DNA of 64,000 nucleotides from the NCBI RefSeq assembly GCF_003858635.1, contig NZ_RQJO01000010.1, positions 558,001 to 622,000 on the forward strand, in the 5' to 3' direction. The number at the start of each line of letters is the position of its first letter. Position 1 is the stretch's first letter. The position numbers and the translations under genes are program-made. Positions 1 to 64,000 of the stretch are shown piece after piece. The DNA comes from Larkinella rosea. GTDB taxonomy: Bacteria; Bacteroidota; Bacteroidia; Cytophagales; Spirosomataceae. The notes below the pieces were generated by a model. The model worked only from the letters and a program-made list of their open reading frames with translations, did not search any database and was not told the DNA's origin.

Positions 1-1883
1 GGTTGCATCAGGTTCGTATGAAACAGCACATTCGGCGTCACGGGCACATACTGCATTTTGGAACCGTTTAAATTCAGTTTCAGGGCTGCATCGCCGACGA
101 CGTTGGCGGTTGCGGGCTTTACAATCACGCAGTTATGCAGCATGTCGTCGTTGTTATTGAAAATCCACTTAATGCGGCTCCCGGCTTTCACTTCCACCTG
201 TGTCTTGTCAAATTTCAACCCCGGTACCGTACCGATCGTAATCACCTGGTCGGGGCCGTTGGTCCAGTCGGCAGGCTGTTCGGTAATGTGCTTTGCATTG
301 ACGGCGGCCTTCCCTTTGGCACCCGAAACCGGTGGTTCCGTTTTTGTGGAAGCCATTGTCATGTCGCTGTGAGTGTGTTTCGCGGGAGCCGCAATGGTCA
401 GTTTCGTTCCCGGTGCAATGTGGTTCAGCGTGTAATACCCGGTATTATGCAGTAACGCCAGACCGGCCGCGGATTTGACGCCTTCGGCTTTAACTTCATG
501 AACAAACCCTTCACGCAAAACCGTATCGGCTACAATCCTCACTTTCAAGCCATTATCCGACACCACAACGCCCCGAATCGGAACGGGCCGGGCGTCTTCA
601 ACCGGGCTACCGTAGATTCGGTGGTATTTATACGTGAAGCTGTTCATGCTGTAGGAAGCCAGATCTCCGGCGGTTTTCTTGTCAACCGGAAGCGTAAATT
701 CTAACTCAAAGCCGTCGGGCATCGACCGGATGGCTTTCATTTCAAACGGCGTCTGTCCCGTCCAGACTAACCGCTGAACACCGTATGGGTCTTTGCCGGT
801 AGCCGCCCAGCCACGACTCGTCTGTCCGACAAACAGGGAGCCATCGAGCCCCCAGGCCATCCGCAGAATACCGGACTGGAAGCCGGAACGGAACAGAAAA
901 CAGGCACCCTGAAACTCACCCGCTACTTTTTCCAGAAACACCCGCATGATCTTACTGTGTCCCTGATCACCCACAAACAACTGACCGTCGAACGGCCCAA
1001 ACCGGTTCGAAGTGGTATCTTCCACAATATCGGAGGTTGAAATGCCCAGTATCGTGTGCGGGAACCAGATGGCCGGAACTTTCAGCCCTTTGACGGTTTT
1101 GGCCACTTCATGCATCGGTTTTCCGGTACTCGGCACATCCTCCGGTTTCAGTTTCACGGGCGAGCCCGGCTCCGACGACCACCGCAACCCGGCGGGATTC
1201 CCGGCGAAGTCGCCCAGTTCGAGGTGCGTCATCCGGCCCGAACCAACCCAGTCTCCCTGGTTTTCGGTGTAAAAAATGCTGCCATCGCGCAACTGCCGGA
1301 AACTCGAGGGCGAGCGCAACCCCGTCGCATACGGTTTCAACTCTCCTTTTTCGGTTACTTTCAGCATCCAGCCCCGCCATTTGGCTAAACTTGCTCCGTA
1401 GCCAATCCAGTCGAGGTTGAGCGTAATGAGCATTTCGCCATTCGGCATAAACAGCGGGCCGTACGAATATTCGTGATAATTACCGGACAGCGGCCATTTC
1501 ACGACCGACTGGTATTCATTGGCTTCGTCGTCGCCATCGGTGTCGATCATTTTGGTCAATTCGCCCCGCTGAGTAGCATAAATGGCCCCGTTGTGGTACG
1601 CCAGCCCGAGCGGTTCGTGTAAACCGTAGGCAAACCGCTTAAACTGCGGCTGACGGCTTCCTTTCATATACGGATTGGTGATGAACCAGACCTCACCCCG
1701 GCGCGTCGAAACGCCCAGTCGGCCATCGGGCAGCACGGCCATTCCGCCAACCTCCAGCTTGACGCCTTCCGGAATCGGAACGGTGACAAGCCGGTAATAA
1801 TCGTCTTCCGTCAACGGGCGTTGCGCCACAACCACGGACGAGATAAAGAAGGCAAAAAAGAGAAACGAGAGTTTATTTTTCAT
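1..1883 (-). CDS. Beta-propeller sugar dehydrogenase-like protein with C-terminal azurin/auracyanin-like copper domain (3' end outside window)
   Basis: Translating the minus strand from the ATG at 1883 gives an uninterrupted frame of about 627 codons that runs off the window. Residues 1-21 are a clear signal peptide ending VVVAQ. The next ~430 residues resemble the propeller of membrane-bound dehydrogenases (blade-like pieces such as EPLGLAYHNGAIY and GLDGSLFVGQTSRGW, and an acidic DTDGDDEANEY loop). From about residue 560 the sequence switches to a cupredoxin fold: VEVKAGSRIKWIFNNNDDMLHN, split by family knowledge into a beta strand plus the first copper His in MLHN, followed by YVPVTPNVLFHT, as in azurin/auracyanin. 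The remaining copper ligands should lie beyond position 1. It is the last visible gene of a minus-strand operon with csaA and a DUF1080-PA14 gene. Likely role (inferred): periplasmic sugar oxidation with electrons passed to the attached copper centre. Whether it binds PQQ cannot be judged. Confidence 0.8.
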   Translation of the reverse strand, partial: MKNKLSFLFFAFFISSVVVAQRPLTEDDYYRLVTVPIPEGVKLEVGGMAVLPDGRLGVSTRRGEVWFITNPYMKGSRQPQFKRFAYGLHEPLGLAYHNGAIYATQRGELTKMIDTDGDDEANEYQSVVKWPLSGNYHEYSYGPLFMPNGEMLITLNLDWIGYGASLAKWRGWMLKVTEKGELKPYATGLRSPSSFRQLRDGSIFYTENQGDWVGSGRMTHLELGDFAGNPAGLRWSSEPGSPVKLKPEDVPSTGKPMHEVAKTVKGLKVPAIWFPHTILGISTSDIVEDTTSNRFGPFDGQLFVGDQGHSKIMRVFLEKVAGEFQGACFLFRSGFQSGILRMAWGLDGSLFVGQTSRGWAATGKDPYGVQRLVWTGQTPFEMKAIRSMPDGFELEFTLPVDKKTAGDLASYSMNSFTYKYHRIYGSPVEDARPVPIRGVVVSDNGLKVRIVADTVLREGFVHEVKAEGVKSAAGLALLHNTGYYTLNHIAPGTKLTIAAPAKHTHSDMTMASTKTEPPVSGAKGKAAVNAKHITEQPADWTNGPDQVITIGTVPGLKFDKTQVEVKAGSRIKWIFNNNDDMLHNCVIVKPATANVVGDAALKLNLNGSKMQYVPVTPNVLFHTNLMQ

Positions 1884-1894
1884 GATTTTTATAA

Positions 1895-2233
1895 CTAGGC
1901 AATTCGGGAGCCGTTTTCTGTTTTACGTTCGGTTTGCAGCAATGTTACTTCACCATCCGGGCCAACTGCGCCCAATACCAGGCATTCACTTTTGAACGTG
2001 GCAATCTGTTTGGGTGGAAAATTCACTACAGCAACGACCTGCTTTCCAAGGAGATCGTCCGGATTATAAAGTCGGGTCAACTGCGCCGACGACCGTTTCA
2101 CGCCTTTCGAACCAAAATCGATGGTGAGTTTATAAGCGGGTTTCCGGGCTTCCGGAAATGCGTCGACGGCGATAATGGTGCCGGTAAGCATCTCCACTTT
2201 TTCGAAGTCCGCCCATGAAAGACTATTCTCCAT
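1895..2233 (-). CDS. csaA: CsaA-like tRNA-binding domain protein
   Basis: 112 residues, the usual size of free-standing CsaA. The protein is a single OB-fold tRNA-binding domain. Family-typical stretches are WADFEKVEMLTGTI near the start, FGSKGVKRSSAQLT in the middle and VVNFPPKQIATFKSE, then ECLVLGA and DGEVTLL at the end. CsaA homologues act as export-related chaperones or tRNA-binding factors in the cytoplasm. The frame stays open upstream to 2431, but that part lies inside the neighbouring gene, and the ATG at 2233 gives the normal family length. The start lies only 5 bases after the stop of the DUF1080-PA14 gene, and the stop is 11 bases before the start of the propeller gene, so it is translated within that operon. 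A general chaperone between two periplasmic sugar-oxidation genes is unusual. Confidence 0.88.
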   Translation of the reverse strand: MENSLSWADFEKVEMLTGTIIAVDAFPEARKPAYKLTIDFGSKGVKRSSAQLTRLYNPDDLLGKQVVAVVNFPPKQIATFKSECLVLGAVGPDGEVTLLQTERKTENGSRIA

Positions 2234-2238
2234 TTCGA

Positions 2239-3999
2239 TCACCACAAAAGTGAATAGTGTATCGTCGCCGAACCGTTTTTCACGGCAACCGGCATCAGTA
2301 ACTCCTGCCGTCCGAAACTCGTGCGCGTCGTTGGTTTCAATTTCGGATCCAGCCGGACGTAGTATTTCCCATCCACTACATACAACCCTTTTGCCACTTC
2401 CTCCAGCGTTGCGCCAACCGCCATCCGGCAATACAGGGTCTCGTTGTCCGGCCCATTGACCGTTAAGGTGCGGGTAAACGATTTGCCGTCGCCATCGGGC
2501 AAAACCGCATCGTTGACATCCAGATCCCGGAGACGGAACTGCATGATCGGATACCCTTGCTTATCGATCGACAGCCCTTTGTATTTCAACTCGTTGTCAG
2601 ACAAACTATCGGGCCAGTACTGGCTTGAGTTCGCCATCAATGCCAGCGGGTTCTGGGCCGACAAAACCGCCAGCGTACCCAGCGGTTTCAATAATTGAGG
2701 CTCCCCGCGTTCATACCACATGTCGGTCACATCGGCAAATTCTCCGCGCCATACCTGCAGCAAAGCCCCCTGATTGAGATCGAACGTGTAATTTAAACCG
2801 GATGGACTACCTACGGACAGACAGTGGGTCTTCTTTTTGGCACCAAAATTAACAAACGAACGAATCACCGCCGGTTTGGCGCCGGCTTCCACCGCGATTT
2901 CGCCAACGGGATCGGGTTCGGGAAGCGATGCGCGGGGGTGCAATGCCTGAAATTTGGTATCGGGTGCGGAGATAAAAAAGCCCAAACCCGGCCGGGGCCA
3001 CGACCGTCCGAAAAACAGGTTAAAAGGATGTTTCCCGGCCGTCAGGTTGATTTTTGCGGTATTCATGTAGCCCAGATCAAGCCGCTTGTTCGCAATAATT
3101 TCTTTGCCATCGATTTGCAGGGACGCAAAACCGCCCTGCTGCAGCGCAATCGTGTAGGGGCCGGTTTTGTCAACCACCAGATCGCCCGTGTAGACGATTC
3201 CGTGCCAGCGCGGTTGTCCGAACGCCACTTCGTAGGTCAGTGCCGAAACCGTATCTTCTTTCACCAGCCGCAGATTGGGCAATTCGGCCGGGGAGGTGGT
3301 TTCCGTTTTGTTTTCGTACAGTTTGTAACGGATATTGGTCAGTTTGGCCACCGGGCGATCCGTAATTAACTGATAGCCAATATTCCGAATGGCGACCGTA
3401 CCGGTTTTTACGTTTAAAACGACCGAGCCGCTGTTGCCGCCGGACATTTTCGGAAGCACACTATTTTCCTGAATCAGGGTACCGTTCAGAACCATTTTCT
3501 CCAGCGTGGCCGGTCCTTTGCCTCCACTCTGGATCACCACTTCCAGCTGTTGCCACAAACCGGGTGCTTTTCCGGCATTCTGTAGCGGTAATAAAGCCGC
3601 ACTGCCTTCAATGGCACCTGATGTACTGGTATTGACCTCCGGTTTTCCCCAATTATCGGCCAGCCGAACGTTCGTGGAGCCAAACGACAGGGTTGCCTCC
3701 GCGGCCGGCGACAGCATCACCTCCATCACCAGCCGAACATCACTGGCGTTGGTCAACAGCGTCAGCGGCTGACCGGCGGTTCCAACCAGAATGCCCGTTC
3801 CGGGTTTGGTCTTAATGTCCGCCTTGAAGGGATTCGCCAGAACCGAAGCCGCCGGTTTCCAGTTGGCAGGTGGTGACGGCACTCGATCGGTGGGCAAGGG
3901 CGTCAGGGATTCGTCAACAGATTGGGCCCAAACCGGTAATGCACCCGCCAGCAGAAGCAGAGCGGTTCCCCGGTTGAACCATCGTAGAATGGGATTCAT
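2239..3999 (-). CDS. Secreted DUF1080 (3-keto-disaccharide hydrolase-like) and PA14 domain protein
   Basis: 586 residues with a signal peptide ending at PVWAQ (residue ~26). Residues ~60-215 have the concanavalin-like DUF1080 pattern: LVMEVMLSPAAEATLSFG, then APGLWQQLEVVIQ, MVLNGTLIQENSVLP and VAIRNIGYQLI, matching the domain's usual ending where the ligand-bound lectin-like fold closes. Residues ~225-355 look like PA14 (VAFGQPRWHGIVYTGDLVVDKTGPYTIALQQGG, read in two parts, then LQIDGKEI and AGKHPFNLFF). The last ~230 residues are unassigned and contain LSDNELKYKGLSIDKQGYP. Some DUF1080 proteins cleave 3-keto-glycosides made by an oxidoreductase; PA14 domains often bind sugar. It is first in the minus-strand operon with csaA and the copper-domain dehydrogenase, which fits coupled oxidation and cleavage of a glycoside. 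The start at 3999 is set by the signal peptide. Confidence 0.78.
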   Translation of the reverse strand: MNPILRWFNRGTALLLLAGALPVWAQSVDESLTPLPTDRVPSPPANWKPAASVLANPFKADIKTKPGTGILVGTAGQPLTLLTNASDVRLVMEVMLSPAAEATLSFGSTNVRLADNWGKPEVNTSTSGAIEGSAALLPLQNAGKAPGLWQQLEVVIQSGGKGPATLEKMVLNGTLIQENSVLPKMSGGNSGSVVLNVKTGTVAIRNIGYQLITDRPVAKLTNIRYKLYENKTETTSPAELPNLRLVKEDTVSALTYEVAFGQPRWHGIVYTGDLVVDKTGPYTIALQQGGFASLQIDGKEIIANKRLDLGYMNTAKINLTAGKHPFNLFFGRSWPRPGLGFFISAPDTKFQALHPRASLPEPDPVGEIAVEAGAKPAVIRSFVNFGAKKKTHCLSVGSPSGLNYTFDLNQGALLQVWRGEFADVTDMWYERGEPQLLKPLGTLAVLSAQNPLALMANSSQYWPDSLSDNELKYKGLSIDKQGYPIMQFRLRDLDVNDAVLPDGDGKSFTRTLTVNGPDNETLYCRMAVGATLEEVAKGLYVVDGKYYVRLDPKLKPTTRTSFGRQELLMPVAVKNGSATIHYSLLW

Positions 4000-4204
4000 C
4001 GAATAGGTAAAGTTTCAGTGTTTAAAGCAATTAGTTGCAAGTCTGACCGAATGACTGCTTACTTTGCAAAAGGGAAAATAAGTGTCATTTTTACCCTAAT
4101 CGCTACTTGAACTTTTTAACTTTTGCGGAGTTGGGTTTGTAAAAATAATGTATTCCCGTTTTTCTTTTCGTAAATATTTCGGCAGTCCTAAAATCCTTCA
4201 TCCC

Positions 4205-5569
4205 ATGAAAAATCGATTCCCGCTGAAGACTGGAAAATTTATGATGGCCGAAGTCGCCATCGTTTTGCTTCTCTCGGCTTTTTCGAGCCTAACCGGGGTT
4301 TTCGCTCCCGGAAATTCCACGGCCCTGCCCGCTCCCGACCCCGATAACGGTGGGTTGAAACTAACGACCGGTTTTGGGGCACTGACGGTAGCCGACGAAC
4401 TGGGATCGGCCCGGCACATCGCGATTGATGCGAAAGGAACGGTTTTTGTCAAACTCAACAAACTGAAAGACGGCAAAGGCATTATCGAACTGCAGGACAC
4501 CAACGGCGATGGAAAGGCGGATAAAACCGTTGCGTTCGGGAGTTACGCCGGAACCGGGATGGCAATTTACAACGGCTACCTGTATGCGTCATCGGATACG
4601 TCGGTGTATCGCTACCGGATCACTAATGGCCTGGTCGATCCGGCCACCAAACCCGAACCCATCGTGGTGGGATTGACGCTGCAACGCCAGCACGCGTCAA
4701 AACCGCTGGCCTTTTCCCCCGCCGGAAAGATGTATGTGACCTTCGGCGCTCCGTCGAATGCCTGTCAGGAAAAAGACCGTCAGCCGGGTTCGAAAGGTCA
4801 GGACCCCTGCCCGATTCTGGAAAACTACGGCGGCATCTGGGAATTCGACGCCAACAAACTGAATCAGCGACAAAGCGACGGCACCCGCTACGCCACGGGC
4901 ATTCGCAATGCAGTGGCTCTGGACTGGAACACGGCTTCCAACTCGCTTTACGCGCTGCAACACGGTCGCGACAACCTCAACAACTGGGGCGGTAAGTTCA
5001 CCAACGAGGTTAGCGCCGAATTGCCATCGGAAGAGTTTATGATGATTCGGAAAGGGGCGGATTTTGGCTGGCCCTATTGCTACAACGACCACGAGCAGAG
5101 CAAAAAAATGCTGGCGCCCGAATACGGCGGTGACGGAAAAATTCAGGACCGGTGCGCGGGAAAAGATAAACCGATCATGGCGTTCCCCGGCCACTGGGCG
5201 CCCAATGATGTGCTGTTCTACACGGGCAATCAGTTCCCGGCCAAATACAAAAACGGTGCTTTCATCTGCTTCCACGGTTCCTGGAACCGCGCTCCGCTGA
5301 AACAGGGCGGTTATTTTGTGGCTTTCGTACCGTTCGGCAAAGACGGAAAACCGTCGGGCAAGTACGAGGTGTTCGCGGAGAATTTTGCGGGGGTGGACGA
5401 ACAGGGCAAACCGGGTACGGACGTCAATGCCGGGAAACTCGATCTGGCCAGCCCCGGCGACGCCAAACACCGCCCGATGGGCCTGGCCCAGGGACCCGAC
5501 GGTTCGCTGTACATTACGGACTCGGTCAAAGGCAAAGTCTGGCGGGTGATGTATTCGGCGAAGAAGTAA
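4205..5569 (+). CDS. PQQ-dependent sugar dehydrogenase-like (sorbosone/glucose dehydrogenase family) secreted protein
   Basis: 454 residues from the ATG at 4205; an in-frame ATG at 4148 would add 19 residues before the signal peptide and cannot be excluded. The N-terminus has a hydrophobic segment (AEVAIVLLLSAFSSLTG). The rest is a six-bladed propeller of the glucose/sorbosone dehydrogenase type: ARHIAIDAKGTVFVKL, a calcium-loop-like DTNGDGKADK, YATGIRNAVALDW, LQHGRDNLNNWG, FMMIRKGADFGWPYCY, APNDVLFYTG, FHGSWNRAPLKQGGY and PMGLAQGPDGSLYITDS. Known relatives oxidise aldoses or sorbosone in the periplasm with PQQ. Cys pairs (CQEKD, CPILE, CYND, CAGKD) are conserved in the soluble subfamily. It is transcribed away from the DUF1080-PA14 operon and followed by a strong terminator, so it is probably a single-gene unit. 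The cofactor is inferred from family membership. Confidence 0.85.
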   Translation: MKNRFPLKTGKFMMAEVAIVLLLSAFSSLTGVFAPGNSTALPAPDPDNGGLKLTTGFGALTVADELGSARHIAIDAKGTVFVKLNKLKDGKGIIELQDTNGDGKADKTVAFGSYAGTGMAIYNGYLYASSDTSVYRYRITNGLVDPATKPEPIVVGLTLQRQHASKPLAFSPAGKMYVTFGAPSNACQEKDRQPGSKGQDPCPILENYGGIWEFDANKLNQRQSDGTRYATGIRNAVALDWNTASNSLYALQHGRDNLNNWGGKFTNEVSAELPSEEFMMIRKGADFGWPYCYNDHEQSKKMLAPEYGGDGKIQDRCAGKDKPIMAFPGHWAPNDVLFYTGNQFPAKYKNGAFICFHGSWNRAPLKQGGYFVAFVPFGKDGKPSGKYEVFAENFAGVDEQGKPGTDVNAGKLDLASPGDAKHRPMGLAQGPDGSLYITDSVKGKVWRVMYSAKK

Positions 5570-5588
5570 GAACAATTTGCAAAATACG

Positions 5589-5640
5589 GCCCTGTTTCGG
5601 TGCAAGCGGTTTTCCGTCTACACCGAAACGGGGCTTTTTT
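5589..5640 (+). terminator. Rho-independent terminator
   Basis: A 14-bp stem, GCCCTGTTTCGGTG (5589-5602) pairing with CACCGAAACGGGGC (5621-5634) with one T-G wobble, closes an 18-base loop and is followed by TTTTTT. It lies 20 bases after the sugar dehydrogenase gene. Confidence 0.92.
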
Positions 5641-5670
5641 GTAAAACCACTGGAATATTCAGTAGATTTG
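5638..5670 (+). promoter_or_regulatory. Bacteroidota-type promoter for the HEPN/MNT pair
   Basis: TTTG at 5638-5641, a 21-base spacer, then TAGATTTG at 5663-5670: an exact match to the Bacteroidota -33/-7 consensus (TTTG, TAnnTTTG). The start codon follows 19 bases after the -7 box. The -33 TTTG is made from the last three T of the upstream terminator tract plus the next G. Confidence 0.72.
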
Positions 5671-5689
5671 ATGAATTAACCCGATACGC

Positions 5690-6115
5690 ATGGAGCAGGA
5701 AATTCGGTGGGTACAACGCTTCGGAAGTTATAAAAAAGCCCTGACCCAACTCAACAAATTCATTGAAAAAGGGGAATTGAACGAACTGGAAGAACAAGGT
5801 CTGATCAAAGCGTTTGAATATACCTACGAGCTGGCCTGGAAAACGATGCAGGATTTTTTGTGGGATAGAGGATATGCCGAAATTGCTGGCCCAAAACCGG
5901 TCATTGAACAAGCTTTTCAGAATGGCTACATCGACGGTTTTGCCTGGGTTCGGATGCATAAAAGCCGTAATCTGACCAGTCACATTTACAATGCAGAAAT
6001 AGCCGATGAGATTGCAGTATCGGTTAAAAATGAATATGTTAGCTTACTAAACGAGCTGGCGCATCGTTTGGAAGAAGAACAGAATAGTCAGCAATCCTCC
6101 GTTTTTGACGAGTAG
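5690..6115 (+). CDS. HEPN-like nucleotidyltransferase substrate-binding protein (HI0074 family)
   Basis: 141 residues, all helical in appearance, matching the HI0074/nucleotidyltransferase substrate-binding family, a branch of the HEPN fold. Typical features are RFGSYKKALTQL near the N-terminus, LIKAFEYTYELAWKTMQDFL (residues ~37-56), and RNLTSHIYN (~93-101), which carries the Rx4-6H motif that forms the ribonuclease site in HEPN toxins. In characterised HEPN-MNT systems the HEPN protein is an RNase toxin that the MNT partner neutralises, in some cases by AMPylation. The MNT gene starts 3 bases after this stop. A strong promoter lies just upstream, so the pair forms an independent two-gene unit. 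Toxicity here is inferred from the family. Confidence 0.85.
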   Translation: MEQEIRWVQRFGSYKKALTQLNKFIEKGELNELEEQGLIKAFEYTYELAWKTMQDFLWDRGYAEIAGPKPVIEQAFQNGYIDGFAWVRMHKSRNLTSHIYNAEIADEIAVSVKNEYVSLLNELAHRLEEEQNSQQSSVFDE

Positions 6116-6118
6116 CGG

Positions 6119-6433
6119 ATGCCTTACGGATTAGACGATACGGATTTAAACGCCATTACGGCGGTCCTGGCCCGGAATCACCGGGTCGGGCAGGCTATCT
6201 TATTCGGTTCCCGGGCGAAAGGCTCGCACCGACCCGGTTCGGATATTGATATTGCGCTCAAAGGTCCTGAATTGACGTTCGACGACCTGCTCAATTTATC
6301 CGTCGCACTGGACGATTTATGGCTTCCGCTTCGGTTCGATCTGGTTTTATATGATCGCATTAACGAACCCGCTCTTCGCGAACAGATTCAGAAAACCGGT
6401 CAGGTCCTTCTTTCAAAATCGTTCGTTGCTTAA
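6119..6433 (+). CDS. Minimal nucleotidyltransferase (MNT) domain protein, putative antitoxin
   Basis: 104 residues with the polymerase-beta nucleotidyltransferase signature: AILFGSRAKGSHRPGSDIDI at about residues 27-46 holds the GSxxxG motif and the metal-binding D-x-D pair (DID), and RFDLVLYD at ~78-85 supplies the third acidic residue. MntA-type proteins transfer AMP or short oligo-A to a Tyr next to the HEPN active site. The ATG at 6119 overlaps nothing and lies 3 bases after the HEPN stop, so the two are translationally close. It ends 4 bases before the stop of the convergent esterase gene. Confidence 0.87.
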   Translation: MPYGLDDTDLNAITAVLARNHRVGQAILFGSRAKGSHRPGSDIDIALKGPELTFDDLLNLSVALDDLWLPLRFDLVLYDRINEPALREQIQKTGQVLLSKSFVA

Positions 6434-6437
6434 GTCT

Positions 6438-7136
6438 TCAACGATGCTGCTTCAACAACCAGTCATAGAGGGAGTTATCTTCGTACAGATACTGAATCGC
6501 GTGCCCGACCTTGTCCAGCTTCGTGAATTTCACGCTGCCATTGCATTGGTTTAAACGCTTCACCAGCCGCTCGGTTTCGTCAATCGAAATTACATCATCG
6601 TCAATTCCGTGGAAGGTCCAGACCGGAACGTTTTTGATTCGGCAAACCTGCGTGGAATCGTCGCAGCCTCCGCACAACGGCAGAATGGCCGCGAACTTGT
6701 CGGGATACGCCACGGCGGTTTGCCAGGCACCGTACCCGCCCATGCTGATGCCGGTTAAGTAAATCCGCTTCGGATCGATCCGGTATTTAGCAGTCAGCTC
6801 CTCCAGCAAAGGCTCGAACCAATTGTCCGTCGACCACACTTTACCGTCCGGACACTGCGGGGAAGCAATGATAAACGCATATTCACGACCCTGATCGACC
6901 AGATGCGGCAAACCGTACCGCTTTACTTTGTTTAAATCGCTGCCTTTCAACGAGCTGCCGTGCAAACTGATCACCAGTGGATACGCCCGCTGACTGGCCG
7001 GGTAATCCTTCGGCACGTACAGCAGGTAGTCGTATTTCTCCCGGTTTTTATTGTTCGGATTCGATTGGGCCAGGCCCGTTTGCCAGCTGCACGTAAGCAG
7101 CCACCCGAGCAGGGTAAAAAATTTGAGTGAAGACAT
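6438..7136 (-). CDS. Secreted alpha/beta-hydrolase (prolyl-oligopeptidase/phospholipase-carboxylesterase type)
   Basis: 232 residues with a signal peptide ending at GLAQS (~residue 25). YPLVISLHGSS (~52-62) gives the oxyanion-hole HG; the nucleophile elbow is GISMGG with Ser131; the acid is in TFHGIDDDVIS (~174-184) and the base is His212 in VGHAIQY. This arrangement is typical of dienelactone-hydrolase/PHB-esterase-like enzymes that act on esters outside the cytoplasm. The substrate is unknown; family members in Bacteroidota often remove acyl or feruloyl groups from polysaccharides. It lies 40 bases downstream of the creatininase-family gene on the same strand, probably in the same transcript. 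Confidence 0.82.
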   Translation of the reverse strand: MSSLKFFTLLGWLLTCSWQTGLAQSNPNNKNREKYDYLLYVPKDYPASQRAYPLVISLHGSSLKGSDLNKVKRYGLPHLVDQGREYAFIIASPQCPDGKVWSTDNWFEPLLEELTAKYRIDPKRIYLTGISMGGYGAWQTAVAYPDKFAAILPLCGGCDDSTQVCRIKNVPVWTFHGIDDDVISIDETERLVKRLNQCNGSVKFTKLDKVGHAIQYLYEDNSLYDWLLKQHR

Positions 7137-7176
7137 CCGTTACAGCGGTAATTAATCCAATGCGATTTTCAGTCGA

Positions 7177-7941
7177 TTACTCATACAAATCCTTTACGTC
7201 CACCTTCGCCAGTTCGACCAGAAAACCGCTGATTTTCTGGGTCACAGCTTCAAAATACCGCTTACCTTTTTCCGCCGTAGCCGCCTTCGGATTGCCGATT
7301 CCGGTGTCTTCCGTCACCTGCGACCATTTGCGTTCGGCCCACGCCCAGCCTTCGCGCAACGCCTGCACCTTCCAGCTTTTGGCCGCTCCATCGCCCGCTT
7401 CTTCCAACGGCAGCACCAATTCCGGACGCAGATGCAGCAACAGACTGGTTTCCATTTCATCGGCGTGGTCGCCTTTGGGTTCGTCGAAGTACGTTGATTT
7501 ATCCAGTGTATGAAACCACGAGCAGGTGGTTAGAAACATGGCCGGATACTGAACGCCCAGCTCGCGCAGCATAGTTTTGAAGTCATTACCGCCGTGGCTG
7601 TTCAGAATCAGCAATTTGTAAATTCCCTGCCGGTTCAACACTTCGATGATGTCGTTCAAAATCGCCTTCTGGGTGCTCGGATACAGGTTGATATCCAGCA
7701 AAATATCCGTCTGACCGGTATTGACACCAAAGGGCATCGTCGGCAACACCATCACTTTCGCACCCTGTTCCCACGCCAGTCGCGCCGATTCGGCCGCAAT
7801 CGTGTCAGCTTCAATCACGTCCGTTGCATAGGGCAGGTGGTAATTATGGGCTTCGGTGGCTCCCCAGGGCAGAATGACTAATTCGATGGGCTGGTCGTGG
7901 ATGTGTTTCCAGTTGGCTTCGGCAAGGATATAAGGGCGCAT
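7177..7941 (-). CDS. Creatininase-family metal-dependent amidohydrolase
   Basis: 254 residues, the family's normal length, no signal peptide. Metal-ligand motifs are all visible: WGATEAHNYHLPYATD at residues 26-41 (E30, H32, D41), LNSHGGN at 113-119 (H116) and GDHADEMETS at 158-167 (E162). Members hydrolyse creatinine, or open ring amides and formyl-amino groups in nucleotide-like substrates (for example MftE and FAPy deformylase relatives), so the substrate cannot be named. The gene precedes the esterase. It begins next to a repeat with TTTCGCGGAG arms at 7954-8036, so its promoter must lie within or beyond that repeat. Confidence 0.85.
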   Translation of the reverse strand: MRPYILAEANWKHIHDQPIELVILPWGATEAHNYHLPYATDVIEADTIAAESARLAWEQGAKVMVLPTMPFGVNTGQTDILLDINLYPSTQKAILNDIIEVLNRQGIYKLLILNSHGGNDFKTMLRELGVQYPAMFLTTCSWFHTLDKSTYFDEPKGDHADEMETSLLLHLRPELVLPLEEAGDGAAKSWKVQALREGWAWAERKWSQVTEDTGIGNPKAATAEKGKRYFEAVTQKISGFLVELAKVDVKDLYE

Positions 7942-8435
7942 ATGAATGGTTTGTTTCGCGGAGTTACAAGGAGTTTGGCGGAGAAATATTAAAAACGCTG
8001 CTATCCTCCGCTTAACGCTGCGAAATAACTTTTTTATTTTTTAATTCTAATCCGATAGCCGTTGATCGGGTGAAAATAGCGGATTAATTCGCCCTGTTTG
8101 TTGCGCGTATACCATTTCCGTAACGAAAATGTCTCGTCCTGAAATCTGTTGACCCCTAAGTTGACACTTTAGTGAAACAGACTGAGTATGTCGCGAACGT
8201 GATCGAGCAAAATTGAGATGTAACTCTGACAACCAACATTCGTCTATGACAGACGGGCGGAACCAATCCTAATTTGTCATCTGCTTAGAAAGCAACTGGT
8301 AAGAATTCGGATCAGGACGCTTATCCTGCTACTAAATTCTATGAAAATCCACCTGTTTTGCAAAACATCTAGACAAAAGTTATAAAAATTAGTATTTTTT
8401 ATCCAACTTATCTTTATAAGTAATTGAGATGATTT
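7942..8435. other. Intergenic region between creatininase gene and first SusC
   Basis: No convincing gene. It contains the imperfect inverted repeat at 7954-8036, a perfect 12-bp palindrome GTTTTGCAAAAC at 8355-8366, and an AT-rich stretch at 8370-8425 that probably holds the SusC promoter. TATCTTTA at 8409-8416 matches the -7 box at seven of eight positions, but I see no good -33 box. Confidence 0.6.
7954..8036. repeat. Imperfect inverted repeat of the TTTCGCGGAGTT family
   Basis: Left arm 7954-7983 begins TTTCGCGGAGTT and ends GGCGGAG. Right arm 8006-8035 begins CTCCGC and ends GCGAAATAAC plus six T. The arm sequences resemble those of the much longer hairpin at 41669-41777, so they appear to be two copies of one intergenic repeat family. 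Confidence 0.6.
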
Positions 8436-8473
8436 CTGACCGGTGTAGCGCCAAATGGCGCATAATCGGTCAG
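8436..8473 (+). promoter_or_regulatory. Two-tier hairpin in the SusC 5' region
   Basis: CTGACCG (8436-8442) pairs with CGGTCAG (8467-8473), and inside it GCGCCA (8448-8453) pairs with TGGCGC (8456-8461) around an AA loop; a five-base internal loop lies on each side. It is 84 bases before the SusC start. There is no T-tract, so it is not a simple terminator. It may be an operator or an mRNA leader structure. Confidence 0.55.
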
Positions 8474-8557
8474 CTTATATGAAAAACAAAATTTAATTCT
8501 AACCAGAAAACAGTTTTCCTATTCACCCTTTCAAATCCCTTAAATTCTTTCCGGTTT

Positions 8558-11500
8558 ATGAAACAAAACTACCCATTTCAAACGAAAGTGCATCGAGACT
8601 GGCTCCCGGCCCAAAGTCGCTTTGCTCAACAAGGAAGACCTTTTACCCGAGTAGCCCGTTTCAAGGGGTTGGTTCCAACATCGTTTCTGGTCATCCTGGT
8701 TTTGATTATGTCCAGTCAACTGCTGTTGGCGCAGGGCCGCAGGGTTTCGGGAACGGTCTCAGACAATGGTGGCGCCCCCCTGCCGGGTGCCAACGTTCAG
8801 TTGAAAGGAACAACCACCGGTACGGTCACGGATGCGGATGGGAAGTACACCATTCAGGCTTCTGAAAATACAGTACTTGTGTTTAGTTATATTGGCTATG
8901 TAAAGCAGGAAGTCGTCGTTAGCGCACAAACCACCATCAATGTCAACCTGGTGGCTGAAGCGTCCTCACTTTCCGAGGTGGTCGTTGTTGGGTACGGAAC
9001 CCGCACAAAAGCCAACCTGACCGGTTCTGTAACAACCGTAACGGGCAAAGAACTTACCGAGCGCCCCGTCCCCAATGTGCAGAATCTGTTGCAGGGCCGG
9101 GTTCCCGGTTTGGATGTGATCCAGTCTACGGGTGAACCCGGTCGTGATGATGCCTCCTACCAATTGAGAGGATTTGGTTCCTTTGGGGCATCCAATGGTC
9201 CCCTGATTCTGGTGGATGGAATCATTGGTACGATCAAAAATCTTTCTCCGCAGGATATCGAAAGTGTGACGGTTTTGAAAGACGCTGCTTCTGCGTCCAT
9301 TTACGGTGCACGGGCGGGTAACGGGGTCATTTTGATCACGACCAAAAAAGGACGAGCCGGCTCATCGGAAATCGAGTACTCCGGAAGCTATGGGATTAGC
9401 GAAGCGACGAGGACGCCGGAACTGATTACGAACTCGGTACAATACATGGAAATGTACAACTCAGCGAGAGCACGAAGCGGACAAACCCCGATTTACACCC
9501 AGGCACAGATCGACTTGTATCGTAACAATTCCAACAATCCTCAATACCCGAATTTCAATTGGCTGGATTACGTGCTGGGCAAAGGTCCGATTAAAAATCA
9601 CCACCTGGGCTTCAGCGGTGGCAATGAGAAAACGCTGTATAATATTTCCTTCAACTTTCTGGATCAGAACAGTATCACAAAAGGGTATTTATACAAACGG
9701 TACAACGGTCTGATCGATTTCTCCAGCCAGGTCCATAAACGGATACGGGTAGGTACCAATTTGAACCTGTCGTTTCAGGATGCGAAGGCCCCCTGGCTGG
9801 TCAACGATGATTTGCTGTTGTTGTCCTATGCGTCAGCGCCAACGTTTATGCCTTTTCTGCCGGACGGAAGCGGCAGGGCGACCAACCGGGATTTTATTGG
9901 AAACGGCGCCGGAAATCGTAGTGTGGAGGAAGTATACGCCACAGGCGGGCAGTTTACAAAAACATACAATCTTAATGCCCAGGTATTCGCTGAAATCGAC
10001 CTCCTGAAAGGCTTAAAATGGATTAGTAAGGCGGGGGTAACGTTCCTGAACAGTCAGTATAAAAACCGGCAGTTTCCCTCGCCCTCCTACGCGTATCAAC
10101 CCGACGCGTCAGGCACCTATGTCCAGGTTGCGAATGGAAATCCTACGTTTTCAGGACTTCGCCAGGAAGAAGGCCGCAGCATCACCAAAACTTTTTTCAG
10201 TACGCTGAACTACACCCGGCAGTTTGGACAGGATCACAATCTGGGCCTGTTGGCGGGGTTTGAGCAACAGAATAATTTAACGGAGAACATCATCGGTCAG
10301 CGCTATGACTTTCCAAACACGACCATCATGGTTTTGGATGGTAGTGGCGCCAACAACCAGGTGACCGGTGGGACGGCGTCGGAATGGGCATTGCGATCGG
10401 TTTTTGGCCGGGTCACTTACGATTACAAAGGCAAATATTTCGTGGAAGGCAACATTCGCCGGGACGGGAGTTCGCGGTTTGGCCCCGACTTCCGGTTTGG
10501 TACCTTTGGCGGAGGCTCGGCTGGCTGGAGACTATCCGAAGAAGGATTCATCAGGAATTCATTATCCTGGATGAATAACCTGAAACTCCGGGCTTCGTAT
10601 GGTGTATTGGGGAATCAGGAACTGGGGAATTCACTGGTAAACGGGACCAGCATCAATGGAACCTACCCCTATCAGGATGTACTCAGTCTGACGGCTTACC
10701 CGTACTCAACGCTGGCTTCAGGTGCGCAGCTGACCCGATTGGTCACGAAGGATTTGAAATGGGAAAAAACATCCATGCTGGATTTCGGTCTGGACATCGA
10801 TATTTTCAGGGGTCTCTTTGGCGCGACTATCGACTGGTACCGACGGAATACTTCCGATATTCTGTCCACCCGGGCGGATTTGCCCAGCAGCGTTGGCCTG
10901 ACGCCCCCTATTGTCAATGCCGGTGCCATGCAAAATCAGGGTATTGAACTGGAGCTGCGGCACCGGAAAAGCTTTGGTGATTTCAATTACGGGGTCAGTG
11001 TGCTGTTTCACAAATACAACAACAAGGTTACCAAACTGCTGGCTCCAACGCTGGGTACGATTGAGGTGGGTCAGCCTTATAACAACTTTTTTGTCTACGA
11101 CTGGATTGGCATCTTTCAAAGTCAGGCCGATATCGATAGCTCCCCCAAGCAACCTTCGTCGGGCACGTTAAAACCGGGTGACCTCAAGATCCGGGATGTG
11201 GATGGCAACGGAACCGTAGGGCCGGAAGACCGGATCCGGATCAGCCGATTTCCCAAGTACAACTATTCGTTCAACCTCAATGCAGGATGGAAAGGATTCA
11301 GTCTGACGGCCTTTTTCCAGGGTGTTCAAGGCGTTAATACCCAGATAAGCGGATGGGGGTACGAACCCTTTCAACAAGGCTCAGCCCCTCCGCTGCGATT
11401 CCTGAACGCCTGGTCGCCCACCAACCCCAGCAATACGGTTCCGGCGACCTATCTGACCGGTTATGCGGGCGTAGCGGGTTATTCGTCAACCTATTTTATT

Positions 11501-11728
11501 CAGGATGCGTCTTACCTGCGCTTAAAGAATCTCTACCTGTCTTATGCATTTAATGAGAAGATTCTGAAGAAGATCCGATCGAAAGGATTGACGGTTTACG
11601 TTTCCGGCGACAACCTGCTTACCTGGACAAACTACGAAGGCAACGATCCCGAACGGGCCGGTTCCGGCCGGTTTGCCCAGTTCCCGCAGTTGCGGATTTA
11701 CACCGCCGGGTTAAGCATCAAGTTCTAA
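8558..11728 (+). CDS. SusC/RagA-family TonB-linked outer-membrane protein (no STN domain)
   Basis: 1056 residues, a normal length. A long basic N-region precedes the signal segment (FLVILVLIMSSQLLLAQG, residues ~43-60). CarboxypepD_reg domain at ~62-135 (VSGTVSDNGGAPLPGANVQL, FSYIGY), followed by LSEVVVVGYGT and the plug (PVPNVQNLLQGRVPGLDV, QLRGFGSFGASNGPLILVDG, SVTVLKDAASASIYGARAGN), then a ~800-residue beta-barrel ending FPQLRIYTAGLSIKF with the C-terminal Phe. It forms the energised barrel that imports a glycan or oligosaccharide with the SusD lipoprotein encoded 39 bases downstream. It lacks an STN domain, so it should not signal through FecI/FecR. No glycoside hydrolase follows, so its substrate cannot be inferred from this locus. 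Confidence 0.95.
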   Translation: MKQNYPFQTKVHRDWLPAQSRFAQQGRPFTRVARFKGLVPTSFLVILVLIMSSQLLLAQGRRVSGTVSDNGGAPLPGANVQLKGTTTGTVTDADGKYTIQASENTVLVFSYIGYVKQEVVVSAQTTINVNLVAEASSLSEVVVVGYGTRTKANLTGSVTTVTGKELTERPVPNVQNLLQGRVPGLDVIQSTGEPGRDDASYQLRGFGSFGASNGPLILVDGIIGTIKNLSPQDIESVTVLKDAASASIYGARAGNGVILITTKKGRAGSSEIEYSGSYGISEATRTPELITNSVQYMEMYNSARARSGQTPIYTQAQIDLYRNNSNNPQYPNFNWLDYVLGKGPIKNHHLGFSGGNEKTLYNISFNFLDQNSITKGYLYKRYNGLIDFSSQVHKRIRVGTNLNLSFQDAKAPWLVNDDLLLLSYASAPTFMPFLPDGSGRATNRDFIGNGAGNRSVEEVYATGGQFTKTYNLNAQVFAEIDLLKGLKWISKAGVTFLNSQYKNRQFPSPSYAYQPDASGTYVQVANGNPTFSGLRQEEGRSITKTFFSTLNYTRQFGQDHNLGLLAGFEQQNNLTENIIGQRYDFPNTTIMVLDGSGANNQVTGGTASEWALRSVFGRVTYDYKGKYFVEGNIRRDGSSRFGPDFRFGTFGGGSAGWRLSEEGFIRNSLSWMNNLKLRASYGVLGNQELGNSLVNGTSINGTYPYQDVLSLTAYPYSTLASGAQLTRLVTKDLKWEKTSMLDFGLDIDIFRGLFGATIDWYRRNTSDILSTRADLPSSVGLTPPIVNAGAMQNQGIELELRHRKSFGDFNYGVSVLFHKYNNKVTKLLAPTLGTIEVGQPYNNFFVYDWIGIFQSQADIDSSPKQPSSGTLKPGDLKIRDVDGNGTVGPEDRIRISRFPKYNYSFNLNAGWKGFSLTAFFQGVQGVNTQISGWGYEPFQQGSAPPLRFLNAWSPTNPSNTVPATYLTGYAGVAGYSSTYFIQDASYLRLKNLYLSYAFNEKILKKIRSKGLTVYVSGDNLLTWTNYEGNDPERAGSGRFAQFPQLRIYTAGLSIKF

Positions 11729-11767
11729 AAATGTGAATCCGATTCACGCTAATCTTACCTGTAAAAA

Positions 11768-13294
11768 ATGAACTTCCGACATAAATTTATCTTTTCTGCC
11801 CTGCTGGCAACCTTGGTGCTTGGCACCAGTTCCTGCAATGACAGTTACCTGGACAAAAATCCACTGAACGCCATTTCCGGCGCTACTTTCTGGAAAACCC
11901 AGGCCGATGTGGACATGGCGCTGGTGGGTGTCTACCGCAGGCTACAGAGTGTCGTTTTTGGACATCGCCGGGCCATATTGGATGGGTATTCGGACAATTC
12001 CTACGACCGGCACAACCAAATCGGCTTTCAAAACCCCAGTATTGGTATTATTAACCCATCCAATGTCCCTACTTCGTTGTATAATGAGCCGTATGCCGGT
12101 ATAGCCTCGGCCAATTATTTTCTGGAGAATGTCGGGAGTGTTGCTGCCGTACCGCAGGCAACCAAGGATGTATACATTGCCGAAGCCCGGTTTTTGAGAG
12201 CCCTATTCTATTTCGAGCTGGTGCAGTATTTTGGCGATGTCATTCTTTATAAAACCGCTCCCAAAACGGCCGAAGAGGCCAAAATAGCGAAAAGTCCCAA
12301 AGCTGACGTGATCGCTTTTATTGTGGAAGACCTGGATTTCGCAATATCGAAACTGCCCGCAACGGCCTACGCCGGGCATGCCGTCCGGGCCAGTGCTCAG
12401 ATGTTGAAAGCACGGGTACGGCTTTATCAGCAGAACTGGGCCGATGCGGTCACGTTAACCAGTGCCATCATCGCCACCAATACGTTTTCAATCTTCCAGG
12501 GCGGTTATTCGAATCTCTTTTTACAGCCAACCCAGCAGGGAAATCCGGAAATTATTTTCTCCACCAAATACCTGGCACCCAACAATCCGCAGGGCAACGA
12601 AGGCATGCTGGTGGAAATCGGCTGGTATGGGGGGAATCAACCCTATAAAAACCTGGTGGATGATTATGAAACCATTACGGGCAAGGCGATTACCGACCCG
12701 ACTTCGGGCTATGACCCCGCAAATCCGTATGCGAAACGGGATCCACGGTTGAAAATGACCATTCAGGTTCCGGGTGATCCCTATATAAATCCGGATGGTT
12801 CGACGTTTGTAACGACGGATCCAATCCTGACAGGGTTTGCCCAACGAAAATACATGGACCTTTCCAAGCTGCCCTTCGACCGGTCCAAAATTCCGGTTAC
12901 CGATATGAACATTGTGCACATGCGCTATGCCGAAGTTCTATTGGCCTATGCTGAAGCCAAAAATGAGGCTTCAGGCCCGGATCCGACGATTTATGACGCG
13001 CTGGACAAGATTCGTACCCGAACGGGTGTCGCCTTGCCCAAGGTCGACCAAACGCTGTATGGGACGAAAGAAACGTTGCGGGAGTTTATTCGTCACGAAC
13101 GGCGAATTGAACTGGCCATGGAAGGACATCGCTATTTTGATTTGAAACGTTGGGGGATTGCAGCCGCAAAATTTGCGGCCGTTAAAAATCCGGCCGGCGT
13201 TTCGCTGGTTTTCGGGGAAAAGAACAATGTACTTCCTTATCCACAAGGAGAAATAGACAAGAATAGTGCGTTGATACAAAATCCAGGCTATTGA
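11768..13294 (+). CDS. SusD/RagB-family nutrient-binding outer-membrane lipoprotein
   Basis: 508 residues. Lipoprotein signal MNFRHKFIFS...LGTSSC with lipidated Cys23, followed by the acidic NDSYLDKNPL typical of surface-exposed Bacteroidota lipoproteins. TPR-rich SusD fold: GATFWKTQADVDMALVGVYR near the start, AEARFLRALFYFELVQYFGD (~134-153), ELAMEGHRYFDLKRWG near the end and the canonical C-terminus LPYPQGEIDKNSALIQNPGY. It is the substrate-binding lid for the SusC encoded just upstream, with which it is surely co-transcribed. Confidence 0.95.
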   Translation: MNFRHKFIFSALLATLVLGTSSCNDSYLDKNPLNAISGATFWKTQADVDMALVGVYRRLQSVVFGHRRAILDGYSDNSYDRHNQIGFQNPSIGIINPSNVPTSLYNEPYAGIASANYFLENVGSVAAVPQATKDVYIAEARFLRALFYFELVQYFGDVILYKTAPKTAEEAKIAKSPKADVIAFIVEDLDFAISKLPATAYAGHAVRASAQMLKARVRLYQQNWADAVTLTSAIIATNTFSIFQGGYSNLFLQPTQQGNPEIIFSTKYLAPNNPQGNEGMLVEIGWYGGNQPYKNLVDDYETITGKAITDPTSGYDPANPYAKRDPRLKMTIQVPGDPYINPDGSTFVTTDPILTGFAQRKYMDLSKLPFDRSKIPVTDMNIVHMRYAEVLLAYAEAKNEASGPDPTIYDALDKIRTRTGVALPKVDQTLYGTKETLREFIRHERRIELAMEGHRYFDLKRWGIAAAKFAAVKNPAGVSLVFGEKNNVLPYPQGEIDKNSALIQNPGY

Positions 13295-13562
13295 TAAAAA
13301 GTAAGCAGAACAAAGGATGTGTCTTCACTGTACAGTGAAGACACATCTGATTTCCCTCCTAAAAACGTCTGGGCATTACGCAGAAATAGCCTTTGCATCG
13401 TTCCGTTTTTAGGGCTAAGGTCAATCGAAGCCGTCAGGCCAATGGCCAGGCCGCCGACGTTGCGCAGGCTGTATTCCGCCGGGCAACTAAAAAGCACGTT
13501 TCCCATCCCTAACCATCGGTATTTCGAGGTTACGGATGGGAAAACGTGTTCGATTTGGGAAC
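13295..13562. other. Intergenic stretch with palindrome and possible decayed coding sequence
   Basis: Apart from the 32-bp palindrome, the minus strand from about 13490 to 13350 reads as protein-like sequence (EYSLRNVGGLAIGLTASIDL, then LSPKNGTMQRLFLRNAQTFLGG) in a frame that overlaps the next gene upstream and so is probably not a gene. I cannot identify it. It could be a fragment of an outer-membrane barrel protein. Confidence 0.35.
13316..13347. repeat. Perfect 32-bp palindrome
   Basis: GATGTGTCTTCACTGT (13316-13331) is followed immediately by its exact reverse complement ACAGTGAAGACACATC (13332-13347), with no loop and no flanking T-tract. It lies 21 bases after the SusD stop, between converging genes. 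Confidence 0.85.
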
Positions 13563-14507
13563 TTACTGCTGATTCTGGTTGGATTGAGTTACATTGTAGG
13601 TATATATATCCTTCATCGTGAGGCCCTGGTTCGTAACCCGATTGGATTCCACAACCTGATTGTCTTCGTTCAGGATATACCCGTATGACCAATCAAAACC
13701 GATCTTGTTCGTCGGGATGAAGCGGGTCTGGTAGCGCCGGGGAAGGTGAGTCCGTAACTTGCCAAAGATAGGCAGAAACTCATCAATGAAAGACAGATTC
13801 CAGGGGTTGAAAGACAGCTTATCGGCCACTAAACCAGGCCAAACCTGGCCGTCAGGACCCGTCGATTTCAAATTGCCCGCGTACAGGCCGACTTTGTCGT
13901 AAGCGAAGGTCGTCTCAAAATCCTGATCCACAACGGTTTTAATCAGGTCACCATCTGCATTATAGGTCAGGACCACCTTATCGGCCCCATTTTCTTTGAT
14001 GGTAATCAATTTACCAGTTCCGTTGTAGTGGTACGTCAGCACCGGTTCATAACTGCTAGGCTGACCGTTTTGATCGAAATTGAGGTATTTGGCCTCATAA
14101 CACCGACCGCTGCCATCCAATTTATACGTCCAGATCGTTTTTTTCTGAAAATTACCGATGTTGTTCTTTTCAGAAATGGTTGCCGTAATAACCTGGTTAC
14201 CATACGCATAGTCGAACCGCTGGCTGGAACCTCTCAACACGGTCACCAGCTTACCACCTTCCCGGGGATATTGAAAGATGATCTGGTGAGAATTCCCGTT
14301 CGAGTCCGACCCGTCGATTTTCTTTACCTGATACTGCTTGCGCAGCAGGGCCTGGCCGCTGGTTATGACTGATTCGCTTTCGCTGCCAACCGGTTTGGAC
14401 GCCGGTTTCAGGGGTTCCACTAACTGGTTTTTTTCGCAGGAAGTTAAGCCTGTTGCTACACTTAAACTAACCAAAGCCATGGTGCACGATTTCACTAACT
14501 TGTTCAT
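13563..14507 (-). CDS. Hypothetical lipoprotein with YD/RHS-like strand repeats
   Basis: 314 residues. Lipoprotein signal MNKLVKSCTM...TGLTSC with Cys24, then a low-complexity linker (EPLKPASKPVGSESES). The body repeats short two-strand units of the form WTYKLDGSGRCYEAKYLNFD, LTYHYNGTGKLITIKENG, LTYNADGDLIKTVVD and TTFAYDKVG, like the DUF4595/YD-repeat-like proteins common in Bacteroidota. Function unknown; it should sit on the outer membrane. A TACCTTTG -7 box (complement of 14545-14552) lies about 37 bases before the start; no -33 box is obvious. It is a single gene between two SusC/SusD loci and converges on the first SusD. Confidence 0.75.
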   Translation of the reverse strand: MNKLVKSCTMALVSLSVATGLTSCEKNQLVEPLKPASKPVGSESESVITSGQALLRKQYQVKKIDGSDSNGNSHQIIFQYPREGGKLVTVLRGSSQRFDYAYGNQVITATISEKNNIGNFQKKTIWTYKLDGSGRCYEAKYLNFDQNGQPSSYEPVLTYHYNGTGKLITIKENGADKVVLTYNADGDLIKTVVDQDFETTFAYDKVGLYAGNLKSTGPDGQVWPGLVADKLSFNPWNLSFIDEFLPIFGKLRTHLPRRYQTRFIPTNKIGFDWSYGYILNEDNQVVESNRVTNQGLTMKDIYTYNVTQSNQNQQ

Positions 14508-14957
14508 TGAAGTTGATTTTGTTGTTTATGATTATTGAACGCAACAAAGGTATGGCGGCCCAAAATCTCGGGACTATGCCCAATCAACAGCAGGTAGCAA
14601 TAACTGAATAAGTAGCTGAAAGGACCCGCTAACATTCATTTACGGGAGAGTTTTCAGTGGCAGGCAACAATCGTCAGGGTCATTCTTCGCTTTGGCAGCC
14701 GGATTTCAGACCAATCAGGCTTTATTTTCCCGATGAATGACTAGCGCAACTCGTGTTGTGTCAAGTCCGGACGGCTTTAAGCAAACTTGGGGAAATGCCC
14801 GGTAAAATAACCTTTAGCAGAATAAGGAATCAAAATACTCATTCCGATGCAAAGCAAAATAATATATTTGGGTGGTTAAAATTTCAAAAATTATATTTTG
14901 TAGTTTTACCAACACGGCAAAGGTTTTTTGCAATTCCATCTCCCTGATCCGGAATTT
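14508..14957. other. Divergent intergenic region before the sigma-factor gene
   Basis: Contains the promoter of the minus-strand lipoprotein gene (about 14545-14552) and the likely sigma-gene promoter at 14867-14899. No gene or RNA is recognisable between them. Confidence 0.6.
14867..14899 (+). promoter_or_regulatory. Likely promoter of the ECF sigma/FecR operon
   Basis: TTTG at 14867-14870, a 21-base spacer, then TATATTTT at 14892-14899, matching seven of eight positions of TAnnTTTG. The ATG at 14958 follows about 58 bases later. Confidence 0.5.
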
Positions 14958-15551
14958 ATGAACGTCTCAGTTGATCAAAACGAGGAAAAACTACTGGTGG
15001 CCCGTCTTCGTGAGGGCGACCATCTGGCTTTCCGTGCGATCTACGAAAGGTACGCTGACGGGTTGCTCCGGAGACTTCTGAGACTAACCCGCGTGGATCA
15101 CATTGCCGAAGATTTGTTGCAGGAAACGTTTGTAAAGCTGTGGGAAAAACGGGAAACGATCGACCCGGGCCTGCCGGTAAAACCGTGGCTTTACAAAGTG
15201 GCCGAAAATCTGGTGTTTCAATTCTTCCGGAAACTCGCCCTGGATAGTCGGCTTCAGAACGAGATGATCGAGTGGTATGGCAAGGAAAACCGCATCGCAT
15301 TTGAAGAAGAACTTTTTTCGCGGGAAAAGCAGGATTTGCTTCAAAAAGCGATCCAGCAACTATCTCCGCAACAAAAGCAGGTTTTTAATCTTTGCAAACT
15401 GGAAGGCTTGAGCTATGAAGAGGCCGCCAGTACGCTCGGCATTTCGCCTTCTACCGTCAGCAACCACCTTGTGAAAGCCAGCGCCAGCGTGCGCCAGTAT
15501 CTCCGGCAGCACAAGGATTCCATTTTTTGCCTGCTTTCCCTCTTTCTGTAA
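14958..15551 (+). CDS. ECF RNA polymerase sigma factor (FecI-like, Bacteroidota family)
   Basis: 197 residues from the ATG at 14958; a TTG at 14928 would extend it by 10 residues but lies in an unlikely leader. Region 2: LVARLREGDHLAFRAIYERY, DHIAEDLLQETFVKLWEKRE and PWLYKVAENLVFQFFRK. Region 4: LSPQQKQVFNLCKLEGLSYE and EAASTLGISPSTVSNHLVKA, the -35-binding helix-turn-helix. Such sigma factors are held inactive by a FecR partner at the inner membrane and released when the STN domain of a TonB-linked receptor senses its substrate. Here FecR, an STN-containing SusC and a SusD follow in order, so this factor most likely drives 16.8-34.4 kb. Confidence 0.95.
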   Translation: MNVSVDQNEEKLLVARLREGDHLAFRAIYERYADGLLRRLLRLTRVDHIAEDLLQETFVKLWEKRETIDPGLPVKPWLYKVAENLVFQFFRKLALDSRLQNEMIEWYGKENRIAFEEELFSREKQDLLQKAIQQLSPQQKQVFNLCKLEGLSYEEAASTLGISPSTVSNHLVKASASVRQYLRQHKDSIFCLLSLFL

Positions 15552-15683
15552 AATAACCGGAATTCGTTCAGGAATGGCTTTTGTTCCGGGACAGCAATAA
15601 AAACCGGGAACGAAAAAAATATTTTTTTTTCACGGGACTAGTGTGTTTTCCAATCCGGCGCATATAGGGAAGAAAAAAGCATT

Positions 15684-16712
15684 TTGAAGAGTCCAAAAGA
15701 CATCCATGACCTTTTCCCGGGTTTTCTCGCCGGAATGCTGACTCCGCCGGAATTGACCCGATTGTTCCGTCATTTCAGTACAACGGATGAAGCGGAGTTG
15801 CGTTTGCTGATTCAAACGGAAATGGAATTTGAAAGTGAGCCGGGTGAGCAGGCAAACCAGAATCTCAAACCTCGTCTGGAGGCCATTTATAACCGAATTG
15901 ATCAGCAGATACGAACGGAGGTGCGGGCTGAACCTGTCCTTGGCCGCCGGAATTTCCCGGTTTTTCTGCGCTATGCGGCAAGTGTGTTACTGGTCATCGG
16001 GGTTACCTGGCTGTTGATGGAGAAGTTTATTCCCGATTGGAATACCGGTGAATGGCAAAAGGTAACGACCCGGTATGAGCGCAGGAAGATTGCCTTGCCC
16101 GATGGCACTCAGATCTGGCTTGGGCCCCAAAGCAGCCTGGAATATCCGCAGAAGTTTTCCGGCAATCAGCGCCCGGTTAAACTGGATGGCGAGGCATTTT
16201 TCGAGGTAACCCGGGACGTAAACCGCCCATTTACGATCAACTCCGGGAAATTAATCACCCGGGTTCTGGGCACATCTTTCCGAATCGATGCGTACGATAA
16301 TGAAAAGTCGGCAACCGTCACGGTGCTGACCGGCAAGGTTTCGGTTTCGGCAGCAACTGAGCCGTCGGCGGAACTGAAGCTCTTGCCGTTTCAGCAGGCT
16401 TATTTACGACCTGATTCACAGGACGTTGCCATGCGTGTTTATCCTTCGGCAAAGGAATTACTACGCCGAAGAGAAGGCAACATCCGTTACGAAGGAACCA
16501 GTCTGGCTGACATTGTGAGGGATATTCAAAAAATCTCCCCACAACAGATTATTACAGAAGCGGATCTTTCCAAATGCTCGTTCTACGGTGAACTGAAGGC
16601 CGGAGACAACCCACTGAAATTCTTAGAAAACGTCTGTCAAGTCAACAACTTAACCCTCCGGAAGCAAAATGAAACATCGGTAACCATAACAGGCAGCGGC
16701 TGCCGGAAGTAG
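15684..16712 (+). CDS. FecR-family anti-sigma factor
   Basis: 342 residues from a TTG start at 15684. I accept this start because the N-terminal part DIHDLFPGFLAGMLTPPELT belongs to the conserved domain, and the first ATG (15738) would remove half of it; GGGAAG at about 15668-15673 can serve as ribosome-binding site. A single membrane helix lies at ~90-112 (FPVFLRYAASVLLVIGVTWL). The periplasmic FecR domain follows: YERRKIALPDGTQIWLGPQS, KLDGEAFFEVTRDVNRPFTI and TRVLGTSFRIDAYD. The last 90 residues (DUF4974-like, EGTSLADIVRDIQKI, CSFYGELKAGDNP) contact the receptor's STN domain. It keeps the upstream sigma factor at the membrane until the SusC at 16843 signals. It lies 132 bases after the sigma gene. 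Confidence 0.94.
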   Translation: MKSPKDIHDLFPGFLAGMLTPPELTRLFRHFSTTDEAELRLLIQTEMEFESEPGEQANQNLKPRLEAIYNRIDQQIRTEVRAEPVLGRRNFPVFLRYAASVLLVIGVTWLLMEKFIPDWNTGEWQKVTTRYERRKIALPDGTQIWLGPQSSLEYPQKFSGNQRPVKLDGEAFFEVTRDVNRPFTINSGKLITRVLGTSFRIDAYDNEKSATVTVLTGKVSVSAATEPSAELKLLPFQQAYLRPDSQDVAMRVYPSAKELLRRREGNIRYEGTSLADIVRDIQKISPQQIITEADLSKCSFYGELKAGDNPLKFLENVCQVNNLTLRKQNETSVTITGSGCRK

Positions 16713-16816
16713 CTGGGCCAAAAAAAGCCCCTCCTCATCGCCAAACAAGAAAGGGGCACAAGTTAACTGTTTTTAAACCTACAACTGACAATGGCCCGAG
16801 AAGCCGCCGAGTTGGT

Positions 16817-16852
16817 ATGAAACAACTAACCCGTGTAAAACTATGTATTTAA
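16817..16852 (+). other. Possible leader peptide overlapping the SusC start
   Basis: An 11-codon frame, MKQLTRVKLCI-stop, begins 26 bases before the SusC ATG and ends 7 bases after it in another frame. It could couple translation or be a trace of an older N-terminus. There is no direct evidence that it is translated. Confidence 0.3.
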
Positions 16853-19800
16853 ATCTACTATTCAAAGTAAACCGTATCGCCACAGGCGCCAGGTGGTCTG
16901 TTGTGCTGTTCTTTATTTTGACGGCCACGGCCTTGTATGGGCACCCGGCGAGCGCGCAGGAAGTGCTGGAAAAAGAGATCACCGTAAAATTTCAGGATAC
17001 ACCGCTGAAAGTTGTTCTGGAGGAACTGGCCACCAAATCGGGGCTGCGTTTTATGTACGGAGGAGATGTTGCCAGAAGTGGGTTGCTGGTAACTTTTAAA
17101 GCCAGTAACAAATCCCTTAAATACGTTCTGGACGAGATTTTTAGCCCAACCCGGTTTAATTACATTGTCGAGGATAAGAAGATTCTGGTCTTGCAGAACC
17201 AGTCATCCACGGCCGCCAAATCCCTGACAGCTGCCAACAACCAGGGAGTGCTTCCCACGATGCTCGCCAAAGCATCCGAAATCACCATTGGCGGCAAAGT
17301 GACGGATAACAAGGGACAAAGCCTCATCGGTGTAAATATCGTGGTGAAAGGCACCACCGTCGGAACCACGACGGATGAAAACGGCGGTTTTTCCCTGAAG
17401 GTCGGGAATCAGGATCAGGTGCTCGTTTTCTCGTTCGTGGGTTTCCAGACGAAAGAGGTTGAGTTGAAAAACCAGACCCGCCTGGAGGTTGTTTTGCTGG
17501 AGAGCGACAAAACGCTGGAAGAAATCGTGGTAGTGGGTTATGGAACCCAGAAGAAAAGGGACCTGACCGGCGCCGTAGCCCAGATCAGCGCAACTCGGCT
17601 GGAAAACGAAAACCCGGCCTCGGTGCAGGATATCTTACGGGGAAACATTGCCGGGCTCAATGTGGGCTACTCCACGTCGGCCAAACCGGCGAGTTCGCTT
17701 CAGGTGCGGGGAAGTAACTCCCTGAATGCCAACGGAGATCCGTTAATCGTTCTGGATGGGATCATTTATTATGGTCAGTTGCTGGATATCAATCCCAATG
17801 ACATTCAGACCATCGACGTGCTGAAAGACGCCAGTTCGGCGGCCGTGTACGGCGCTAAAGCGGCCAATGGCGTGATCCTGATTACCACCAAAAGTGGCCA
17901 GAGCGGAAAGGCCATGATCACGCTGAATACCAACACCGGTATTACGACGCTGGCTCATGATCAGCCTCTTTATAACGCCAATGATTTTCTGTATTTCCGC
18001 GCCGACGTGCAGCGGAGTATGAACGCCAATCAAAATCCGCTGAAATACACGAACCCGAACGCCCTGCCGAGCTCCATGCCGCTAAAGGACTGGCTCGCTC
18101 TGGACGGAGCCACAGGAGACCCGACAACGACCTGGCTAAACCGCCTGAACCTGAGTCAGGTAGAAATTGATAACTACAAAGCGGGCCGAACCATCGACTG
18201 GTATCGGAAGGTTTTTCAGCAAGGGGTTCAGCAGGATTATAACGTGAGTGTTTCCGGAAAGAACGACGATATTTCCTACTACATTTCGATGGGGTACATG
18301 GATAATCAGGGGATTGTCGTGGGCGACCGGTACCGGACGTTTCGGTCCAGGCTCAATCTCGACGCCCGTATTGCGAAGTTTCTTAAAATCGGGATCAACA
18401 CCCAATTCAGCAGTCGGGATGACGGATACGTGCCCATGACCTGGAGTAACATGGTGAACGCTTCGCCCTGGGGCTCCGAATTTGATGACAAGGGCAACCA
18501 ACGGCTCAGCCCCCAGGACGATCAGATTGCGCTGAATCCTGCGTTGGCGAAAGCCTATACCAACCGCCTGAGTATCAATAATACGCTGATCAGTACGATC
18601 TATTCCGTGGTAACGCTGCCTTTTGGAATTACCTATCAGGCTAACTTTTCGCCGAGACTGGAATTATACCGGTATTTCAATCACCAGTCCGCCGACAGTC
18701 CGCAGTGGGCTCAGGCGGGGGGCTATGCACAACGGGAGCAGCTTGATATCTATAGCTGGCAGATTGACAACCTGTTTAAATGGAAAAGAACGTTTGGCAA
18801 GTCGCACGACCTCGACATTACGTTCCTGGCCAACATGGAAAAATACCAGAGCTGGCAAAACCGGATTGAGAACAGCGGTTTTGACCCCAGCGACCAACTG
18901 GGCTTCCACAACATCGGCACCGGGCGCAATCCCATCGTAACCAGCAACGATGAATACGGCACCGCCGACGCCCTCATGGGCCGCCTGTTCTACTCGTTCA
19001 AAAGCCGGTATATGCTGACACTTTCCCTGCGACGCGACGGCTACTCGGCCTTCGGCCAGAAAAATCCGCGGGCCACTTTCCCGGCCGCTGCCTTGGGCTG
19101 GGTGATCAGTGATGAAAAGTTTTTTAACTCCTCCTGGCTCAATTATCTAAAACTTCGCTTTTCGTACGGTTTTAACGGAAACCGGGACATTGGTCGCTAC
19201 GTAGCCATTTCCGATCTGGTGGCCGGAAAGTACCTGCATGTTTCACCCACCGGCACCCTCAAACAGGTTTCCATGCTGTACGTCAACCGGATGAGCAACG
19301 AAAACCTTCAGTGGGAGAAAAAATCGTCCCTGAATATCGGCGTAGATTTTTCGATGCTGCGGAACCGCATCAGCGGAAGTATTGAGACTTACACAATGAC
19401 CAGCACGAATTTGTTGGTCCAGCGCTCCCTACCGGACGTCACCGGTTTTAAGACGGTTTGGGCCAACCTGGGTGAAATACGAAACCGGGGCATCGAGCTT
19501 AACCTGACCTCCGTCAACATCAACACCCCGCTCGTGACCTGGAAATCGACCCTGAACGTTTCGATGAATCGGAATAAAATCATCAGCCTGTACGGCGACC
19601 GGCAAAACATTCTGGATAGTCAGGGAAAGGTAATTGGCACCCGCGAGCCCAACGACATCACCAACAAGTGGTTTATCGGCCAGCCGCTGGACGTGATCTG
19701 GGACATTAAAATTCTGGGCGTGTACCAGAAAAACGAAGCCGAGATGGCCCAGAAATATGGGGTAAAACCGGGTGATTTCAAATTGCAGGATGTGAACAAC

Positions 19801-20292
19801 GACGGGAAATATACCGATGCCGACCGGCAGTTCCTGGGTTACACCGAGCCCCGGTTTCGGTGGACGCTGCGCAATGAGTTCCGGCTGTTCAGGCGGTTCG
19901 ACCTCTCTTTCATGATGTACTCGTACTGGGGGCATAAGGGTTCGTTCAATACCGCCAAAAACCAGAACGGGTATATGGACCGGGTGAATGCCTATATGCA
20001 GCCTTACTGGACAGCCGAGAACCCGATCAACGATTACGCCCGGCTGTCTTCCAGCGACGGAAGCGCATCGTATAGTGTATACCGTGACCGGTCTTTTGTC
20101 CGACTCGAAAATATATCCGTCGCCTACAATTTGCCTGCCACTTTGTTCGGCAGACTGGGGCTGAAAAATGCGAAGGCTTATTTCAGCGTACGGAACGTGG
20201 CAGTTTACAGTCGGGAGTGGAGCTTCTGGGATCCCGAAAACAGCGCCCCGACGCCGAGAACGGCAACACTGGGCATCAACGTCTCGCTGTGA
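16843..20292 (+). CDS. SusC/RagA-family TonB-linked receptor with N-terminal STN signalling domain
   Basis: 1149 residues. Signal peptide to ~38 (LFFILTATALYGHPASAQ). STN domain at ~45-120 (VKFQDTPLKVVLEELATKSG, SNKSLKYVLDEIF, IVEDKKILVLQ), which in this family contacts FecR. CarboxypepD_reg at ~148-215 (IGGKVTDNKGQSLIGVNIVV, FSFVGFQTKEV), LEEIVVVGYGTQKKRDLTGA, then plug (SVQDILRGNIAGLNV, LQVRGSNSLNANGDPLIVLD, DVLKDASSAAVYGAKAANGV) and barrel, ending PRTATLGINVSL. It imports a glycan and also reports its presence to the FecR/sigma pair encoded upstream, which makes the island substrate-inducible. The SusD follows 88 bases later. Confidence 0.96.
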   Translation: MYLNLLFKVNRIATGARWSVVLFFILTATALYGHPASAQEVLEKEITVKFQDTPLKVVLEELATKSGLRFMYGGDVARSGLLVTFKASNKSLKYVLDEIFSPTRFNYIVEDKKILVLQNQSSTAAKSLTAANNQGVLPTMLAKASEITIGGKVTDNKGQSLIGVNIVVKGTTVGTTTDENGGFSLKVGNQDQVLVFSFVGFQTKEVELKNQTRLEVVLLESDKTLEEIVVVGYGTQKKRDLTGAVAQISATRLENENPASVQDILRGNIAGLNVGYSTSAKPASSLQVRGSNSLNANGDPLIVLDGIIYYGQLLDINPNDIQTIDVLKDASSAAVYGAKAANGVILITTKSGQSGKAMITLNTNTGITTLAHDQPLYNANDFLYFRADVQRSMNANQNPLKYTNPNALPSSMPLKDWLALDGATGDPTTTWLNRLNLSQVEIDNYKAGRTIDWYRKVFQQGVQQDYNVSVSGKNDDISYYISMGYMDNQGIVVGDRYRTFRSRLNLDARIAKFLKIGINTQFSSRDDGYVPMTWSNMVNASPWGSEFDDKGNQRLSPQDDQIALNPALAKAYTNRLSINNTLISTIYSVVTLPFGITYQANFSPRLELYRYFNHQSADSPQWAQAGGYAQREQLDIYSWQIDNLFKWKRTFGKSHDLDITFLANMEKYQSWQNRIENSGFDPSDQLGFHNIGTGRNPIVTSNDEYGTADALMGRLFYSFKSRYMLTLSLRRDGYSAFGQKNPRATFPAAALGWVISDEKFFNSSWLNYLKLRFSYGFNGNRDIGRYVAISDLVAGKYLHVSPTGTLKQVSMLYVNRMSNENLQWEKKSSLNIGVDFSMLRNRISGSIETYTMTSTNLLVQRSLPDVTGFKTVWANLGEIRNRGIELNLTSVNINTPLVTWKSTLNVSMNRNKIISLYGDRQNILDSQGKVIGTREPNDITNKWFIGQPLDVIWDIKILGVYQKNEAEMAQKYGVKPGDFKLQDVNNDGKYTDADRQFLGYTEPRFRWTLRNEFRLFRRFDLSFMMYSYWGHKGSFNTAKNQNGYMDRVNAYMQPYWTAENPINDYARLSSSDGSASYSVYRDRSFVRLENISVAYNLPATLFGRLGLKNAKAYFSVRNVAVYSREWSFWDPENSAPTPRTATLGINVSL

Positions 20293-20380
20293 TGATGCTG
20301 GAAAACGTTCATGCCGCACAACTGGCGGAAGCCAGGTATTGGAAAGGATTTGAAAACCGGTTTTATATAGACCTAAAGTT

Positions 20381-22213
20381 ATGAAACGACGCATTTACAA
20401 TTTGGCTGGGGCCATCGTGCTTCTTTTGATGGCGGGGTGTAATACTGAATTCCTGAAGCCTAAACCCCTCTCTTTCTTTTCTCCCGAAACCACTTTTTCG
20501 GACCCGGAAGCCCTGCAGGCGGGTCTGGTCTCCTGCGAAAACATGCTCCGGGATGAATGGCTCGGCACCGGCTCCCCGATTACCACCCAACTCGTGTTTT
20601 CGGAAGTGGCCATCGAGGGAACGACGGATGCGGCCAAGCCCTCGCAGAACCTGAACCTGCAGATTACGCCGGACGCCGACCTGAACAATTCGGCCACCAC
20701 CCGAATCGGTTGGTTCTGGCAGAAATATTACGAAGGCATCCGGTACGCGAATACGGTGATCAGCCGAATTGACCAGCCAAAATACGCTTCGGAAAAAGAA
20801 CGGAATGCCATCCTGGGAGCCGCCTATTTTCACCGGGCCTACCGGTATTATGGGCTGTGCCATGAGTTTGGCGATGTGCCGCTGGAGTTGAAAGAGCGGA
20901 CGGGTACCAAGCTGGATTACTATTCGACCAAACGGGAGGTGATTCTGACACGAATGAAGCAGGACTTAGAGTTTGCTCAGGAATGGGTCAGCGATGATGT
21001 GGATAAAGGGTCGGTCACCAAAGGGGCGGTCAGTCACCTGTTGACCAAAGTCAATCTCGCGCTGGGCCTTTTTGATGATGCCATAAAATCCGCTGGCAAC
21101 GTGATCGACGGCGGCCGTTACGCATTGATGACCAGCCGGTTTGGCGTCGACAAAGGCAACGCGGCAAAAAATATAACCTGGGACTTGCACCGGCCCGAAA
21201 ACAAGGCGTTGCCCGAAAACCGGGAAGCTCTGATGCTCGTCATCGACCGGCGAAATGTAGCCGGTAATTTTACGGGCAGCAATGGCAGCGATCTCATGTA
21301 CAATGCCGTCCCGCTGTGGTGGAATAACATTCTGACACCCAACGGAAACCGCGGGACGGTGGACCAGGCCGGTATCAATCTCGATCAGGTTACCTTCTAC
21401 GGCCGAGGTGTTGGCAAGGCCCGGGCTACCTGGTATACCACCCGCGCGGTTTGGGGAGCCGCTGAAAAAGAAGATTTCCGGCACGCGCCGGGCAACTGGA
21501 TGCGCATGCAGGACCTCGTTTACAATCATCCCAACCTGAAAACGATTGGGGACCCGTATTACGGAAAGCCCATTCAGCTGTATAGCAACTCAGGCGTGTT
21601 GCTGTGTAGTGATACGATCCGAAACTGGTTCGAGTGGCCGCAGTATAAGCTTTACATTCCGGACCTGGACCGTACTCCGGCCTTTGGAGGACGGACGGAT
21701 TGGTACGTATTCCGGCTGGCGGAAACCTACCTCCTGCGCGCCGAAGCTTATTTCTGGAAGGGGGATTTGGCCCTGGCCGCCCAAGATGTGAACCAGGTCA
21801 GGACCCGGGCGAATGCCCAACCGTTGTTACCTTCGGCCATTACGATCGGGACCATTCTGGACGAGCGGGCGCGTGAACTCTATTACGAGGAGCATCGGAA
21901 GGTGGAGCTGACCCGCATCGCCTACATCCTTGCCAAAACCGGTAAAGCTGCCTACAATGGCAAGTCGTATTCGCTGGCCAATTTTTCGGAAACCAATTTC
22001 TGGTTCGACCGGATCATGGAAAAAACCGAGTTCTACAACAAAGGCGCCAAAACCCGTTATGGCAATCCATACACCATGAGTGCATATCACGTACTTTGGC
22101 CGATTCCCGCCAGCGCAATCAGCGGAAATAGCCGGGGTGTGATCAACCAGAACTTTGGTTATGCCGGTTTTGAGCGAAACAAACCCGCCCTCACCGCGAT
22201 CACCGATGAGTAG
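20381..22213 (+). CDS. SusD/RagB-family outer-membrane lipoprotein (long form)
   Basis: 610 residues, longer than the first SusD. Lipoprotein signal MKRRIYNLAGAIVLLLMAGC with Cys20. SusD features: FFSPETTFSDPEALQAGL, ISRIDQPKYASEKERNAILG, AYFHRAYRYYGLCHEFGDVP, FRLAETYLLRAEAYFWKGDL, DERARELYYEEHRKVELTRI and the near-terminal VLWPIPASAISGNSRGVINQ. It is the surface binding partner of the STN-type SusC. Extra insertions around residues 230-400 distinguish it from the first SusD, suggesting a different ligand. Confidence 0.94.
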   Translation: MKRRIYNLAGAIVLLLMAGCNTEFLKPKPLSFFSPETTFSDPEALQAGLVSCENMLRDEWLGTGSPITTQLVFSEVAIEGTTDAAKPSQNLNLQITPDADLNNSATTRIGWFWQKYYEGIRYANTVISRIDQPKYASEKERNAILGAAYFHRAYRYYGLCHEFGDVPLELKERTGTKLDYYSTKREVILTRMKQDLEFAQEWVSDDVDKGSVTKGAVSHLLTKVNLALGLFDDAIKSAGNVIDGGRYALMTSRFGVDKGNAAKNITWDLHRPENKALPENREALMLVIDRRNVAGNFTGSNGSDLMYNAVPLWWNNILTPNGNRGTVDQAGINLDQVTFYGRGVGKARATWYTTRAVWGAAEKEDFRHAPGNWMRMQDLVYNHPNLKTIGDPYYGKPIQLYSNSGVLLCSDTIRNWFEWPQYKLYIPDLDRTPAFGGRTDWYVFRLAETYLLRAEAYFWKGDLALAAQDVNQVRTRANAQPLLPSAITIGTILDERARELYYEEHRKVELTRIAYILAKTGKAAYNGKSYSLANFSETNFWFDRIMEKTEFYNKGAKTRYGNPYTMSAYHVLWPIPASAISGNSRGVINQNFGYAGFERNKPALTAITDE

Positions 22214-22364
22214 CCTTTCATAACTTCTAATTCCGTCACCAAATAAGGTCGAACAATGCCGACAGCCTTAAATTTCAGGGGTTGGGTGGGGGCTTATTGC
22301 GCAACACTTCCGCCAGCGCCGGTAACGACTTATTGAACATCCAAAGAAAAACCCGTTAACCAAC

Positions 22365-23714
22365 ATGATTAAAGAAAAAAGCGACCGGAGAACGTTCCTT
22401 GCCACCACGATAAAAGGTACAGCCGCCCTTTCATTGGGGGGAGTCTTACCCGGTTTCAGTCCCCGGAGTTATGCCAGTATTATTGGCGCCAATGAACGAG
22501 TCAATGTCGGTATCATGGGAGTGAATAACCGGGGCCGGGCCCTGGCCAAGAATTTTGCCTCCCAACCCAACAGCCGGGTCGTTCATATTTCAGACGTAGA
22601 CAGCCGGGCATCGGCTCGATCGATTGACGAAGTGACGAAGGTGCAAAACAGCAAACCGGTGGATACGCCGGATTTCAGAAAGGCCCTGGAAGATAAACAA
22701 CTGGATGCCCTGGTCATTGCCGCGCCGGATTTCTGGCATGCCCACGCGTCCATTATGGCGTTGAAGGCCGGGAAACACGTGTACGTGGAAAAACCGTGCA
22801 GTTATGATCCGAATGAAGGGGAAATTCTGGTCAAGGCTTCCAAAAAATACAAAGGCGTCATCCAAATGGGCAATCAGCGACGTTCGTGGCCCAACATCGT
22901 CAAAGCCATTCAGGAGTTGCACGCGGGCGCGATCGGCCGGGTTTATTTCGGAAAGGGCTGGTACGCCAATACGCGGCTGGACATCGGGAAAGGAAAAGAA
23001 ACGGCAGTTCCGTCCTGGCTCAACTACGACCTCTGGCAGGGACCCGTCCCCCGACGGCCCTACCGGGATAATCTGGTGCACTACAACTGGCACTGGTTCT
23101 GGCATTGGGGCACCGGCGAGGCCGTTGGCAATGGGGTGCATATGCTCGACATGCTGCGCTGGGGAATGGGGGTTGAGTATCCGGTGCGGGTGACATCCGC
23201 CGGTGGCCGCTATCACTTTTCCGATGATTGGGAAACGCCGGATACCCAGATCATTACCTGGGAGTTTGCCAACAAAAGCAGTATTCTTTGGGAAGCCAGA
23301 AGCTGTAACGGCCACGGGGTGGACGACATCGGCGTGGGCGTGACCTTTTACGGCGAAAACGGCTCCCTGACCATCAACGGAAATGGGTATATTATTTATG
23401 ACCTGAAGGGCGCCGTGGTCAAGAACGTCAAAGAAGGAGACAACATGAATTTGCTCGACCGAACCAACCCTTCCCAAAATCTGGATTCGCTGCACTTCCA
23501 GAATTTCTTCGACGCCATCAAAACCGGTGCCACCCTGAACGCCGACATTCCCAACGGGCACATCAGTACGCTGCTCTGCCAGTTGGGAAACATCGCCTGG
23601 CGAACCGGCGACGTCCTGCTCACCGATCCGACAAACGGCCACATCCTCAACAGTGCGAAAGGCAAAAAGCTCTGGGCGCGCACCTATGAACCCGGCTGGG
23701 AACTGACGATCTAA
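22365..23714 (+). CDS. Tat-exported Gfo/Idh/MocA-family oxidoreductase
   Basis: 449 residues. The Tat signal is DRRTFLATT with Arg8-Arg9, followed by a hydrophobic run ending near SPRSYA. The Rossmann start is VNVGIMGVNNRGRALAKNFA (~45-65), and the family Lys is in YVEKPCSY (~residue 141). The C-terminal half holds HWHWFWHWGTGEAVGNGVHM, then DMLRWGMGVEYP, where the His/Asp residues bind substrate. Members oxidise or reduce sugar hydroxyls with tightly bound NAD(P); exported ones are thought to keep the cofactor during Tat transport and some act at C3 of glycosides. It is the first enzyme gene after the STN-SusC/SusD pair, so its substrate is probably the glycan brought in by that pair. Confidence 0.9.
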   Translation: MIKEKSDRRTFLATTIKGTAALSLGGVLPGFSPRSYASIIGANERVNVGIMGVNNRGRALAKNFASQPNSRVVHISDVDSRASARSIDEVTKVQNSKPVDTPDFRKALEDKQLDALVIAAPDFWHAHASIMALKAGKHVYVEKPCSYDPNEGEILVKASKKYKGVIQMGNQRRSWPNIVKAIQELHAGAIGRVYFGKGWYANTRLDIGKGKETAVPSWLNYDLWQGPVPRRPYRDNLVHYNWHWFWHWGTGEAVGNGVHMLDMLRWGMGVEYPVRVTSAGGRYHFSDDWETPDTQIITWEFANKSSILWEARSCNGHGVDDIGVGVTFYGENGSLTINGNGYIIYDLKGAVVKNVKEGDNMNLLDRTNPSQNLDSLHFQNFFDAIKTGATLNADIPNGHISTLLCQLGNIAWRTGDVLLTDPTNGHILNSAKGKKLWARTYEPGWELTI

Positions 23715-23789
23715 ACACACCATATCCCTTTAAACAATATTACACCTTCCTGCCTCCGGGCGGGAAGGTTGAATAACCACGGCCTTTTC

Positions 23790-25121
23790 ATGGAAAGTAT
23801 TCCTTTAGCAGCGCTTACAAAACCGCAAATTAACCGGTCTATCGTTGTGATCGGCACCTTGTTTTTTGTATTCGGCTTTGTCACCTGGATCAACGCCATT
23901 TTAATCCCTTATTTCAAAATTGCCTGTGAGTTAACTAACTTCCAATCGTATCTGGTGGCCTTTGCCTTCTACATCTCTTATTTTGTGATGTCGGTACCGG
24001 CTTCGTTCCTATTGAAAAAAGTCGGGTTCAAAAACGGAATGCTGCTGGGTTTTCTGGCGATGGCAACCGGCGCGTTTGTCTTTCTGCCCGCTGCCTACAC
24101 CCGGACGTACGAAATTTTTCTTTGTGGATTGTTTACCATCGGAACCGGTCTGGCCATCCTGCAATCTGCCGCCAATCCCTACATTACCCTGCTGGGCCCG
24201 AAAGAGCGGGCCGCGCAGCGAATCAGTATCATGGGGATTTGCAACAAAGGGGCCGGTATCCTTGCCCCTTTTATTTTTTCATTCTTTCTATTGCGGCCGG
24301 AAGACAGCGAGACCATTGCCCATCTGGCCGACCTGGCGACAAGCGAACGAAAAATCTTTCTGGACGCGCTGGTTCGGCGGGTCATGTTGCCGTATTCGTG
24401 CCTGGGAATTGTTTTAATTGCTTTGGGTGCGCTGGTGAAATTCTCTCCGCTGCCGGAGATCGATACGGATGAGGGACCACTTCAAACGCAGCAGGCTGGT
24501 CCGGAAAAAAAAAGCATCTGGCAGTTTCCTTACCTGATTCTGGGTGCCGTAGCCATTTTCACCCACGTCGGCACCCACGTGATTGCCATCGACACCGTGA
24601 TCGGTTATGCGGGTTCGATGGGAATTCCGCTAACAAAAGCCCGGCCCTTTCCGTCGTTTACGCTGCTGGCTACCATGATCGGCTATTGTACGGGAATTGT
24701 TCTGATCCCCCGGTTTTTCAGTCAGCTTTCCATTTTCCGAGCCTGCACGGTGCTGGGCACCGCGCTTTCGTTGGGCATTTTGTTTGCAAAAGCGGACATA
24801 AGCCTGCTGGGGTATCAATCGGATGTGTCACTGTGGCTGGTTGTTTTGTTAGGGTTGGCGAATTCGTTGATCTGGGCCGGTATCTGGCCCCTGGCGCTCG
24901 ACAATCTGGGGAAATTTACTAAACTGGGCGCTTCCATCCTGATCATGGGACTTTGCGGACAAGCTATCATGCCACTGATTTATGGCTATCTGGCGGATGC
25001 CTATGATCACCGGTTTGCCTACGTGATTTTGCTTCCCTGTTATGCTTACCTGATCTTTTATGCCTTCAAAGGCTATCGCATCCAGAGCTGGAAACCCGTA
25101 CCTATCCGAACAGAACGCTAA
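23790..25121 (+). CDS. Sugar MFS transporter of the FucP/GluP family
   Basis: 443 residues from the ATG at 23790; an in-frame TTG at 23769 would add seven residues and has GGAAGG almost touching it, which is less likely. Twelve membrane segments can be counted. FucP-family features: VIGTLFFVFGFVTWINAILI in helix 1, FYISYFVMSVPASFLLKKVG, GTGLAILQSAANPYITLLGP (the QxxANPY motif), RISIMGICNKGAGILAPFIF, and ANSLIWAGIWPLALDNLGKF near helix 10. Known relatives are proton symporters for fucose, glucose, N-acetylglucosamine or mannose across the inner membrane. With nagA and a nagB-like gene downstream, an N-acetylamino sugar or a keto derivative is a reasonable guess. The NagB-like gene starts 21 bases after its stop. 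Confidence 0.92.
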   Translation: MESIPLAALTKPQINRSIVVIGTLFFVFGFVTWINAILIPYFKIACELTNFQSYLVAFAFYISYFVMSVPASFLLKKVGFKNGMLLGFLAMATGAFVFLPAAYTRTYEIFLCGLFTIGTGLAILQSAANPYITLLGPKERAAQRISIMGICNKGAGILAPFIFSFFLLRPEDSETIAHLADLATSERKIFLDALVRRVMLPYSCLGIVLIALGALVKFSPLPEIDTDEGPLQTQQAGPEKKSIWQFPYLILGAVAIFTHVGTHVIAIDTVIGYAGSMGIPLTKARPFPSFTLLATMIGYCTGIVLIPRFFSQLSIFRACTVLGTALSLGILFAKADISLLGYQSDVSLWLVVLLGLANSLIWAGIWPLALDNLGKFTKLGASILIMGLCGQAIMPLIYGYLADAYDHRFAYVILLPCYAYLIFYAFKGYRIQSWKPVPIRTER

Positions 25122-25142
25122 TCCTTTCCATTTTAAATACTG

Positions 25143-25931
25143 ATGAAACAGTTTCAACAAGACCTCTTAAGCGTCTCCATTTTTCAAAACCGCCAGAAAC
25201 TCGGCAAAGCCGCAGCGACGGAAATTGCGGCAGCGATCCATCGGCTTCTTCGGGACAAAGAGTCCATCAATATGGTTTTTGGCGCAGCTCCTTCTCAGGA
25301 CGAAACGCTGCTTGCACTGGCCCAGGACCCGTCCATCGATTGGTCGCGTATCCGGGCTTTTCACATGGATGAGTATGTTGGACTGTCGCCGGATGCTCCG
25401 CAGCTATTCAGTCGGTATCTGAAGGAGCATTTGTTCGACAAAATTCCGTTGGGGCAAATGTTCCTGATCAACGGGAACGCCAGGGATCTGAATCAGGAAT
25501 GCGAGCGGTATGCGGCCCTGTTAAAAGAATTTCCAACCGACATTGTCTGTCTTGGCATTGGTGAGAATACCCATATTGCCTTTAATGACCCGCACGTGGC
25601 CGATTTTCACGATAAAAGGCTTGTCAAAGTGGTTGAACTGGATTTACCCTGTCGCAGGCAGCAGGTGAATGATGGCTGTTTTCCTGAACTGGAAGCCGTC
25701 CCCCGGCAAGCCATTACCCTCACTGTTCCTGCTCTTTTTCAGGCAGACTATGCGTTTTGCATGGTTCCAGGCCCCCGGAAGGCGCAGGCGGTTTTTTTAA
25801 CGCTGACGACCCCGGAAATAACCAGTCAATATCCGGCTTCCATCCTTCGCGAACACCCCGATGCTGCCTTATTTCTGGATGCCGACAGCGCCAGTCAAAT
25901 CCTGAAGGTGTACGAAGTTTCCGGTTTTTAG
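25143..25931 (+). CDS. Glucosamine-6-phosphate deaminase/isomerase-like protein with altered active site
   Basis: 262 residues with the NagB/6-phosphogluconolactonase fold. FHMDEY at 73-78 keeps the catalytic-base Asp (D76; Asp72 in E. coli NagB). The ring-opening triad is changed: the family sequence GVGNDGHIAFNEP is GIGENTHIAFNDP here (138-150), so Asp141 is Asn142, His143 is kept as His144, and Glu148 is Asp149. The usual phosphate-loop TGGTP is FGAAPSQ at 46-52. These changes suggest a relative that handles a different amino-sugar phosphate, or the same one by a modified mechanism. It lies between the permease and a second oxidoreductase, three genes before completing the set with nagA. 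Classical NagB makes fructose-6-phosphate and ammonia. Confidence 0.83.
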   Translation: MKQFQQDLLSVSIFQNRQKLGKAAATEIAAAIHRLLRDKESINMVFGAAPSQDETLLALAQDPSIDWSRIRAFHMDEYVGLSPDAPQLFSRYLKEHLFDKIPLGQMFLINGNARDLNQECERYAALLKEFPTDIVCLGIGENTHIAFNDPHVADFHDKRLVKVVELDLPCRRQQVNDGCFPELEAVPRQAITLTVPALFQADYAFCMVPGPRKAQAVFLTLTTPEITSQYPASILREHPDAALFLDADSASQILKVYEVSGF

Positions 25932-25960
25932 CCCATCCTCAAGAATCAAAAGCAGGAACC

Positions 25961-26971
25961 ATGACCCATTTTCAACCACTGAAAAGAAGAACTTTCCTCA
26001 AAACGACAATCGCGGGAAGCCTTCCATTGGCTTTTTTCAATCCCTTAAAACCGGTCCGGATGATCCAGCCGGGAAAGCGAATCGGTATCATTGGCCTGGA
26101 TACATCGCATAGCGTGGCCTTTACCAAAGCCTTACATACCGCTGTCGAATCCGATACCTACAAAGGTTACAAGGTCGTCGCAGCCTACCCGTATGGCAGC
26201 CAGCGAATTCAAAGCAGCAAGGAGCGAATTCCGGGATACATTGAGCAAATTGGCAAATACCAGGTAGCCATTGTCGGGTCGATCCGGGAGCTGTTGGCGC
26301 AGGTCGACTTTGTGTTGCTGGAAACGAACGATGGTACGCTTCACCTGCCGCAGGCGCTGGAAGTTCTGGCCGCGAGAAAACCGCTCTTTATTGATAAACC
26401 GATGGCGGCCAGTCTCCGGGAGGCAATGGCCATTTTTAATGCCGCCGAAAAATACAGAGTGCCGGTTTTTTCAACCTCCTCGCTCCGGTATATCAAGGGC
26501 ATGGACGAGTTGAAAAAGGAGAAAGTCATCGGAGCGGATACGTTCAGCCCGGCAACCATCGAACCTTCCCATCCGGATCTTTTCTGGTACGGCATCCACG
26601 GAATTGAAACCTTAATGGCCGCCATGGGACCCGGTTGTCAGCAAGTGTCCCGGGTTTCCCAACCCGACTGCGATCTGGTGATTGGAATGTGGGCGGATAA
26701 CCGTATCGGGACGTTTCGGGGACTGAGAAATGCCAAGGTGGGGTACGGCGGAACGGTTTTTACCCAGGCCGGGGAGCGTGTATTAGGTCCTTTTGGCGGG
26801 TATGAACCCCTGCTGGCCCAGATTATTAATTTCTTCGAAACGGGCAAAGTCCCCGTAACACAGCAGGAAACGATTGAAGTCCTGGCGTTGATGGAAGCGG
26901 CCGATGAAAGCAAAAAGCAGCATGGCGCATTCGTTACCCTGGAATCCATGATAGCGCGGGCCCGGCAATGA
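25961..26971 (+). CDS. Tat-exported Gfo/Idh/MocA-family oxidoreductase (short type)
   Basis: 336 residues from the ATG at 25961, preceded by a good AGCAGGAA ribosome-binding site; the longer open frame from 25757 runs inside the NagB-like gene and is rejected. The Tat signal is KRRTFLKTT (Arg9-Arg10) then AGSLPLAFF. The nucleotide-binding start is unusual, IGIIGLDTSHSVAFTKAL instead of GxGxxG. The catalytic Lys motif is FIDKPMAAS (~145-153). YGIHGIETLMAAMG later supplies the usual His. It is shorter than the 449-residue paralogue at 22365 and lacks the Trp/His-rich segment, so it probably acts on another sugar or at another position. Its stop overlaps the nagA start by four bases (ATGA), so the two are translationally coupled. 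Confidence 0.85.
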   Translation: MTHFQPLKRRTFLKTTIAGSLPLAFFNPLKPVRMIQPGKRIGIIGLDTSHSVAFTKALHTAVESDTYKGYKVVAAYPYGSQRIQSSKERIPGYIEQIGKYQVAIVGSIRELLAQVDFVLLETNDGTLHLPQALEVLAARKPLFIDKPMAASLREAMAIFNAAEKYRVPVFSTSSLRYIKGMDELKKEKVIGADTFSPATIEPSHPDLFWYGIHGIETLMAAMGPGCQQVSRVSQPDCDLVIGMWADNRIGTFRGLRNAKVGYGGTVFTQAGERVLGPFGGYEPLLAQIINFFETGKVPVTQQETIEVLALMEAADESKKQHGAFVTLESMIARARQ

Positions 26972-28158
26972 AACCCAACCTTTACAGCATCGTTAACGGC
27001 AAAATCCTGACGCCCCGGCGGTGTATCCCAAACGGGAGCGTGCAGGTGGAAAATGGCGTCATTACCGGCGTGCATGAACGATCCTTCTGCGCGCCCGGTT
27101 CAACGGAGATCGACGCAGGTGGCCACTACATCGCACCCGGTTTCATCGATATTCACGTGCACGGAGGTGGCGGGGCGGATTTTATGGATGCAATCGACGA
27201 AGCGTTCCGGACAGTTGCGGCTACGCACCTTCGGCATGGGACAACGGCCATGACACCGACCACCCTAACGGCGGGTAAAGATGAACTCGCCGAAACGCTA
27301 ACCGTCTGCCAGCGGGCAATGGCAGGCAATACCGGGGGTGTCCGTTTTCTGGGGATGCACTTGGAAGGCCCCTATTTTGCTCTGAATCAGCGCGGTGCCC
27401 AGGACCCCCGGTTCATCCGAAATCCGGATCCCGAAGAGTACCAGTCCCTGATCGACCGGTTTTCCGGCGTATTGTCCCGCTGGAGCGCAGCTCCGGAACT
27501 GCCCGGTGCACTGGATTTTGCGCGATATGCCGTATCCAAAGGCATCTTAATTTCTTTAGCTCATACCGATGCCCTTTACGATGATATTGTCAACGGTTTT
27601 GATCACGGTTACACACTGGCCACTCACCTGTATTCCGCCATGAACGGCGTGACTCGCCGGGGTACATTCCGGTATGCCGGTGCGGTGGAGGCCGCTTTTT
27701 TAATCCCTGAAATGGATGTGGAGATCATTGCTGACGGCATTCATTTACCGCCCCCGTTGTTGCAACTGGTTTATAAAATGAAAGGCCCCGACCGCATCGC
27801 CCTGGTTACGGATGCGATGAGAGGGGCGGGTTTGCCCGAGGGAACCAGTATTCTGGGATCGCTTCGTCATGGAATCAGTGTCATTGTTGAAGACGGGGTT
27901 GCCAAAATGCCGGATCGATCCGGGTTCGCGGGTAGCGTCGCGACCATGGACCGACTGGTGCGTACGATGGTTCATCAGGCGAATATTCCCCTAATCGACG
28001 CCGTCAAAATGGCTTCATCTACTCCCGCCCGCATCATGGGAGCTACGCAACTCGGGACGCTGGTTGAAGGAAAACGGGCCGACATCGTCCTATTTGACGA
28101 CGACATCCAAATCAAACTTGTGATGGTGGATGGGCAGGTTCTGATCGACACGTTGTAA
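26968..28158 (+). CDS. nagA: N-acetylglucosamine-6-phosphate deacetylase
   Basis: 396 residues, normal length for NagA, cytoplasmic. The metal-binding HxH is in GFIDIHVHGGGGADFMD (His63, His65); the metal Glu is in GMHLEGPYF (Glu133); further His residues lie in SLAHTDALYDD and ATHLYSAMNG; DGIHLPP holds substrate contacts and ALVTDAMRGAG carries the catalytic Asp. The enzyme removes acetate from GlcNAc-6-phosphate to give glucosamine-6-phosphate, the substrate of NagB. It is coupled to the upstream oxidoreductase by an ATGA overlap. No GlcNAc kinase is encoded in the window, so the phosphorylated substrate must come from a kinase elsewhere. Confidence 0.94.
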   Translation: MKPNLYSIVNGKILTPRRCIPNGSVQVENGVITGVHERSFCAPGSTEIDAGGHYIAPGFIDIHVHGGGGADFMDAIDEAFRTVAATHLRHGTTAMTPTTLTAGKDELAETLTVCQRAMAGNTGGVRFLGMHLEGPYFALNQRGAQDPRFIRNPDPEEYQSLIDRFSGVLSRWSAAPELPGALDFARYAVSKGILISLAHTDALYDDIVNGFDHGYTLATHLYSAMNGVTRRGTFRYAGAVEAAFLIPEMDVEIIADGIHLPPPLLQLVYKMKGPDRIALVTDAMRGAGLPEGTSILGSLRHGISVIVEDGVAKMPDRSGFAGSVATMDRLVRTMVHQANIPLIDAVKMASSTPARIMGATQLGTLVEGKRADIVLFDDDIQIKLVMVDGQVLIDTL

Positions 28159-28207
28159 TTCGTTTACGGTGGAATTCTTTTCGGCAATATCATTATAACC
28201 ACTAGCA

Positions 28208-31200
28208 ATGAAAGAAAAGAAAATGGCGGCATCAATGGCCAATGGGAAAAGTGAAAGGTACAAAGGGGTATATTATATCGCGGTTGTATTACTGGGCTTC
28301 GGCCTACTGGGATCAACTTCCCAAAAACCGGTGCCCCCCCCCGGTTTGATTGTACCCGACGGTTTTACGATAGAGCCTGTGGTTTCTCCCGATCTTCTCT
28401 CCTACCCGATGTTTGCCAGCTTTGACGGAGAAGGCCGGCTGTTTGTTTTTGAGTCGACCGGGGCCAATACCGCGGGCACGGAAGCGATGCTTAAAAACCC
28501 GTCCTACCAGGTGCGGTTACTGGAAGACCGCGATCAGGACGGCACGTTTGACAAAAGCCATATTTACGCAGACAGTATTCCCTTTCCGAAAGGGGGCGTG
28601 TTTTACCAGGGCAGCCTTTACGTGGCCGAAGCACCTAATCTGGCGAAATACACCGATACGAATGGTGATGGCGTATCCGATAAAAAGGAAATCCTGCTTT
28701 CCGGCTGGAATTTCCACGCAAACGGAGCAACGTTAAGCGGTCCTTTTTTAAGCCCCGACGGCTGGTTGTACATGACCGATGCCCGCCGGGGGTTTCACAT
28801 TAAAACCAAAGAAGGAACCGTGCTGAGCGGAAAAGCAACCCGAATCTGGCGGTGCCGTCCCGATGGGTCAGGGCTGGAAGCATTGGCGGCCGGCGGTTTC
28901 GACAACTCGATCGAACTGGTGTTTATGCCTTCCGGCGAAACGGTGGGAACCATGACCTATTTTGTAGACCCCCGCGATGGTCAGCGCGATGCGCTCATGC
29001 ACTGGGTAGAAGGCGGCACCTACCCCAAACCGAACCCGGTGATTGCCGAAGACAAGCTTAAACTGACCGGAGACCTGATGCCGGTGATGACCAAGCTGGC
29101 CCGCGTTGCCCCTTCGGGCATCATGCGTTACCGGGGAACGGTTTTGGGGGCTGAGTATCAGAACAATCTGTTTAACGCCGAGTTCAACACCGGCCGGGTG
29201 ATGCGGCATCGTGTGCAACCCGATGGAGGGAGTTTCAAAACCATCGACGAAGTCTTTATGAAATCGTCGGCGCCGGACTCACACCCGACGGATGTTTTAC
29301 AGGATGCCGATGGTAGCTTGCTGGTTGTGGTGACGGGTGGCTGGTTTATCGAAGGTTGCCCGTTGTCGCGGGTGTCGAAGCCGGAATTGCGGGGCGGTAT
29401 TTACCGGATCAGAAAAACCGGTGCGCCGGTCGTAGCGGACCCCTGGGGTAAAAAGGTAAAATGGGCAGATTTAAGTCCAGGCAATCTGGCAAATTACCTG
29501 GCCGATGCCCGGCCTTTTGTCCGCGATAACGCCATTAATCAGCTGGTCAAACGGGGGGAAAGTTCAGTTCCTGCCATGTTGAAAGCCATGTCTGCCATCA
29601 AAGTTGAGGATTGGAAAGCGGACGCTGTATTTGCCTTATCCAGAATGCAAACGGAAACCGCCTGGAATGGTGTCCGGAATGCATTGAACGATAAAAGTGC
29701 CATCGTCCGAACGGCGGCAGTCCGGGCATTGGGTTTGGCGAATGACAAAAAATCGGTTACGAAACTGATGGAAATGGTTGGACAGGACCAGTTCCCCGTT
29801 CGTCGGCAAGCGGCTACGGCATTGGGGCAAATTGGGGATGTGAAGGCAGTACCGGCCCTTCTGAAAGCCTCGGGAGAGGGAAATGACCGGTTTGTCCGGC
29901 ACGCCATTATTCATTCGCTGATTTTGCTGAAAAGTCCTGCTCCGTTACTCAAGGCATTGGAAAGTCCGTCGGCCCCTGTCCGAACCGCTGCACTGATTGC
30001 CCTGGATCAGATGGACAACTCGCCCTTGAAAAAGGAGCATTTAGCCCCGGTGCTGGCAAGTCAGGATGCGCGGATTCGGGATACGGGAATCTGGATTGCT
30101 TCGCACCACCCCGAGTGGACCGATATGGTGATTGCCTTTCTCGAAAAACGGATGGCACAAAAAGATCTTTCCGATTCTGATGCCCTTTCGATGCAGGAGT
30201 TGATGCTGACATGCATCAAAGAACCAAAACTGCAGGATTTTGTCGCGAGCCAGTTGGGGAACTCCGCCATTTCGGAAAACCGCAAATTACTTACCCTCAA
30301 TGTGGTCGGCAAATCCCCGCTGAAAGAACTGCCCGCGTCCTGGACCAGCGAAATGGGCAATCTGCTGCAAAGTGGTTCGCCATCGGTCCGCTCCCAGGTT
30401 TTGTCGTTGATCGAATCAAGGCGGCTTACGTCCCTGCAAAGCAAGCTCGATCAGATCGCGGGCGACCCAAAGATTTCTTCAGACTTCCGGCTGAAAGCCT
30501 TGGGTGCGCGGGTGATGAGCCTCCCGCAACTCTCGGAGGATGAATTTGCATTGCTGTTGAAATCCCTGGGCCCCGAAAATGAGTCGCCCTTGCGGCAAAG
30601 GGCGGTTCGACTATTGGACAATGCCGAACTGACCAACGACCAGTTGCTGGTCATTGCCCGGACCCAACTGCCTAACGCCGATCCGTTTCTTTTACCGGGT
30701 CTGATGCAAGCCTTTGAAGGCAGTACGAGCGAGCAGGTTGGCAATGAACTGGTTGCCGGCGTCGGGACCGACACGGGTCGACTGGACAATGTTTCTGAAC
30801 AGGATTTGCAGCGGCTGTTGAAAAGCTACCCGGTTTCCGTGCAAAACCTCGCCGAATCCCTGATGGCGAAAATCAGGGCCCAGAATGCCGGGCGGTTGTC
30901 CAATCTGCAGAAAATAGAAGCGGGGCTGAAAGGCGGTGATGTGGGCGAAGGTCGCAAGCTGTTTTTCGGCAAAGCGTCCTGTTTCACCTGCCACTCGGTG
31001 GGCCGGGAAGGAGGACATTTTGGACCGGATCTGACCAATATCGGTGAAATTCGTTCCAAACACGACATTTTGGAAGCCGTGGTGTACCCAAGTGCGAGTT
31101 TTGCGCGAGAGTATGAAACCTTCCGGGTAGTCACCCAAACAACGGCCTACGTGGGTATTATCAAAGAGCAGCTTCCCGAAACCGTCGTGATGGAATTAGG

Positions 31201-31384
31201 CCCTGGCCCCGGGCTGCGAATCCCGCGGTCGGAGATCAAAGCCATTGAACCCCAAACAGTCTCCATGATGCCTCCCGGCCTCGATAAGGCGCTTACCCAA
31301 ACCGAAATGGCCCATCTAACCGCCTTTCTGGAAGCCCTCCCTTATCGGCTGGACCGCATGCTGAAAGCAAAGGAAAACAACTAG
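28208..31384 (+). CDS. PVC-type propeller, HEAT-repeat and cytochrome c protein
   Basis: 1058 residues in three parts. An N-terminal membrane or signal segment (YYIAVVLLGFGLLGSTSQ, ~22-39) is followed by a dehydrogenase-like propeller at ~50-410 (FASFDGEGRLFVFE, TDTNGDGVSDKKE, FLSPDGWLYMTDARRG, SHPTDVLQDADGSLLVVVTG). Residues ~425-790 are HEAT repeats (VRTAAVRALGLANDKKSVTK, VRRQAATALGQIGDVKAVPA). Around residue 925 a c-type heme site SCFTCHSVG starts a cytochrome c domain, with the distal ligand probably in a later Met-containing loop. This architecture is common in Planctomycetota and Cytophagales and is thought to oxidise sugars in the periplasm and pass electrons to heme; the substrate is not established. 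The DUF1080 gene follows 27 bases downstream. Confidence 0.9.
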   Translation: MKEKKMAASMANGKSERYKGVYYIAVVLLGFGLLGSTSQKPVPPPGLIVPDGFTIEPVVSPDLLSYPMFASFDGEGRLFVFESTGANTAGTEAMLKNPSYQVRLLEDRDQDGTFDKSHIYADSIPFPKGGVFYQGSLYVAEAPNLAKYTDTNGDGVSDKKEILLSGWNFHANGATLSGPFLSPDGWLYMTDARRGFHIKTKEGTVLSGKATRIWRCRPDGSGLEALAAGGFDNSIELVFMPSGETVGTMTYFVDPRDGQRDALMHWVEGGTYPKPNPVIAEDKLKLTGDLMPVMTKLARVAPSGIMRYRGTVLGAEYQNNLFNAEFNTGRVMRHRVQPDGGSFKTIDEVFMKSSAPDSHPTDVLQDADGSLLVVVTGGWFIEGCPLSRVSKPELRGGIYRIRKTGAPVVADPWGKKVKWADLSPGNLANYLADARPFVRDNAINQLVKRGESSVPAMLKAMSAIKVEDWKADAVFALSRMQTETAWNGVRNALNDKSAIVRTAAVRALGLANDKKSVTKLMEMVGQDQFPVRRQAATALGQIGDVKAVPALLKASGEGNDRFVRHAIIHSLILLKSPAPLLKALESPSAPVRTAALIALDQMDNSPLKKEHLAPVLASQDARIRDTGIWIASHHPEWTDMVIAFLEKRMAQKDLSDSDALSMQELMLTCIKEPKLQDFVASQLGNSAISENRKLLTLNVVGKSPLKELPASWTSEMGNLLQSGSPSVRSQVLSLIESRRLTSLQSKLDQIAGDPKISSDFRLKALGARVMSLPQLSEDEFALLLKSLGPENESPLRQRAVRLLDNAELTNDQLLVIARTQLPNADPFLLPGLMQAFEGSTSEQVGNELVAGVGTDTGRLDNVSEQDLQRLLKSYPVSVQNLAESLMAKIRAQNAGRLSNLQKIEAGLKGGDVGEGRKLFFGKASCFTCHSVGREGGHFGPDLTNIGEIRSKHDILEAVVYPSASFAREYETFRVVTQTTAYVGIIKEQLPETVVMELGPGPGLRIPRSEIKAIEPQTVSMMPPGLDKALTQTEMAHLTAFLEALPYRLDRMLKAKENN

Positions 31385-31411
31385 CGCCGGTTTTATAATT
31401 ATATCCACACC

Positions 31412-32209
31412 ATGAAAACAATCCCGTATCCAGGTATTTCCCTCTTTGTATTCCTTTACTTGTTATCCAAAACGCCACTCGTTTATGCCCAAAACTCAAC
31501 AATACAATTGTTCGATGGCAAAAGTTTAAATGGCTGGTACCGGTTTGTGGAAAAACGGGGCCGGGAGAACGATGTCAAGAATGTATTCACGGTCGAAAAG
31601 GGACTGATTCACGTCTCGGGCGAGGAATACGGCAGCATCATTACCGACGAGGAATACGCGAATTACACGCTGACCGTGGAGTTCAAATGGGGCGACAACA
31701 CCTACGCCCCCCGGGCCGACCGGGCGCGCGATAGTGGCGTGCTCCTGCACTCGACCGGGCCGGACGGCGGGTATCGCGGCATCTGGATGCGCTCCATCGA
31801 ATGCCAGCTCATTGAAGGCGGAACCGGTGATTTTCTGGTCGTCGGCGACGGCAGCGACAACTACGCCCTGACGGCCACCATTGCCCCCCCAAAAGAGGGC
31901 GGGGGGCGCGTTTTTTCGCCTTCGGGTACGCCCGTCACCATCCACAGTGGCCGCATCGACTGGTTCGACCGCGACCCGAACTGGAAGGATGTCAAGGGGT
32001 TTCGGGGCGCGAAAGACGTGGAAAAACCGCTCGGGGAGTGGAATACGATAACTTGTGTGGCCGAAGGCGACCAGGTAACCATTTACCTGAACGGAACGCT
32101 GGTCAATCAGGCGACGCAGATAAAGCCGTCGAAAGGGCGTATCCAGATTCAGTCGGAAGGCGCCGAGCTGTTTGTCAGAAAAGTACAATTGAGTCCGTTA
32201 CGGAAATAA
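31412..32209 (+). CDS. Secreted DUF1080 (3-keto-disaccharide hydrolase-like) protein
   Basis: 265 residues with a signal peptide ending at LVYAQ (~26). DUF1080 features: IQLFDGKSLNGWYRFVEKRG, FTVEKGLIHVSGEEYGSIIT, YANYTLTVEFKWGDN, DSGVLLHSTGPDGGYRGIWM, RSIECQLIEGGTGDF, EWNTITCVAEGDQVTIYLNG, and IQIQSEGAELFVRKVQL. The fold is a concanavalin-like sandwich. Some members cleave 3-keto-glycosides by elimination after an oxidoreductase has oxidised C3. It is encoded between the PVC-type redox protein and a third oxidoreductase, the context expected for such a step. A 13-bp inverted repeat follows at 32229-32269. Confidence 0.88.
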   Translation: MKTIPYPGISLFVFLYLLSKTPLVYAQNSTIQLFDGKSLNGWYRFVEKRGRENDVKNVFTVEKGLIHVSGEEYGSIITDEEYANYTLTVEFKWGDNTYAPRADRARDSGVLLHSTGPDGGYRGIWMRSIECQLIEGGTGDFLVVGDGSDNYALTATIAPPKEGGGRVFSPSGTPVTIHSGRIDWFDRDPNWKDVKGFRGAKDVEKPLGEWNTITCVAEGDQVTIYLNGTLVNQATQIKPSKGRIQIQSEGAELFVRKVQLSPLRK

Positions 32210-32228
32210 CACCTGTACTCCCAGATCT

Positions 32229-32269
32229 CTAAAGGGGACTTTCAAATCCGGGTTACAAGTCCCCTTTAG
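32229..32269. repeat. Inverted repeat of the AAAGGGGACTT type
   Basis: CTAAAGGGGACTT (32229-32241) pairs with AAGTCCCCTTTAG (32257-32269) around a 15-base loop. There is no T-tract after it. The following GGGGATTCAGGGG continues the repetitive pattern. It looks like an intergenic repeat rather than a terminator. Confidence 0.65.
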
Positions 32270-32324
32270 GGGATTCAGGGGTACAGAGCAAAATAAAACC
32301 AAAACCGATTAACCGAAATTTGTA

Positions 32325-33407
32325 ATGTCCGATCAGTTGAAATCGCTGCGCGTCCTGGTGGTGGGATGCGGCAACATGGGCTCTTCCCACGCCACGGCCT
32401 ACCACAACCTGGAGGGCTTTGACATCTGCGGCATCGTCTCCACCGGCAAAAGCAAGGAAATTCTAAATGAAAAACTGGGGGGCGGTTATCCGCTGTTCAG
32501 CGATTTCGACCAGGCCCTGGCAACCACCCAACCGGATGCCGTTTGTATCTCCACCTACCCCGATACACACGAGGCATTTGCCGTCAAATCGTTCGAGGCC
32601 GGCTGCCATGTGTTTATCGAAAAACCGGTCGCCGACTCGGTGGCCGGGGCCGAGCGCGTGGTGGCAGCCGCCGTCAAAGCGGGAAAAAAGCTGGTGGTGG
32701 GCTATATTTTACGGCATCATCCATCCTGGGAAAAGTTTGTGGAGCTTTCGCACGAGGTGGGAAAACCGCTGGTGATGCGCATGAACCTCAACCAGCAGAG
32801 CGACACCAGCATGTGGACGCTGCACCGGAATTTGATGAAAAGCCTCAGCCCGATCGTGGATTGCGGGGTGCATTACATCGACGTGATGTGCCAGATGACG
32901 CGTTCAAAACCGGTTCAGGTCTACGCCATCGGCGCCCGGCTGACGGACGAAATTCCCGCCGATAACTACAACTACGGCCAACTCCAGATCCGGTTCGATG
33001 ACGGGTCGGTGGGGTGGTACGAAGCGGGCTGGGGACCGATGGTGAGCGAAACCGCTTTTTTCGTCAAGGATGTGTTCGGGCCGAAAGGCAGCGTTTCCAT
33101 CGTGGCCAAAGAGGCCGGGGGCGAAGGCAAGTCGTCGTCCATCGAAGCGCACACCAAAACCGAGTCGATCCGGGTGCATCATTCGGAGCTGGACGCCAAC
33201 GAAAAATTCGCCAAAGCCGATACCTGGATCAATCTGGAAGACGAACCCGACCACCAGGAGCTGTGCAACCGCGAGCAGCGGTATTTTCTCAAAGCCATCC
33301 GGGAGGATGTCGACCTGACGGATCACATGCAGGACGCCGTCAACAGCCTGCGGATTGCCTTCGCCTGTGACGAATCGGTGCGGACGGGCCAGGTGGTTAT
33401 TCTATAA
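32325..33407 (+). CDS. Gfo/Idh/MocA-family oxidoreductase (cytoplasmic)
   Basis: 360 residues, no signal sequence. Classic Rossmann start VLVVGCGNMGSSHATAYHNL (~10-29), AVCISTYPDTHEAFAVKSFE, catalytic Lys in HVFIEKPVADS (~97-107), IVDCGVHYIDVMCQMTRSKP with the conserved Asp and His of the substrate site. Members use NAD(P) to interconvert hydroxyl and keto groups of sugars or inositols. Unlike the two earlier oxidoreductases it stays in the cytoplasm, so it may reduce the keto-sugar after import. The following 3-hydroxyacyl-CoA-dehydrogenase-like gene starts 25 bases downstream. Confidence 0.88.
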   Translation: MSDQLKSLRVLVVGCGNMGSSHATAYHNLEGFDICGIVSTGKSKEILNEKLGGGYPLFSDFDQALATTQPDAVCISTYPDTHEAFAVKSFEAGCHVFIEKPVADSVAGAERVVAAAVKAGKKLVVGYILRHHPSWEKFVELSHEVGKPLVMRMNLNQQSDTSMWTLHRNLMKSLSPIVDCGVHYIDVMCQMTRSKPVQVYAIGARLTDEIPADNYNYGQLQIRFDDGSVGWYEAGWGPMVSETAFFVKDVFGPKGSVSIVAKEAGGEGKSSSIEAHTKTESIRVHHSELDANEKFAKADTWINLEDEPDHQELCNREQRYFLKAIREDVDLTDHMQDAVNSLRIAFACDESVRTGQVVIL

Positions 33408-33432
33408 GTGGCTTATTAATACTAGTTTACGC

Positions 33433-34425
33433 ATGAATCTTATTCCGCAAGAGATCCCGGTTGGCCTCGTTGGCCTGGGGCTGATGGGCTGCAGCATTAC
33501 CACCTGTTTACTGATTGCGGGGCATCCCGTGGTGGCCGTCGCGCCGATTCCCGACGATCTGATTTATGCCCTGACCCGGATTCAGGATCACCTCGAGCGA
33601 TCTTTGCAGCACGGGTTGATCGATCAGCAGCCGGATCATTATTTGAGTAAGCTGATCCTGACGGAGGATTATCAGGAGCTTCGGCCCTGTCAACTGGTCA
33701 TCGAGTGCACGATCGAAAACCGGGCGATCAAGGAGTCGGTGTACCAAAAAGTGGAGCGGGTGATTGCGCCCGACGCGCTGCTGGCGAGCAATACGTCGGC
33801 GATTCCCATCAGCGTGTTGCAGCAACTGACGCAGCACCCGAAGCGGTTTTTTGGGCTGCACTGGGCCGAACCGGCCCACACGACCCGGTTTCTGGAAATC
33901 ATTTGCGGGGACGACAGCGCGGTTTCGCAGGGCGAGTATCTCTATGAACTGGCTCATTTTTGGCGGAAAGAGCCGATTCTGGTCCGAAAAGACATTGCCG
34001 GTTTTATCACCAACCGGCTGATGTACGCCATGTACCGGGAAGCGATCAGTCTGGTGGAGAAGGGCTACGCGACGGTGGAGGACGTGGACCGTTCGTGCCG
34101 CAACAACGCGGGGTATTTCATGACATTGGTGGGCGTTTTTCGCTGGATGGACCTGACGGGCGTTCCGGCGTATTACACCGTGATGAAAGACCTGCTGCCG
34201 ACGCTCAACAACAGCACGGAAGTGCCGAAGCTGATTGACGACATTGTCAAAAGTGGCGGCCGGGGAGTGGCCAATGCGCAGGGTTTTTACGACTACACGC
34301 CGGAAGAAGCCAAACTCTGGGAGGAAACCTTCACGGAATTCAGCTTCAAAATCCGCGAAATCGCCCTGCAATACCCGGCTGATTACGTCAAACAAAAATT
34401 GAAAGAAAAGGAAAAAGGGAGTTGA
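33433..34425 (+). CDS. 3-hydroxyacyl-CoA dehydrogenase-like NAD-dependent dehydrogenase (possibly L-gulonate 3-dehydrogenase-like)
   Basis: 330 residues from the ATG at 33433; a longer frame from 33355 overlaps the previous gene and is not needed. Rossmann start VGLVGLGLMGCSITTCLLIA, then LVIECTIENRAIKESVYQKV and LLASNTSAIPISVLQQL, all typical of the family. The catalytic His loop, usually HFFNP, is GLHWAEPAHTTRFLEI here. DIAGFITNRLMYAMYREAIS and GYATVEDVDR follow. Family members oxidise 3-hydroxyacyl-CoA, or in the lambda-crystallin branch L-gulonate at C3. Single-domain length, the altered loop and a carbohydrate neighbourhood make a sugar-acid substrate more likely than an acyl-CoA, but this is inference. 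It is the last gene of the long co-oriented island. Confidence 0.8.
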   Translation: MNLIPQEIPVGLVGLGLMGCSITTCLLIAGHPVVAVAPIPDDLIYALTRIQDHLERSLQHGLIDQQPDHYLSKLILTEDYQELRPCQLVIECTIENRAIKESVYQKVERVIAPDALLASNTSAIPISVLQQLTQHPKRFFGLHWAEPAHTTRFLEIICGDDSAVSQGEYLYELAHFWRKEPILVRKDIAGFITNRLMYAMYREAISLVEKGYATVEDVDRSCRNNAGYFMTLVGVFRWMDLTGVPAYYTVMKDLLPTLNNSTEVPKLIDDIVKSGGRGVANAQGFYDYTPEEAKLWEETFTEFSFKIREIALQYPADYVKQKLKEKEKGS

Positions 34426-35358
34426 AAACCACTACAAGAAGCTCTATTCGTCATGGACCTAAAGTATTCGATCCTGGCCCGATGCCGGAACAATACGTAG
34501 TAAAAATCACGCTTTTACGATTAGAAATGTCTACTGGATTTCAGAACCCTATCAATTGCCATTTCCCGGACTTTTAAAAAATAACCCAGTTACTGCCGGA
34601 ATGTCAATTATATAGTTCGATATTGAAAATCCGGGGCAGTTTTGCCGATAACTAAATATCCCTCCGGGCTTTAACAGCTTGCCTTTACATAATTGCCTCT
34701 CTGTTGAACCATTACTTTATAGTAACCTTTCAGAATTACATCAAGGTGATATCCCTAACTTCATCAAAATCTCAATAAACTTTGAATGGACGTTTTAATT
34801 CCCATTAAATCTGTTGGTAAAAAAGTAAATAAAGGGCTCAAAAAGGCATGATTTTTAGTGGCCAATATTTTACACATTAGTTAACCAACTGAGAATTGAA
34901 GTAATTATTGATTAAATAATGGCTTATCTTTTTAGCAGATTGCCATTTTTAAATGTGTACGATTTTTCAGCATAAAACCGTCGGTTTTGATCCGCGCGTT
35001 TATTCAAATCCTGGACAAACGCCCGATACTGTCCATGAAAAGCCAACGACGAGTTGATCGAGTATCAGTCAAAATGTCGCATTTGTACAATCGTACCTCA
35101 GTGAAGGTGTTTAGCTTTGTAACAAACCGAATAAGCTGATATTCGACGAAACACCTGAGGTTACGGACTTTCGTTTTGGTTCTCGTTAAAATCATTTTCA
35201 ACGATTCAAGTTTCAACGCAGGTCAGCCGTTTTTCCATTAGTTATAAACATTTCAGTGAGTTAAAATAAGGGCAGAAAGTGCTTTCCCGCTATTTAGTTT
35301 AATCCACTAAACCGACGTATCGTGATGTGTAAGTGGTCATAACTTTTAAAATTAGTCT
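34426..35358. other. AT-rich gene-free region
   Basis: About 930 bases without a convincing gene on either strand; visibly richer in A and T than the island before it. An interrupted inverted repeat pairs ACCTCAG...GGTGTTT (around 35095-35112) with AAACACCTGAGGT (around 35149-35161). The short open frames here have no family resemblance. It may be foreign or decayed DNA. Confidence 0.55.
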
Positions 35359-35991
35359 ATGAAAAGTCTATTTATCATAAGTGCCCTTTGTTTCAGTGTC
35401 GTGTCTTTTGCGCAAACTAAACACTCGCTTTGGACTGAAAAAGAAAGGCAATTTCTCGTCGAAGGTTTGCAATCATCACAAAGCGATTTCTTGAATGAGT
35501 TAACAGGCTTAACGCAGAAACAGATCCATTTCAAGCCTGACAGTGCTAAATGGTCAATTGCGGAAGTAGCCGAACATTTAGGCATTTATGATGAATTATT
35601 ATATTGGGATTTATTAAATAATCAATATACCCCTGAAATGCCTGAATGGGTGGAGAAAGTGAAAGGAGTTGATTCCGTTATGGTGGCATATACGACCGAC
35701 CCGATCAAGTTGAAGGCACCCTTTGTTGCTCAACCCTTAGGACGCTTTGAAACAAAAGCAGACTTACTAGCCTATTTTAATCGCTTTCGAAATGAAGTAA
35801 TAAATTTAGTGAAAGAAACCAAAGCTGATTTTAGATTGCATTTCATTTTTCGTTCCGAAGATGCCGGTGTGTGGCGCGTTCGAGACCTTCAACAATATAC
35901 CTTGCTTTGGATTGCCCATACCCAAAGGCATACGAATCAGATAAAAAGTATAAAGGCTTCTGCTAATTACCCTAAACAGAACCACCGCTAA
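35359..35991 (+). CDS. DinB-superfamily protein with signal peptide
   Basis: 210 residues. Signal peptide MKSLFIISALCFSVVSFAQ (residues 1-19). The rest is a four-helix DinB/YfiT-like bundle: LVEGLQSSQSDFLNELTGLT, QIHFKPDSAKWSIAEVAEHL with the first metal-type His, and LLWIAHTQRHTNQIKSIK with the paired His near the C-terminus. DinB-like proteins are metal-dependent bundles, some of them thiol transferases; an exported version has no known role. Codon choice is clearly more AT-rich than in neighbouring genes, in keeping with recent acquisition. It stands alone between two gene-free stretches. Confidence 0.82.
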   Translation: MKSLFIISALCFSVVSFAQTKHSLWTEKERQFLVEGLQSSQSDFLNELTGLTQKQIHFKPDSAKWSIAEVAEHLGIYDELLYWDLLNNQYTPEMPEWVEKVKGVDSVMVAYTTDPIKLKAPFVAQPLGRFETKADLLAYFNRFRNEVINLVKETKADFRLHFIFRSEDAGVWRVRDLQQYTLLWIAHTQRHTNQIKSIKASANYPKQNHR

Positions 35992-36386
35992 CTCGTCAGT
36001 TAGGCCTGCTTGGTTTAAGGCCGCTTTCCAGGCTATTCACAAGGGCACGCATTTAATTTTTTCCGCATCGTCGCCAAAGCCCCGCACCGTCCGCATGTGC
36101 TTTTTCCTGCTTAACGCCCACGTTGACCCGATGAATGAGCCACGTGGGCGGCTCTGTTGTTCCTGCCTTCATTGGGGGTTGAATGGTCCGTTTAGTTTGT
36201 TCTCCTGATCACAAAAGCTCATCAATGAGAAAAAATGTGGTAGTGATTGTCATTAAAAGTGATGATTGACACCCATTTTTTGAACCGATATCCTGCCCCC
36301 GACTAAACCCTTTGCTTGCATTGAGAACTGATAGGGTCAAAAAGGGATGAATTGTTGATTATGCTCCAGTCATGTCCTAATTTTGA
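35992..36386. other. Gene-free stretch before the SusD remnant
   Basis: No gene seen. A hairpin pairs GCCCACGT (36116-36123) with ACGTGGGC (36142-36149), without a T-tract. Confidence 0.5.
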
Positions 36387-36667
36387 AAAGGCTATATTGC
36401 CATTTTATCGACCGTGACTACGCAGCGTATCATGGACGAGCGAATGCGTGAGCTGGTGGGCGAAGAGCGCATTCGCTGGGATGATTCAAGACGTTGGCAC
36501 AAAGCAGGATTTACCAATCTCGAAACCTGGACGAAAACAGACGTTGGTATGGGCCCAATAGGATAATTTGCTTTGATGTCGGCATTCCTTTGCCGATGCC
36601 GGTTCCAATTTCTGAAATGGATAGCAATCCGGAAATACGTAAAAGTGGCCAGAATCCCGGGTACTAA
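36387..36667 (+). pseudogene. C-terminal remnant of a SusD-family lipoprotein gene
   Basis: Translation from 36387 gives TTQRIMDERMRELVGEERIR then WDDSRRWHKAGF and ends at a stop near 36568 (GPIG-stop). Shifting frame, the next codons read DVGIPLPMPVPISEMDSNPE then IRKSGQNPGY and a stop at 36665-36667. Both pieces match the end of SusD proteins: the E-R-R-E-L/E-x-x-R-W-x-D-x-R-R-W helix and the closing PIPxxEIxxNPxxxQNPGY. At least one frameshift and the loss of the whole N-terminal part make it non-functional. The remnant lies just before an oxidoreductase/DUF1080 pair, implying that this pair once followed a SusC/SusD transporter, as at 16.8-23.7 kb. Confidence 0.85.
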
Positions 36668-36674
36668 CCGGTTT

Positions 36675-36682
36675 TAATTTTG
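36675..36682 (+). promoter_or_regulatory. Possible -7 box for the oxidoreductase gene
   Basis: TAATTTTG matches TAnnTTTG exactly and lies 40 bases before the start at 36722, just after the SusD remnant. No TTTG is at the expected -33 distance. Confidence 0.4.
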
Positions 36683-36721
36683 AATTGACTCGGGACCCTT
36701 GACCCAAAATACTACATAAAC

Positions 36722-38092
36722 ATGCAACGAAGAGCTTTTATCAAAAATGCCGCTGGCGTTGTCACCTCGACAATAGCGCTCCCAACGTTGATTCCTGCTT
36801 CGGCCCTGGGGAAAAACGGATTTGTAAATCCGTCAGATCGGATCAATCTAGCCTTTATCGGAGCGGGCAATCAGGCCGAGAATGACGTAAAAGGATTCCT
36901 CCCCGACAAACGGGTACATGTAACCGCCATTTGCGACATCAACAGGAAAAGCACGGGTTACTGGGACGGAAGGGTTGGCGGTCGTGAATACATCATGGAG
37001 TTGGTTAATGATTTTTACAGTAAGGCGAACAACAAACCGTACAAATCGACCAAAGGGTACCTCGATTTCCAAGCAGTTATTGATCGCAAGGACATCGACG
37101 CGGTGGCGGTGCTAACTCCTGATCACTGGCATTCCATTCCGGTGTTGATGGCTGCCCGGGCCGGCAAAGCGATGTACTGTCAGAAACCACTATCGCTTAC
37201 GATTTCGGAAGGCCAGGCTATGCGTGATGCCGTGCAGAAATACGGGGTTGTCTTTCAGACGGGTAGTCAGCAACGATCTGGACCCGAGTTTCTCCGGGCC
37301 TGCGAATTGGTTCGAAATGGCCGAATTGGCAAATTGGAAAAGGTGGTTTGTGGCTTACCCGGAGGAACGCCCGATTTTGGCAAAACCGGCCATTTGACCG
37401 CTCCAACTTCTGTTCCGAAGGATTTTGACTACCAAACCTGGCTGGGTCCAGCTCCCGAGGCTCCCTACTGTCCGGCACGAACCTTTGTTAACTTCAGGTG
37501 GAATCTGGACTATTCGGGGGGTATGGTAACGGATTGGGGAGCGCATCATCTGGACATTGCCCAATGGGGAATGGGTACGGATCATACCGGTCCGGTGGAA
37601 ATCAGGAACCCCAAAGCGAAGTGGTCAAACGATCCGGTCTGGAATACGGCGGTGGAATTCTATTTTGAGTGTATCTACGAAAACGGCGTTAAATTGATTG
37701 TGGGGTCAGACGCATCCCGTGCACCCCGTGGAATTACGTTTCACGGTTCGGAAGGGAACATCTGGGTGTCGAGAGGCAGTTACAAGGTGACTCCCGAAAA
37801 GATCGATAGTACGGTTATTGGCGAGCAGGAAATCCACCTGTATAAAAGTGAAAATCACTACCGCAACTTTATTGACTGTGTAATTTCCCGGCAACCGACG
37901 GCGGCTCCGGCGGAGATAGGCCATCGTTCTGTCACTGTTGCGCATCTCGGGAATATTGCCTTATTGCTCAACCAGGATTTGAAATGGAATCCGGAGAAGG
38001 AGGAGTTTATAGAAAATTTCGCTGCGAATCAGTTGCGTTCCCGCGTCATGCGGGAACCCTGGGGAGCGCTCTACCGAAAGTACAAGGTATAA
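36722..38092 (+). CDS. Tat-exported Gfo/Idh/MocA-family oxidoreductase
   Basis: 456 residues. The Tat-like signal is MQRRAFIKNA (Arg3-Arg4) plus a hydrophobic run to ~residue 29. Rossmann start INLAFIGAGNQAENDVKGFL (~41-60); YCQKPLSLT (~residue 153) has Gln in place of the usual Glu before the catalytic Lys, a variant common in exported members. RWNLDYSGGMVTDWGAHHLD, then IAQWGMGTDH, forms the substrate-site segment, and the C-terminus is REPWGALYRKYKV. It is probably a periplasmic sugar oxidoreductase working with the DUF1080 protein encoded 43 bases downstream, as in known oxidoreductase/DUF1080 pairs. Upstream is only a decayed SusD. Confidence 0.9.
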   Translation: MQRRAFIKNAAGVVTSTIALPTLIPASALGKNGFVNPSDRINLAFIGAGNQAENDVKGFLPDKRVHVTAICDINRKSTGYWDGRVGGREYIMELVNDFYSKANNKPYKSTKGYLDFQAVIDRKDIDAVAVLTPDHWHSIPVLMAARAGKAMYCQKPLSLTISEGQAMRDAVQKYGVVFQTGSQQRSGPEFLRACELVRNGRIGKLEKVVCGLPGGTPDFGKTGHLTAPTSVPKDFDYQTWLGPAPEAPYCPARTFVNFRWNLDYSGGMVTDWGAHHLDIAQWGMGTDHTGPVEIRNPKAKWSNDPVWNTAVEFYFECIYENGVKLIVGSDASRAPRGITFHGSEGNIWVSRGSYKVTPEKIDSTVIGEQEIHLYKSENHYRNFIDCVISRQPTAAPAEIGHRSVTVAHLGNIALLLNQDLKWNPEKEEFIENFAANQLRSRVMREPWGALYRKYKV

Positions 38093-38135
38093 GCCGTTCA
38101 CCGGCGAGAAAACCAAACCCTTTGATTCCACAGAA

Positions 38136-38858
38136 ATGAAATTTCCACTTATCGGTCTGTTTTGCGTTGTTTTATTCGGCTCGTGGGAAAGCAAAGCCCA
38201 AAGAAAAATCACTTCACATTTGGTTTCCCTAAATAATCTGGGCGAATTCAATCCGGTGACGAGCAACTGGAAGCTGGCTAGTGCGGTTCGCTTTAGTCCG
38301 TCTACGGATGAAAATAGCTTTGAACCGGGAACGGGAATCGTTCTTGATTTGCCCGTTAAACCAGATACCGGACATTTGTTTACGAACATGAAGCATGGTG
38401 ATATTGACCTGGAATTCGACTTTATCATCGCCCGGAAGTCGAATTCAGGGGTTTACCTTCAGGGGCGTTACGAAGTTCAGATCTACGATAGCTGGGGAGT
38501 GGAGACCCCCGCTTTTTATGATTGCGGGGGAATTTATCAACGCTGGGATGAAAATCGAGGTTCTAAAAAAGGCTTTGAAGGCAAGGCTCCTGACCAAAAT
38601 GCCAGCAAAGCCCCGGGAGCGTGGCAGCATTTCAAGATCGTATTCCGTGCTCCTCGATTTGACAAAAATGGCCGAAAAACGGCGAATGCACGATTCGTCA
38701 GGGTAGTGCTCAATGGGGTAGTGATCCACGAGAATGTCGAAGTGACTGGCCCCACCCGGTCTGCGGCATTTGACGACGAGCGTACTTTAGGACCTCTGAT
38801 GTTTCAGGGCGATCATGGCCCGGTCGCCATCCGAAATATCCAATATACCTTGTTATAA
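38136..38858 (+). CDS. Secreted DUF1080 (3-keto-disaccharide hydrolase-like) protein
   Basis: 240 residues with a signal peptide ending near SKAQ (~21). It matches the DUF1080 pattern closely: GDIDLEFDFIIARKSNSGVY, LQGRYEVQIYDSWGVE, CGGIYQRWDENRG, APGAWQHFKIVFRAPRFDKN, ARFVRVVLNGVVIHENVEVT, GPTRSAAFDDE, LGPLMFQGDHGPVAIRNIQY. It differs from the 31412 protein and is nearer to the first domain of the 2239-3999 protein. Expected role: binding or cleavage of 3-keto-glycosides made by its partner oxidoreductase. Confidence 0.9.
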   Translation: MKFPLIGLFCVVLFGSWESKAQRKITSHLVSLNNLGEFNPVTSNWKLASAVRFSPSTDENSFEPGTGIVLDLPVKPDTGHLFTNMKHGDIDLEFDFIIARKSNSGVYLQGRYEVQIYDSWGVETPAFYDCGGIYQRWDENRGSKKGFEGKAPDQNASKAPGAWQHFKIVFRAPRFDKNGRKTANARFVRVVLNGVVIHENVEVTGPTRSAAFDDERTLGPLMFQGDHGPVAIRNIQYTLL

Positions 38859-39197
38859 GAAAAGACAAACAGGCCAAGACTCCCTGTATTACCCTGAAAT
38901 TCCTTTACACGAAATAAATCAGATCATTTCGTGAAGCATCCCACAATAGTTGGATATCGGGTTAAAATATTGGGGTACGCTTCGCAGTTCACAACTCGGA
39001 TAAAACAGTTCGGCCCGCCCCAAAGGCGTGAGGATCGCTGTGTTTCTGGGCTTAAAGTTCACTGTTGGTGAGACACTCCAGCCAACGAAAAGTCACCGTT
39101 TCCGTTACAGATCCATACAACCAATAAATCTTGTTCAAAACCATTATTTCGTGTCCAGTTCCGTAGTAACTTGCCCGCATTCCCATCTCCACCGGCT
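38859..39197. other. Intergenic region before cydA
   Basis: CACGAAAT (38908-38915) pairs with ATTTCGTG (38926-38933) around a 10-base loop. It has no T-tract and could be an operator or a weak terminator. I find no clear consensus promoter for cydA here and no gene. Confidence 0.5.
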
Positions 39198-40568
39198 ATG
39201 GACAACGTTGAAATACTTTCCCGCATCCAATTCGCGTTCACGATTGCCTTCCATTACATCTATCCGCCCCTCAGCATCGGCCTCGGCGTGTGCCTGGTTT
39301 TCATGGAAGGGCTGTATTTAAAGACAAAAGATAAAGTTTATGAAGAACTGACCCGGTTCTGGATCCGGATTTTCGCACTCATTTTCGGCATCGGTGTCGC
39401 CACCGGCATCGTTATGGAGTTTGAATTCGGCACCAACTGGGCCGTGTACTCCCGTTACGTCGGGGATATTTTCGGGAGTGCGCTGGCTGCCGAAGGAATT
39501 TTCGCTTTTGCGCTCGAATCGGCTTTTCTGGGTATTCTGATTTTTGGCTGGAACCGCGTCAGTCCGCGCGTTCATTTTCTGTCGACGGTTTTGGTAGCTC
39601 TTGGTTCCATGTTCTCCGCCCTCTGGATTGTGGTCGCCAACTCCTGGCAGCAAACCCCGGCGGGGTATCGAATTGAAGGAACCGGGATGCAGGCGCGGGC
39701 CGTGGTCACGGATTTTTGGGAAATGGTTCTAAACCCATCGTCCATTCAACGGTATTCGCACGTCCTGATCGGCGCGTTTCTGGCCGGTTCGTTTCTGGTA
39801 TTGAGCGTCAGCGCCTGGTACATCATGAAGCGGAAATACGTGGTTCATTCGCAGAAAGCCTTCACGATTGCGTTGTGGGTGGCCGCCATTTCCTCGCTGG
39901 GGCAATTGTTTACGGGCCACCAATCCGCCGAAGTCGTTACCAAATACCAGCCCGCCAAACTGGCGACGATGGAAGGCCACTTCGAAACCGCTCCCGCCGA
40001 TTTGTACATTCTGGGCTGGGTCGATGCCAAAAACCAGCAGACCACAGGCTTGAAAATACCGGGCGGTTTGTCGTTTCTGGTGCATCAGGATTTTAAAAAG
40101 CCCATTCCCGGCCTGAACAGTTTCAAACCCGAAAACCGCCCCGGAGCCATCAATTTCGTGTTTCAAACGTACCACCTGATGGTTGGGATCGGCATGACGC
40201 TGATCGGATTGTGCGGGCTGGCGTTGTTTCTGCTTTACCGCAAAAAACTGTTTGTAAACCGCTGGCTGATGGCGGTTTTTGTGGGATCGGTGCTGCTGCC
40301 CCAAATTGCCAATCAGGTCGGCTGGTACACCGCCGAAGTGGGTCGACAGCCGTGGGTGGTCTACGGTCTGCTCCGAACCTCCGACGCCCTCTCGCAAGCC
40401 GTCAAAGCCGAACACGTCCTGATTTCCCTCATTCTGTTCACACTGGTGTACATCATTCTGTTTGTCCTGTTCATTTATCTGTTAAACAAAAAAATCCAGC
40501 ACGGCCTGGACGTGTCACCGGAAGACCCGGAAACACCCCGTTCAAAATTTAATCCATCTCCCATTTAA
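39198..40568 (+). CDS. cydA: Cytochrome bd ubiquinol oxidase subunit I
   Basis: 456 residues from the ATG at 39198. This start puts the heme b595 ligand at His19 (IQFAFTIAFHYIYPP), exactly as in E. coli CydA; the longer frame from a TTG at 39171 does not. Other markers are GVATGIVMEFEFGTNWAVYS, FALESAFLGILIFGWNRVSP, the heme-ligand region YSHVLIGAFLAGSF, SAEVVTKYQPAKLATMEGHF at the start of the quinol loop (short Q-loop type), and GRQPWVVYGLLRTSDALS. The enzyme oxidises quinol and reduces oxygen at the inner membrane with high affinity. cydB follows 54 bases downstream. No cydX or cydDC is seen nearby. Confidence 0.97.
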   Translation: MDNVEILSRIQFAFTIAFHYIYPPLSIGLGVCLVFMEGLYLKTKDKVYEELTRFWIRIFALIFGIGVATGIVMEFEFGTNWAVYSRYVGDIFGSALAAEGIFAFALESAFLGILIFGWNRVSPRVHFLSTVLVALGSMFSALWIVVANSWQQTPAGYRIEGTGMQARAVVTDFWEMVLNPSSIQRYSHVLIGAFLAGSFLVLSVSAWYIMKRKYVVHSQKAFTIALWVAAISSLGQLFTGHQSAEVVTKYQPAKLATMEGHFETAPADLYILGWVDAKNQQTTGLKIPGGLSFLVHQDFKKPIPGLNSFKPENRPGAINFVFQTYHLMVGIGMTLIGLCGLALFLLYRKKLFVNRWLMAVFVGSVLLPQIANQVGWYTAEVGRQPWVVYGLLRTSDALSQAVKAEHVLISLILFTLVYIILFVLFIYLLNKKIQHGLDVSPEDPETPRSKFNPSPI

Positions 40569-40585
40569 TTTTGATTGAGTGGATG

Positions 40586-40634
40586 ATTGACAAACATGGA
40601 CCCAATCACTTAATTGACAAACATGGACACAATC
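40586..40634 (+). repeat. Direct duplication of the cydB translation start region
   Basis: A 22-base unit starting ATTGACAAACATGGAC occurs at 40586-40607 and again at 40613-40634, 27 bases apart, with one difference. The first copy therefore contains a second ATG (40596) that opens only a five-codon frame, MDPIT-stop, ending at 40613, just before the true cydB start. Confidence 0.85.
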
Positions 40635-41657
40635 CTCGGTCTCGATCTCCCCACCTGGTGGTTTTTGCTGATTGGTGCGCTCATCAGTGGGTACGGTATT
40701 CTCGATGGTTTCGACCTCGGCGCGGGCGCCCTGCATTTGTTTTTTCGGAAAGAACAAAGCCGCCGGATTGCCCTGAACGCCATCGGCCCGGTTTGGGACG
40801 GCAACGAAGTCTGGCTGGTGATTGGGGCCGGAGCGCTTTTTGCCGCCTTTCCGCTGGTCTACGGCACGTTGCTGTCGGTTTTTTACCTGCCGTTTATGCT
40901 GTTGCTGCTGGCAATTATTTTCCGGGCCATTTCGATTGAATTCCGGAGCAAAGAAGAAATGAAATGGTGGCGCACGCTGTGGGACGTTTGTTATTGCCTG
41001 TCGAGCAGCACCATCGCGTTGTTGTTCGGGCTGATCCTGGGCAATCTCATTCAGGGCATTCCGCTGGACAAAAACCACCAGTTTGTCGGACGATTGCTGG
41101 ATTTTTTCAACCCGTACGCGCTGCTGATCTCGGTGACGGTTCTATCGTTGTTCATGCTGCACGGGGCGATGTATCTGGCTATGAAAACCGAAGACCGGCT
41201 CTACGCCCGTATGACGGTTCTGATCAACCAGACCAGCAAATTCTTCATCCTGTGTTTCATCACCTCGTCGATGGCCACGCTGATTTACGTGCCGCACATG
41301 GAAGCTATTTTTCACAAATATCCGGTCATGTTCGCCTTGCCCGTGACGGCAGTTTTGATCGTGCTGAACATGCGTCGGATGATCGAAAAACGGCGGTATT
41401 TGCGCGGATTCATCTCTTCCGGCGTCACCACGGCTTTGCTGCTGATTTTATTTGCGTCGGGTTTGTATCCTAATCTGGTGCTTTCCAACTACGATGCACG
41501 GGGAAACATCAGCATCTACGAAGCCGCTTCAACCGACAGTTCACTGCGCACCATGCTACTCTTTGCGGTCATCGGGATGCCGTTGGTGCTGACCTACACG
41601 GTTTTTGTTTTCTGGACGTTTCGGGGGAAAGTGAAGCTGGAGGAGACGAGTTATTAA
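40623..41657 (+). CDS. cydB: Cytochrome bd ubiquinol oxidase subunit II
   Basis: 344 residues from the ATG at 40623. Subunit II markers: LPTWWFLLIGALISGYGILD, then GFDLGAGALHLFF, IGPVWDGNEVWLVIGAGALF, FPLVYGTLLSVFYLPFMLLL and FRAISIEFRSK, all near the N-terminus; about nine membrane helices overall; LVLTYTVFVFWTFRGKVKL at the end. It pairs with CydA to make the heme-bearing oxidase heterodimer. The start region is duplicated (40586-40634). A very long hairpin with T-tract follows and should end the cydAB transcript. Confidence 0.96.
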   Translation: MDTILGLDLPTWWFLLIGALISGYGILDGFDLGAGALHLFFRKEQSRRIALNAIGPVWDGNEVWLVIGAGALFAAFPLVYGTLLSVFYLPFMLLLLAIIFRAISIEFRSKEEMKWWRTLWDVCYCLSSSTIALLFGLILGNLIQGIPLDKNHQFVGRLLDFFNPYALLISVTVLSLFMLHGAMYLAMKTEDRLYARMTVLINQTSKFFILCFITSSMATLIYVPHMEAIFHKYPVMFALPVTAVLIVLNMRRMIEKRRYLRGFISSGVTTALLLILFASGLYPNLVLSNYDARGNISIYEAASTDSSLRTMLLFAVIGMPLVLTYTVFVFWTFRGKVKLEETSY

Positions 41658-41668
41658 AAAGAGTTTCA

Positions 41669-41777
41669 GGTATTTCGCGGAGTTGAGCGGAGAAGGCAGA
41701 GGTAAGCAGAGTTTTTTAAATAATTTCTTCGCTTACCTCTGCCTTCTCCGCTCAACTCCGCAAAATAACCTTTTTTT
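41669..41777 (+). terminator. Very long hairpin terminator after cydAB
   Basis: The left arm 41669-41707 (GGTATTTCGCGGAGTTGAGC... ending AGGTAAGC) pairs almost perfectly over ~39 bases with 41731-41770 (GCTTACCT... ending CGCAAAATAACC), and TTTTTTT follows. Its arms share the TTTCGCGGAGTT sequence of the repeat at 7954-8036, so it is probably a mobile-type intergenic repeat that acts as terminator. Confidence 0.85.
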
Positions 41778-43197
41778 ACTTTCTCTGGATCAGTTGAATT
41801 GCCTCCTTCATTGCCGGGTCGTTGTTCGTTAAAATATCCTCGACGCTCGGCACCACGACATGATCCGGGATGACTCCCTGACCGGGTTTGAGCGTTGCCG
41901 GTAAGTTTGCCATGCGGAACCCAAACATGCCGATGCCAAGATCAATGTTGGAATGGGGCAAGTGAGTAATGGCAAAAATACCGCTGTTGTCGCCGACATA
42001 TCCCCCACCGGTTTCCTGTCCGACAAACTGCGCCCGCTTATCGGCCTGAACACGGGCGGCAAACTCGGTGGTTACCGAAAAACTAAGTCCGTTGATGAGC
42101 ACCACCAGCTTACCGTGGAAGGCATCGCGCACTGGTTTTTGCGTCTTTAAACCGGCCTGTTTGGTAAATACGTACCCATCGCCTTTTTTCCTAACAACCA
42201 ACCATTTGAATCGCCGATACAAGGGTGGTGTCCAGGCCGGAAAGGAATATTTTTTCTTTTGCCGAACGCGGATGTGGTCGTAGTAGCGGAACGGTTTTCC
42301 GGCCAGATATTGATAGAGCATCACGCCGTACTTCTCTTCGCCCCCTTCATTGTTTCGCAAATCGAGAACTACGTTTTGTATTTGTTTCTCACGCAGTTGT
42401 CGAAATGATTCTTTCAGGAATGCCGAATAATCCTGTTCTTTTTTATTGTCCCAAAACCGCTCGATCGTCATGATGGCGGTTTGGGCATCATCCACGAACG
42501 ACAGCCGAAACGGTTTATGCGGAGCTGGTTTGTGCGCGGCTTCGTAGGCTTTAACCTGATCAAGGGTGACCGACGGAAGCGTGACGTTTCTTTCCTCGCT
42601 GCCAATCCGGTAATGAATTTCGTGCATCTCCGGTGCCGTAATGAACGTCGCGTAGTATCCGGCGAAAAAGTGGTTCAAATCTTCGTACTTTCCGTTGACG
42701 GTATACCCATCCGCAAACGTCATATTCGGCAGTAGTTTCTGAACAACTCCGTCAACCGGCTGTCCGTTAATCTGCAACAGTTCGGCTCCATCGGGTATGA
42801 TTTTTTGGCCCATACTCCCACTAACCCAAACCCGGTTTTCAGCCACGTAGACCTTCAACGGAAACAGTTTATCGGTATGGAACGGATAATGCTCATCCCG
42901 TCCTGCCCGAATCCATTTGACGTGTCCATCCCTCAGTGCCACCAGAAGAGGTGTCATCGTCACGTAAAATTCCTGCTGGGTCATCGGCCGATTCAGTTGG
43001 GCCTGGGTGGCCGTCCAAAGTGAATCGAATACCGGTTTGGGCGTATAGCGGTAAGGGTCTGGATGCACCTCGTTGATCGCGGCCCGAAACCGGGTGAAGT
43101 CGATTTGCAACTGCTCCGGTGTCAGTGTCTGGGCAACTGCGGGTGCGAGTGAACAATGAACAAGAAACAATAAAGCAACTAAAATCCTGACTTCCAT
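41776..43197 (-). CDS. S41-family (C-terminal-processing-like) serine peptidase
   Basis: 473 residues from the ATG at 43197, chosen because it starts a signal peptide (VRILVALLFLVHCSLAPAVA); the frame extends 40 codons further but into the regulator gene. A PDZ-like segment lies at ~130-175 (DGAELLQINGQPVDGVVQKL). The S41 core has VVLDLRNNEGGEEKYGVMLY, GKLVVLINGLSFSVTTEFAA (nucleophile Ser in SFS) and GQETGGGYVGDNSG. Such enzymes cut exported proteins near their C-termini; the target is unknown. It is the last gene of a minus-strand run behind the LytS/LytT pair, separated by 104 bases. Confidence 0.88.
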   Translation of the reverse strand: MEVRILVALLFLVHCSLAPAVAQTLTPEQLQIDFTRFRAAINEVHPDPYRYTPKPVFDSLWTATQAQLNRPMTQQEFYVTMTPLLVALRDGHVKWIRAGRDEHYPFHTDKLFPLKVYVAENRVWVSGSMGQKIIPDGAELLQINGQPVDGVVQKLLPNMTFADGYTVNGKYEDLNHFFAGYYATFITAPEMHEIHYRIGSEERNVTLPSVTLDQVKAYEAAHKPAPHKPFRLSFVDDAQTAIMTIERFWDNKKEQDYSAFLKESFRQLREKQIQNVVLDLRNNEGGEEKYGVMLYQYLAGKPFRYYDHIRVRQKKKYSFPAWTPPLYRRFKWLVVRKKGDGYVFTKQAGLKTQKPVRDAFHGKLVVLINGLSFSVTTEFAARVQADKRAQFVGQETGGGYVGDNSGIFAITHLPHSNIDLGIGMFGFRMANLPATLKPGQGVIPDHVVVPSVEDILTNNDPAMKEAIQLIQRK

Positions 43198-43301
43198 GGC
43201 ATTTGCTGTTCGATTTGGCGTTTCAAAACTCACCAAAAAAGACCGCTGCCCAAACCGGGCCGCCACTGAATTGTTGAGTTTTGCTTCTGAAACGTCGGAT
43301 T

Positions 43302-44114
43302 TTATTCCCCCAACCAAATCTTGAATTCACCGGCTTTTTCCCGGCTGACCACCACTTCTTCGTCAAAAACCGGTCGCAGACCGATTTTCAACTTTCCATT
43401 GAAATACAGGTTTACTTTATCGATCGCCCGCAGTTCAGCGATGATCTGGCGGTTAAGCCGGAAAAACCGCTTCGGGTCCAGCATGGTCGAGAGGTCGTCT
43501 ATCGTGTAATCAACCAGCCACTCGCGGTCATCGCGGGTTTTGATAAACGACATTTTATTGCGGGTGAACAAATAGGCAACATCCTGCAAATCAATGGAAA
43601 TAAGACGCTGCCCCTGCTTGACCAGAAACCGGTCGCGGTACGTAGGCGCAGCCTTTACGAAATCCGGAGATAACGGTTTCGAACCCGACGACGCGGTCAT
43701 TTCCTGCAAGAGGTTGGCCAGCGACGTTTTTAAACCGTCCGGGTTGTCGAGCAGGGCCTTTTTCATCGTCCGCAGTTTCGTTAAAGCCGCCCGCAGATCA
43801 GCCTCCTTGACCGGTTTCAACAGGTAGTCGACGCTGTTGACCCGAAAAGCTTTGATGGCGTACTCGTCGTAAGCAGTGATAAAAATAACGGGGCTTGTTA
43901 CGGAAACCCGGTTGAAAATATCGAAACTCTGTCCATCGGCCAGTTCGATATCCATCAAAATCAGGTCTGGTCTGGGATGCGTTTGCAGCCATTCTACCGA
44001 CTCTTCCACGCTAACCGTCATCCCGGCAATCGCAGCCATGGGTTCAACTTCCTGAACCAGTCTCCGGAGCTTGCGGGCGGTTGCGTCTTCATCTTCAACG
44101 ATTAGAATAGTCAT
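43302..44114 (-). CDS. LytTR-family response regulator
   Basis: 270 residues. Receiver domain at 1-120: MTILIVEDED, the phospho-acceptor Asp55 in DLILMDIELADG, ITAYDEYAIKAFRVNSVDYL with the conserved Thr, and LLKPVKEAD with the Lys. LytTR DNA-binding domain at ~160-265: FLVKQGQRLISIDLQDVAYL, WLVDYTIDDLSTMLDPKRFF, RLNRQIIAELRAIDKVNLYF. It is activated by the kinase encoded just upstream, which it overlaps by 20 bases, so the two are made together. The target genes are unknown; the S41 peptidase downstream is one candidate. Confidence 0.95.
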   Translation of the reverse strand: MTILIVEDEDATARKLRRLVQEVEPMAAIAGMTVSVEESVEWLQTHPRPDLILMDIELADGQSFDIFNRVSVTSPVIFITAYDEYAIKAFRVNSVDYLLKPVKEADLRAALTKLRTMKKALLDNPDGLKTSLANLLQEMTASSGSKPLSPDFVKAAPTYRDRFLVKQGQRLISIDLQDVAYLFTRNKMSFIKTRDDREWLVDYTIDDLSTMLDPKRFFRLNRQIIAELRAIDKVNLYFNGKLKIGLRPVFDEEVVVSREKAGEFKIWLGE

Positions 44115-45141
44115 ATTTAGTCATTTCAATCAACGGAATCATGACCTGAAACGCATCATCGGTTTGCTGAACAACTACATCGGGCTGTTTCAGGAGCCTG
44201 TATTTGGTTATTATATTCGATAACCCGGTGCGGTTTGAAGACGTGACTAGCTGTTTTCGCTGCAACGTATTGATTACAAACAAGTTATTAACCTCATCGG
44301 AATAGATTCGAATCAGCAACGGTTTTGAGAGCAAGGCCACATTGTGTTTAACGGCGTTCTCCACCAATAACTGCAACGTCAAGGGCGGAAGGAGAAAATC
44401 GTAAAGTCGTTCATCGATGTCCAGGTCCAGCACTATACTGCGCCCAAACCGCATTTGTAACAGGTTGAAATACGCCTGAATAAAATGCAATTCGTTGTCT
44501 AAGGTCGTCAGCGGTTGTTCGTTGGTCTGGAGTACGTACCGATACACCGACGCCAGTTCGTCAATAAACCGCTCGGCCTGTTTGGCATCTTCGGTCACCA
44601 GCGACGACAGCGTGCTGAGGCTATTGAACAGAAAATGGGGATTGATCTGCGATTTAAGCGAATCCAACTGGCTTTGCAGGTTCTCTTTTTTGAGTTGTTC
44701 CGCTTCATAATACGCTGTCCACCACTGACGGTAGAGGTGCTGGCCCTCGTAAATGGCCGCAATCGGCAACGTAAACAGGAACGATACCAGTGTCGTCACC
44801 CAGTAGGCCCCACCCGGCAGCGGATAGCCCCAGAATTGCGTCACATCATAAATAGAATTGACAGTCACCCGCTGAATGATCGTCGCACCAATGAACCAGG
44901 CCAGTTCCAGAAAGATGCGTTTTTTGGTCTGGTTGATTCGCGGATAATACCGTCGGGCGAGCAAGATTCCCTGCCGGTTTACCTCGAGTAAAACCGTCCA
45001 CTCGACCAGACTGATCAACAAACCGTGGAACCAACTGATGTCTTCGGGGCCGTTATCAGGCTGGTAAAAAACGAAGTTAGCCACCACCGCCACCACGGGA
45101 ATGCCAATCAGGCGCAGCCATTTGTCGTTCATTTTTTCCAT
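44095..45141 (-). CDS. LytS-type sensor histidine kinase (His_kinase family)
   Basis: 348 residues from the ATG at 45141. About four membrane helices occupy residues 10-135 (LIGIPVVAVVANFVFY, LLISLVEWTVLLEV, LELAWFIGATII, WVTTLVSFLFTLPIAAIY). A coiled coil, EAEQLKKENLQSQLDSLKSQ, leads into the phospho-acceptor motif INPHFLFNSLSTLSSLV with His169. The ATPase N-box is LPPLTLQLLVENAVKHNVAL, and the G-box is short (SNRTGLSNIITKY). No extracellular sensor domain is present, so the signal is probably sensed in the membrane. Alternative upstream starts in the same frame would run into the inverted repeat at 45243-45327 and are unlikely. Confidence 0.92.
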   Translation of the reverse strand: MEKMNDKWLRLIGIPVVAVVANFVFYQPDNGPEDISWFHGLLISLVEWTVLLEVNRQGILLARRYYPRINQTKKRIFLELAWFIGATIIQRVTVNSIYDVTQFWGYPLPGGAYWVTTLVSFLFTLPIAAIYEGQHLYRQWWTAYYEAEQLKKENLQSQLDSLKSQINPHFLFNSLSTLSSLVTEDAKQAERFIDELASVYRYVLQTNEQPLTTLDNELHFIQAYFNLLQMRFGRSIVLDLDIDERLYDFLLPPLTLQLLVENAVKHNVALLSKPLLIRIYSDEVNNLFVINTLQRKQLVTSSNRTGLSNIITKYRLLKQPDVVVQQTDDAFQVMIPLIEMTKYDYSNR

Positions 45142-45242
45142 CGCTCGGCAAAGATGTTCCAAAAGGTGTTGAAGCGAAAGAGCGAGATTACTGAGGTGTC
45201 GGAAAACGGTGCCTGAATGTAAAAATGATAACTTTGACCGGA

Positions 45243-45327
45243 GAACGTACCGCCGGACTTTAGTCCGTACGTTTCTTGGCCTGCTGGAGTTTGGTAGTCG
45301 CACGGACTATCGTCCGGCGGTACGTTC
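45243..45327. repeat. 26-bp inverted repeat with GTACCGCCGGAC arms
   Basis: GAACGTACCGCCGGAC (45243-45258), three bases, AGTCCGT (45262-45268) pair with ACGGACT (45302-45308), three bases, GTCCGGCGGTACGTTC (45312-45327). The central loop is 33 bases. The right arm overlaps the stop and last seven codons of the endonuclease V gene. Confidence 0.82.
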
Positions 45328-45996
45328 CCGGCGCAGGGCATTGACTAAATTGTGCGTCCGTCGCGTCGGTTCGGGAATCCGGTAACCGCCGTTGCAACGT
45401 AAGGTCAAATCAATAGCGGTTGGCAAATCAATCAGATGACCCGGCGACACGTAGACGGGGTTCACCCGGTTTTTGGTACGCAAAGCCGCGCCGATGGTTT
45501 CACCGTAGTGCTTCATGGGCGACCACGCCCCGCGTTCGGGGGCGGGTTCGTCGTACTTTCCCACCAGCACCGATTTGCCGCAACCGAACGTCGGGCGATT
45601 CAGGAACAAACCGGCGTGCGACGCAATGCCAATCCGGCGCGGATGCGCGGTTCCGTGTCCATCGAACATCACCACATCGGGTTCCGTTTTGAGTTTCGAC
45701 CAGGCTTCGAGCAGCGACGGAATTTCGCGAAACGACAACAAACCGGGTACGTACGGAAAGGTGGCCGAACTGATAACTCCCACTTCCTCAATTACTTCTA
45801 GCGTATCCAGCCGCAGCACTACAATGCCGGCGTAAACCGTCTCCTCAAATTTGTTGAACGAAATGTCGCAGCCCGCAATCGTCTCGGCCGGTTTGGTCAG
45901 TGGCTGAATCCGGATTTCGTGCCGCAATTGCTGCTGGAGCGCAACGGCTTCGGTGGGGGTGACGATCCAGTCGTGAAGTTGTTGGTAGGTTGCCAT
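45307..45996 (-). CDS. nfi: Endonuclease V (deoxyinosine 3' endonuclease)
   Basis: 229 residues from the ATG at 45996; an in-frame ATG at 46038 would add 14 residues, and the AGAAGGAGG between the two starts sits 16 bases before the inner ATG, slightly far. Active-site markers: IAGCDISFN (first Asp), FPYVPGLLSFREIPSLL (Glu), DVVMFDGHGTAHPRRIGIAS (second Asp and the HPR loop), and CGKSVLVGKY. The enzyme cuts DNA one nucleotide 3' to deoxyinosine (RNA in some homologues) to start repair of deaminated adenine. Its C-terminus (RRERTAGR-stop) is encoded by the arm of an inverted repeat, so the last residues are probably not native. Confidence 0.94.
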   Translation of the reverse strand: MATYQQLHDWIVTPTEAVALQQQLRHEIRIQPLTKPAETIAGCDISFNKFEETVYAGIVVLRLDTLEVIEEVGVISSATFPYVPGLLSFREIPSLLEAWSKLKTEPDVVMFDGHGTAHPRRIGIASHAGLFLNRPTFGCGKSVLVGKYDEPAPERGAWSPMKHYGETIGAALRTKNRVNPVYVSPGHLIDLPTAIDLTLRCNGGYRIPEPTRRTHNLVNALRRERTAGR

Positions 45997-46071
45997 CGGT
46001 TTGGTTTTGTTGCCTCCTTCTAACTCCAATTCCCACATCGAAGTTTTAAAGACCGAACCCGCAGCCGGTTT

Positions 46072-46104
46072 TTTGTACGGTAATCGGTTTTTTCGTTAGT
46101 TTTG
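46072..46104 (+). promoter_or_regulatory. Bacteroidota-type promoter
   Basis: TTTG at 46072-46075, a 21-base spacer and TAGTTTTG at 46097-46104: exact consensus matches. The ATG at 46128 follows 23 bases later. Confidence 0.7.
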
Positions 46105-46127
46105 GTCACAAACCTTCTCTTACGATC

Positions 46128-46841
46128 ATGAAAAAAATCATTCTCACCCTTTTCCTGTTGCCTGCGCTCTCGCTTTGGGCATCGGCCCAAACCACGCCCT
46201 CCGCTGACGAAATTTTCGCTAAATATGTGGCGGCTATTGGCGGCAAGGATTTCCTGGCGACCATTACCGATCTGAACATCCAGATGTCGACCGAAATGCA
46301 GGGCAATTCGATGAACATCACCTTGAAGCAGAAAGCGCCGAATAAGTATTCGCGGGTGATGCTGGCTGGCGGCATGGAAGTTTTCAAAATGACCAGCGAC
46401 GGCACCAAGGTGGCGATGGGCGGCATGCGCGGAAATGGTCAGGTCCTGGAAGGAAAAGACGCGCAGCAAAGTATCCTGATGGGAACACTTATCCCGGAAT
46501 TGCACTTTGCGGAATTAGGGGTTAAAAGCACGGTGGATGGAATTGAAAAAGTGGATGGAAAAGAGGCCTACAAAGTGAAACATACAGCCGCCGATGGCAC
46601 GGCCTTGTGGACGGATTTTTACGATACGACTTCCGGTTTGAAAGTTCAGTCGGTGGCAACGCAGAAAACGCCCCGTGGTGAAATGCAGCAAACCACCCAG
46701 TATACTGATTATAAAGACTTTAAAGGACTCAAATATCCATCCACCATTTCGCAGGGGAACGGTCAGTTTCAGATGCAGATCGCGGTCGACAAAGTCAAAA
46801 TCAACGACGGCGTCAAGGATTCAGAATTTGTGGTCAAATAA
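46128..46841 (+). CDS. LolA-like (outer-membrane lipoprotein-sorting-like) periplasmic protein
   Basis: 237 residues with a signal peptide ending at LWASAQ (~21). The mature part begins SADEIFAKYVAAIGGKDFLA, a helix common to the LolA/LolB/DUF4292-like group in Bacteroidota, followed by repeated beta strands (LNIQMSTEMQGNSMNITLKQ, NKYSRVMLAGGMEVFKMTSD, VDGIEKVDGKEAYKVKHTAA, TDFYDTTSGLKVQSVATQKT) that suggest a half-barrel. No lipobox. Members may bind lipid or lipoprotein; the role here is unknown. It has its own consensus promoter and is followed by a hairpin, so it is a single-gene unit. Confidence 0.75.
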   Translation: MKKIILTLFLLPALSLWASAQTTPSADEIFAKYVAAIGGKDFLATITDLNIQMSTEMQGNSMNITLKQKAPNKYSRVMLAGGMEVFKMTSDGTKVAMGGMRGNGQVLEGKDAQQSILMGTLIPELHFAELGVKSTVDGIEKVDGKEAYKVKHTAADGTALWTDFYDTTSGLKVQSVATQKTPRGEMQQTTQYTDYKDFKGLKYPSTISQGNGQFQMQIAVDKVKINDGVKDSEFVVK

Positions 46842-46880
46842 CCCTGTCAGCGTCCGCCAGCCCCTGACAGGGTTAGATTT
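46842..46880 (+). terminator. Terminator-like hairpin between convergent genes
   Basis: CCCTGTCAG (46842-46850) pairs with CTGACAGGG (46864-46872); GTTAGATTTTC follows, a weak T-tract for the plus strand. The stop of the convergent serine hydrolase gene directly abuts the stem. Confidence 0.6.
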
Positions 46881-48255
46881 TCTTCGCGACAATGTCACCG
46901 CCCTGGTGCACAACGACTTGAGTGATAGTTCCGTTGGCGTCTTTTTGAAACGTTAATTGGGCTTCTACTGCTTTCAGGAAGAAATTGGTTTCGTTTTCGG
47001 CAAACAGCTCGAATTTCGGCTGACCGGTTACCTGTAAAAACAGTTTCCCGCGTTCGAGCGTAATGGCCAGCGTACGTTTTGGTTCCAACTGGTACTTGCC
47101 CACATATTGCCGAAGCACGGTTTCGCTGACCGCAACGGTTTTTCGGTTCGCCGGAAGTTGGTAGGGTATGTCGTACAGGATTTTCAGCACATCCGTGGCA
47201 ATGGGATCCAATGAGGTCAGGTCCGACACATCATCGACATTGCTCAGCAGGATAATGACCGCATCGTCTTCCGGAATTTGCACGTAGAAGGTCCCAAAAC
47301 CGTTGATATTCCCGTTCTGAAAGATGAGTTTTTTAGTTCCGTTCATCGCCGTAATCCCCCAGCCGTAGCCCCAACCGCCCTTGTTCGGGGGCGAAATGGC
47401 CATTTCCCAGCTTTCCGGTTTCAGCATTTGGCGGTTTTGCACCACCCGCGACCAGCGGTACAAATCGCCAACCGAACTATACATCCCGCCAGCCGCATAG
47501 GCCACCGTGGAATCCACCGGCGATTGTGCCACCAGCACCGAGTCTTTCCGGAATGAATAACCGGTTGTTTTTCCGCGGTCTTTCAGGTTGATAAAATCAA
47601 ACCCGGTTTTTGTCAACTGCAACGGTTTCAAAAACCGCTCCCGCACAATGGTTTCGAACGGTTTTCCGGTGACTTTCTCGACAATCAGCCCCAGCAGGTA
47701 ATAGCCCGAATTGGTGTAGTTCACCGCCGTTCCCGGCCTGGCCGTCAGCGGTTTATCCCGAAACTGTGCCAGCATCCATTCTTTTGAAACCGGTCGGGTC
47801 AGCCGGGCGCTGTCCGGGCCGTACAGAATCTTTTTAAAATCGTAAATGCCCGAGGTGTGCAGGAAAAACTGTTCCAGCGTCATCTGGTCGCCCTGCGGAT
47901 AATCCGGAAAGTACTTGGTCAGTTTATCGTTCAGCGACAGTTTTTTCTCCTCCTGCAATTGCAGAATCACCGCGCCCGTAAACGTCTTGGTAATCGACCC
48001 GAGCTGGTAAATACTGTTGGTATCGTTCGGAATTTGCCGGATGGCATCCCGCCAGCCGTAGCCTTTTTTCAGGAGGATTTCGCCTTTGCGGGCCACGAGG
48101 GCCGTCCCGTTGAAGCGGTGAAGTTGGGTAGAAACCGTCAGGTATTCATCCAGCTTGTCGGCGGTGGTTTGTGGTCTGGCGGTCTGCTGCGCCCGGAGTT
48201 GGGTGATGGTGGCAACGGTCAGAAGAAGGCTTAGCGCCCAAAAGCGTATTTTCAT
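46873..48255 (-). CDS. Serine hydrolase of the class C beta-lactamase/S12 family
   Basis: 460 residues from the ATG at 48255, which starts a signal peptide (WALSLLLTVATITQLRAQ). SxxK is SITK at 87-90 in YQLGSITKTFTGAVILQ; the second motif YxN is YTN at 181-183 in AVNYTNSGYYLLG; the third motif is degenerate (LIFQNGNINGFGTFYVQIPE, in place of HxG/KTG). A C-terminal lipocalin-like domain of ~100 residues follows (LRQYVGKYQLEPKRTLAITL). Such proteins are usually D-aminopeptidases, esterases or D,D-peptidases rather than true beta-lactamases. The start is preceded by a palindrome shared with the M1 peptidase gene. Confidence 0.88.
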   Translation of the reverse strand: MKIRFWALSLLLTVATITQLRAQQTARPQTTADKLDEYLTVSTQLHRFNGTALVARKGEILLKKGYGWRDAIRQIPNDTNSIYQLGSITKTFTGAVILQLQEEKKLSLNDKLTKYFPDYPQGDQMTLEQFFLHTSGIYDFKKILYGPDSARLTRPVSKEWMLAQFRDKPLTARPGTAVNYTNSGYYLLGLIVEKVTGKPFETIVRERFLKPLQLTKTGFDFINLKDRGKTTGYSFRKDSVLVAQSPVDSTVAYAAGGMYSSVGDLYRWSRVVQNRQMLKPESWEMAISPPNKGGWGYGWGITAMNGTKKLIFQNGNINGFGTFYVQIPEDDAVIILLSNVDDVSDLTSLDPIATDVLKILYDIPYQLPANRKTVAVSETVLRQYVGKYQLEPKRTLAITLERGKLFLQVTGQPKFELFAENETNFFLKAVEAQLTFQKDANGTITQVVVHQGGDIVAKKI

Positions 48256-48299
48256 CGGGTTGTTGTTTTTGGCACAAAACAGCACCAAAACCGGTGCGG

Positions 48300-48324
48300 A
48301 ATCTGCTCAAATCCGGATTTGAGC
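48300..48324 (-). promoter_or_regulatory. Palindromic site upstream of the serine hydrolase gene
   Basis: GCTCAAATCCGGATTTGAGC at 48305-48324 is a perfect 20-bp palindrome, 49 bases before the start at 48255. With five preceding bases it forms part of a 24-base sequence that also occurs at 51325-51348, at nearly the same distance from the M1 peptidase start. Confidence 0.65.
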
Positions 48325-48328
48325 GTCC

Positions 48329-51283
48329 TTATTGCCGGTTGCTTTGCGGTTCTTCCACTTCCACCTTGACGAAAAACCGGGTTTCGTCTACTTCAAAGTC
48401 GTCGATCTCCATGTTCGGCAACATCATCGTTTGCCAGTTCGTCGTGGGTTTGATGAGGTCAAACTGATCCGGTTTTTGGGTGACGGCAATCGGCATCCGG
48501 AAATTCGGCACCTCGGCTTTCCAACGGTGCCTGACTTCCAGCGACGAACCTCTTTGTACCAGTTGAACTTCCAACGTCGGAATGGAGGTATGATTCAAAT
48601 ACTGATCGAAAAACCAGGTGTAGTCCGCACCGGTTTTTTCGTTGATATAACCGACGATGTCCTTCGTTGTCACAGTTTGTAACCGAAACCGCTGCTGCAT
48701 CCCTTTCAGAATATCCGCCCAAAGCCGGTCGTTGCTGAGCGCGTGGCGAAACGTATACAGCATCAGCGCGCCTTTCGAATACATATCGCCAATTTCGTAG
48801 TGAATGTGATTCACATCCCGCACCCCAATAACCGGCTCTTTGCCAATTACCTGTGGCCGCAAGGACGCGATGTAGCCCAGTTCGCCCTCTTCCGGCATGG
48901 CCAAGTCGAGGTAAAATCCCTCCGAATAGGTCGCGAACGCTTCGTGAATCCACAGGTCGGCCATGTCCTGACAACTGAGGTTGTTGCCCCACCATTCGTG
49001 CGACACCTCGTGCCAGACCAACTGCATGTGTCTCAAGGTGTCGGCCAGCGTCAGCGGACCAGTACTGTCGTTCGGCATTTTTCCAAACGAAACCGCGCTC
49101 TGGTGTTCCATCGGGTAGAGTGATTCCATCAGCGTAAACCCGTCGCGAGGAAAGGGGTATTTGCCGTAATGCTTTTCCAGCGTTGCCAGCATCGGCTTGA
49201 CGCCGTCGAATACCCAGCGAAATTTTTCCTGGTGGTAGGGCATGCAATAGTAATCCAGCGTCAGCGAATCCGGGCCGTAGCTTTCGCGCCGGTGGGCGTA
49301 GTTGCCGATGTTCAGCGTCACGTTGTAGTTGTTGATCGGGTAGCTCACGTACCACTCGTATTCCGTCCAGTTGCCCGGCAGGGCGGTTTTTTGCCGCAAT
49401 CGACCGTTGGAAACAGCCATCTGCCCGTTCGGTACCGTGACCCGGATGCGCAGGCTGTCGGGCTCGTCGGAGAGGTGATCCTTGTTGGGCCACCACAAAC
49501 TCGCGCCCGAACCCTGACAAACTACCTGCACCCACGGATTGCCGTCCTTGTCTTTTTGCCACAAAAAACCGCCCATCATCGGCACCTTGAAATCCGGCAC
49601 CTGCGGAATTCCCGAATACTCGATGTCCAGTTCCTGCTCGCGGCCGGGCTGGAGTTGTTCGGGAAACTGCACAAAAACTGCATCGAACTCCCGCGAGTAA
49701 GTCAGCGGTTTTCCGGCGAATGAAATCCGGTGAACGGACATGTTGGCATACAAATCGAGCTGTAATTTATCCAGCGGAGCCAGCACCCGAAACCGCATTT
49801 TGGTCCGACCGCTAATCGCTTTCTGATCAATATTCACCTTCACCGCCAGGTCGTAGAACGTCACGTCGTAGTTACTGCGCAAGGGCGTAAGTTGCCCCCG
49901 CAGCGTATCGGCGCGGCTAAACCCGTTCTGCCGATTGCCGACCGGTTTCGAAATCCGGTGAGGAACCCTGTTTTTGCCGGAATCCGGTTTTGCCGTGGCC
50001 GGAACCAGAATCTCGGTTTTCCCCGAAACCGTATCCGTTGAAGCGCGTTGCTGAATGTTGTAGTTTTCCCAGAAATTCGGGTCGTTCTGGTCGCCAATCA
50101 GGTGCTGAAATGGACTATTGTTTTCAGCGATGTTGCCTTCGGTAAAAGGTTGAACTCCTTTTGGCCCAACCTCTGTAACAGTCAAACTGGTGGATACTTC
50201 CCAGCGTTTGTCGATCAGGTGCCGCGACGGACTATTGATACGAAAACCGTATTGCCTTTCAGCGTTGCTCATATTCCAGCGGCCTTCGTGTTGGGCAAAC
50301 GTAACAACTTCCTTTAAATCGGTAAATTTCAGGGTCAGTTTATGGACCGCCGACGCCATCATTTTTAAGAACCAGTCGCGGTTGTTTTCCGCATCAACTG
50401 CGGCTTGCGTAGCCTGGAATTCAAACTGAACAAACGCCATCGTTTGGGCGTCGATGTAGAGCTTACCCGTGCCAAACGCTTTTCGCTTTCGTTTGCCGGG
50501 TTTAAAATCGATGACATACATCAGTCGATCGCCCTTGAGAGTGCTTAGCGTTAAATCGTAATACGCATAATTCCTTTCATTAATAATGTTTCGTCGATAA
50601 GAAGCCAACTTTACTAAGTCGCAGTAAAGCAGCAGGTTCCGGGCTCCGTTGCTTAAATTGATAACGGGCGGTAATTGATGAATGGCCCGATCATACTCCT
50701 TTTTCCGGCCTTTGATCACCTTCATTCCATCTTTGGTTTCGGTCTGGTTATAAGCCGCTTTGTAGATGGATAACACCGCTTCACTGGAAACCACCGGTTT
50801 GTTGTCAAATTGCTGGTCTTCCCGGTAAAAAGCCGTCATCTGCACCGAGGTCGTGTCGTAATTGCGTGGAATGGCGGCCACGGCTTCCCGCAGAATATCC
50901 TCGGCGGTTTTCCGGCGGGCCTGTACCTGCACTTCGTCCAGCGTCACGGCTGCGGTTTTCAAGCCAATGAGCTGGTTTTGACCGGTTACCGCCGAAACCA
51001 ATTTTTTAAACGACTGATACCCGACGCTGGACACTTTCAGGCTGTCGTTCGCGTACGAATCCGGCACCTTCAGTACGAACGTGCCGACCACATTGGAAAC
51101 CGTCCCGATGCCCCGCCCCACCACCGAAATGCTCGCAAACGGCACCGGTTCGCCGGTTTCCTGATTGGTAATTTTTCCGGAAAGCGTCAGGTAGTTTGTC
51201 GATTGGGCGGTCACATAACCGGCGAAAAGGACATAAATGAATCCCAAAAGAAATAACCGAATGTGATTTGTTGAATACTGCAT
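48329..51283 (-). CDS. M1-family aminopeptidase fused to an N-terminal CarboxypepD_reg domain
   Basis: 984 residues from the ATG at 51283, with a signal peptide ending at YVTAQ. Residues ~33-105 are a CarboxypepD_reg domain (LSGKITNQETGEPVPFASIS, VSSVGYQSFKKL). Residues ~105-390 resemble the part that follows this domain in DUF5686-like proteins (AEDILREAVAAIPRNYDTTS, FYREDQQFDNKPVVSSEAVL). From ~465 the M1 enzyme begins: YDVTFYDLAVKVNIDQKAIS, YPMEHQSAVSFG (place of GxMEN), and WHEVSHEWWGN near residue 757 with the second Glu in LWIHEAFATYSEG, giving the HExxH-x18-E zinc site. It probably removes N-terminal residues from peptides outside the inner membrane. The palindrome 47 bases upstream is shared with the downstream hydrolase gene. 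Confidence 0.88.
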   Translation of the reverse strand: MQYSTNHIRLFLLGFIYVLFAGYVTAQSTNYLTLSGKITNQETGEPVPFASISVVGRGIGTVSNVVGTFVLKVPDSYANDSLKVSSVGYQSFKKLVSAVTGQNQLIGLKTAAVTLDEVQVQARRKTAEDILREAVAAIPRNYDTTSVQMTAFYREDQQFDNKPVVSSEAVLSIYKAAYNQTETKDGMKVIKGRKKEYDRAIHQLPPVINLSNGARNLLLYCDLVKLASYRRNIINERNYAYYDLTLSTLKGDRLMYVIDFKPGKRKRKAFGTGKLYIDAQTMAFVQFEFQATQAAVDAENNRDWFLKMMASAVHKLTLKFTDLKEVVTFAQHEGRWNMSNAERQYGFRINSPSRHLIDKRWEVSTSLTVTEVGPKGVQPFTEGNIAENNSPFQHLIGDQNDPNFWENYNIQQRASTDTVSGKTEILVPATAKPDSGKNRVPHRISKPVGNRQNGFSRADTLRGQLTPLRSNYDVTFYDLAVKVNIDQKAISGRTKMRFRVLAPLDKLQLDLYANMSVHRISFAGKPLTYSREFDAVFVQFPEQLQPGREQELDIEYSGIPQVPDFKVPMMGGFLWQKDKDGNPWVQVVCQGSGASLWWPNKDHLSDEPDSLRIRVTVPNGQMAVSNGRLRQKTALPGNWTEYEWYVSYPINNYNVTLNIGNYAHRRESYGPDSLTLDYYCMPYHQEKFRWVFDGVKPMLATLEKHYGKYPFPRDGFTLMESLYPMEHQSAVSFGKMPNDSTGPLTLADTLRHMQLVWHEVSHEWWGNNLSCQDMADLWIHEAFATYSEGFYLDLAMPEEGELGYIASLRPQVIGKEPVIGVRDVNHIHYEIGDMYSKGALMLYTFRHALSNDRLWADILKGMQQRFRLQTVTTKDIVGYINEKTGADYTWFFDQYLNHTSIPTLEVQLVQRGSSLEVRHRWKAEVPNFRMPIAVTQKPDQFDLIKPTTNWQTMMLPNMEIDDFEVDETRFFVKVEVEEPQSNRQ

Positions 51284-51324
51284 GGACCTGTTTTTTGCCC
51301 AAAACACGCCAAACGCACATCCAT

Positions 51325-51348
51325 AATCTGCTCAAATCCGGATTTGAG
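51325..51348 (-). promoter_or_regulatory. Palindromic site upstream of the M1 peptidase gene
   Basis: CTCAAATCCGGATTTGAG at 51331-51348 is a perfect palindrome, 47 bases before the start at 51283; the 24 bases 51325-51348 are identical to 48300-48323. Downstream, both copies are followed on the minus strand by AGATT and then by TGTTTTG and CAAAAA-type runs before the start codon. Confidence 0.65.
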
Positions 51349-51415
51349 AGGAAATTTTAGGTAGATTGAATGATGAAAGCCTCGTATACGAAGAGTGTTA
51401 CGGTCGTTTTATCAA

Positions 51416-51558
51416 CCCACGGTTTTAACCGTGTGGAAATAGGCGAACCCAATGACCAATCGAAACCGTTTTAACGGTTTTGGTATTTCAAAACCGTTAA
51501 AACGGTTGTTACCAATCCCATTCCAACCGTCCCGGTTCCGCACGGTTAAAACCGTGGG
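51416..51558. repeat. Nested inverted repeats (ACGGTTTTAACCGT family)
   Basis: Outer arms CCCACGGTTTTAACCGTG (51416-51433) and CACGGTTAAAACCGTGGG (51541-51558) enclose inner arms AAACCGTTTTAACGGTTT (51463-51480) and AAAACCGTTAAAACGGTT (51490-51507). Each arm is itself nearly palindromic. It lies between the AraC-type gene's end and the M1 gene's upstream region; no gene is present in 51284-51588. Confidence 0.82.
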
Positions 51559-51588
51559 CTGATAAACTTCGATTCGGAATTGTAAAAA

Positions 51589-52731
51589 TTACGCAGCCTG
51601 TCGGTTCAGGTATTCTTTGGGGGAGAAACCGGTCAGCTGTTTGAAACTTCGCTGGAAAGTGGCCTGCGAATTAAAACCGCATTCGAACGCGATGCCGGTC
51701 AGCGTCAGGTTGGCGTAAGCCGAATCGTTGAGCCGCCGTTTCACCTCTTCCAGCCGGTATTCATTGACGAACCCATTGAAGCTTTTGCCGAGGTGCTGAT
51801 TCAACACCGCCGAAATGGTTTTGGGCGAAACCTGCAAATGCCGCCCCACTTTCTCGACGGTCAGTTCGGGGTCCAGATAGAGCTTATCGGTTTCCATCGC
51901 CTTCCGCAACCCGCTCGACGTTTCCTGAACCAGTTCGTCCGGCAAAACCGTGGTGATTGGTTTCCGAACGGGTTCGATTTGGGGAAAATCGGTATTGCGT
52001 GCATTCAGGTAGCCACCCAACCCAATCCAGTAAATCATGATCGCAATTGGAATGTAGAGCGGATACCAGCCAAACGCGTCTAGCAGCGCATTGCTGGTTT
52101 GGGGAATAATGTACGGAATCAGATGCAGCAGCCAGATCGTTTGAAAGACCAGAAAAACCGTGAGGAATTGCCGGAGCCAGCGCATTTTGGACTGTTGCTG
52201 TTCCGTCGGTTCCGGATTTGATTGCCGGAATCGGGATAGCCAGCGGTTGGTCAGAAACAGGTAGATGGCCGCCGAAACCCAGCGCGGGATGTCGGCGTAC
52301 TTATCGTATTCGTCCATCAGCCAGCCCACTTTTCGGTTATCGTTGTGCTCGAAAAAGCCAAATAAAAGGCCAAACAGAAAGATCCAGGCCATCAGCTTAC
52401 TGCCAAAATCGATCACTGTGGGCCAGAAATGCCGCTTTTCCCGTTTGCCCAGCCGAAAATCGGAGTCGAGCATCGAACGGGTGTAGAAATACACCAGCGG
52501 TCCGAACGGCATTGCGATGATCAGCGGCACAAAATCGACAAACAGGTTGATCCACGCATTCGCGATCGGAATCCCGACCGCCAGGCTGGCCGACGCCAGC
52601 AAACCGACCAGAGCCGCCAGCAAGCGGTTCGACAACCGACGCCCCTTGCGGTTCAACCACAACAAAGCCGCCAGGATAAACCCCTGGGCCGTTCCGAGCA
52701 AAAGGATTAAATCCAGCGGTGGAATAGTCAT
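51589..52731 (-). CDS. Membrane-anchored AraC-family transcriptional regulator
   Basis: 380 residues from the ATG at 52731 (alternative at 52761). The N-terminal ~235 residues have about seven membrane helices (LDLILLLGTAQGFILAALLW, LLAALVGLLASASLAVGIPI, FVDFVPLIIAMPFGPLVYFY, KLMAWIFLFGLLFGFF, FLTVFLVFQTIWLLHLIPYI, YPLYIPIAIMIYWIGLGGYL). The C-terminal ~100 are the AraC DNA-binding domain: LTVEKVGRHLQVSPKTISAV (first helix-turn-helix), FNGFVNEYRLEEVKRRL, and TLTGIAFECGFNSQATFQRS with the closing TGFSPKEYLNRQ. It should sense a membrane or periplasmic signal and bind DNA directly. The M1 peptidase and serine hydrolase downstream, with their shared palindrome, are possible targets; this is inference. 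Confidence 0.93.
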   Translation of the reverse strand: MTIPPLDLILLLGTAQGFILAALLWLNRKGRRLSNRLLAALVGLLASASLAVGIPIANAWINLFVDFVPLIIAMPFGPLVYFYTRSMLDSDFRLGKREKRHFWPTVIDFGSKLMAWIFLFGLLFGFFEHNDNRKVGWLMDEYDKYADIPRWVSAAIYLFLTNRWLSRFRQSNPEPTEQQQSKMRWLRQFLTVFLVFQTIWLLHLIPYIIPQTSNALLDAFGWYPLYIPIAIMIYWIGLGGYLNARNTDFPQIEPVRKPITTVLPDELVQETSSGLRKAMETDKLYLDPELTVEKVGRHLQVSPKTISAVLNQHLGKSFNGFVNEYRLEEVKRRLNDSAYANLTLTGIAFECGFNSQATFQRSFKQLTGFSPKEYLNRQAA

Positions 52732-52789
52732 ACGGCAAATTACCGAAAAGATTGACACCACTCAATGCAAAACCGGGCTTTCCACAAAA

Positions 52790-52821
52790 AATAAACCCGC
52801 CCTCTCGTTGGAGAAGGCGGG
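52790..52821 (-). terminator. Rho-independent terminator (minus strand)
   Basis: CCCGCCCTCTC (52796-52806) pairs with GAGAAGGCGGG (52811-52821) with one mismatch and a four-base loop. Read on the minus strand it is followed by TTTATTTTTT. It ends the transcript of the 52850-53263 gene. Confidence 0.8.
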
Positions 52822-52849
52822 CCTGAGATAGTAGTTGAACCCGATGGGA

Positions 52850-53263
52850 TTAGCCCCGGCGACCATAACCGTTTCCACGGTCGAAGCGGTTGTTGGATTG
52901 TTGGAAAGCAATCCATTTCTGCAATTGTTTTTTATTCAGCACGTCCAGCATTTCCTGCTGTTTCTGGGCCTGCAGACGCTGAAACTGCTGGGGATTCCGG
53001 CGCTGCATCGTCACCAGTTCCATATGGTCGTAGTGATCCTCGATGCGCTTCAATTCTTTTTCCTGTTTCCGCGACAGATCAACGATGGCGTCCAGTTTAT
53101 CGATTTTGATGTCTTCTTTCACATCGTCGAAACGCGAACCGGGTTTGGTGTTGTTGAACGGAGCGTTCGGACGGTTGGCATTCGGATTATAGGGACGCTG
53201 AGCCAATGAAACATTGATGCTTACTAAGGCTGCGGCTACGAGGGATAAGATTGTCGTTTTCAT
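52850..53263 (-). CDS. Small exported helical protein, function unknown
   Basis: 137 residues with a signal peptide ending at VSLAQ (~21). An Asn/Pro/Arg-rich linker (RPYNPNANRPNAPFNN) is followed by a charged helical segment (DIKIDKLDAIVDLSRKQEKE, LKRIEDHYDHMELVTMQRRN, FQRLQAQKQQEMLDVLNKKQ) and a Gly/Arg tail RFDRGNGYGRRG. The helix pattern and the LNKKQLQKW ending resemble small Spy/CpxP-like periplasmic proteins, where a similar sequence (lxxeQ) is typical, but the match is not firm. It has its own terminator. Confidence 0.72.
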   Translation of the reverse strand: MKTTILSLVAAALVSINVSLAQRPYNPNANRPNAPFNNTKPGSRFDDVKEDIKIDKLDAIVDLSRKQEKELKRIEDHYDHMELVTMQRRNPQQFQRLQAQKQQEMLDVLNKKQLQKWIAFQQSNNRFDRGNGYGRRG

Positions 53264-53591
53264 GATCGTAAGTTGTTTATTTGTGCGTTACTGATTCTTA
53301 GAGGGCGGTTTTGAAGCTGCGTTTAACCGGTTTTTCGTCCATTCGACCGGGAGACGGTTTTCACCGATCAGCCGGAGTTTTTCACCGATCAATGCCTGCG
53401 AGTTACAAACCAGAGTTGGTGACTTGTCAACCCATTTCCGCCAATTGTCAAGTTGCGGTAGGGAAGCCCCGTCCAATTCGTAAACTTTACCCTGAAAAGG
53501 TTTGCCTGACGCGCACGCTTCGTGTATCTTACCAGCGCGTACAAGTCAACCTAAACCGACTTTTACCTCCTACCCACCAGCCAATCGCTCT
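53264..53591. other. Intergenic region before the DUF2339 gene
   Basis: No gene. TTTTCACCGATCA occurs twice close together (about 53355 and 53380). TTTG near 53492 followed after 20 bases by TATCTTAC is a weak promoter candidate for the DUF2339/DUF3999 genes. Confidence 0.45.
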
Positions 53592-56090
53592 ATGGAAGCG
53601 TTTCTGTTAGTCATCGTCATTGTCCTGATTCTGATTGGGTTCAGTCGATTCAGCGATGTCAAACAACTGGTTCAGCACCAGAACGAGGAACTGGGCCGCC
53701 TGCGGGCCGACCTGTCCCAAATCCGCAGCTTGTTCGAAACCGGCGACCAGCCCGTTTCGCTAACGAAACATACCATCCTGGACGAACGCGGAGCGGTGAT
53801 CGAAGTCACGGAAGAAGCGGCTCCGCCCATTATCATTCATCCCGAACCGGAATCCATTCCCGAACCGGTCATCATCGAACCACCGGTTTTCAATCCGGAA
53901 GGCGTTCTGCCTCCGCCGATTCCGCAGGTCAGCGAGGAACCAGCGGCACCGGTTTTGCCCACTTTACCGCCGGTTCCGGCCGAGCCGCAATTGTCATTCT
54001 TTCAGCGGTTTCTGCGCGACAATCCCGATCTGGAGAAGTTCATCGGCGAAAACCTCATCAACAAAATCGGGATCGGTATTCTGGTATTGGGCATTGGCTA
54101 CTTCGTTAAATACGCCATCGATCAGAACTGGATCAATGAAATTGGCCGCGTGCTGATCGGTATTCTGGCGGGTGGCGCTTTGATTGGCGTGGCGCATCGG
54201 CTGCGGAATTCGTTCGGAGCCTTCAGTTCGGTGCTGGTCGGGGGCGGTTTGGCGGTTTTGTATTTCACGATCGCCATTGCGTTTCAGGATTACCACATTT
54301 TCAGCCAGACAACCGCCTTTGTCATCATGGTGGTCATCACCGGTTTTTCGATCCTCCTGGCGATAACCTACAACCGGGTCGAGCTGGCCGTGGTGTCGCT
54401 GGTGGGCGGTTTTGCAACGCCGTTTATGGTCAGTACCGGCGAAGGAAATTATGTAGTGCTGTTGACGTACATCCTGATTCTGGATGTGGGCATGCTGGTG
54501 CTGGCGTATTTCAAAAAGTGGAATCTGGTACACATTGTCGCCTACGGTTTTACGGTTTTGCTCTATGGTGCCTGGCTGTCCGACGTGGTCATTGACCATA
54601 AACTACCGGCCCCGGGCGCGTTTGTTTTTGCCACGCTGTTTTACGTCGTTTTCATGGCGATGAATCTGATCAATAACCTGAAAGAAAACACCCGGTTTTC
54701 GGCGCTGGAAATCAGTTTGTTGCTCAGCAGCACGGCGTTCTTTTTTGCCGCCGGAATGGTGATTCTGGAAAACAGCGATCACAAAGCGCTTCAGGGCTTG
54801 TTTACGGTGGCGCTGGCCGTCATCAACTTTGGTCTGGCGACGTTCCTGTATCGTCGGGAGGCCATTGATCGCAACCTGATTTATCTGTTGATCGGCCTGG
54901 TTATTACGTTTGTGAGTCTGGCAATCCCGATTCAACTGGAAGGCAATTTCATTACCATGTTCTGGGCGCTCGAAGCCGTACTGCTGTTGTGGCTGTCGCA
55001 AAAATCCGGCCTGAAGCTCATCTCGACGGCTTCCATCCTGGTGCTGGGACTGATGTTCGTCAGTTTAGGGATGGATTGGGCGGCTTTGTACGGAGCCGAT
55101 GCCAACCCGCCAATGCCCATCATTCTCAATAAAGCATTCGTCACCAGCATCGTTTCCGTTGTCGGTTTGGTCGCCACTCTCCGTCTGCTGAACACCCAGA
55201 CCGCTCCGTTCCAGTTCTGGATTGGTCAACTGGAAGTGCACAACTACCGGTCGTTCGTGCGGTTTATGCTGATTCTGACACTCTACCTGGCGGGCATTTT
55301 CGAACTGGATTACCAAACCGCCAACCGCATCGGTTTTGGTCCGAATCAGGTTATACTGATGGGCTGTTACAACCTGGCCTTCGCAACCGGTTTGCTGTTT
55401 TGGGCCGGTCGAGCGGGCCAACGCGGCTTGATGTGGATCACTACCGGGCTCGGTCTGGTCGGAATGATTGCCTATCTGGCCACGTTCAGCCCGGCCACGA
55501 TGGAGCTATTGAACGACTATTTTCTTCGCTCCGAACCCAGCCTGATCGGCTTTCCGGTTCATTATTTCAGCGTGGTTTTCGCCCTGCTGATTCTTTGGTT
55601 CATCGACCGCAACAAAGCCCGGCTGGAGCCGCTGCCGCCCATCCTACTCCGGTTGTGGCCCTGGTTCATGGGTTACGTGATCGTTTATATTTCCACCTCC
55701 GAGCTGTTTGCGCACGTGATCTACTTCAGTTTTGCGGGATCGAAAACCGGTGGTTTGGCGGGTCAGCCCGCAATGCAGCGTTTCGACGAACTCCTGATTC
55801 AGATCAATAAAGTCGGTTTGCCCATTCTCTGGGGCGTTTGTGCGTTCGTGTTTATGTGGGTGGGCCTGAACCGCAAAAACCGCCAGCTCCGGATTTTGTC
55901 GCTCAGTCTTTTTGGCCTGACCATCGCCAAGCTCTTCCTGTACGACATTCAGGGCATTTCGGAGGGCGGAAAAATTGCCGCCTTTATTTCTCTGGGCGTG
56001 CTGCTGCTGGTGATTTCGTTCATGTACCAGAAAATCAGGAAATTAATTCTCATCGACGATACCCATGCGCCCCAGGAGCCGGTTTCTTAG
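53592..56090 (+). CDS. DUF2339-family polytopic membrane protein
   Basis: 832 residues from the ATG at 53592, which begins a membrane helix (EAFLLVIVIVLILIGF); the frame extends 30 codons upstream without similarity. A coiled-coil (VKQLVQHQNEELGRLRADLS) and a Pro/Glu-rich linker (residues ~60-130) precede the signature FLRDNPDLEKFIGENLINKI, GIGILVLGIGYFVKYAIDQN, WINEIGRVLIGILAGGALIG. More than 20 further helices follow. DUF2339 proteins are predicted inner-membrane proteins with no established function. The DUF3999 gene overlaps its end by 26 bases, a pairing that recurs in other bacteria and suggests a joint complex. Confidence 0.9.
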   Translation: MEAFLLVIVIVLILIGFSRFSDVKQLVQHQNEELGRLRADLSQIRSLFETGDQPVSLTKHTILDERGAVIEVTEEAAPPIIIHPEPESIPEPVIIEPPVFNPEGVLPPPIPQVSEEPAAPVLPTLPPVPAEPQLSFFQRFLRDNPDLEKFIGENLINKIGIGILVLGIGYFVKYAIDQNWINEIGRVLIGILAGGALIGVAHRLRNSFGAFSSVLVGGGLAVLYFTIAIAFQDYHIFSQTTAFVIMVVITGFSILLAITYNRVELAVVSLVGGFATPFMVSTGEGNYVVLLTYILILDVGMLVLAYFKKWNLVHIVAYGFTVLLYGAWLSDVVIDHKLPAPGAFVFATLFYVVFMAMNLINNLKENTRFSALEISLLLSSTAFFFAAGMVILENSDHKALQGLFTVALAVINFGLATFLYRREAIDRNLIYLLIGLVITFVSLAIPIQLEGNFITMFWALEAVLLLWLSQKSGLKLISTASILVLGLMFVSLGMDWAALYGADANPPMPIILNKAFVTSIVSVVGLVATLRLLNTQTAPFQFWIGQLEVHNYRSFVRFMLILTLYLAGIFELDYQTANRIGFGPNQVILMGCYNLAFATGLLFWAGRAGQRGLMWITTGLGLVGMIAYLATFSPATMELLNDYFLRSEPSLIGFPVHYFSVVFALLILWFIDRNKARLEPLPPILLRLWPWFMGYVIVYISTSELFAHVIYFSFAGSKTGGLAGQPAMQRFDELLIQINKVGLPILWGVCAFVFMWVGLNRKNRQLRILSLSLFGLTIAKLFLYDIQGISEGGKIAAFISLGVLLLVISFMYQKIRKLILIDDTHAPQEPVS

Positions 56091-57306
56091 TTGCACGATT
56101 TTGCTGGTAGTGGCTGCGTTTATTGGTCGGGCGCAGTCCTTCGGCTTCCGGGCCGAAATTCCGGCCGTTCAAAAAACCGGTTACTACCGCATTCTGCTGC
56201 CTCCTGCGGTCGTCGGGCAGTTGAAGGCGGACCGCAGCGATATTCGGTTATTCGACGAAAAAAAGCAGGAAATACCATACATTCTGAACCGGGACCAACC
56301 GAACCAAAAGGTTCAATTCAACGACTATGAGCTGGTTAGTAAAATAACTTCCGCCGTTTCGACCAAGCTGGTTTTGCGAAATGGCAACAGAAAACCGATC
56401 AGTTCCCTTGGGCTGATCATTAAAAACACGAACCTCCGCAAAAAGGCCCGGCTGAGCGGAAGCAACGACGCCCAAACCTGGTACGGCATTGAAGATAATT
56501 ATCTGCTGGAACCGGTCGCCAGCACCGAAACGACCTCGGAAGCCCGAATCATCGGTTTTCCGCTGAGCGATTATGCATATTACCAACTGGAAATCAACGA
56601 CTCGCTGAGTGCCCCACTGAACATTCTCAAAGTCGGTTATTACACGACTACCACCGACGAAGGCCAGTATTCGGCGATTCCCGGCGTCTCGTTTGCGCAG
56701 AAAGAACAGCCGGAAGATCATAAAAGTCAGGTTCGGATTGCTTTTAATACGCTATCGCGACCGGATAAACTGACCATTTCGGTTGACTATCCGGTGGAAT
56801 ACCGCCGACGTGTGGAACTGGCCGAACGCCGGACCTGGAAAACGAAACGCAGACGGCTGCAAACGGGATTTGAAACCCTGAAAACGTTCGAACTCAACTC
56901 CATCGACAGCTTGCACACGGTTTTGCTGCCGAATCTGCAAACCAACGAGTTGTACCTGCTGATCGAAAATCAGAACAACCAGCCGTTGAAAATTGGCGCG
57001 ATCCAGGCCTGGCAACTGAATACGTACGTGGTGGCGGAGTTGCAGCCGGGAAATTCGTATCACTTCGCGCTGGGTAATCCGGCGGTGGGTGCACCGACCT
57101 ACGATTTGCCTTATTTTAAAGATAAAATACCGGGTAGCTTGCCGAGTATCCTGGCACTTATGCCAACGCCGGTTGCGGTTTCAGCCGCATCTTCTCCCTC
57201 CTTTTTTGCCGCCAATCCCTGGGTCATCTGGGTCGCGATCGGGCTGGTTCTGGCGCTGTTAAGTTACTTTTCGTACCAGATGATTACGGATTTGAAAAAC
57301 CGGTAG
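56065..57306 (+). CDS. DUF3999-family exported, C-terminally anchored protein
   Basis: 413 residues. Signal peptide (FLSCTILLVVAAFIGRAQ), a beta-rich periplasmic part (FRAEIPAVQKTGYYRILLPP, DIRLFDEKKQEIPYILNRDQ, ARLSGSNDAQTWYGIEDNYL, VELAERRTWKTKRRRLQTGF, LLPNLQTNELYLLIENQNNQ), and one C-terminal membrane helix (WVIWVAIGLVLALLSYFSYQ). It starts inside the DUF2339 gene. DUF3999 proteins are usually encoded beside DUF2339 proteins, so the two probably form a membrane/periplasm complex. Function unknown. Confidence 0.85.
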   Translation: MRPRSRFLSCTILLVVAAFIGRAQSFGFRAEIPAVQKTGYYRILLPPAVVGQLKADRSDIRLFDEKKQEIPYILNRDQPNQKVQFNDYELVSKITSAVSTKLVLRNGNRKPISSLGLIIKNTNLRKKARLSGSNDAQTWYGIEDNYLLEPVASTETTSEARIIGFPLSDYAYYQLEINDSLSAPLNILKVGYYTTTTDEGQYSAIPGVSFAQKEQPEDHKSQVRIAFNTLSRPDKLTISVDYPVEYRRRVELAERRTWKTKRRRLQTGFETLKTFELNSIDSLHTVLLPNLQTNELYLLIENQNNQPLKIGAIQAWQLNTYVVAELQPGNSYHFALGNPAVGAPTYDLPYFKDKIPGSLPSILALMPTPVAVSAASSPSFFAANPWVIWVAIGLVLALLSYFSYQMITDLKNR

Positions 57307-57417
57307 CTTTCGTCATTCGCCGGGCGGTTTTTTAGTTCTCCGTAAGAAAAACGGCATTTATCCTGAAAAACTCAGTATAATTGACGACGAGACGGTTTTT
57401 GCTAAAAAACGAATGCT

Positions 57418-58212
57418 ATGACCCGAGTCGTCAAAACCGCCTTTTTTGCGCTCATTGTTGGTATCACGCTGGCTTTCCGGCAAGACGTGCCACCCCGACT
57501 CCAGCTGTTTCTGCTCATTGGTCAGTCCAATATGGCCGGACGCGGGGTCCCCGAAGCAGAAGATCAGCAGCCGGACCCGCACGTCTGGATGCTGACCAAA
57601 GAGCAAACCTGGGTTCCGGCCCGCGACCCGATGCACTTTGACAAACCCGCCGTTATTGGCGTGGGGCCGGGTTTGTCGTTTGCGAAAAAACTGGCTGCGG
57701 CTTATCCCAACCTCAACATAGGCCTGGTGCCTTGCGCGGTCGGCGGTTCTGGAATCGATGTCTGGAAACCGGGTGCCTATTACGAACCAACGAAGTCGTA
57801 TCCCTACGACGACGCGTTGCGCCGGGCCCGCAAAGCCCTTGAGAACGGTCAGCTGGCCGGTTTTATCTGGCATCAGGGCGAATCGGATTCCACGCCCGAA
57901 AAGGCAACTGTTTACGAAGACAAACTGGTTGAACTCGTTCAGCGGTTCCGGAAGGAGTTGAACGCACCCGACGTACCGTTTGTGGTGGGAACGCTGGGCG
58001 ATTTTGTCGTTAACCGCAATCCAAATGCCGGAATCATCAACCAAACCCTGCAACGGGCCACGAAACGGATTCCGAATTCGTATTGCGTGCTGGCCACCGG
58101 CCTGGTCCACAAAGGCGATTCCACCCATTTTGACACACCATCGGCCCGGGCGCTGGGACAGCGGTATGCCGAGGTATTTATCCAGAAGAAATTAGTAAAA
58201 ATCAAACCGTAA
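57418..58212 (+). CDS. Sialate O-acetylesterase-like (SASA/DUF303) secreted esterase
   Basis: 264 residues with a short signal segment (FFALIVGITLAF). Block I is LFLLIGQSNMAGRG (catalytic Ser37), block III is GFIWHQGESDS, and the catalytic His is in DSTHFDTPSARALGQRYAEV; this is the SGNH-like SASA arrangement. Such enzymes remove acetyl groups from sugars, among them sialic acid and xylan. It is the first of four closely spaced plus-strand genes (esterase, esterase, transporter, sulfatase), a set consistent with trimming a decorated glycan, but no glycoside hydrolase is present. Confidence 0.88.
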   Translation: MTRVVKTAFFALIVGITLAFRQDVPPRLQLFLLIGQSNMAGRGVPEAEDQQPDPHVWMLTKEQTWVPARDPMHFDKPAVIGVGPGLSFAKKLAAAYPNLNIGLVPCAVGGSGIDVWKPGAYYEPTKSYPYDDALRRARKALENGQLAGFIWHQGESDSTPEKATVYEDKLVELVQRFRKELNAPDVPFVVGTLGDFVVNRNPNAGIINQTLQRATKRIPNSYCVLATGLVHKGDSTHFDTPSARALGQRYAEVFIQKKLVKIKP

Positions 58213-58235
58213 AAACCGGTCGGCACTCCTGATTC

Positions 58236-59099
58236 ATGCAACGATTGTTCACCATTCTCTTATTCGTATTGTCGATCAGAACGGCGCAATGCCAGCTCGT
58301 TAGCGATTCGCTATGGATTGACGGCCATTACCGGACGTTTCATTTTCTGAAACCGGCGAAACCGATGGCTACCCTTATTTTTGCCCTGCACGGGTCGGGC
58401 GGCAATGGGCAGGGCGTTCGGAACGGCGCAAAAAAACTGGAAGAAGTTGCCCCCGCCGAGAACCTTCTGCTGGTTTATCCCGATGGGTACAAGCGGTATT
58501 GGAACGAGTGCCGAAAAACCGCTCAGTCGGCGGCCAATATCGAAAACATCAACGAAAACGCGTTTTTTGGCGGAATGATCGACTATTTTTCCGACAAGTA
58601 CAAAATCGACACCCGGCGGGTTTTTGCCGTCGGAACCTCCGGGGGTGGGCACATGGCCTACAAACTGGCACTGACGATGCCCGAACGGTTCCGGGCTATT
58701 ACCGCGCTCATTGCCAATCTGCCCGACACGAACAACTTCGACTGTGTGGAAAAACGGATGGCCGTTCCGGTCATGATCGTGAATGGTACGGCGGATCAAA
58801 CAAACCCCTACGAAGGTGGGGAAGTCAAAACCAATGGGATTAGCCTGGGACTGGTGCGGTCGACCGACCGGACGTTTCAGTATTGGTCGGAATTAGCGGG
58901 TTATCGAAGAAAACCGCAGAAAGAACTCCTGCCCGATACCGATCCCAACGACGGCAAAACCATTGAACGGTATACGTACAAGGAAAAAGGAAAACCGGAA
59001 GTGACGCTGCTGAAGGTGCTGAATGGCAAACACGATTACCCGAACGACATCAATGTGTACCTGGAAGCCCTGGCGTTTTTCAGGCGGCAGATGAACTGA
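58236..59099 (+). CDS. PHB-depolymerase-like (LpqC/esterase) secreted alpha/beta-hydrolase
   Basis: 287 residues with a signal peptide ending at AQCQ (~20). IFALHGSGGNGQGVRNG (oxyanion loop), VGTSGGGHMAYKLALTMPE (nucleophile Ser in GTSGG), VPVMIVNGTADQTNPYEGG (acidic residue) and LNGKHDYPNDINV (catalytic His) follow the esterase-PHB family. ECRKTAQ and FDCVEKR supply a probable disulfide. It acts on esters outside the inner membrane; acetylxylan or feruloyl esterases are relatives. It lies 23 bases after the SASA-type gene, likely co-transcribed. Confidence 0.87.
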   Translation: MQRLFTILLFVLSIRTAQCQLVSDSLWIDGHYRTFHFLKPAKPMATLIFALHGSGGNGQGVRNGAKKLEEVAPAENLLLVYPDGYKRYWNECRKTAQSAANIENINENAFFGGMIDYFSDKYKIDTRRVFAVGTSGGGHMAYKLALTMPERFRAITALIANLPDTNNFDCVEKRMAVPVMIVNGTADQTNPYEGGEVKTNGISLGLVRSTDRTFQYWSELAGYRRKPQKELLPDTDPNDGKTIERYTYKEKGKPEVTLLKVLNGKHDYPNDINVYLEALAFFRRQMN

Positions 59100-59131
59100 T
59101 TAGCCGTCTCCACCCCAATCGATTTTAGTGT

Positions 59132-60163
59132 GTGAAAAGCCACCCAACCTCCTCAACATTTACGTTTTCTTCCCTCCGTACGCTGGCGGGCCGGGCCGGG
59201 CTGGACTGGTTTCTGCTGGCGCTGCTGAGCATGATCGGGCTGGCGTATCTCTGTCCGACGCCCGGTGTGCAGGAAGGGCCTTTCTCGCTGTCGAGCCTGG
59301 CCAATTATGGCGTATCGGTTATTTTCTTCTTCTACGGACTGAAGCTGAATTTCGAGAAACTGAAGGCAGGTTTGAGCAACTGGAAACTGCACGCGGTGGT
59401 TCATTTGTTCACCTTTGTGGTTTTTCCGATCATCGTTCTCAGCACAAAAGGCTTATTTCAAACCGACGAATCCGCTCTTTTGTGGCTCGGTACGTTTTAC
59501 GTGGCCGCCCTCCCGTCGACGGTTTCGTCGTCCGTCGTGATGGTTTCGATTGCGGGCGGAAACATGCCCGCGGCCATTTTCAACGCCAGCATTTCCAGCC
59601 TGATCGGGGTGTTTATTACGCCGGTCTGGATGGGTTTCGTCTTAACCACCGAATCCGGTCAGTATGACCTGGCGGGCGTGATCGGGAAACTGGCCTTACA
59701 GGTCATTGCGCCCGTTGTGCTGGGCTTGCTGTTAAACCGCCGGTTGAGCGGTTTTGCCAAATGGACGCAGAAATACCTCACTCATTTCGACCGAATCGTG
59801 ATTTTGATGATCGTTTACACCTCATTTTGCGAATCCTTCGAGCGCCGGATGTTTCAAAGCCTGACGGGACCGGATCTGCTGGTGCTTGGCGGTTTGATGC
59901 TCGGCCTGTTTTTTCTGGTCTACGGCCTGATCAGTGTCGTCTGTCGGTTGCTTGGTTTCAGCCGCGAAGACCGGATTACGGCCTTGTTCTGCGGCTCCAA
60001 AAAATCACTCGTTCAGGGCAGTGTCATGGCCAACGTGCTGTTTCCGGCCAACGTCGTCGGCATTGTTCTGTTGCCGATCATGATGTACCACGCGCTCCAG
60101 CTGATTGCCGCCAGTGTGCTGGCGCAGGCCATTGCCCGGCGGAATTCGGCGATAACCGAATAG
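59132..60163 (+). CDS. Bile acid:sodium symporter-family transporter (SBF-like)
   Basis: 343 residues from a GTG start at 59132, 32 bases after the previous stop. About ten membrane helices. Family markers: SLANYGVSVIFFFYGLKLNF, VVHLFTFVVFPIIVLSTKGL, YVAALPSTVSSSVVMVSIAG and GNMPAAIFNASISSLIGVFI (the two crossing-helix motifs, with the Na+/substrate site), ITALFCGSKKSLVQGSVMAN near the end. It belongs to the bacterial SBF-like branch (DUF4137/YfeH-like), whose substrates are mostly unknown organic anions. It sits between two esterases and a sulfatase and may import the released product. Confidence 0.9.
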   Translation: MKSHPTSSTFTFSSLRTLAGRAGLDWFLLALLSMIGLAYLCPTPGVQEGPFSLSSLANYGVSVIFFFYGLKLNFEKLKAGLSNWKLHAVVHLFTFVVFPIIVLSTKGLFQTDESALLWLGTFYVAALPSTVSSSVVMVSIAGGNMPAAIFNASISSLIGVFITPVWMGFVLTTESGQYDLAGVIGKLALQVIAPVVLGLLLNRRLSGFAKWTQKYLTHFDRIVILMIVYTSFCESFERRMFQSLTGPDLLVLGGLMLGLFFLVYGLISVVCRLLGFSREDRITALFCGSKKSLVQGSVMANVLFPANVVGIVLLPIMMYHALQLIAASVLAQAIARRNSAITE

Positions 60164-60194
60164 CTATTCCATAAATCTGACCGCTCCACTTTTC

Positions 60195-61892
60195 ATGAAA
60201 AAGAAACGTTTCTCCTCTGTCCTGCTGAGCATTTTCTTCCCCGTAACTACGGTTTTTCTGGCCGCTTTCAGCAGTTTTTTCTCGCCGGAATCGACCGATC
60301 GATCGGTTTCCAATCCTCATTTACCCGCGCCAAAAGCTGCCAAACGACCCAATATTGTGTTGATCATGGCCGACGACATGGGCTATTCGGATCTGGGCTG
60401 CTACGGTTCCGAGATTCCAACACCCAACCTTGATCAGCTGGCGAGTCAGGGCGTCCGGTTTACGCAGTTTTACAACACGGCCCGGTGCTGTCCCACCCGC
60501 GCGTCGCTGATGACGGGTCTGTTTCAGCATCAGGCGGGCATCGGCCACATGACCAAAGAGCCCAACAACGCCATTAATTACGATTACGGCGTGTACGGTT
60601 ACCGGGGTGAAATCAACCGCAACTGCGTCACGCTGGCGGAAGTGCTCAAATCGGCGGGCTATCATACGTACATGGCGGGAAAATGGCATTTGGGCTCCGC
60701 TACGCCGGATTTGCGGCCCCGCCAGCGGGGTTTCGACCGGTTTTACGGTTTGTTGTCGGGTGCCAGCAGTTACCTCGATCCGGTTCATCCGCGCGGCATC
60801 TGGAGCGACAACGAGCCCGTTGAAAAAGTGAGTCAGCCGTTTTACACCACCGACGCGTTTACCGATCATGCCATTTCGTTCCTGCAGGAGCAAAAAGACC
60901 AGCAGCCCTTCTTTCTGTACCTGGCTTTTACGTCGCCACACTGGCCGCTGCACGCCCTATCCACGGACATTGAGCGGTTTCGGGGAAAATACCGCCAGGG
61001 TTGGGATGCACTCCGGGAACAACGGTTGCAGAAGCAGATAAAAACCGGTATCGTTCCGAAACAATGGGGCCTTTCGGCCCGTCCGGACATCTATCCGGCC
61101 TGGATGGAACAGGACACTACCAAACAACGGGAAATGGATTACCGCATGGCGGTGTATGCGGCCCAGATTTCCCGCATGGACCAGAACATCGGCAAACTGG
61201 TCGATCAGTTGAAGAAAAGCGGGCAACTCGACAATACGCTGCTGGTTTTTCTGTCCGACAATGGGGCCTGTCAGGAAGGTGGTGTTTTAGGCGGAGGTCA
61301 GCTTGCCGACATCAACGTACCCGCCAAATCGGGCGCAATTTCGTACGGAGCGGTTTGGGCCAATGCCTCCAATACGCCCTTCAGAGGGTTCAAGCACGTT
61401 TCGTATGAGGGCGGTATTTCCACCCCGCTCATCGTGCATTATCCGGCCGGAATTAGCCAGAAAGGCAGAATTACGGCAACCCCCGGCTACCTGATCGACA
61501 TCATGCCGACGTTTCTGGAGGTCAGCGGAGCGACCTATCCGACGCAGGCCAACGGGCAATCCATTCAACCCATTGAGGGAAAAAGTCTGATGCCGGTGTT
61601 GAAGAAAGGGGGCCGTCAATTGCACGATTACATGTATTGGGAGCACGAAAACCACCGCGCCATCCGGTTTGGCAGGTGGAAAGCCGTGGGCATGATCGGC
61701 CAGCCGTGGGAACTGTATGATCTGGAAGCCGACCGAACGGAACGGCAAAACCGGGCAGCCGAAAACCCAGATCTGGTTACCAAACTCGATAAACAGTGGA
61801 ACGAATGGGCGAACACCCACCACGTTTTCCCGAAAGGCACCATGAAAGCCGACTTTCGGAAGGAATGGAATTTCTTTAAGGTGGTCAATTAA
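60195..61892 (+). CDS. Sulfatase (arylsulfatase type)
   Basis: 565 residues with a hydrophobic N-terminal signal (LLSIFFPVTTVFLAAFSS). RPNIVLIMADDMGYSDLGCY brings metal ligands Asp60/Asp61; the formylglycine motif CxPxR is CCPTR at 98-102 with Cys98 as the modified residue; YMAGKWHLGS supplies the Lys/His of the site; LVFLSDNGACQEGG supplies Asp/Asn. It hydrolyses sulfate esters outside the inner membrane and belongs with the S1 sulfatases; the substrate is not readable. It needs a formylglycine-generating or anaerobic maturation enzyme, none of which is in the window. It is the last gene of the esterase/transporter set and stops 16 bases before the convergent lipoprotein gene. Confidence 0.95.
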   Translation: MKKKRFSSVLLSIFFPVTTVFLAAFSSFFSPESTDRSVSNPHLPAPKAAKRPNIVLIMADDMGYSDLGCYGSEIPTPNLDQLASQGVRFTQFYNTARCCPTRASLMTGLFQHQAGIGHMTKEPNNAINYDYGVYGYRGEINRNCVTLAEVLKSAGYHTYMAGKWHLGSATPDLRPRQRGFDRFYGLLSGASSYLDPVHPRGIWSDNEPVEKVSQPFYTTDAFTDHAISFLQEQKDQQPFFLYLAFTSPHWPLHALSTDIERFRGKYRQGWDALREQRLQKQIKTGIVPKQWGLSARPDIYPAWMEQDTTKQREMDYRMAVYAAQISRMDQNIGKLVDQLKKSGQLDNTLLVFLSDNGACQEGGVLGGGQLADINVPAKSGAISYGAVWANASNTPFRGFKHVSYEGGISTPLIVHYPAGISQKGRITATPGYLIDIMPTFLEVSGATYPTQANGQSIQPIEGKSLMPVLKKGGRQLHDYMYWEHENHRAIRFGRWKAVGMIGQPWELYDLEADRTERQNRAAENPDLVTKLDKQWNEWANTHHVFPKGTMKADFRKEWNFFKVVN

Positions 61893-61908
61893 GCGTTCAA
61901 AAAACGTT

Positions 61909-62280
61909 CTACCATTCCACGATAACCGTTAAGTCACCTTCCTTTGCGTCGATTGGCACATAAACAAAATTCAGTGCGTAGTTGCTGGGCAGCGTGACGC
62001 TCCAATCCCGGGTTTTCTTATTTCGGCCTTTGTGAATTTTAACTTCAAAATTGGCTTGGTTCGGAGGTAAAATTCCCTGTTCGGCCCCGGTGAGGTAAAT
62101 GTAACCCCCGCCGTCGGTTTTGCCTTCCACGGAAACTTTGATAGGATGATCAAAAAGGCTCCGCCCCCTATTTTTAACGCTGAACCGCTGAATCTCACCA
62201 ACATCATCAATCGTATACACGTTTGTTGACTGGCAATTTGAAACCAGAATGATTAGCAATACGAAAAGAATCTTCCGCAT
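61909..62280 (-). CDS. Small hypothetical lipoprotein
   Basis: 123 residues. Lipoprotein-like signal MRKILFVLLIILVSNC (Cys16). The mature part is a small beta domain (IQRFSVKNRGRSLFDHPIKV, YIYLTGAEQGILPPNQANFE, TRDWSVTLPSNYALNFVYVP, GDLTVIVEW). It has no recognisable family. An exact TACTTTTG -7 box lies almost at the start codon. The gene converges on the sulfatase gene. Confidence 0.72.
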   Translation of the reverse strand: MRKILFVLLIILVSNCQSTNVYTIDDVGEIQRFSVKNRGRSLFDHPIKVSVEGKTDGGGYIYLTGAEQGILPPNQANFEVKIHKGRNKKTRDWSVTLPSNYALNFVYVPIDAKEGDLTVIVEW

Positions 62281-62284
62281 TTGA

Positions 62285-62292
62285 CAAAAGTA
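62285..62292 (-). promoter_or_regulatory. -7 box next to the lipoprotein start
   Basis: The complement reads TACTTTTG, matching TAnnTTTG, and ends 4 bases before the ATG at 62280. That places the transcript start at or very near the start codon. The -33 element is weak (CTTG). Confidence 0.4.
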
Positions 62293-62368
62293 ACGATTAG
62301 GCAGTCACCAAGTTAAGTCGAAAAAACGTATTCACTGATTGATGTTCGCAACTCCATCCAATCCGGTT

Positions 62369-62971
62369 TTATAAATCGTCCAAAAACCGCTGAATATCTT
62401 CTTTTCCTTTTGGTGTTGCATACGGAATCAGGAAGTTGGCCAGCAACGATGCATAATGGCTGATTTGCTCCGGCGGACTCAGGTGACGAAACGAAATACT
62501 GGCCTCCGAAATCCAGAACCGAACCAGAAGCGTGATCATGGAAAGGACAAATTCCACCTCCGTTTCGGGGGTCAAATAACCGGTTTTTTGCAGCAACGAC
62601 AGGTCTTCCCGCAGCGATTTATAGCGCAAATCCTGCGTTGCTTTATACGCTTCGGACAATGCTTTGTTCTGTTCGATCAAATGAACAAAACTCAGCAGCA
62701 AACATCGGTATTGAACGTGGTTTCCAAATACGTTCGCAAAACGTTGCAACAATGAATAGATACTCAGGTGATCCGTTGTAATCCGCGAATTTAAAACAGC
62801 CAGGTCCGCCGATAAACGGGCAACCAAATCGTCTTTCGTCGGGAAATAATAGGTGATATTGCCAACCCGTATTCCGAGCACAGCCGCCAGTTCACGTAGT
62901 CCGACATACTCAATTCCCCGTTCGTTAAAAAGTTCAAGGGCTTTGGCAACAATTTTTTCTTCCGTTGTCAT
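62369..62971 (-). CDS. TetR/AcrR-family transcriptional regulator
   Basis: 200 residues from the ATG at 62971 (MTTEEKIVAKALELFNERGI). An ATG at 62986 would add five residues, but it lies in the operator and at the predicted transcript start, so the inner start is preferred. The TetR helix-turn-helix is VGLRELAAVLGIRVGNITYY then FPTKDDLVARLSADL. The rest is the helical ligand-binding domain. A 17-bp palindrome at 62978-62994 overlaps its -7 box and the -33 box of the divergent cupin gene, so it most likely represses itself and that gene. The inducing ligand is unknown. Confidence 0.92.
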   Translation of the reverse strand: MTTEEKIVAKALELFNERGIEYVGLRELAAVLGIRVGNITYYFPTKDDLVARLSADLAVLNSRITTDHLSIYSLLQRFANVFGNHVQYRCLLLSFVHLIEQNKALSEAYKATQDLRYKSLREDLSLLQKTGYLTPETEVEFVLSMITLLVRFWISEASISFRHLSPPEQISHYASLLANFLIPYATPKGKEDIQRFLDDL

Positions 62972-62977
62972 AAAAAA

Positions 62978-62994
62978 TTTGGACATTGTCCAAA
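62978..62994. promoter_or_regulatory. Operator for the TetR-type regulator
   Basis: TTTGGACATTGTCCAAA is an 8+1+8 perfect palindrome. It covers the -33 TTTG of the plus-strand cupin promoter and four bases of the minus-strand TetR -7 box. Confidence 0.78.
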
Positions 62995-63008
62995 AATACT
63001 TACTTTTG
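62978..63008 (+). promoter_or_regulatory. Promoter of the cupin gene
   Basis: TTTG (62978-62981), 19-base spacer, TACTTTTG (63001-63008): an exact consensus match. The ATG at 63026 follows 17 bases later. Confidence 0.78.
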
Positions 63009-63021
63009 CAAAAACATCAAA
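62991..63021 (-). promoter_or_regulatory. Promoter of the TetR-type gene
   Basis: On the minus strand TTTG (complement of 63018-63021), 19-base spacer, TATTTTTG (complement of 62991-62998): an exact consensus match. It overlaps the divergent cupin promoter. Confidence 0.75.
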
Positions 63022-63025
63022 GAAA

Positions 63026-63577
63026 ATGAACATCAATTATCCACATTCCATTCAGAACTGTCTGGGCGAAAAGCTCACTTTTCTGTCCGTCGAAAAAGAC
63101 GCGCAAGGTGACAAGGTTATCGTTGAAAACCGGGTTACCCCCCATCATGGCCCGCCCATGCACACCCATTATCTGCAGGATGAATGCCTGACGGTAACGT
63201 CCGGGAAAATGGGCTATCAGGTTTTAGGTCAGGACGTTCAGTATGCCTATCCCGGCGAAAGTGTCCTGTTTAAACGCGGAACACCGCATAAGTTCTGGAA
63301 CGCCGGTGAAGACGAACTGAGCTGCACGGGCTGGATTCAACCCGCCAACACCATCGTTTTCTTTCTGTCATCAATTTTTGAAGCCCAAAACAAATCAGGC
63401 AAAGGCCAGCCGGAATTGTTCGACGGCGCTTATTTACTGACCCGCTACGCCCGGGAGTACGATATGGCTGAAATTCCGGCTTTCGTCAAAAAAACCGTTA
63501 TGCCGTTTACGTATTTCCTTGGTCGGCTGCTTGGGAAATACAAACATTTTTCGGACGCTCCGGAACCGTTGAAATAA
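63026..63577 (+). CDS. Cupin-domain protein
   Basis: 183 residues, cytoplasmic. Cupin motif 1 is HHGPPMHTHYLQDECLTVTS (~40-59), with the metal-binding His pair and the Glu in the expected order; motif 2 is PGESVLFKRGTPHKFWNAGE, with the second His. A C-terminal ~60-residue helical part (YDMAEIPAFVKKTVMPFTYF) follows. Function unknown; single-domain cupins bind small molecules or act as dioxygenases or isomerases. The divergent TetR-type gene and the shared operator suggest induction by a small molecule that the cupin may process or bind. Confidence 0.86.
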   Translation: MNINYPHSIQNCLGEKLTFLSVEKDAQGDKVIVENRVTPHHGPPMHTHYLQDECLTVTSGKMGYQVLGQDVQYAYPGESVLFKRGTPHKFWNAGEDELSCTGWIQPANTIVFFLSSIFEAQNKSGKGQPELFDGAYLLTRYAREYDMAEIPAFVKKTVMPFTYFLGRLLGKYKHFSDAPEPLK

Positions 63578-63706
63578 TTTAATACTGGTTATATTTCCAT
63601 AAACAAGTCGTATTTAAAAGGCTTACTACGGTCTATTACCCGAATGGGATATTCTGCTTGCTCAATCAGTTCTTCGGCTTACGTATGCGTCATTGTATTT
63701 GAAAAT

Positions 63707-63746
63707 AAAAACGGCGAACCTTTCTTTTATGATGTTCGCCGTTTTT
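63707..63746. terminator. Bidirectional terminator
   Basis: AAAAACGGCGAAC (63707-63719) pairs perfectly with GTTCGCCGTTTTT (63734-63746) around a 14-base loop, with A-run and T-run ends. It can terminate the cupin gene from the left and the YbhB-family gene from the right. Confidence 0.88.
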
Positions 63747-63774
63747 GATTAGAACGAATTCGAAATTGCACGAT

Positions 63775-64000
63775 CTACTGCGGGCGCTTAAACAAACCAA
63801 CGTAAGCGGCTTTGCCAATCACATGGCCTTCGATGGCTTTTAAAATCTTGGCCCGAACCGCCGAGCCTTCGCCGTCAGCGCCGGGCTTTATATCGAGTTT
63901 GGTATCCAACGCAAAAATTTCAAAAACGTAATGGTGCAATGGCCCCGAAGCCGCTGCGCCCGGCCCGCGATACGAGGGCGTAAACACATTCACCTGATAA
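63775..64000 (-). CDS. YbhB/YbcL (Raf kinase inhibitor-like, PEBP) family protein, C-terminal part
   Basis: About 75 codons of the 3' end; the gene continues beyond the window. The visible sequence YRGPGAAASGPLHHYVFEIF, ALDTKLDIKPGADG, VRAKILKAIEGHVIGKAAYV and GLFKRPQ is the typical end of bacterial PEBP-like proteins, with the GPxHHYxFxLYALD ligand-site loop and the closing GH-x6-G-x-F. Function of the family in bacteria is uncertain. Its start and any signal peptide are outside the window. Confidence 0.92.
   Translation of the reverse strand, partial: YQVNVFTPSYRGPGAAASGPLHHYVFEIFALDTKLDIKPGADGEGSAVRAKILKAIEGHVIGKAAYVGLFKRPQ

Follow-up and report, generated by a model that had tools for sequence, protein, structure and literature searches.

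A window of 64,000 nucleotides of Larkinella rosea DNA (the whole stretch analysed here) carries a 13-gene operon at positions 14958-34425 whose glucosamine-deaminase homolog, NagB', is, judged from its residues, not an ordinary NagB. The best reading of the sequences is that NagB' and its amidohydrolase partner NagA' would serve the catabolism of some amino sugar that is not GlcNAc-6-phosphate and most probably carries no 6-phosphate. The recurrence of such gene sets, together with sugar oxidoreductases, in distantly related bacteria hints at an uncharted form of amino-sugar breakdown.

Organisation of the operon

Families were assigned by Pfam profile search of the 13 proteins, with equivalog cut-offs taken from NCBI/TIGR models. 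All 13 genes lie on the plus strand with every frame open, in the order in which a preliminary description of this DNA had named them, and start positions were refined for the sigma factor (14958, ATG), NagP (23790), MocA2 (25961) and HCDH (33433). The operon opens with an ECF sigma factor (14958..15551; Sigma70_r2 and r4_2) and a FecR-type anti-sigma factor (15684..16712; PF04773), followed by a SusC-like TonB-dependent receptor (16843..20292; Plug and CarbopepD_reg_2) and a SusD-like lipoprotein (20381..22213; PF07980, 151.9 bits). The receptor had been described as an STN-SusC protein; its TonB plug/SusC part was matched, whereas the STN part was not among the profile matches.

The next five genes, MocA1-NagP-NagB'-MocA2-NagA' (22365-28158), form a core, versions of which recur in the family of the host, in other Bacteroidota and in Firmicutes. 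It consists of MocA1, a Tat-type Gfo/Idh/MocA oxidoreductase distantly related to BT_2158 (22365..23714; PF01408); a NagP/FucP-type permease with an MFS profile match (23790..25121); NagB', a divergent deaminase of what we term the AAPSQ clade (25143..25931; PF01182, Glucosamine_iso); MocA2, a small protein of the Gfo/Idh/MocA family, also Tat-type, that carries the motif GLDTSHS (25961..26971; PF01408); and NagA', a divergent NagA-family amidohydrolase (26968..28158; Amidohydro_1), the start of which is overlapped by the MocA2 stop.

The remaining genes constitute a tail (PVC-DUF1080-MocA3-HCDH) comprising a PVC-type propeller/HEAT/cytochrome c protein (28208..31384; DUF7133, HEAT and cytochrome c, with TIGR02604 and TIGR02603 above cut-off), a DUF1080 (3keto-disac_hyd) protein with a signal-peptide-like N-terminus by eye (31412..32209; PF06439, 113.4 bits against a cut-off of 26.8), the Gfo/Idh/MocA oxidoreductase MocA3, with no obvious signal peptide (32325..33407; PF01408, 93.6 bits), and the 3-hydroxyacyl-CoA-dehydrogenase-like protein HCDH (33433..34425; PF02737 and PF00725; nearest solved structure 4om8, 146 bits). 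A copy of the tail occurs on contig C16 (98% identity for HCDH, 98% for MocA3, 85% for DUF1080 and 68% for PVC) and the same four genes are present in genome G108 (L278); NagA' and NagB' were absent beside both copies in the stretches read. Relatives of HCDH (50-54% identity) were located 17-21 kb from NagB' in nine other genomes, and DUF1080 occurred in 4/43 NagB' loci, a count obtained by clustering. The search for this gene order in relatives, which the preliminary description had proposed, found the core recurring in Bacteroidota and Firmicutes but did not bear out one conserved 13-gene island, which was rejected: there are two modules, and the tail is separable (C16, G108).

As previously described, no glycoside hydrolase or kinase was recognised in the operon, none of the 13 proteins having a Pfam match to such families, the DUF1080 family itself excepted. 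Elsewhere in the host genome there are five GH20 and five ROK matches.

NagB' and NagA' diverge at phosphate-contacting positions

NagB' scored 135.6 bits against the nagB equivalog TIGR00502, below its cut-off of 236.9. The AF2 model (pLDDT 96.3) nevertheless exhibits the NagB fold, with a TM score of 0.80 (query) to 2ri1 and, as top Foldseek match, 2ri0 (E 1.1e-23, 29% identity). A molecular dynamics study of Streptococcus mutans NagB has Ser37, Thr38 and Lys194 holding the phosphate, together with Arg127 acting via water, and places Arg159 at the entrance (PMC8369159). These sites were mapped onto NagB' within the present analysis. The TGxxP phosphate loop was found in 0/123 clade loci, NagB' having GAAPSQ where E. 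coli has TGGTP, whereas [TSG]GxxP was present in 7/7 comparison NagB/6PGL sequences. The lid arginine, Arg172, is replaced by Gln in 123/123 loci. Position 140 is Glu in 122/123; E. coli NagB has Asn here, so this position is not a fixed phosphate contact. NagB' further carries E148D and D141N, the latter shared with the ordinary NagB of the host. Asp72 and His143, which we take to be catalytic in NagB, are retained in all 123 loci, as is the phosphate ligand Lys208 (123/123).

The NagB' clade was monophyletic (114 tips, local support 0.87), and one scan gave at least 585 confirmed relatives. The host also encodes an ordinary NagB, as do 31/36 genomes with an AAPSQ-type protein, or 34/41 if G196, G282, G291, G313 and G322, for which the match that was read showed the sister type alone, are counted. 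Residue and neighbour counts were made on all ORFs; greedy ORF picking misses NagB' in, for example, L077 and L133.

NagA' scored 274.3 bits against TIGR00221, above the nagA cut-off of 225.65, and retains the metal ligands, the catalytic Asp273 and Arg227, with the replacements H143Q and N219S. The human AMDHD2 Asn that matches NagA Asn219 binds phosphate (PMC8970586). Among NagA neighbours of NagB', Ser replaces this Asn in 64/83 loci, usually with the Arg retained (Arg227 in 55/59 named loci), and H143Q accompanies N219S in 43/59 named and 20/24 other loci; the His is kept in 14/59 named loci and the Asn likewise in 14/59. An ordinary NagA (GVH, HLYNAM) is encoded elsewhere in the host genome. 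The textbook GlcNAc-6-phosphate roles previously given to NagA and NagB are not supported, both proteins being divergent at phosphate-contacting positions, although some contacts remain: with Lys208 in 123/123 loci and Arg227 in 55/59, an anion may still be bound.

Permease and oxidoreductases

The permease exceeded the gluP model TIGR01272 (234.7 bits, cut-off 202.55), in agreement with its earlier naming as FucP-type, and scored 355 bits against the NagP equivalog model, below the cut-off of 625. MocA1 reached 134.2 bits against BT_2158_fam, far below the equivalog cut-off of 750; its nearest solved structures are 8tdf/8tdh. Its N-terminal region contains DRRTFLATT, and we read the N-termini of both MocA1 and MocA2 as presumptive Tat motifs. 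MocA2 relatives have invariant DKP, Tyr210 and His213 (34 sequences). A PDB sequence search with MocA2 returned no match at E 0.001, and its AF2 model (pLDDT 90.1) had 1,5-anhydrofructose reductase and inositol-dehydrogenase types as top folds; the predicted structures of MocA2 and NagB' gave the expected folds only and did not reveal the substrate. Membership of GH109 was rejected for MocA1, MocA2 and MocA3, none of which matched the C-terminal domain PF21252 at E 0.01 (positive control, the L008 protein, 143.5 bits).

Gene neighbourhoods

Same-strand genes lying up to 8 kb away were compared between NagB' loci (two sets, 43 and 80) and 40 ordinary NagB loci. This control comprises 40 of 43 ordinary-NagB places, one in G185 and two in G219 being omitted, and three of its loci (L235, L243, L244) share sequence with stretches in which a NagB' is likewise present. 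Gfo/Idh/MocA genes were near NagB' in 24/43 and 39/80 loci against 4/40 in the control, and NagA in 27/43 and 61/80 against 0/40. The proposed link between an amino-sugar context and Gfo/Idh/MocA proteins is supported, being above control and recurring in other classes and phyla. GH20 occurs near relatives of the core, and one of these (L273) is near a GH109 protein 65% identical to the GH109-domain protein of L008, which in the host genome adjoins another NagB paralogue. A NagX-like protein is a further amino-sugar neighbour among the relatives. A kinase-size ROK gene was found in L092 only of the 123 loci, in which ROK, PfkB and FGGY kinases were searched, and ROK genes were near ordinary NagB in just 2/40 control loci. 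Kinases being rare beside ordinary NagB too, their absence proves little, and it was rejected as proof of a kinase-free route.

Proposed function and alternative explanations

We propose, at somewhat under an even chance, an amino-sugar utilisation operon with its own sigma/anti-sigma pair, a conserved core and a separable oxidative module, in which NagA' and NagB' would work without prior 6-phosphorylation. SusCD would carry the substrate, an N-acetylhexosamine compound, through the outer membrane, in the periplasm the exported MocA1 and MocA2 would subject it to NAD(P)-linked redox reactions, probably at C3 by family resemblance, and NagP would import the sugar; NagA' would then remove the acetyl group and NagB' would open the ring, converting a 2-amino-aldose to a ketose plus ammonia with no prior 6-phosphate. 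The families, the gene order, their conservation and the loss of several phosphate contacts are observed; the substrate, its lack of phosphorylation, the redox step with its C3 oxidation and the compartments are inferred. For a substrate without 6-phosphate, the missing kinase would be expected. A possible but more doubtful extension is a kinase-free route spread over Bacteroidota and Firmicutes that links NagA' and NagB' to Gfo/Idh/MocA proteins, the deacetylase and the ring-opening deaminase taking hexosamine that is not phosphorylated and has perhaps been oxidised beforehand. Neither an assayed clade member nor a 3-keto amino-sugar route turned up in our searches of the open-licence PMC literature.

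Rather unlikely, in our estimation, is an ordinary GlcNAc-6-phosphate (or GalNAc-6-phosphate) pathway with a kinase encoded elsewhere, in which NagA' and NagB' would have a novel mode of phosphate binding. The nagA score of NagA', the five ROK proteins of the genome and MurQ near three clade members (L091, L130, L159), which by its name presumably needs a 6-phosphate, all speak for it and stand against the best reading; it also agrees with the retention of Lys208 and mostly of Arg227, and with the scarcity of adjacent kinases at ordinary NagB loci (ROK 2/40). However, the loop and lid Arg are lost in 123/123 loci and the NagA Asn in 64/83, the genome already has an ordinary NagA and NagB, and a kinase-size ROK gene is present in 1/123 clade loci. 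The retained Lys208 and Arg227 would suit a different anionic group on C6, in the form of a 2-acetamido-2-deoxy-hexuronate or of a 6-sulfate, from which NagB' would yield a keto-uronate or sulfated ketose. L093 has, near NagB', a glucuronate isomerase gene that exceeds its cut-off as well as genes resembling KdgK, KDPG aldolase and a sugar-acid MFS transporter, which fall below theirs; by clustering, uronate-type genes follow NagB' directly in L183 and are in its vicinity in L177; TRAP-type genes, named by inspection, adjoin it in L134 and L169; and a sulfatase is two genes from NagA' in L007. Yet the uronate genes might be there for a different residue in a mixed polymer, L094 encodes a NagX-like protein (glucosamine acetylation), and the core operon of the window and its close relatives has a NagP-type permease, with no uronate genes or sulfatase seen inside it; we regard a C6 anion of this kind as unlikely.

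The scheme of the preliminary description, taken in full, would run from C3 oxidation outside the cell through release of the aglycone by DUF1080 and re-reduction by MocA3 or HCDH inside to phosphorylation and then NagA and NagB. All the gene families are present, relatives of HCDH lie near NagB' in the nine other genomes, and there is a precedent in BT2158, a periplasmic glycoside 3-dehydrogenase, and BT2157, a DUF1080 3-ketotrehalose hydrolase (PMC11300592 and PMC9007349). Against this, the proteins on which release and re-reduction would depend, DUF1080, MocA3 and HCDH, come from a module also present without nag genes, DUF1080 is infrequent near NagB', and the residue changes disfavour a phosphorylated route, making the full scheme very improbable.

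As NagA' passes the nagA cut-off, family models can name such genes GlcNAc-6-phosphate enzymes. If the substrate of the clade differs, such annotations would be misleading in hundreds of genomes, and a wide bacterial group would have an uncharted use of amino sugars.

Comparison with known systems

The operon resembles the Bacteroides 3-keto-glycoside pathway (BT2157-BT2159) in having exported Gfo/Idh/MocA and DUF1080 proteins, but differs in the distance of MocA1 from BT_2158_fam, the nagA/nagB-like partners and the presence of DUF1080 in only 4/43 loci. With the GH109 NAD-dependent alpha-N-acetylgalactosaminidases it would share an amino-sugar substrate as well as the Gfo/Idh/MocA fold, although the three oxidoreductases of the window lack the GH109 C-terminal match; the NagA'/NagB' pair would bear on the reach of Gfo/Idh/MocA sugar oxidoreductases into amino-sugar metabolism outside GH109. 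Compared with the GlcNAc-6-phosphate deacetylase NagA, NagA' has Gln for His143 and Ser for the phosphate-binding Asn219, but the same metal ligands, catalytic Asp and neighbouring Arg, and a TIGR00221 score above cut-off. Likewise, NagB' fails the nagB cut-off and differs from NagB of S. mutans (2ri1), B. subtilis (2bkv) and E. coli in the TGxxP loop, Arg172, residue 140, D141N and E148D; notwithstanding these differences, the fold, Asp72, His143 and the phosphate-binding Lys are the same.

Organisation of the gene island

Translation and profile search bore out the preliminary list of 13 co-directional genes at 14958-34425 in the host genome (8.17 Mb, 18 contigs), and two pieces of the island, a core and a tail, can be told apart. 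The core (22365-28158) consists of the Gfo/Idh/MocA oxidoreductase MocA1 (22365-23714), the FucP-type MFS permease NagP (23790-25121), the divergent NagB-family deaminase NagB' (25143-25931), a second oxidoreductase, MocA2 (25961-26971), and the divergent NagA-family amidohydrolase NagA' (26968-28158), with tight spacing and an overlap of MocA2 and NagA'. The tail (28208-34425) begins 49 bases after the core and encodes a propeller/HEAT/cytochrome c protein (PVC, 28208-31384), a DUF1080 protein (31412-32209), MocA3 (32325-33407) and a 3-hydroxyacyl-CoA-dehydrogenase-like protein (HCDH, 33433-34425). A second tail copy lies on host contig C16 (L009 3401-9522; identity 98% for HCDH and MocA3, 85% for DUF1080, 68% for PVC), where 98% identity in two of the four proteins suggests recent duplication or conversion. 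The same four genes are present in genome G108 (L278); NagA' and NagB' were absent from the stretches read around both of these tails, and near the C16 copy lies a distantly related NagB paralogue whose loop reads SGDTP.

An HCDH relative was found 17-21 kb from NagB' in nine other same-family genomes, themselves close relatives of one another, giving proximity in 10 of the 37 genomes having both genes, counting the window, where about 0.55 pairs would be expected. The best reason for keeping HCDH in the picture is the sister operon that holds this relative, comprising GntR, SusCD, creatininase, RidA, HCDH, enolase-superfamily, EamA, DHDPS-type and SDR genes, and GH20-type genes where the stretch reaches that far, which looks like non-phosphorylative sugar-acid chemistry.

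Upstream of the island lie a DUF1080-like protein just under the Pfam cut-off (2239-3999), a glucose/sorbosone-dehydrogenase-type protein (4148-5569) and a creatininase-family protein (7177-7941), creatininase being found in sister islands too. A gene-poor stretch (34426-35358) follows the island, and the 2-kb bin 34001-36000 has a G+C of 0.412 versus 0.559 and 0.495 in the flanking bins. Just downstream are a further Gfo/Idh/MocA protein of the PF19051 type (36722-38092) and a second DUF1080 gene (38136-38858); a SASA-type carbohydrate esterase (57418-58212) and a sulfatase (60195-61892) are also encoded in the window.

Neighbourhood of NagB' in other genomes

A genome scan with the patterns N[GT]H[IL]AFND and QQV[NH]D[GK][CA]F matched at least 596 stretches, mostly from genomes titled Bacteroidota and Clostridia, but also Paenibacillus, Thermoanaerobacterales, Ignavibacteriales, Chloroflexi and one Bathyarchaeota bin. 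The best 80 of at least 585 confirmed relatives, and a set of 43 NagB' loci, were compared with 40 loci of ordinary NagB from genomes also carrying NagB' or its sister type. Same-strand MocA genes lay at most 8 kb away in 24/43 and 39/80 NagB' loci versus 4/40 controls, NagA in 27/43 and 61/80 versus 0/40, and NagP in 23/43 and 29/80 versus 0/40; loci within one family are not independent, and NagB' clusters were the source of the NagA, NagP and most MocA profiles, a bias in favour of the test sets. The link between amino-sugar genes and Gfo/Idh/MocA oxidoreductases, as first proposed for the island, is a real association across phyla.

Contiguous MocA1-NagP-NagA'-NagB' was counted in 11 of 17 same-family loci (L074-L090) on a map in which some genes are missed by the ORF picking; L074 repeats the gene order of the window, with a NagA' frame of 203 aa. 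Other Bacteroidota outside the family carry the core with NagP or an SSS-type transporter. The Firmicutes version (for example L131, L140, L160, L172, L199 and L203) comprises AraC, MocA1, MocA2, a xylose-isomerase-like barrel, NagB' and NagA', varying in order and completeness, and a PF04734 ceramidase-like gene occurs in clusters of both groups (L077, L172).

Most genomes carrying AAPSQ-type NagB' (31 of 36, or 34 of 41 once five sister-type genomes are added) encode an ordinary NagB as well (E <= 1e-50). The host genome has five GH20 and five ROK matches, with no BadF-type kinase found above the cut-off, and 17 of the 43 loci contain GH20-type genes, three of which were examined with Pfam. 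Three ROK frames lie near NagB' among the 123 loci: one (L092) is kinase-sized and on the opposite strand; the other two encode proteins of 410 aa that on visual inspection begin with an HTH-like segment. FGGY and PfkB kinases lie within 8 kb in 4 and 5 of the 123, respectively. This scarcity is weak evidence because ordinary-NagB loci also lack kinases (ROK 2/40, PfkB 1/40). A Thermoanaerobacteraceae cluster (L169 1807-14087) combines a class II aldolase, FGGY kinase, epimerase-like barrel, SIS protein, NagB' and NagA' with TRAP-type genes and a split transketolase (the last two named by our own reading), and looks like phosphorylation after deamination.

Residue changes and the likely substrate

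TGxxP is missing from NagB' in 80/80 and 43/43 loci, mostly replaced by FAAAP or FASAP followed by SQ, whereas [TSG]GxxP is present in 7/7 comparison sequences (E. coli NagB, two other host paralogues, host 6PGL and NagB of three relatives). In E. coli numbering, Arg172 is Gln, and Asp72, His143 and Lys208 are retained, in 80/80 and 43/43 loci; counts in the 80-locus set at 141, 143, 148 and the QQV stretch with 172 are selection-biased by the scan patterns, and the loop and Lys208 lie outside both. Position 140, Asn in E. coli NagB, is Glu in 122 of the 123 loci. The NagB' clade is monophyletic in a 114-tip tree (local support 0.87) and is joined at 0.94 by the sister type, represented among the 43 by L008 and L100 (loop ATG[TA]SQ). 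In L008 (8524-12527), which belongs to the host genome, this sister-type NagB paralogue (loop ATGTSQ) adjoins a GH109-domain protein, with MurQ nearby, and may be a form midway from ordinary NagB to NagB'.

In a molecular dynamics study of Streptococcus mutans NagB, phosphate is contacted by Ser37, Thr38, Lys194 and, via water, Arg127, and Arg159 is an entrance residue (PMC8369159). Arg127, Arg159 and Lys194 align with E. coli 140, 172 and 208 (chain numbering one ahead of the paper's); the alignment begins past the loop, and Ser37-Thr38 would, from their position, be the TGxxP loop. Mapped onto NagB', three of the four phosphate contact sites are altered and one is retained. The NagA evidence is mixed. 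NagA' retains the metal ligands and catalytic Asp, but among loci having a NagA neighbour His143 is Gln with Asn219 Ser in 43/59 (80-locus set) and 20/24 (43-locus set), while Asn219 is retained in 14/59 and 2/24 and Arg227 in 55/59 and 21/24. In human AMDHD2, phosphate is held by the matching Asn, plus His and Arg from the other subunit (PMC8970586). The host's ordinary NagA (L016) has GVH and HLYNAM.

The preliminary description had NagA and NagB acting on GlcNAc-6-phosphate; with these changes, the pair is probably not for that compound, and a substrate without a 6-phosphate is the best reading. The substrate may instead bear a C6 carboxylate or sulfate, or the phosphate site may have been rebuilt, in view of the retained Lys208, the mostly retained Arg227, and MurQ near NagB' in L091, L130 and L159. 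By family resemblance, the pathway may also include steps at C3.
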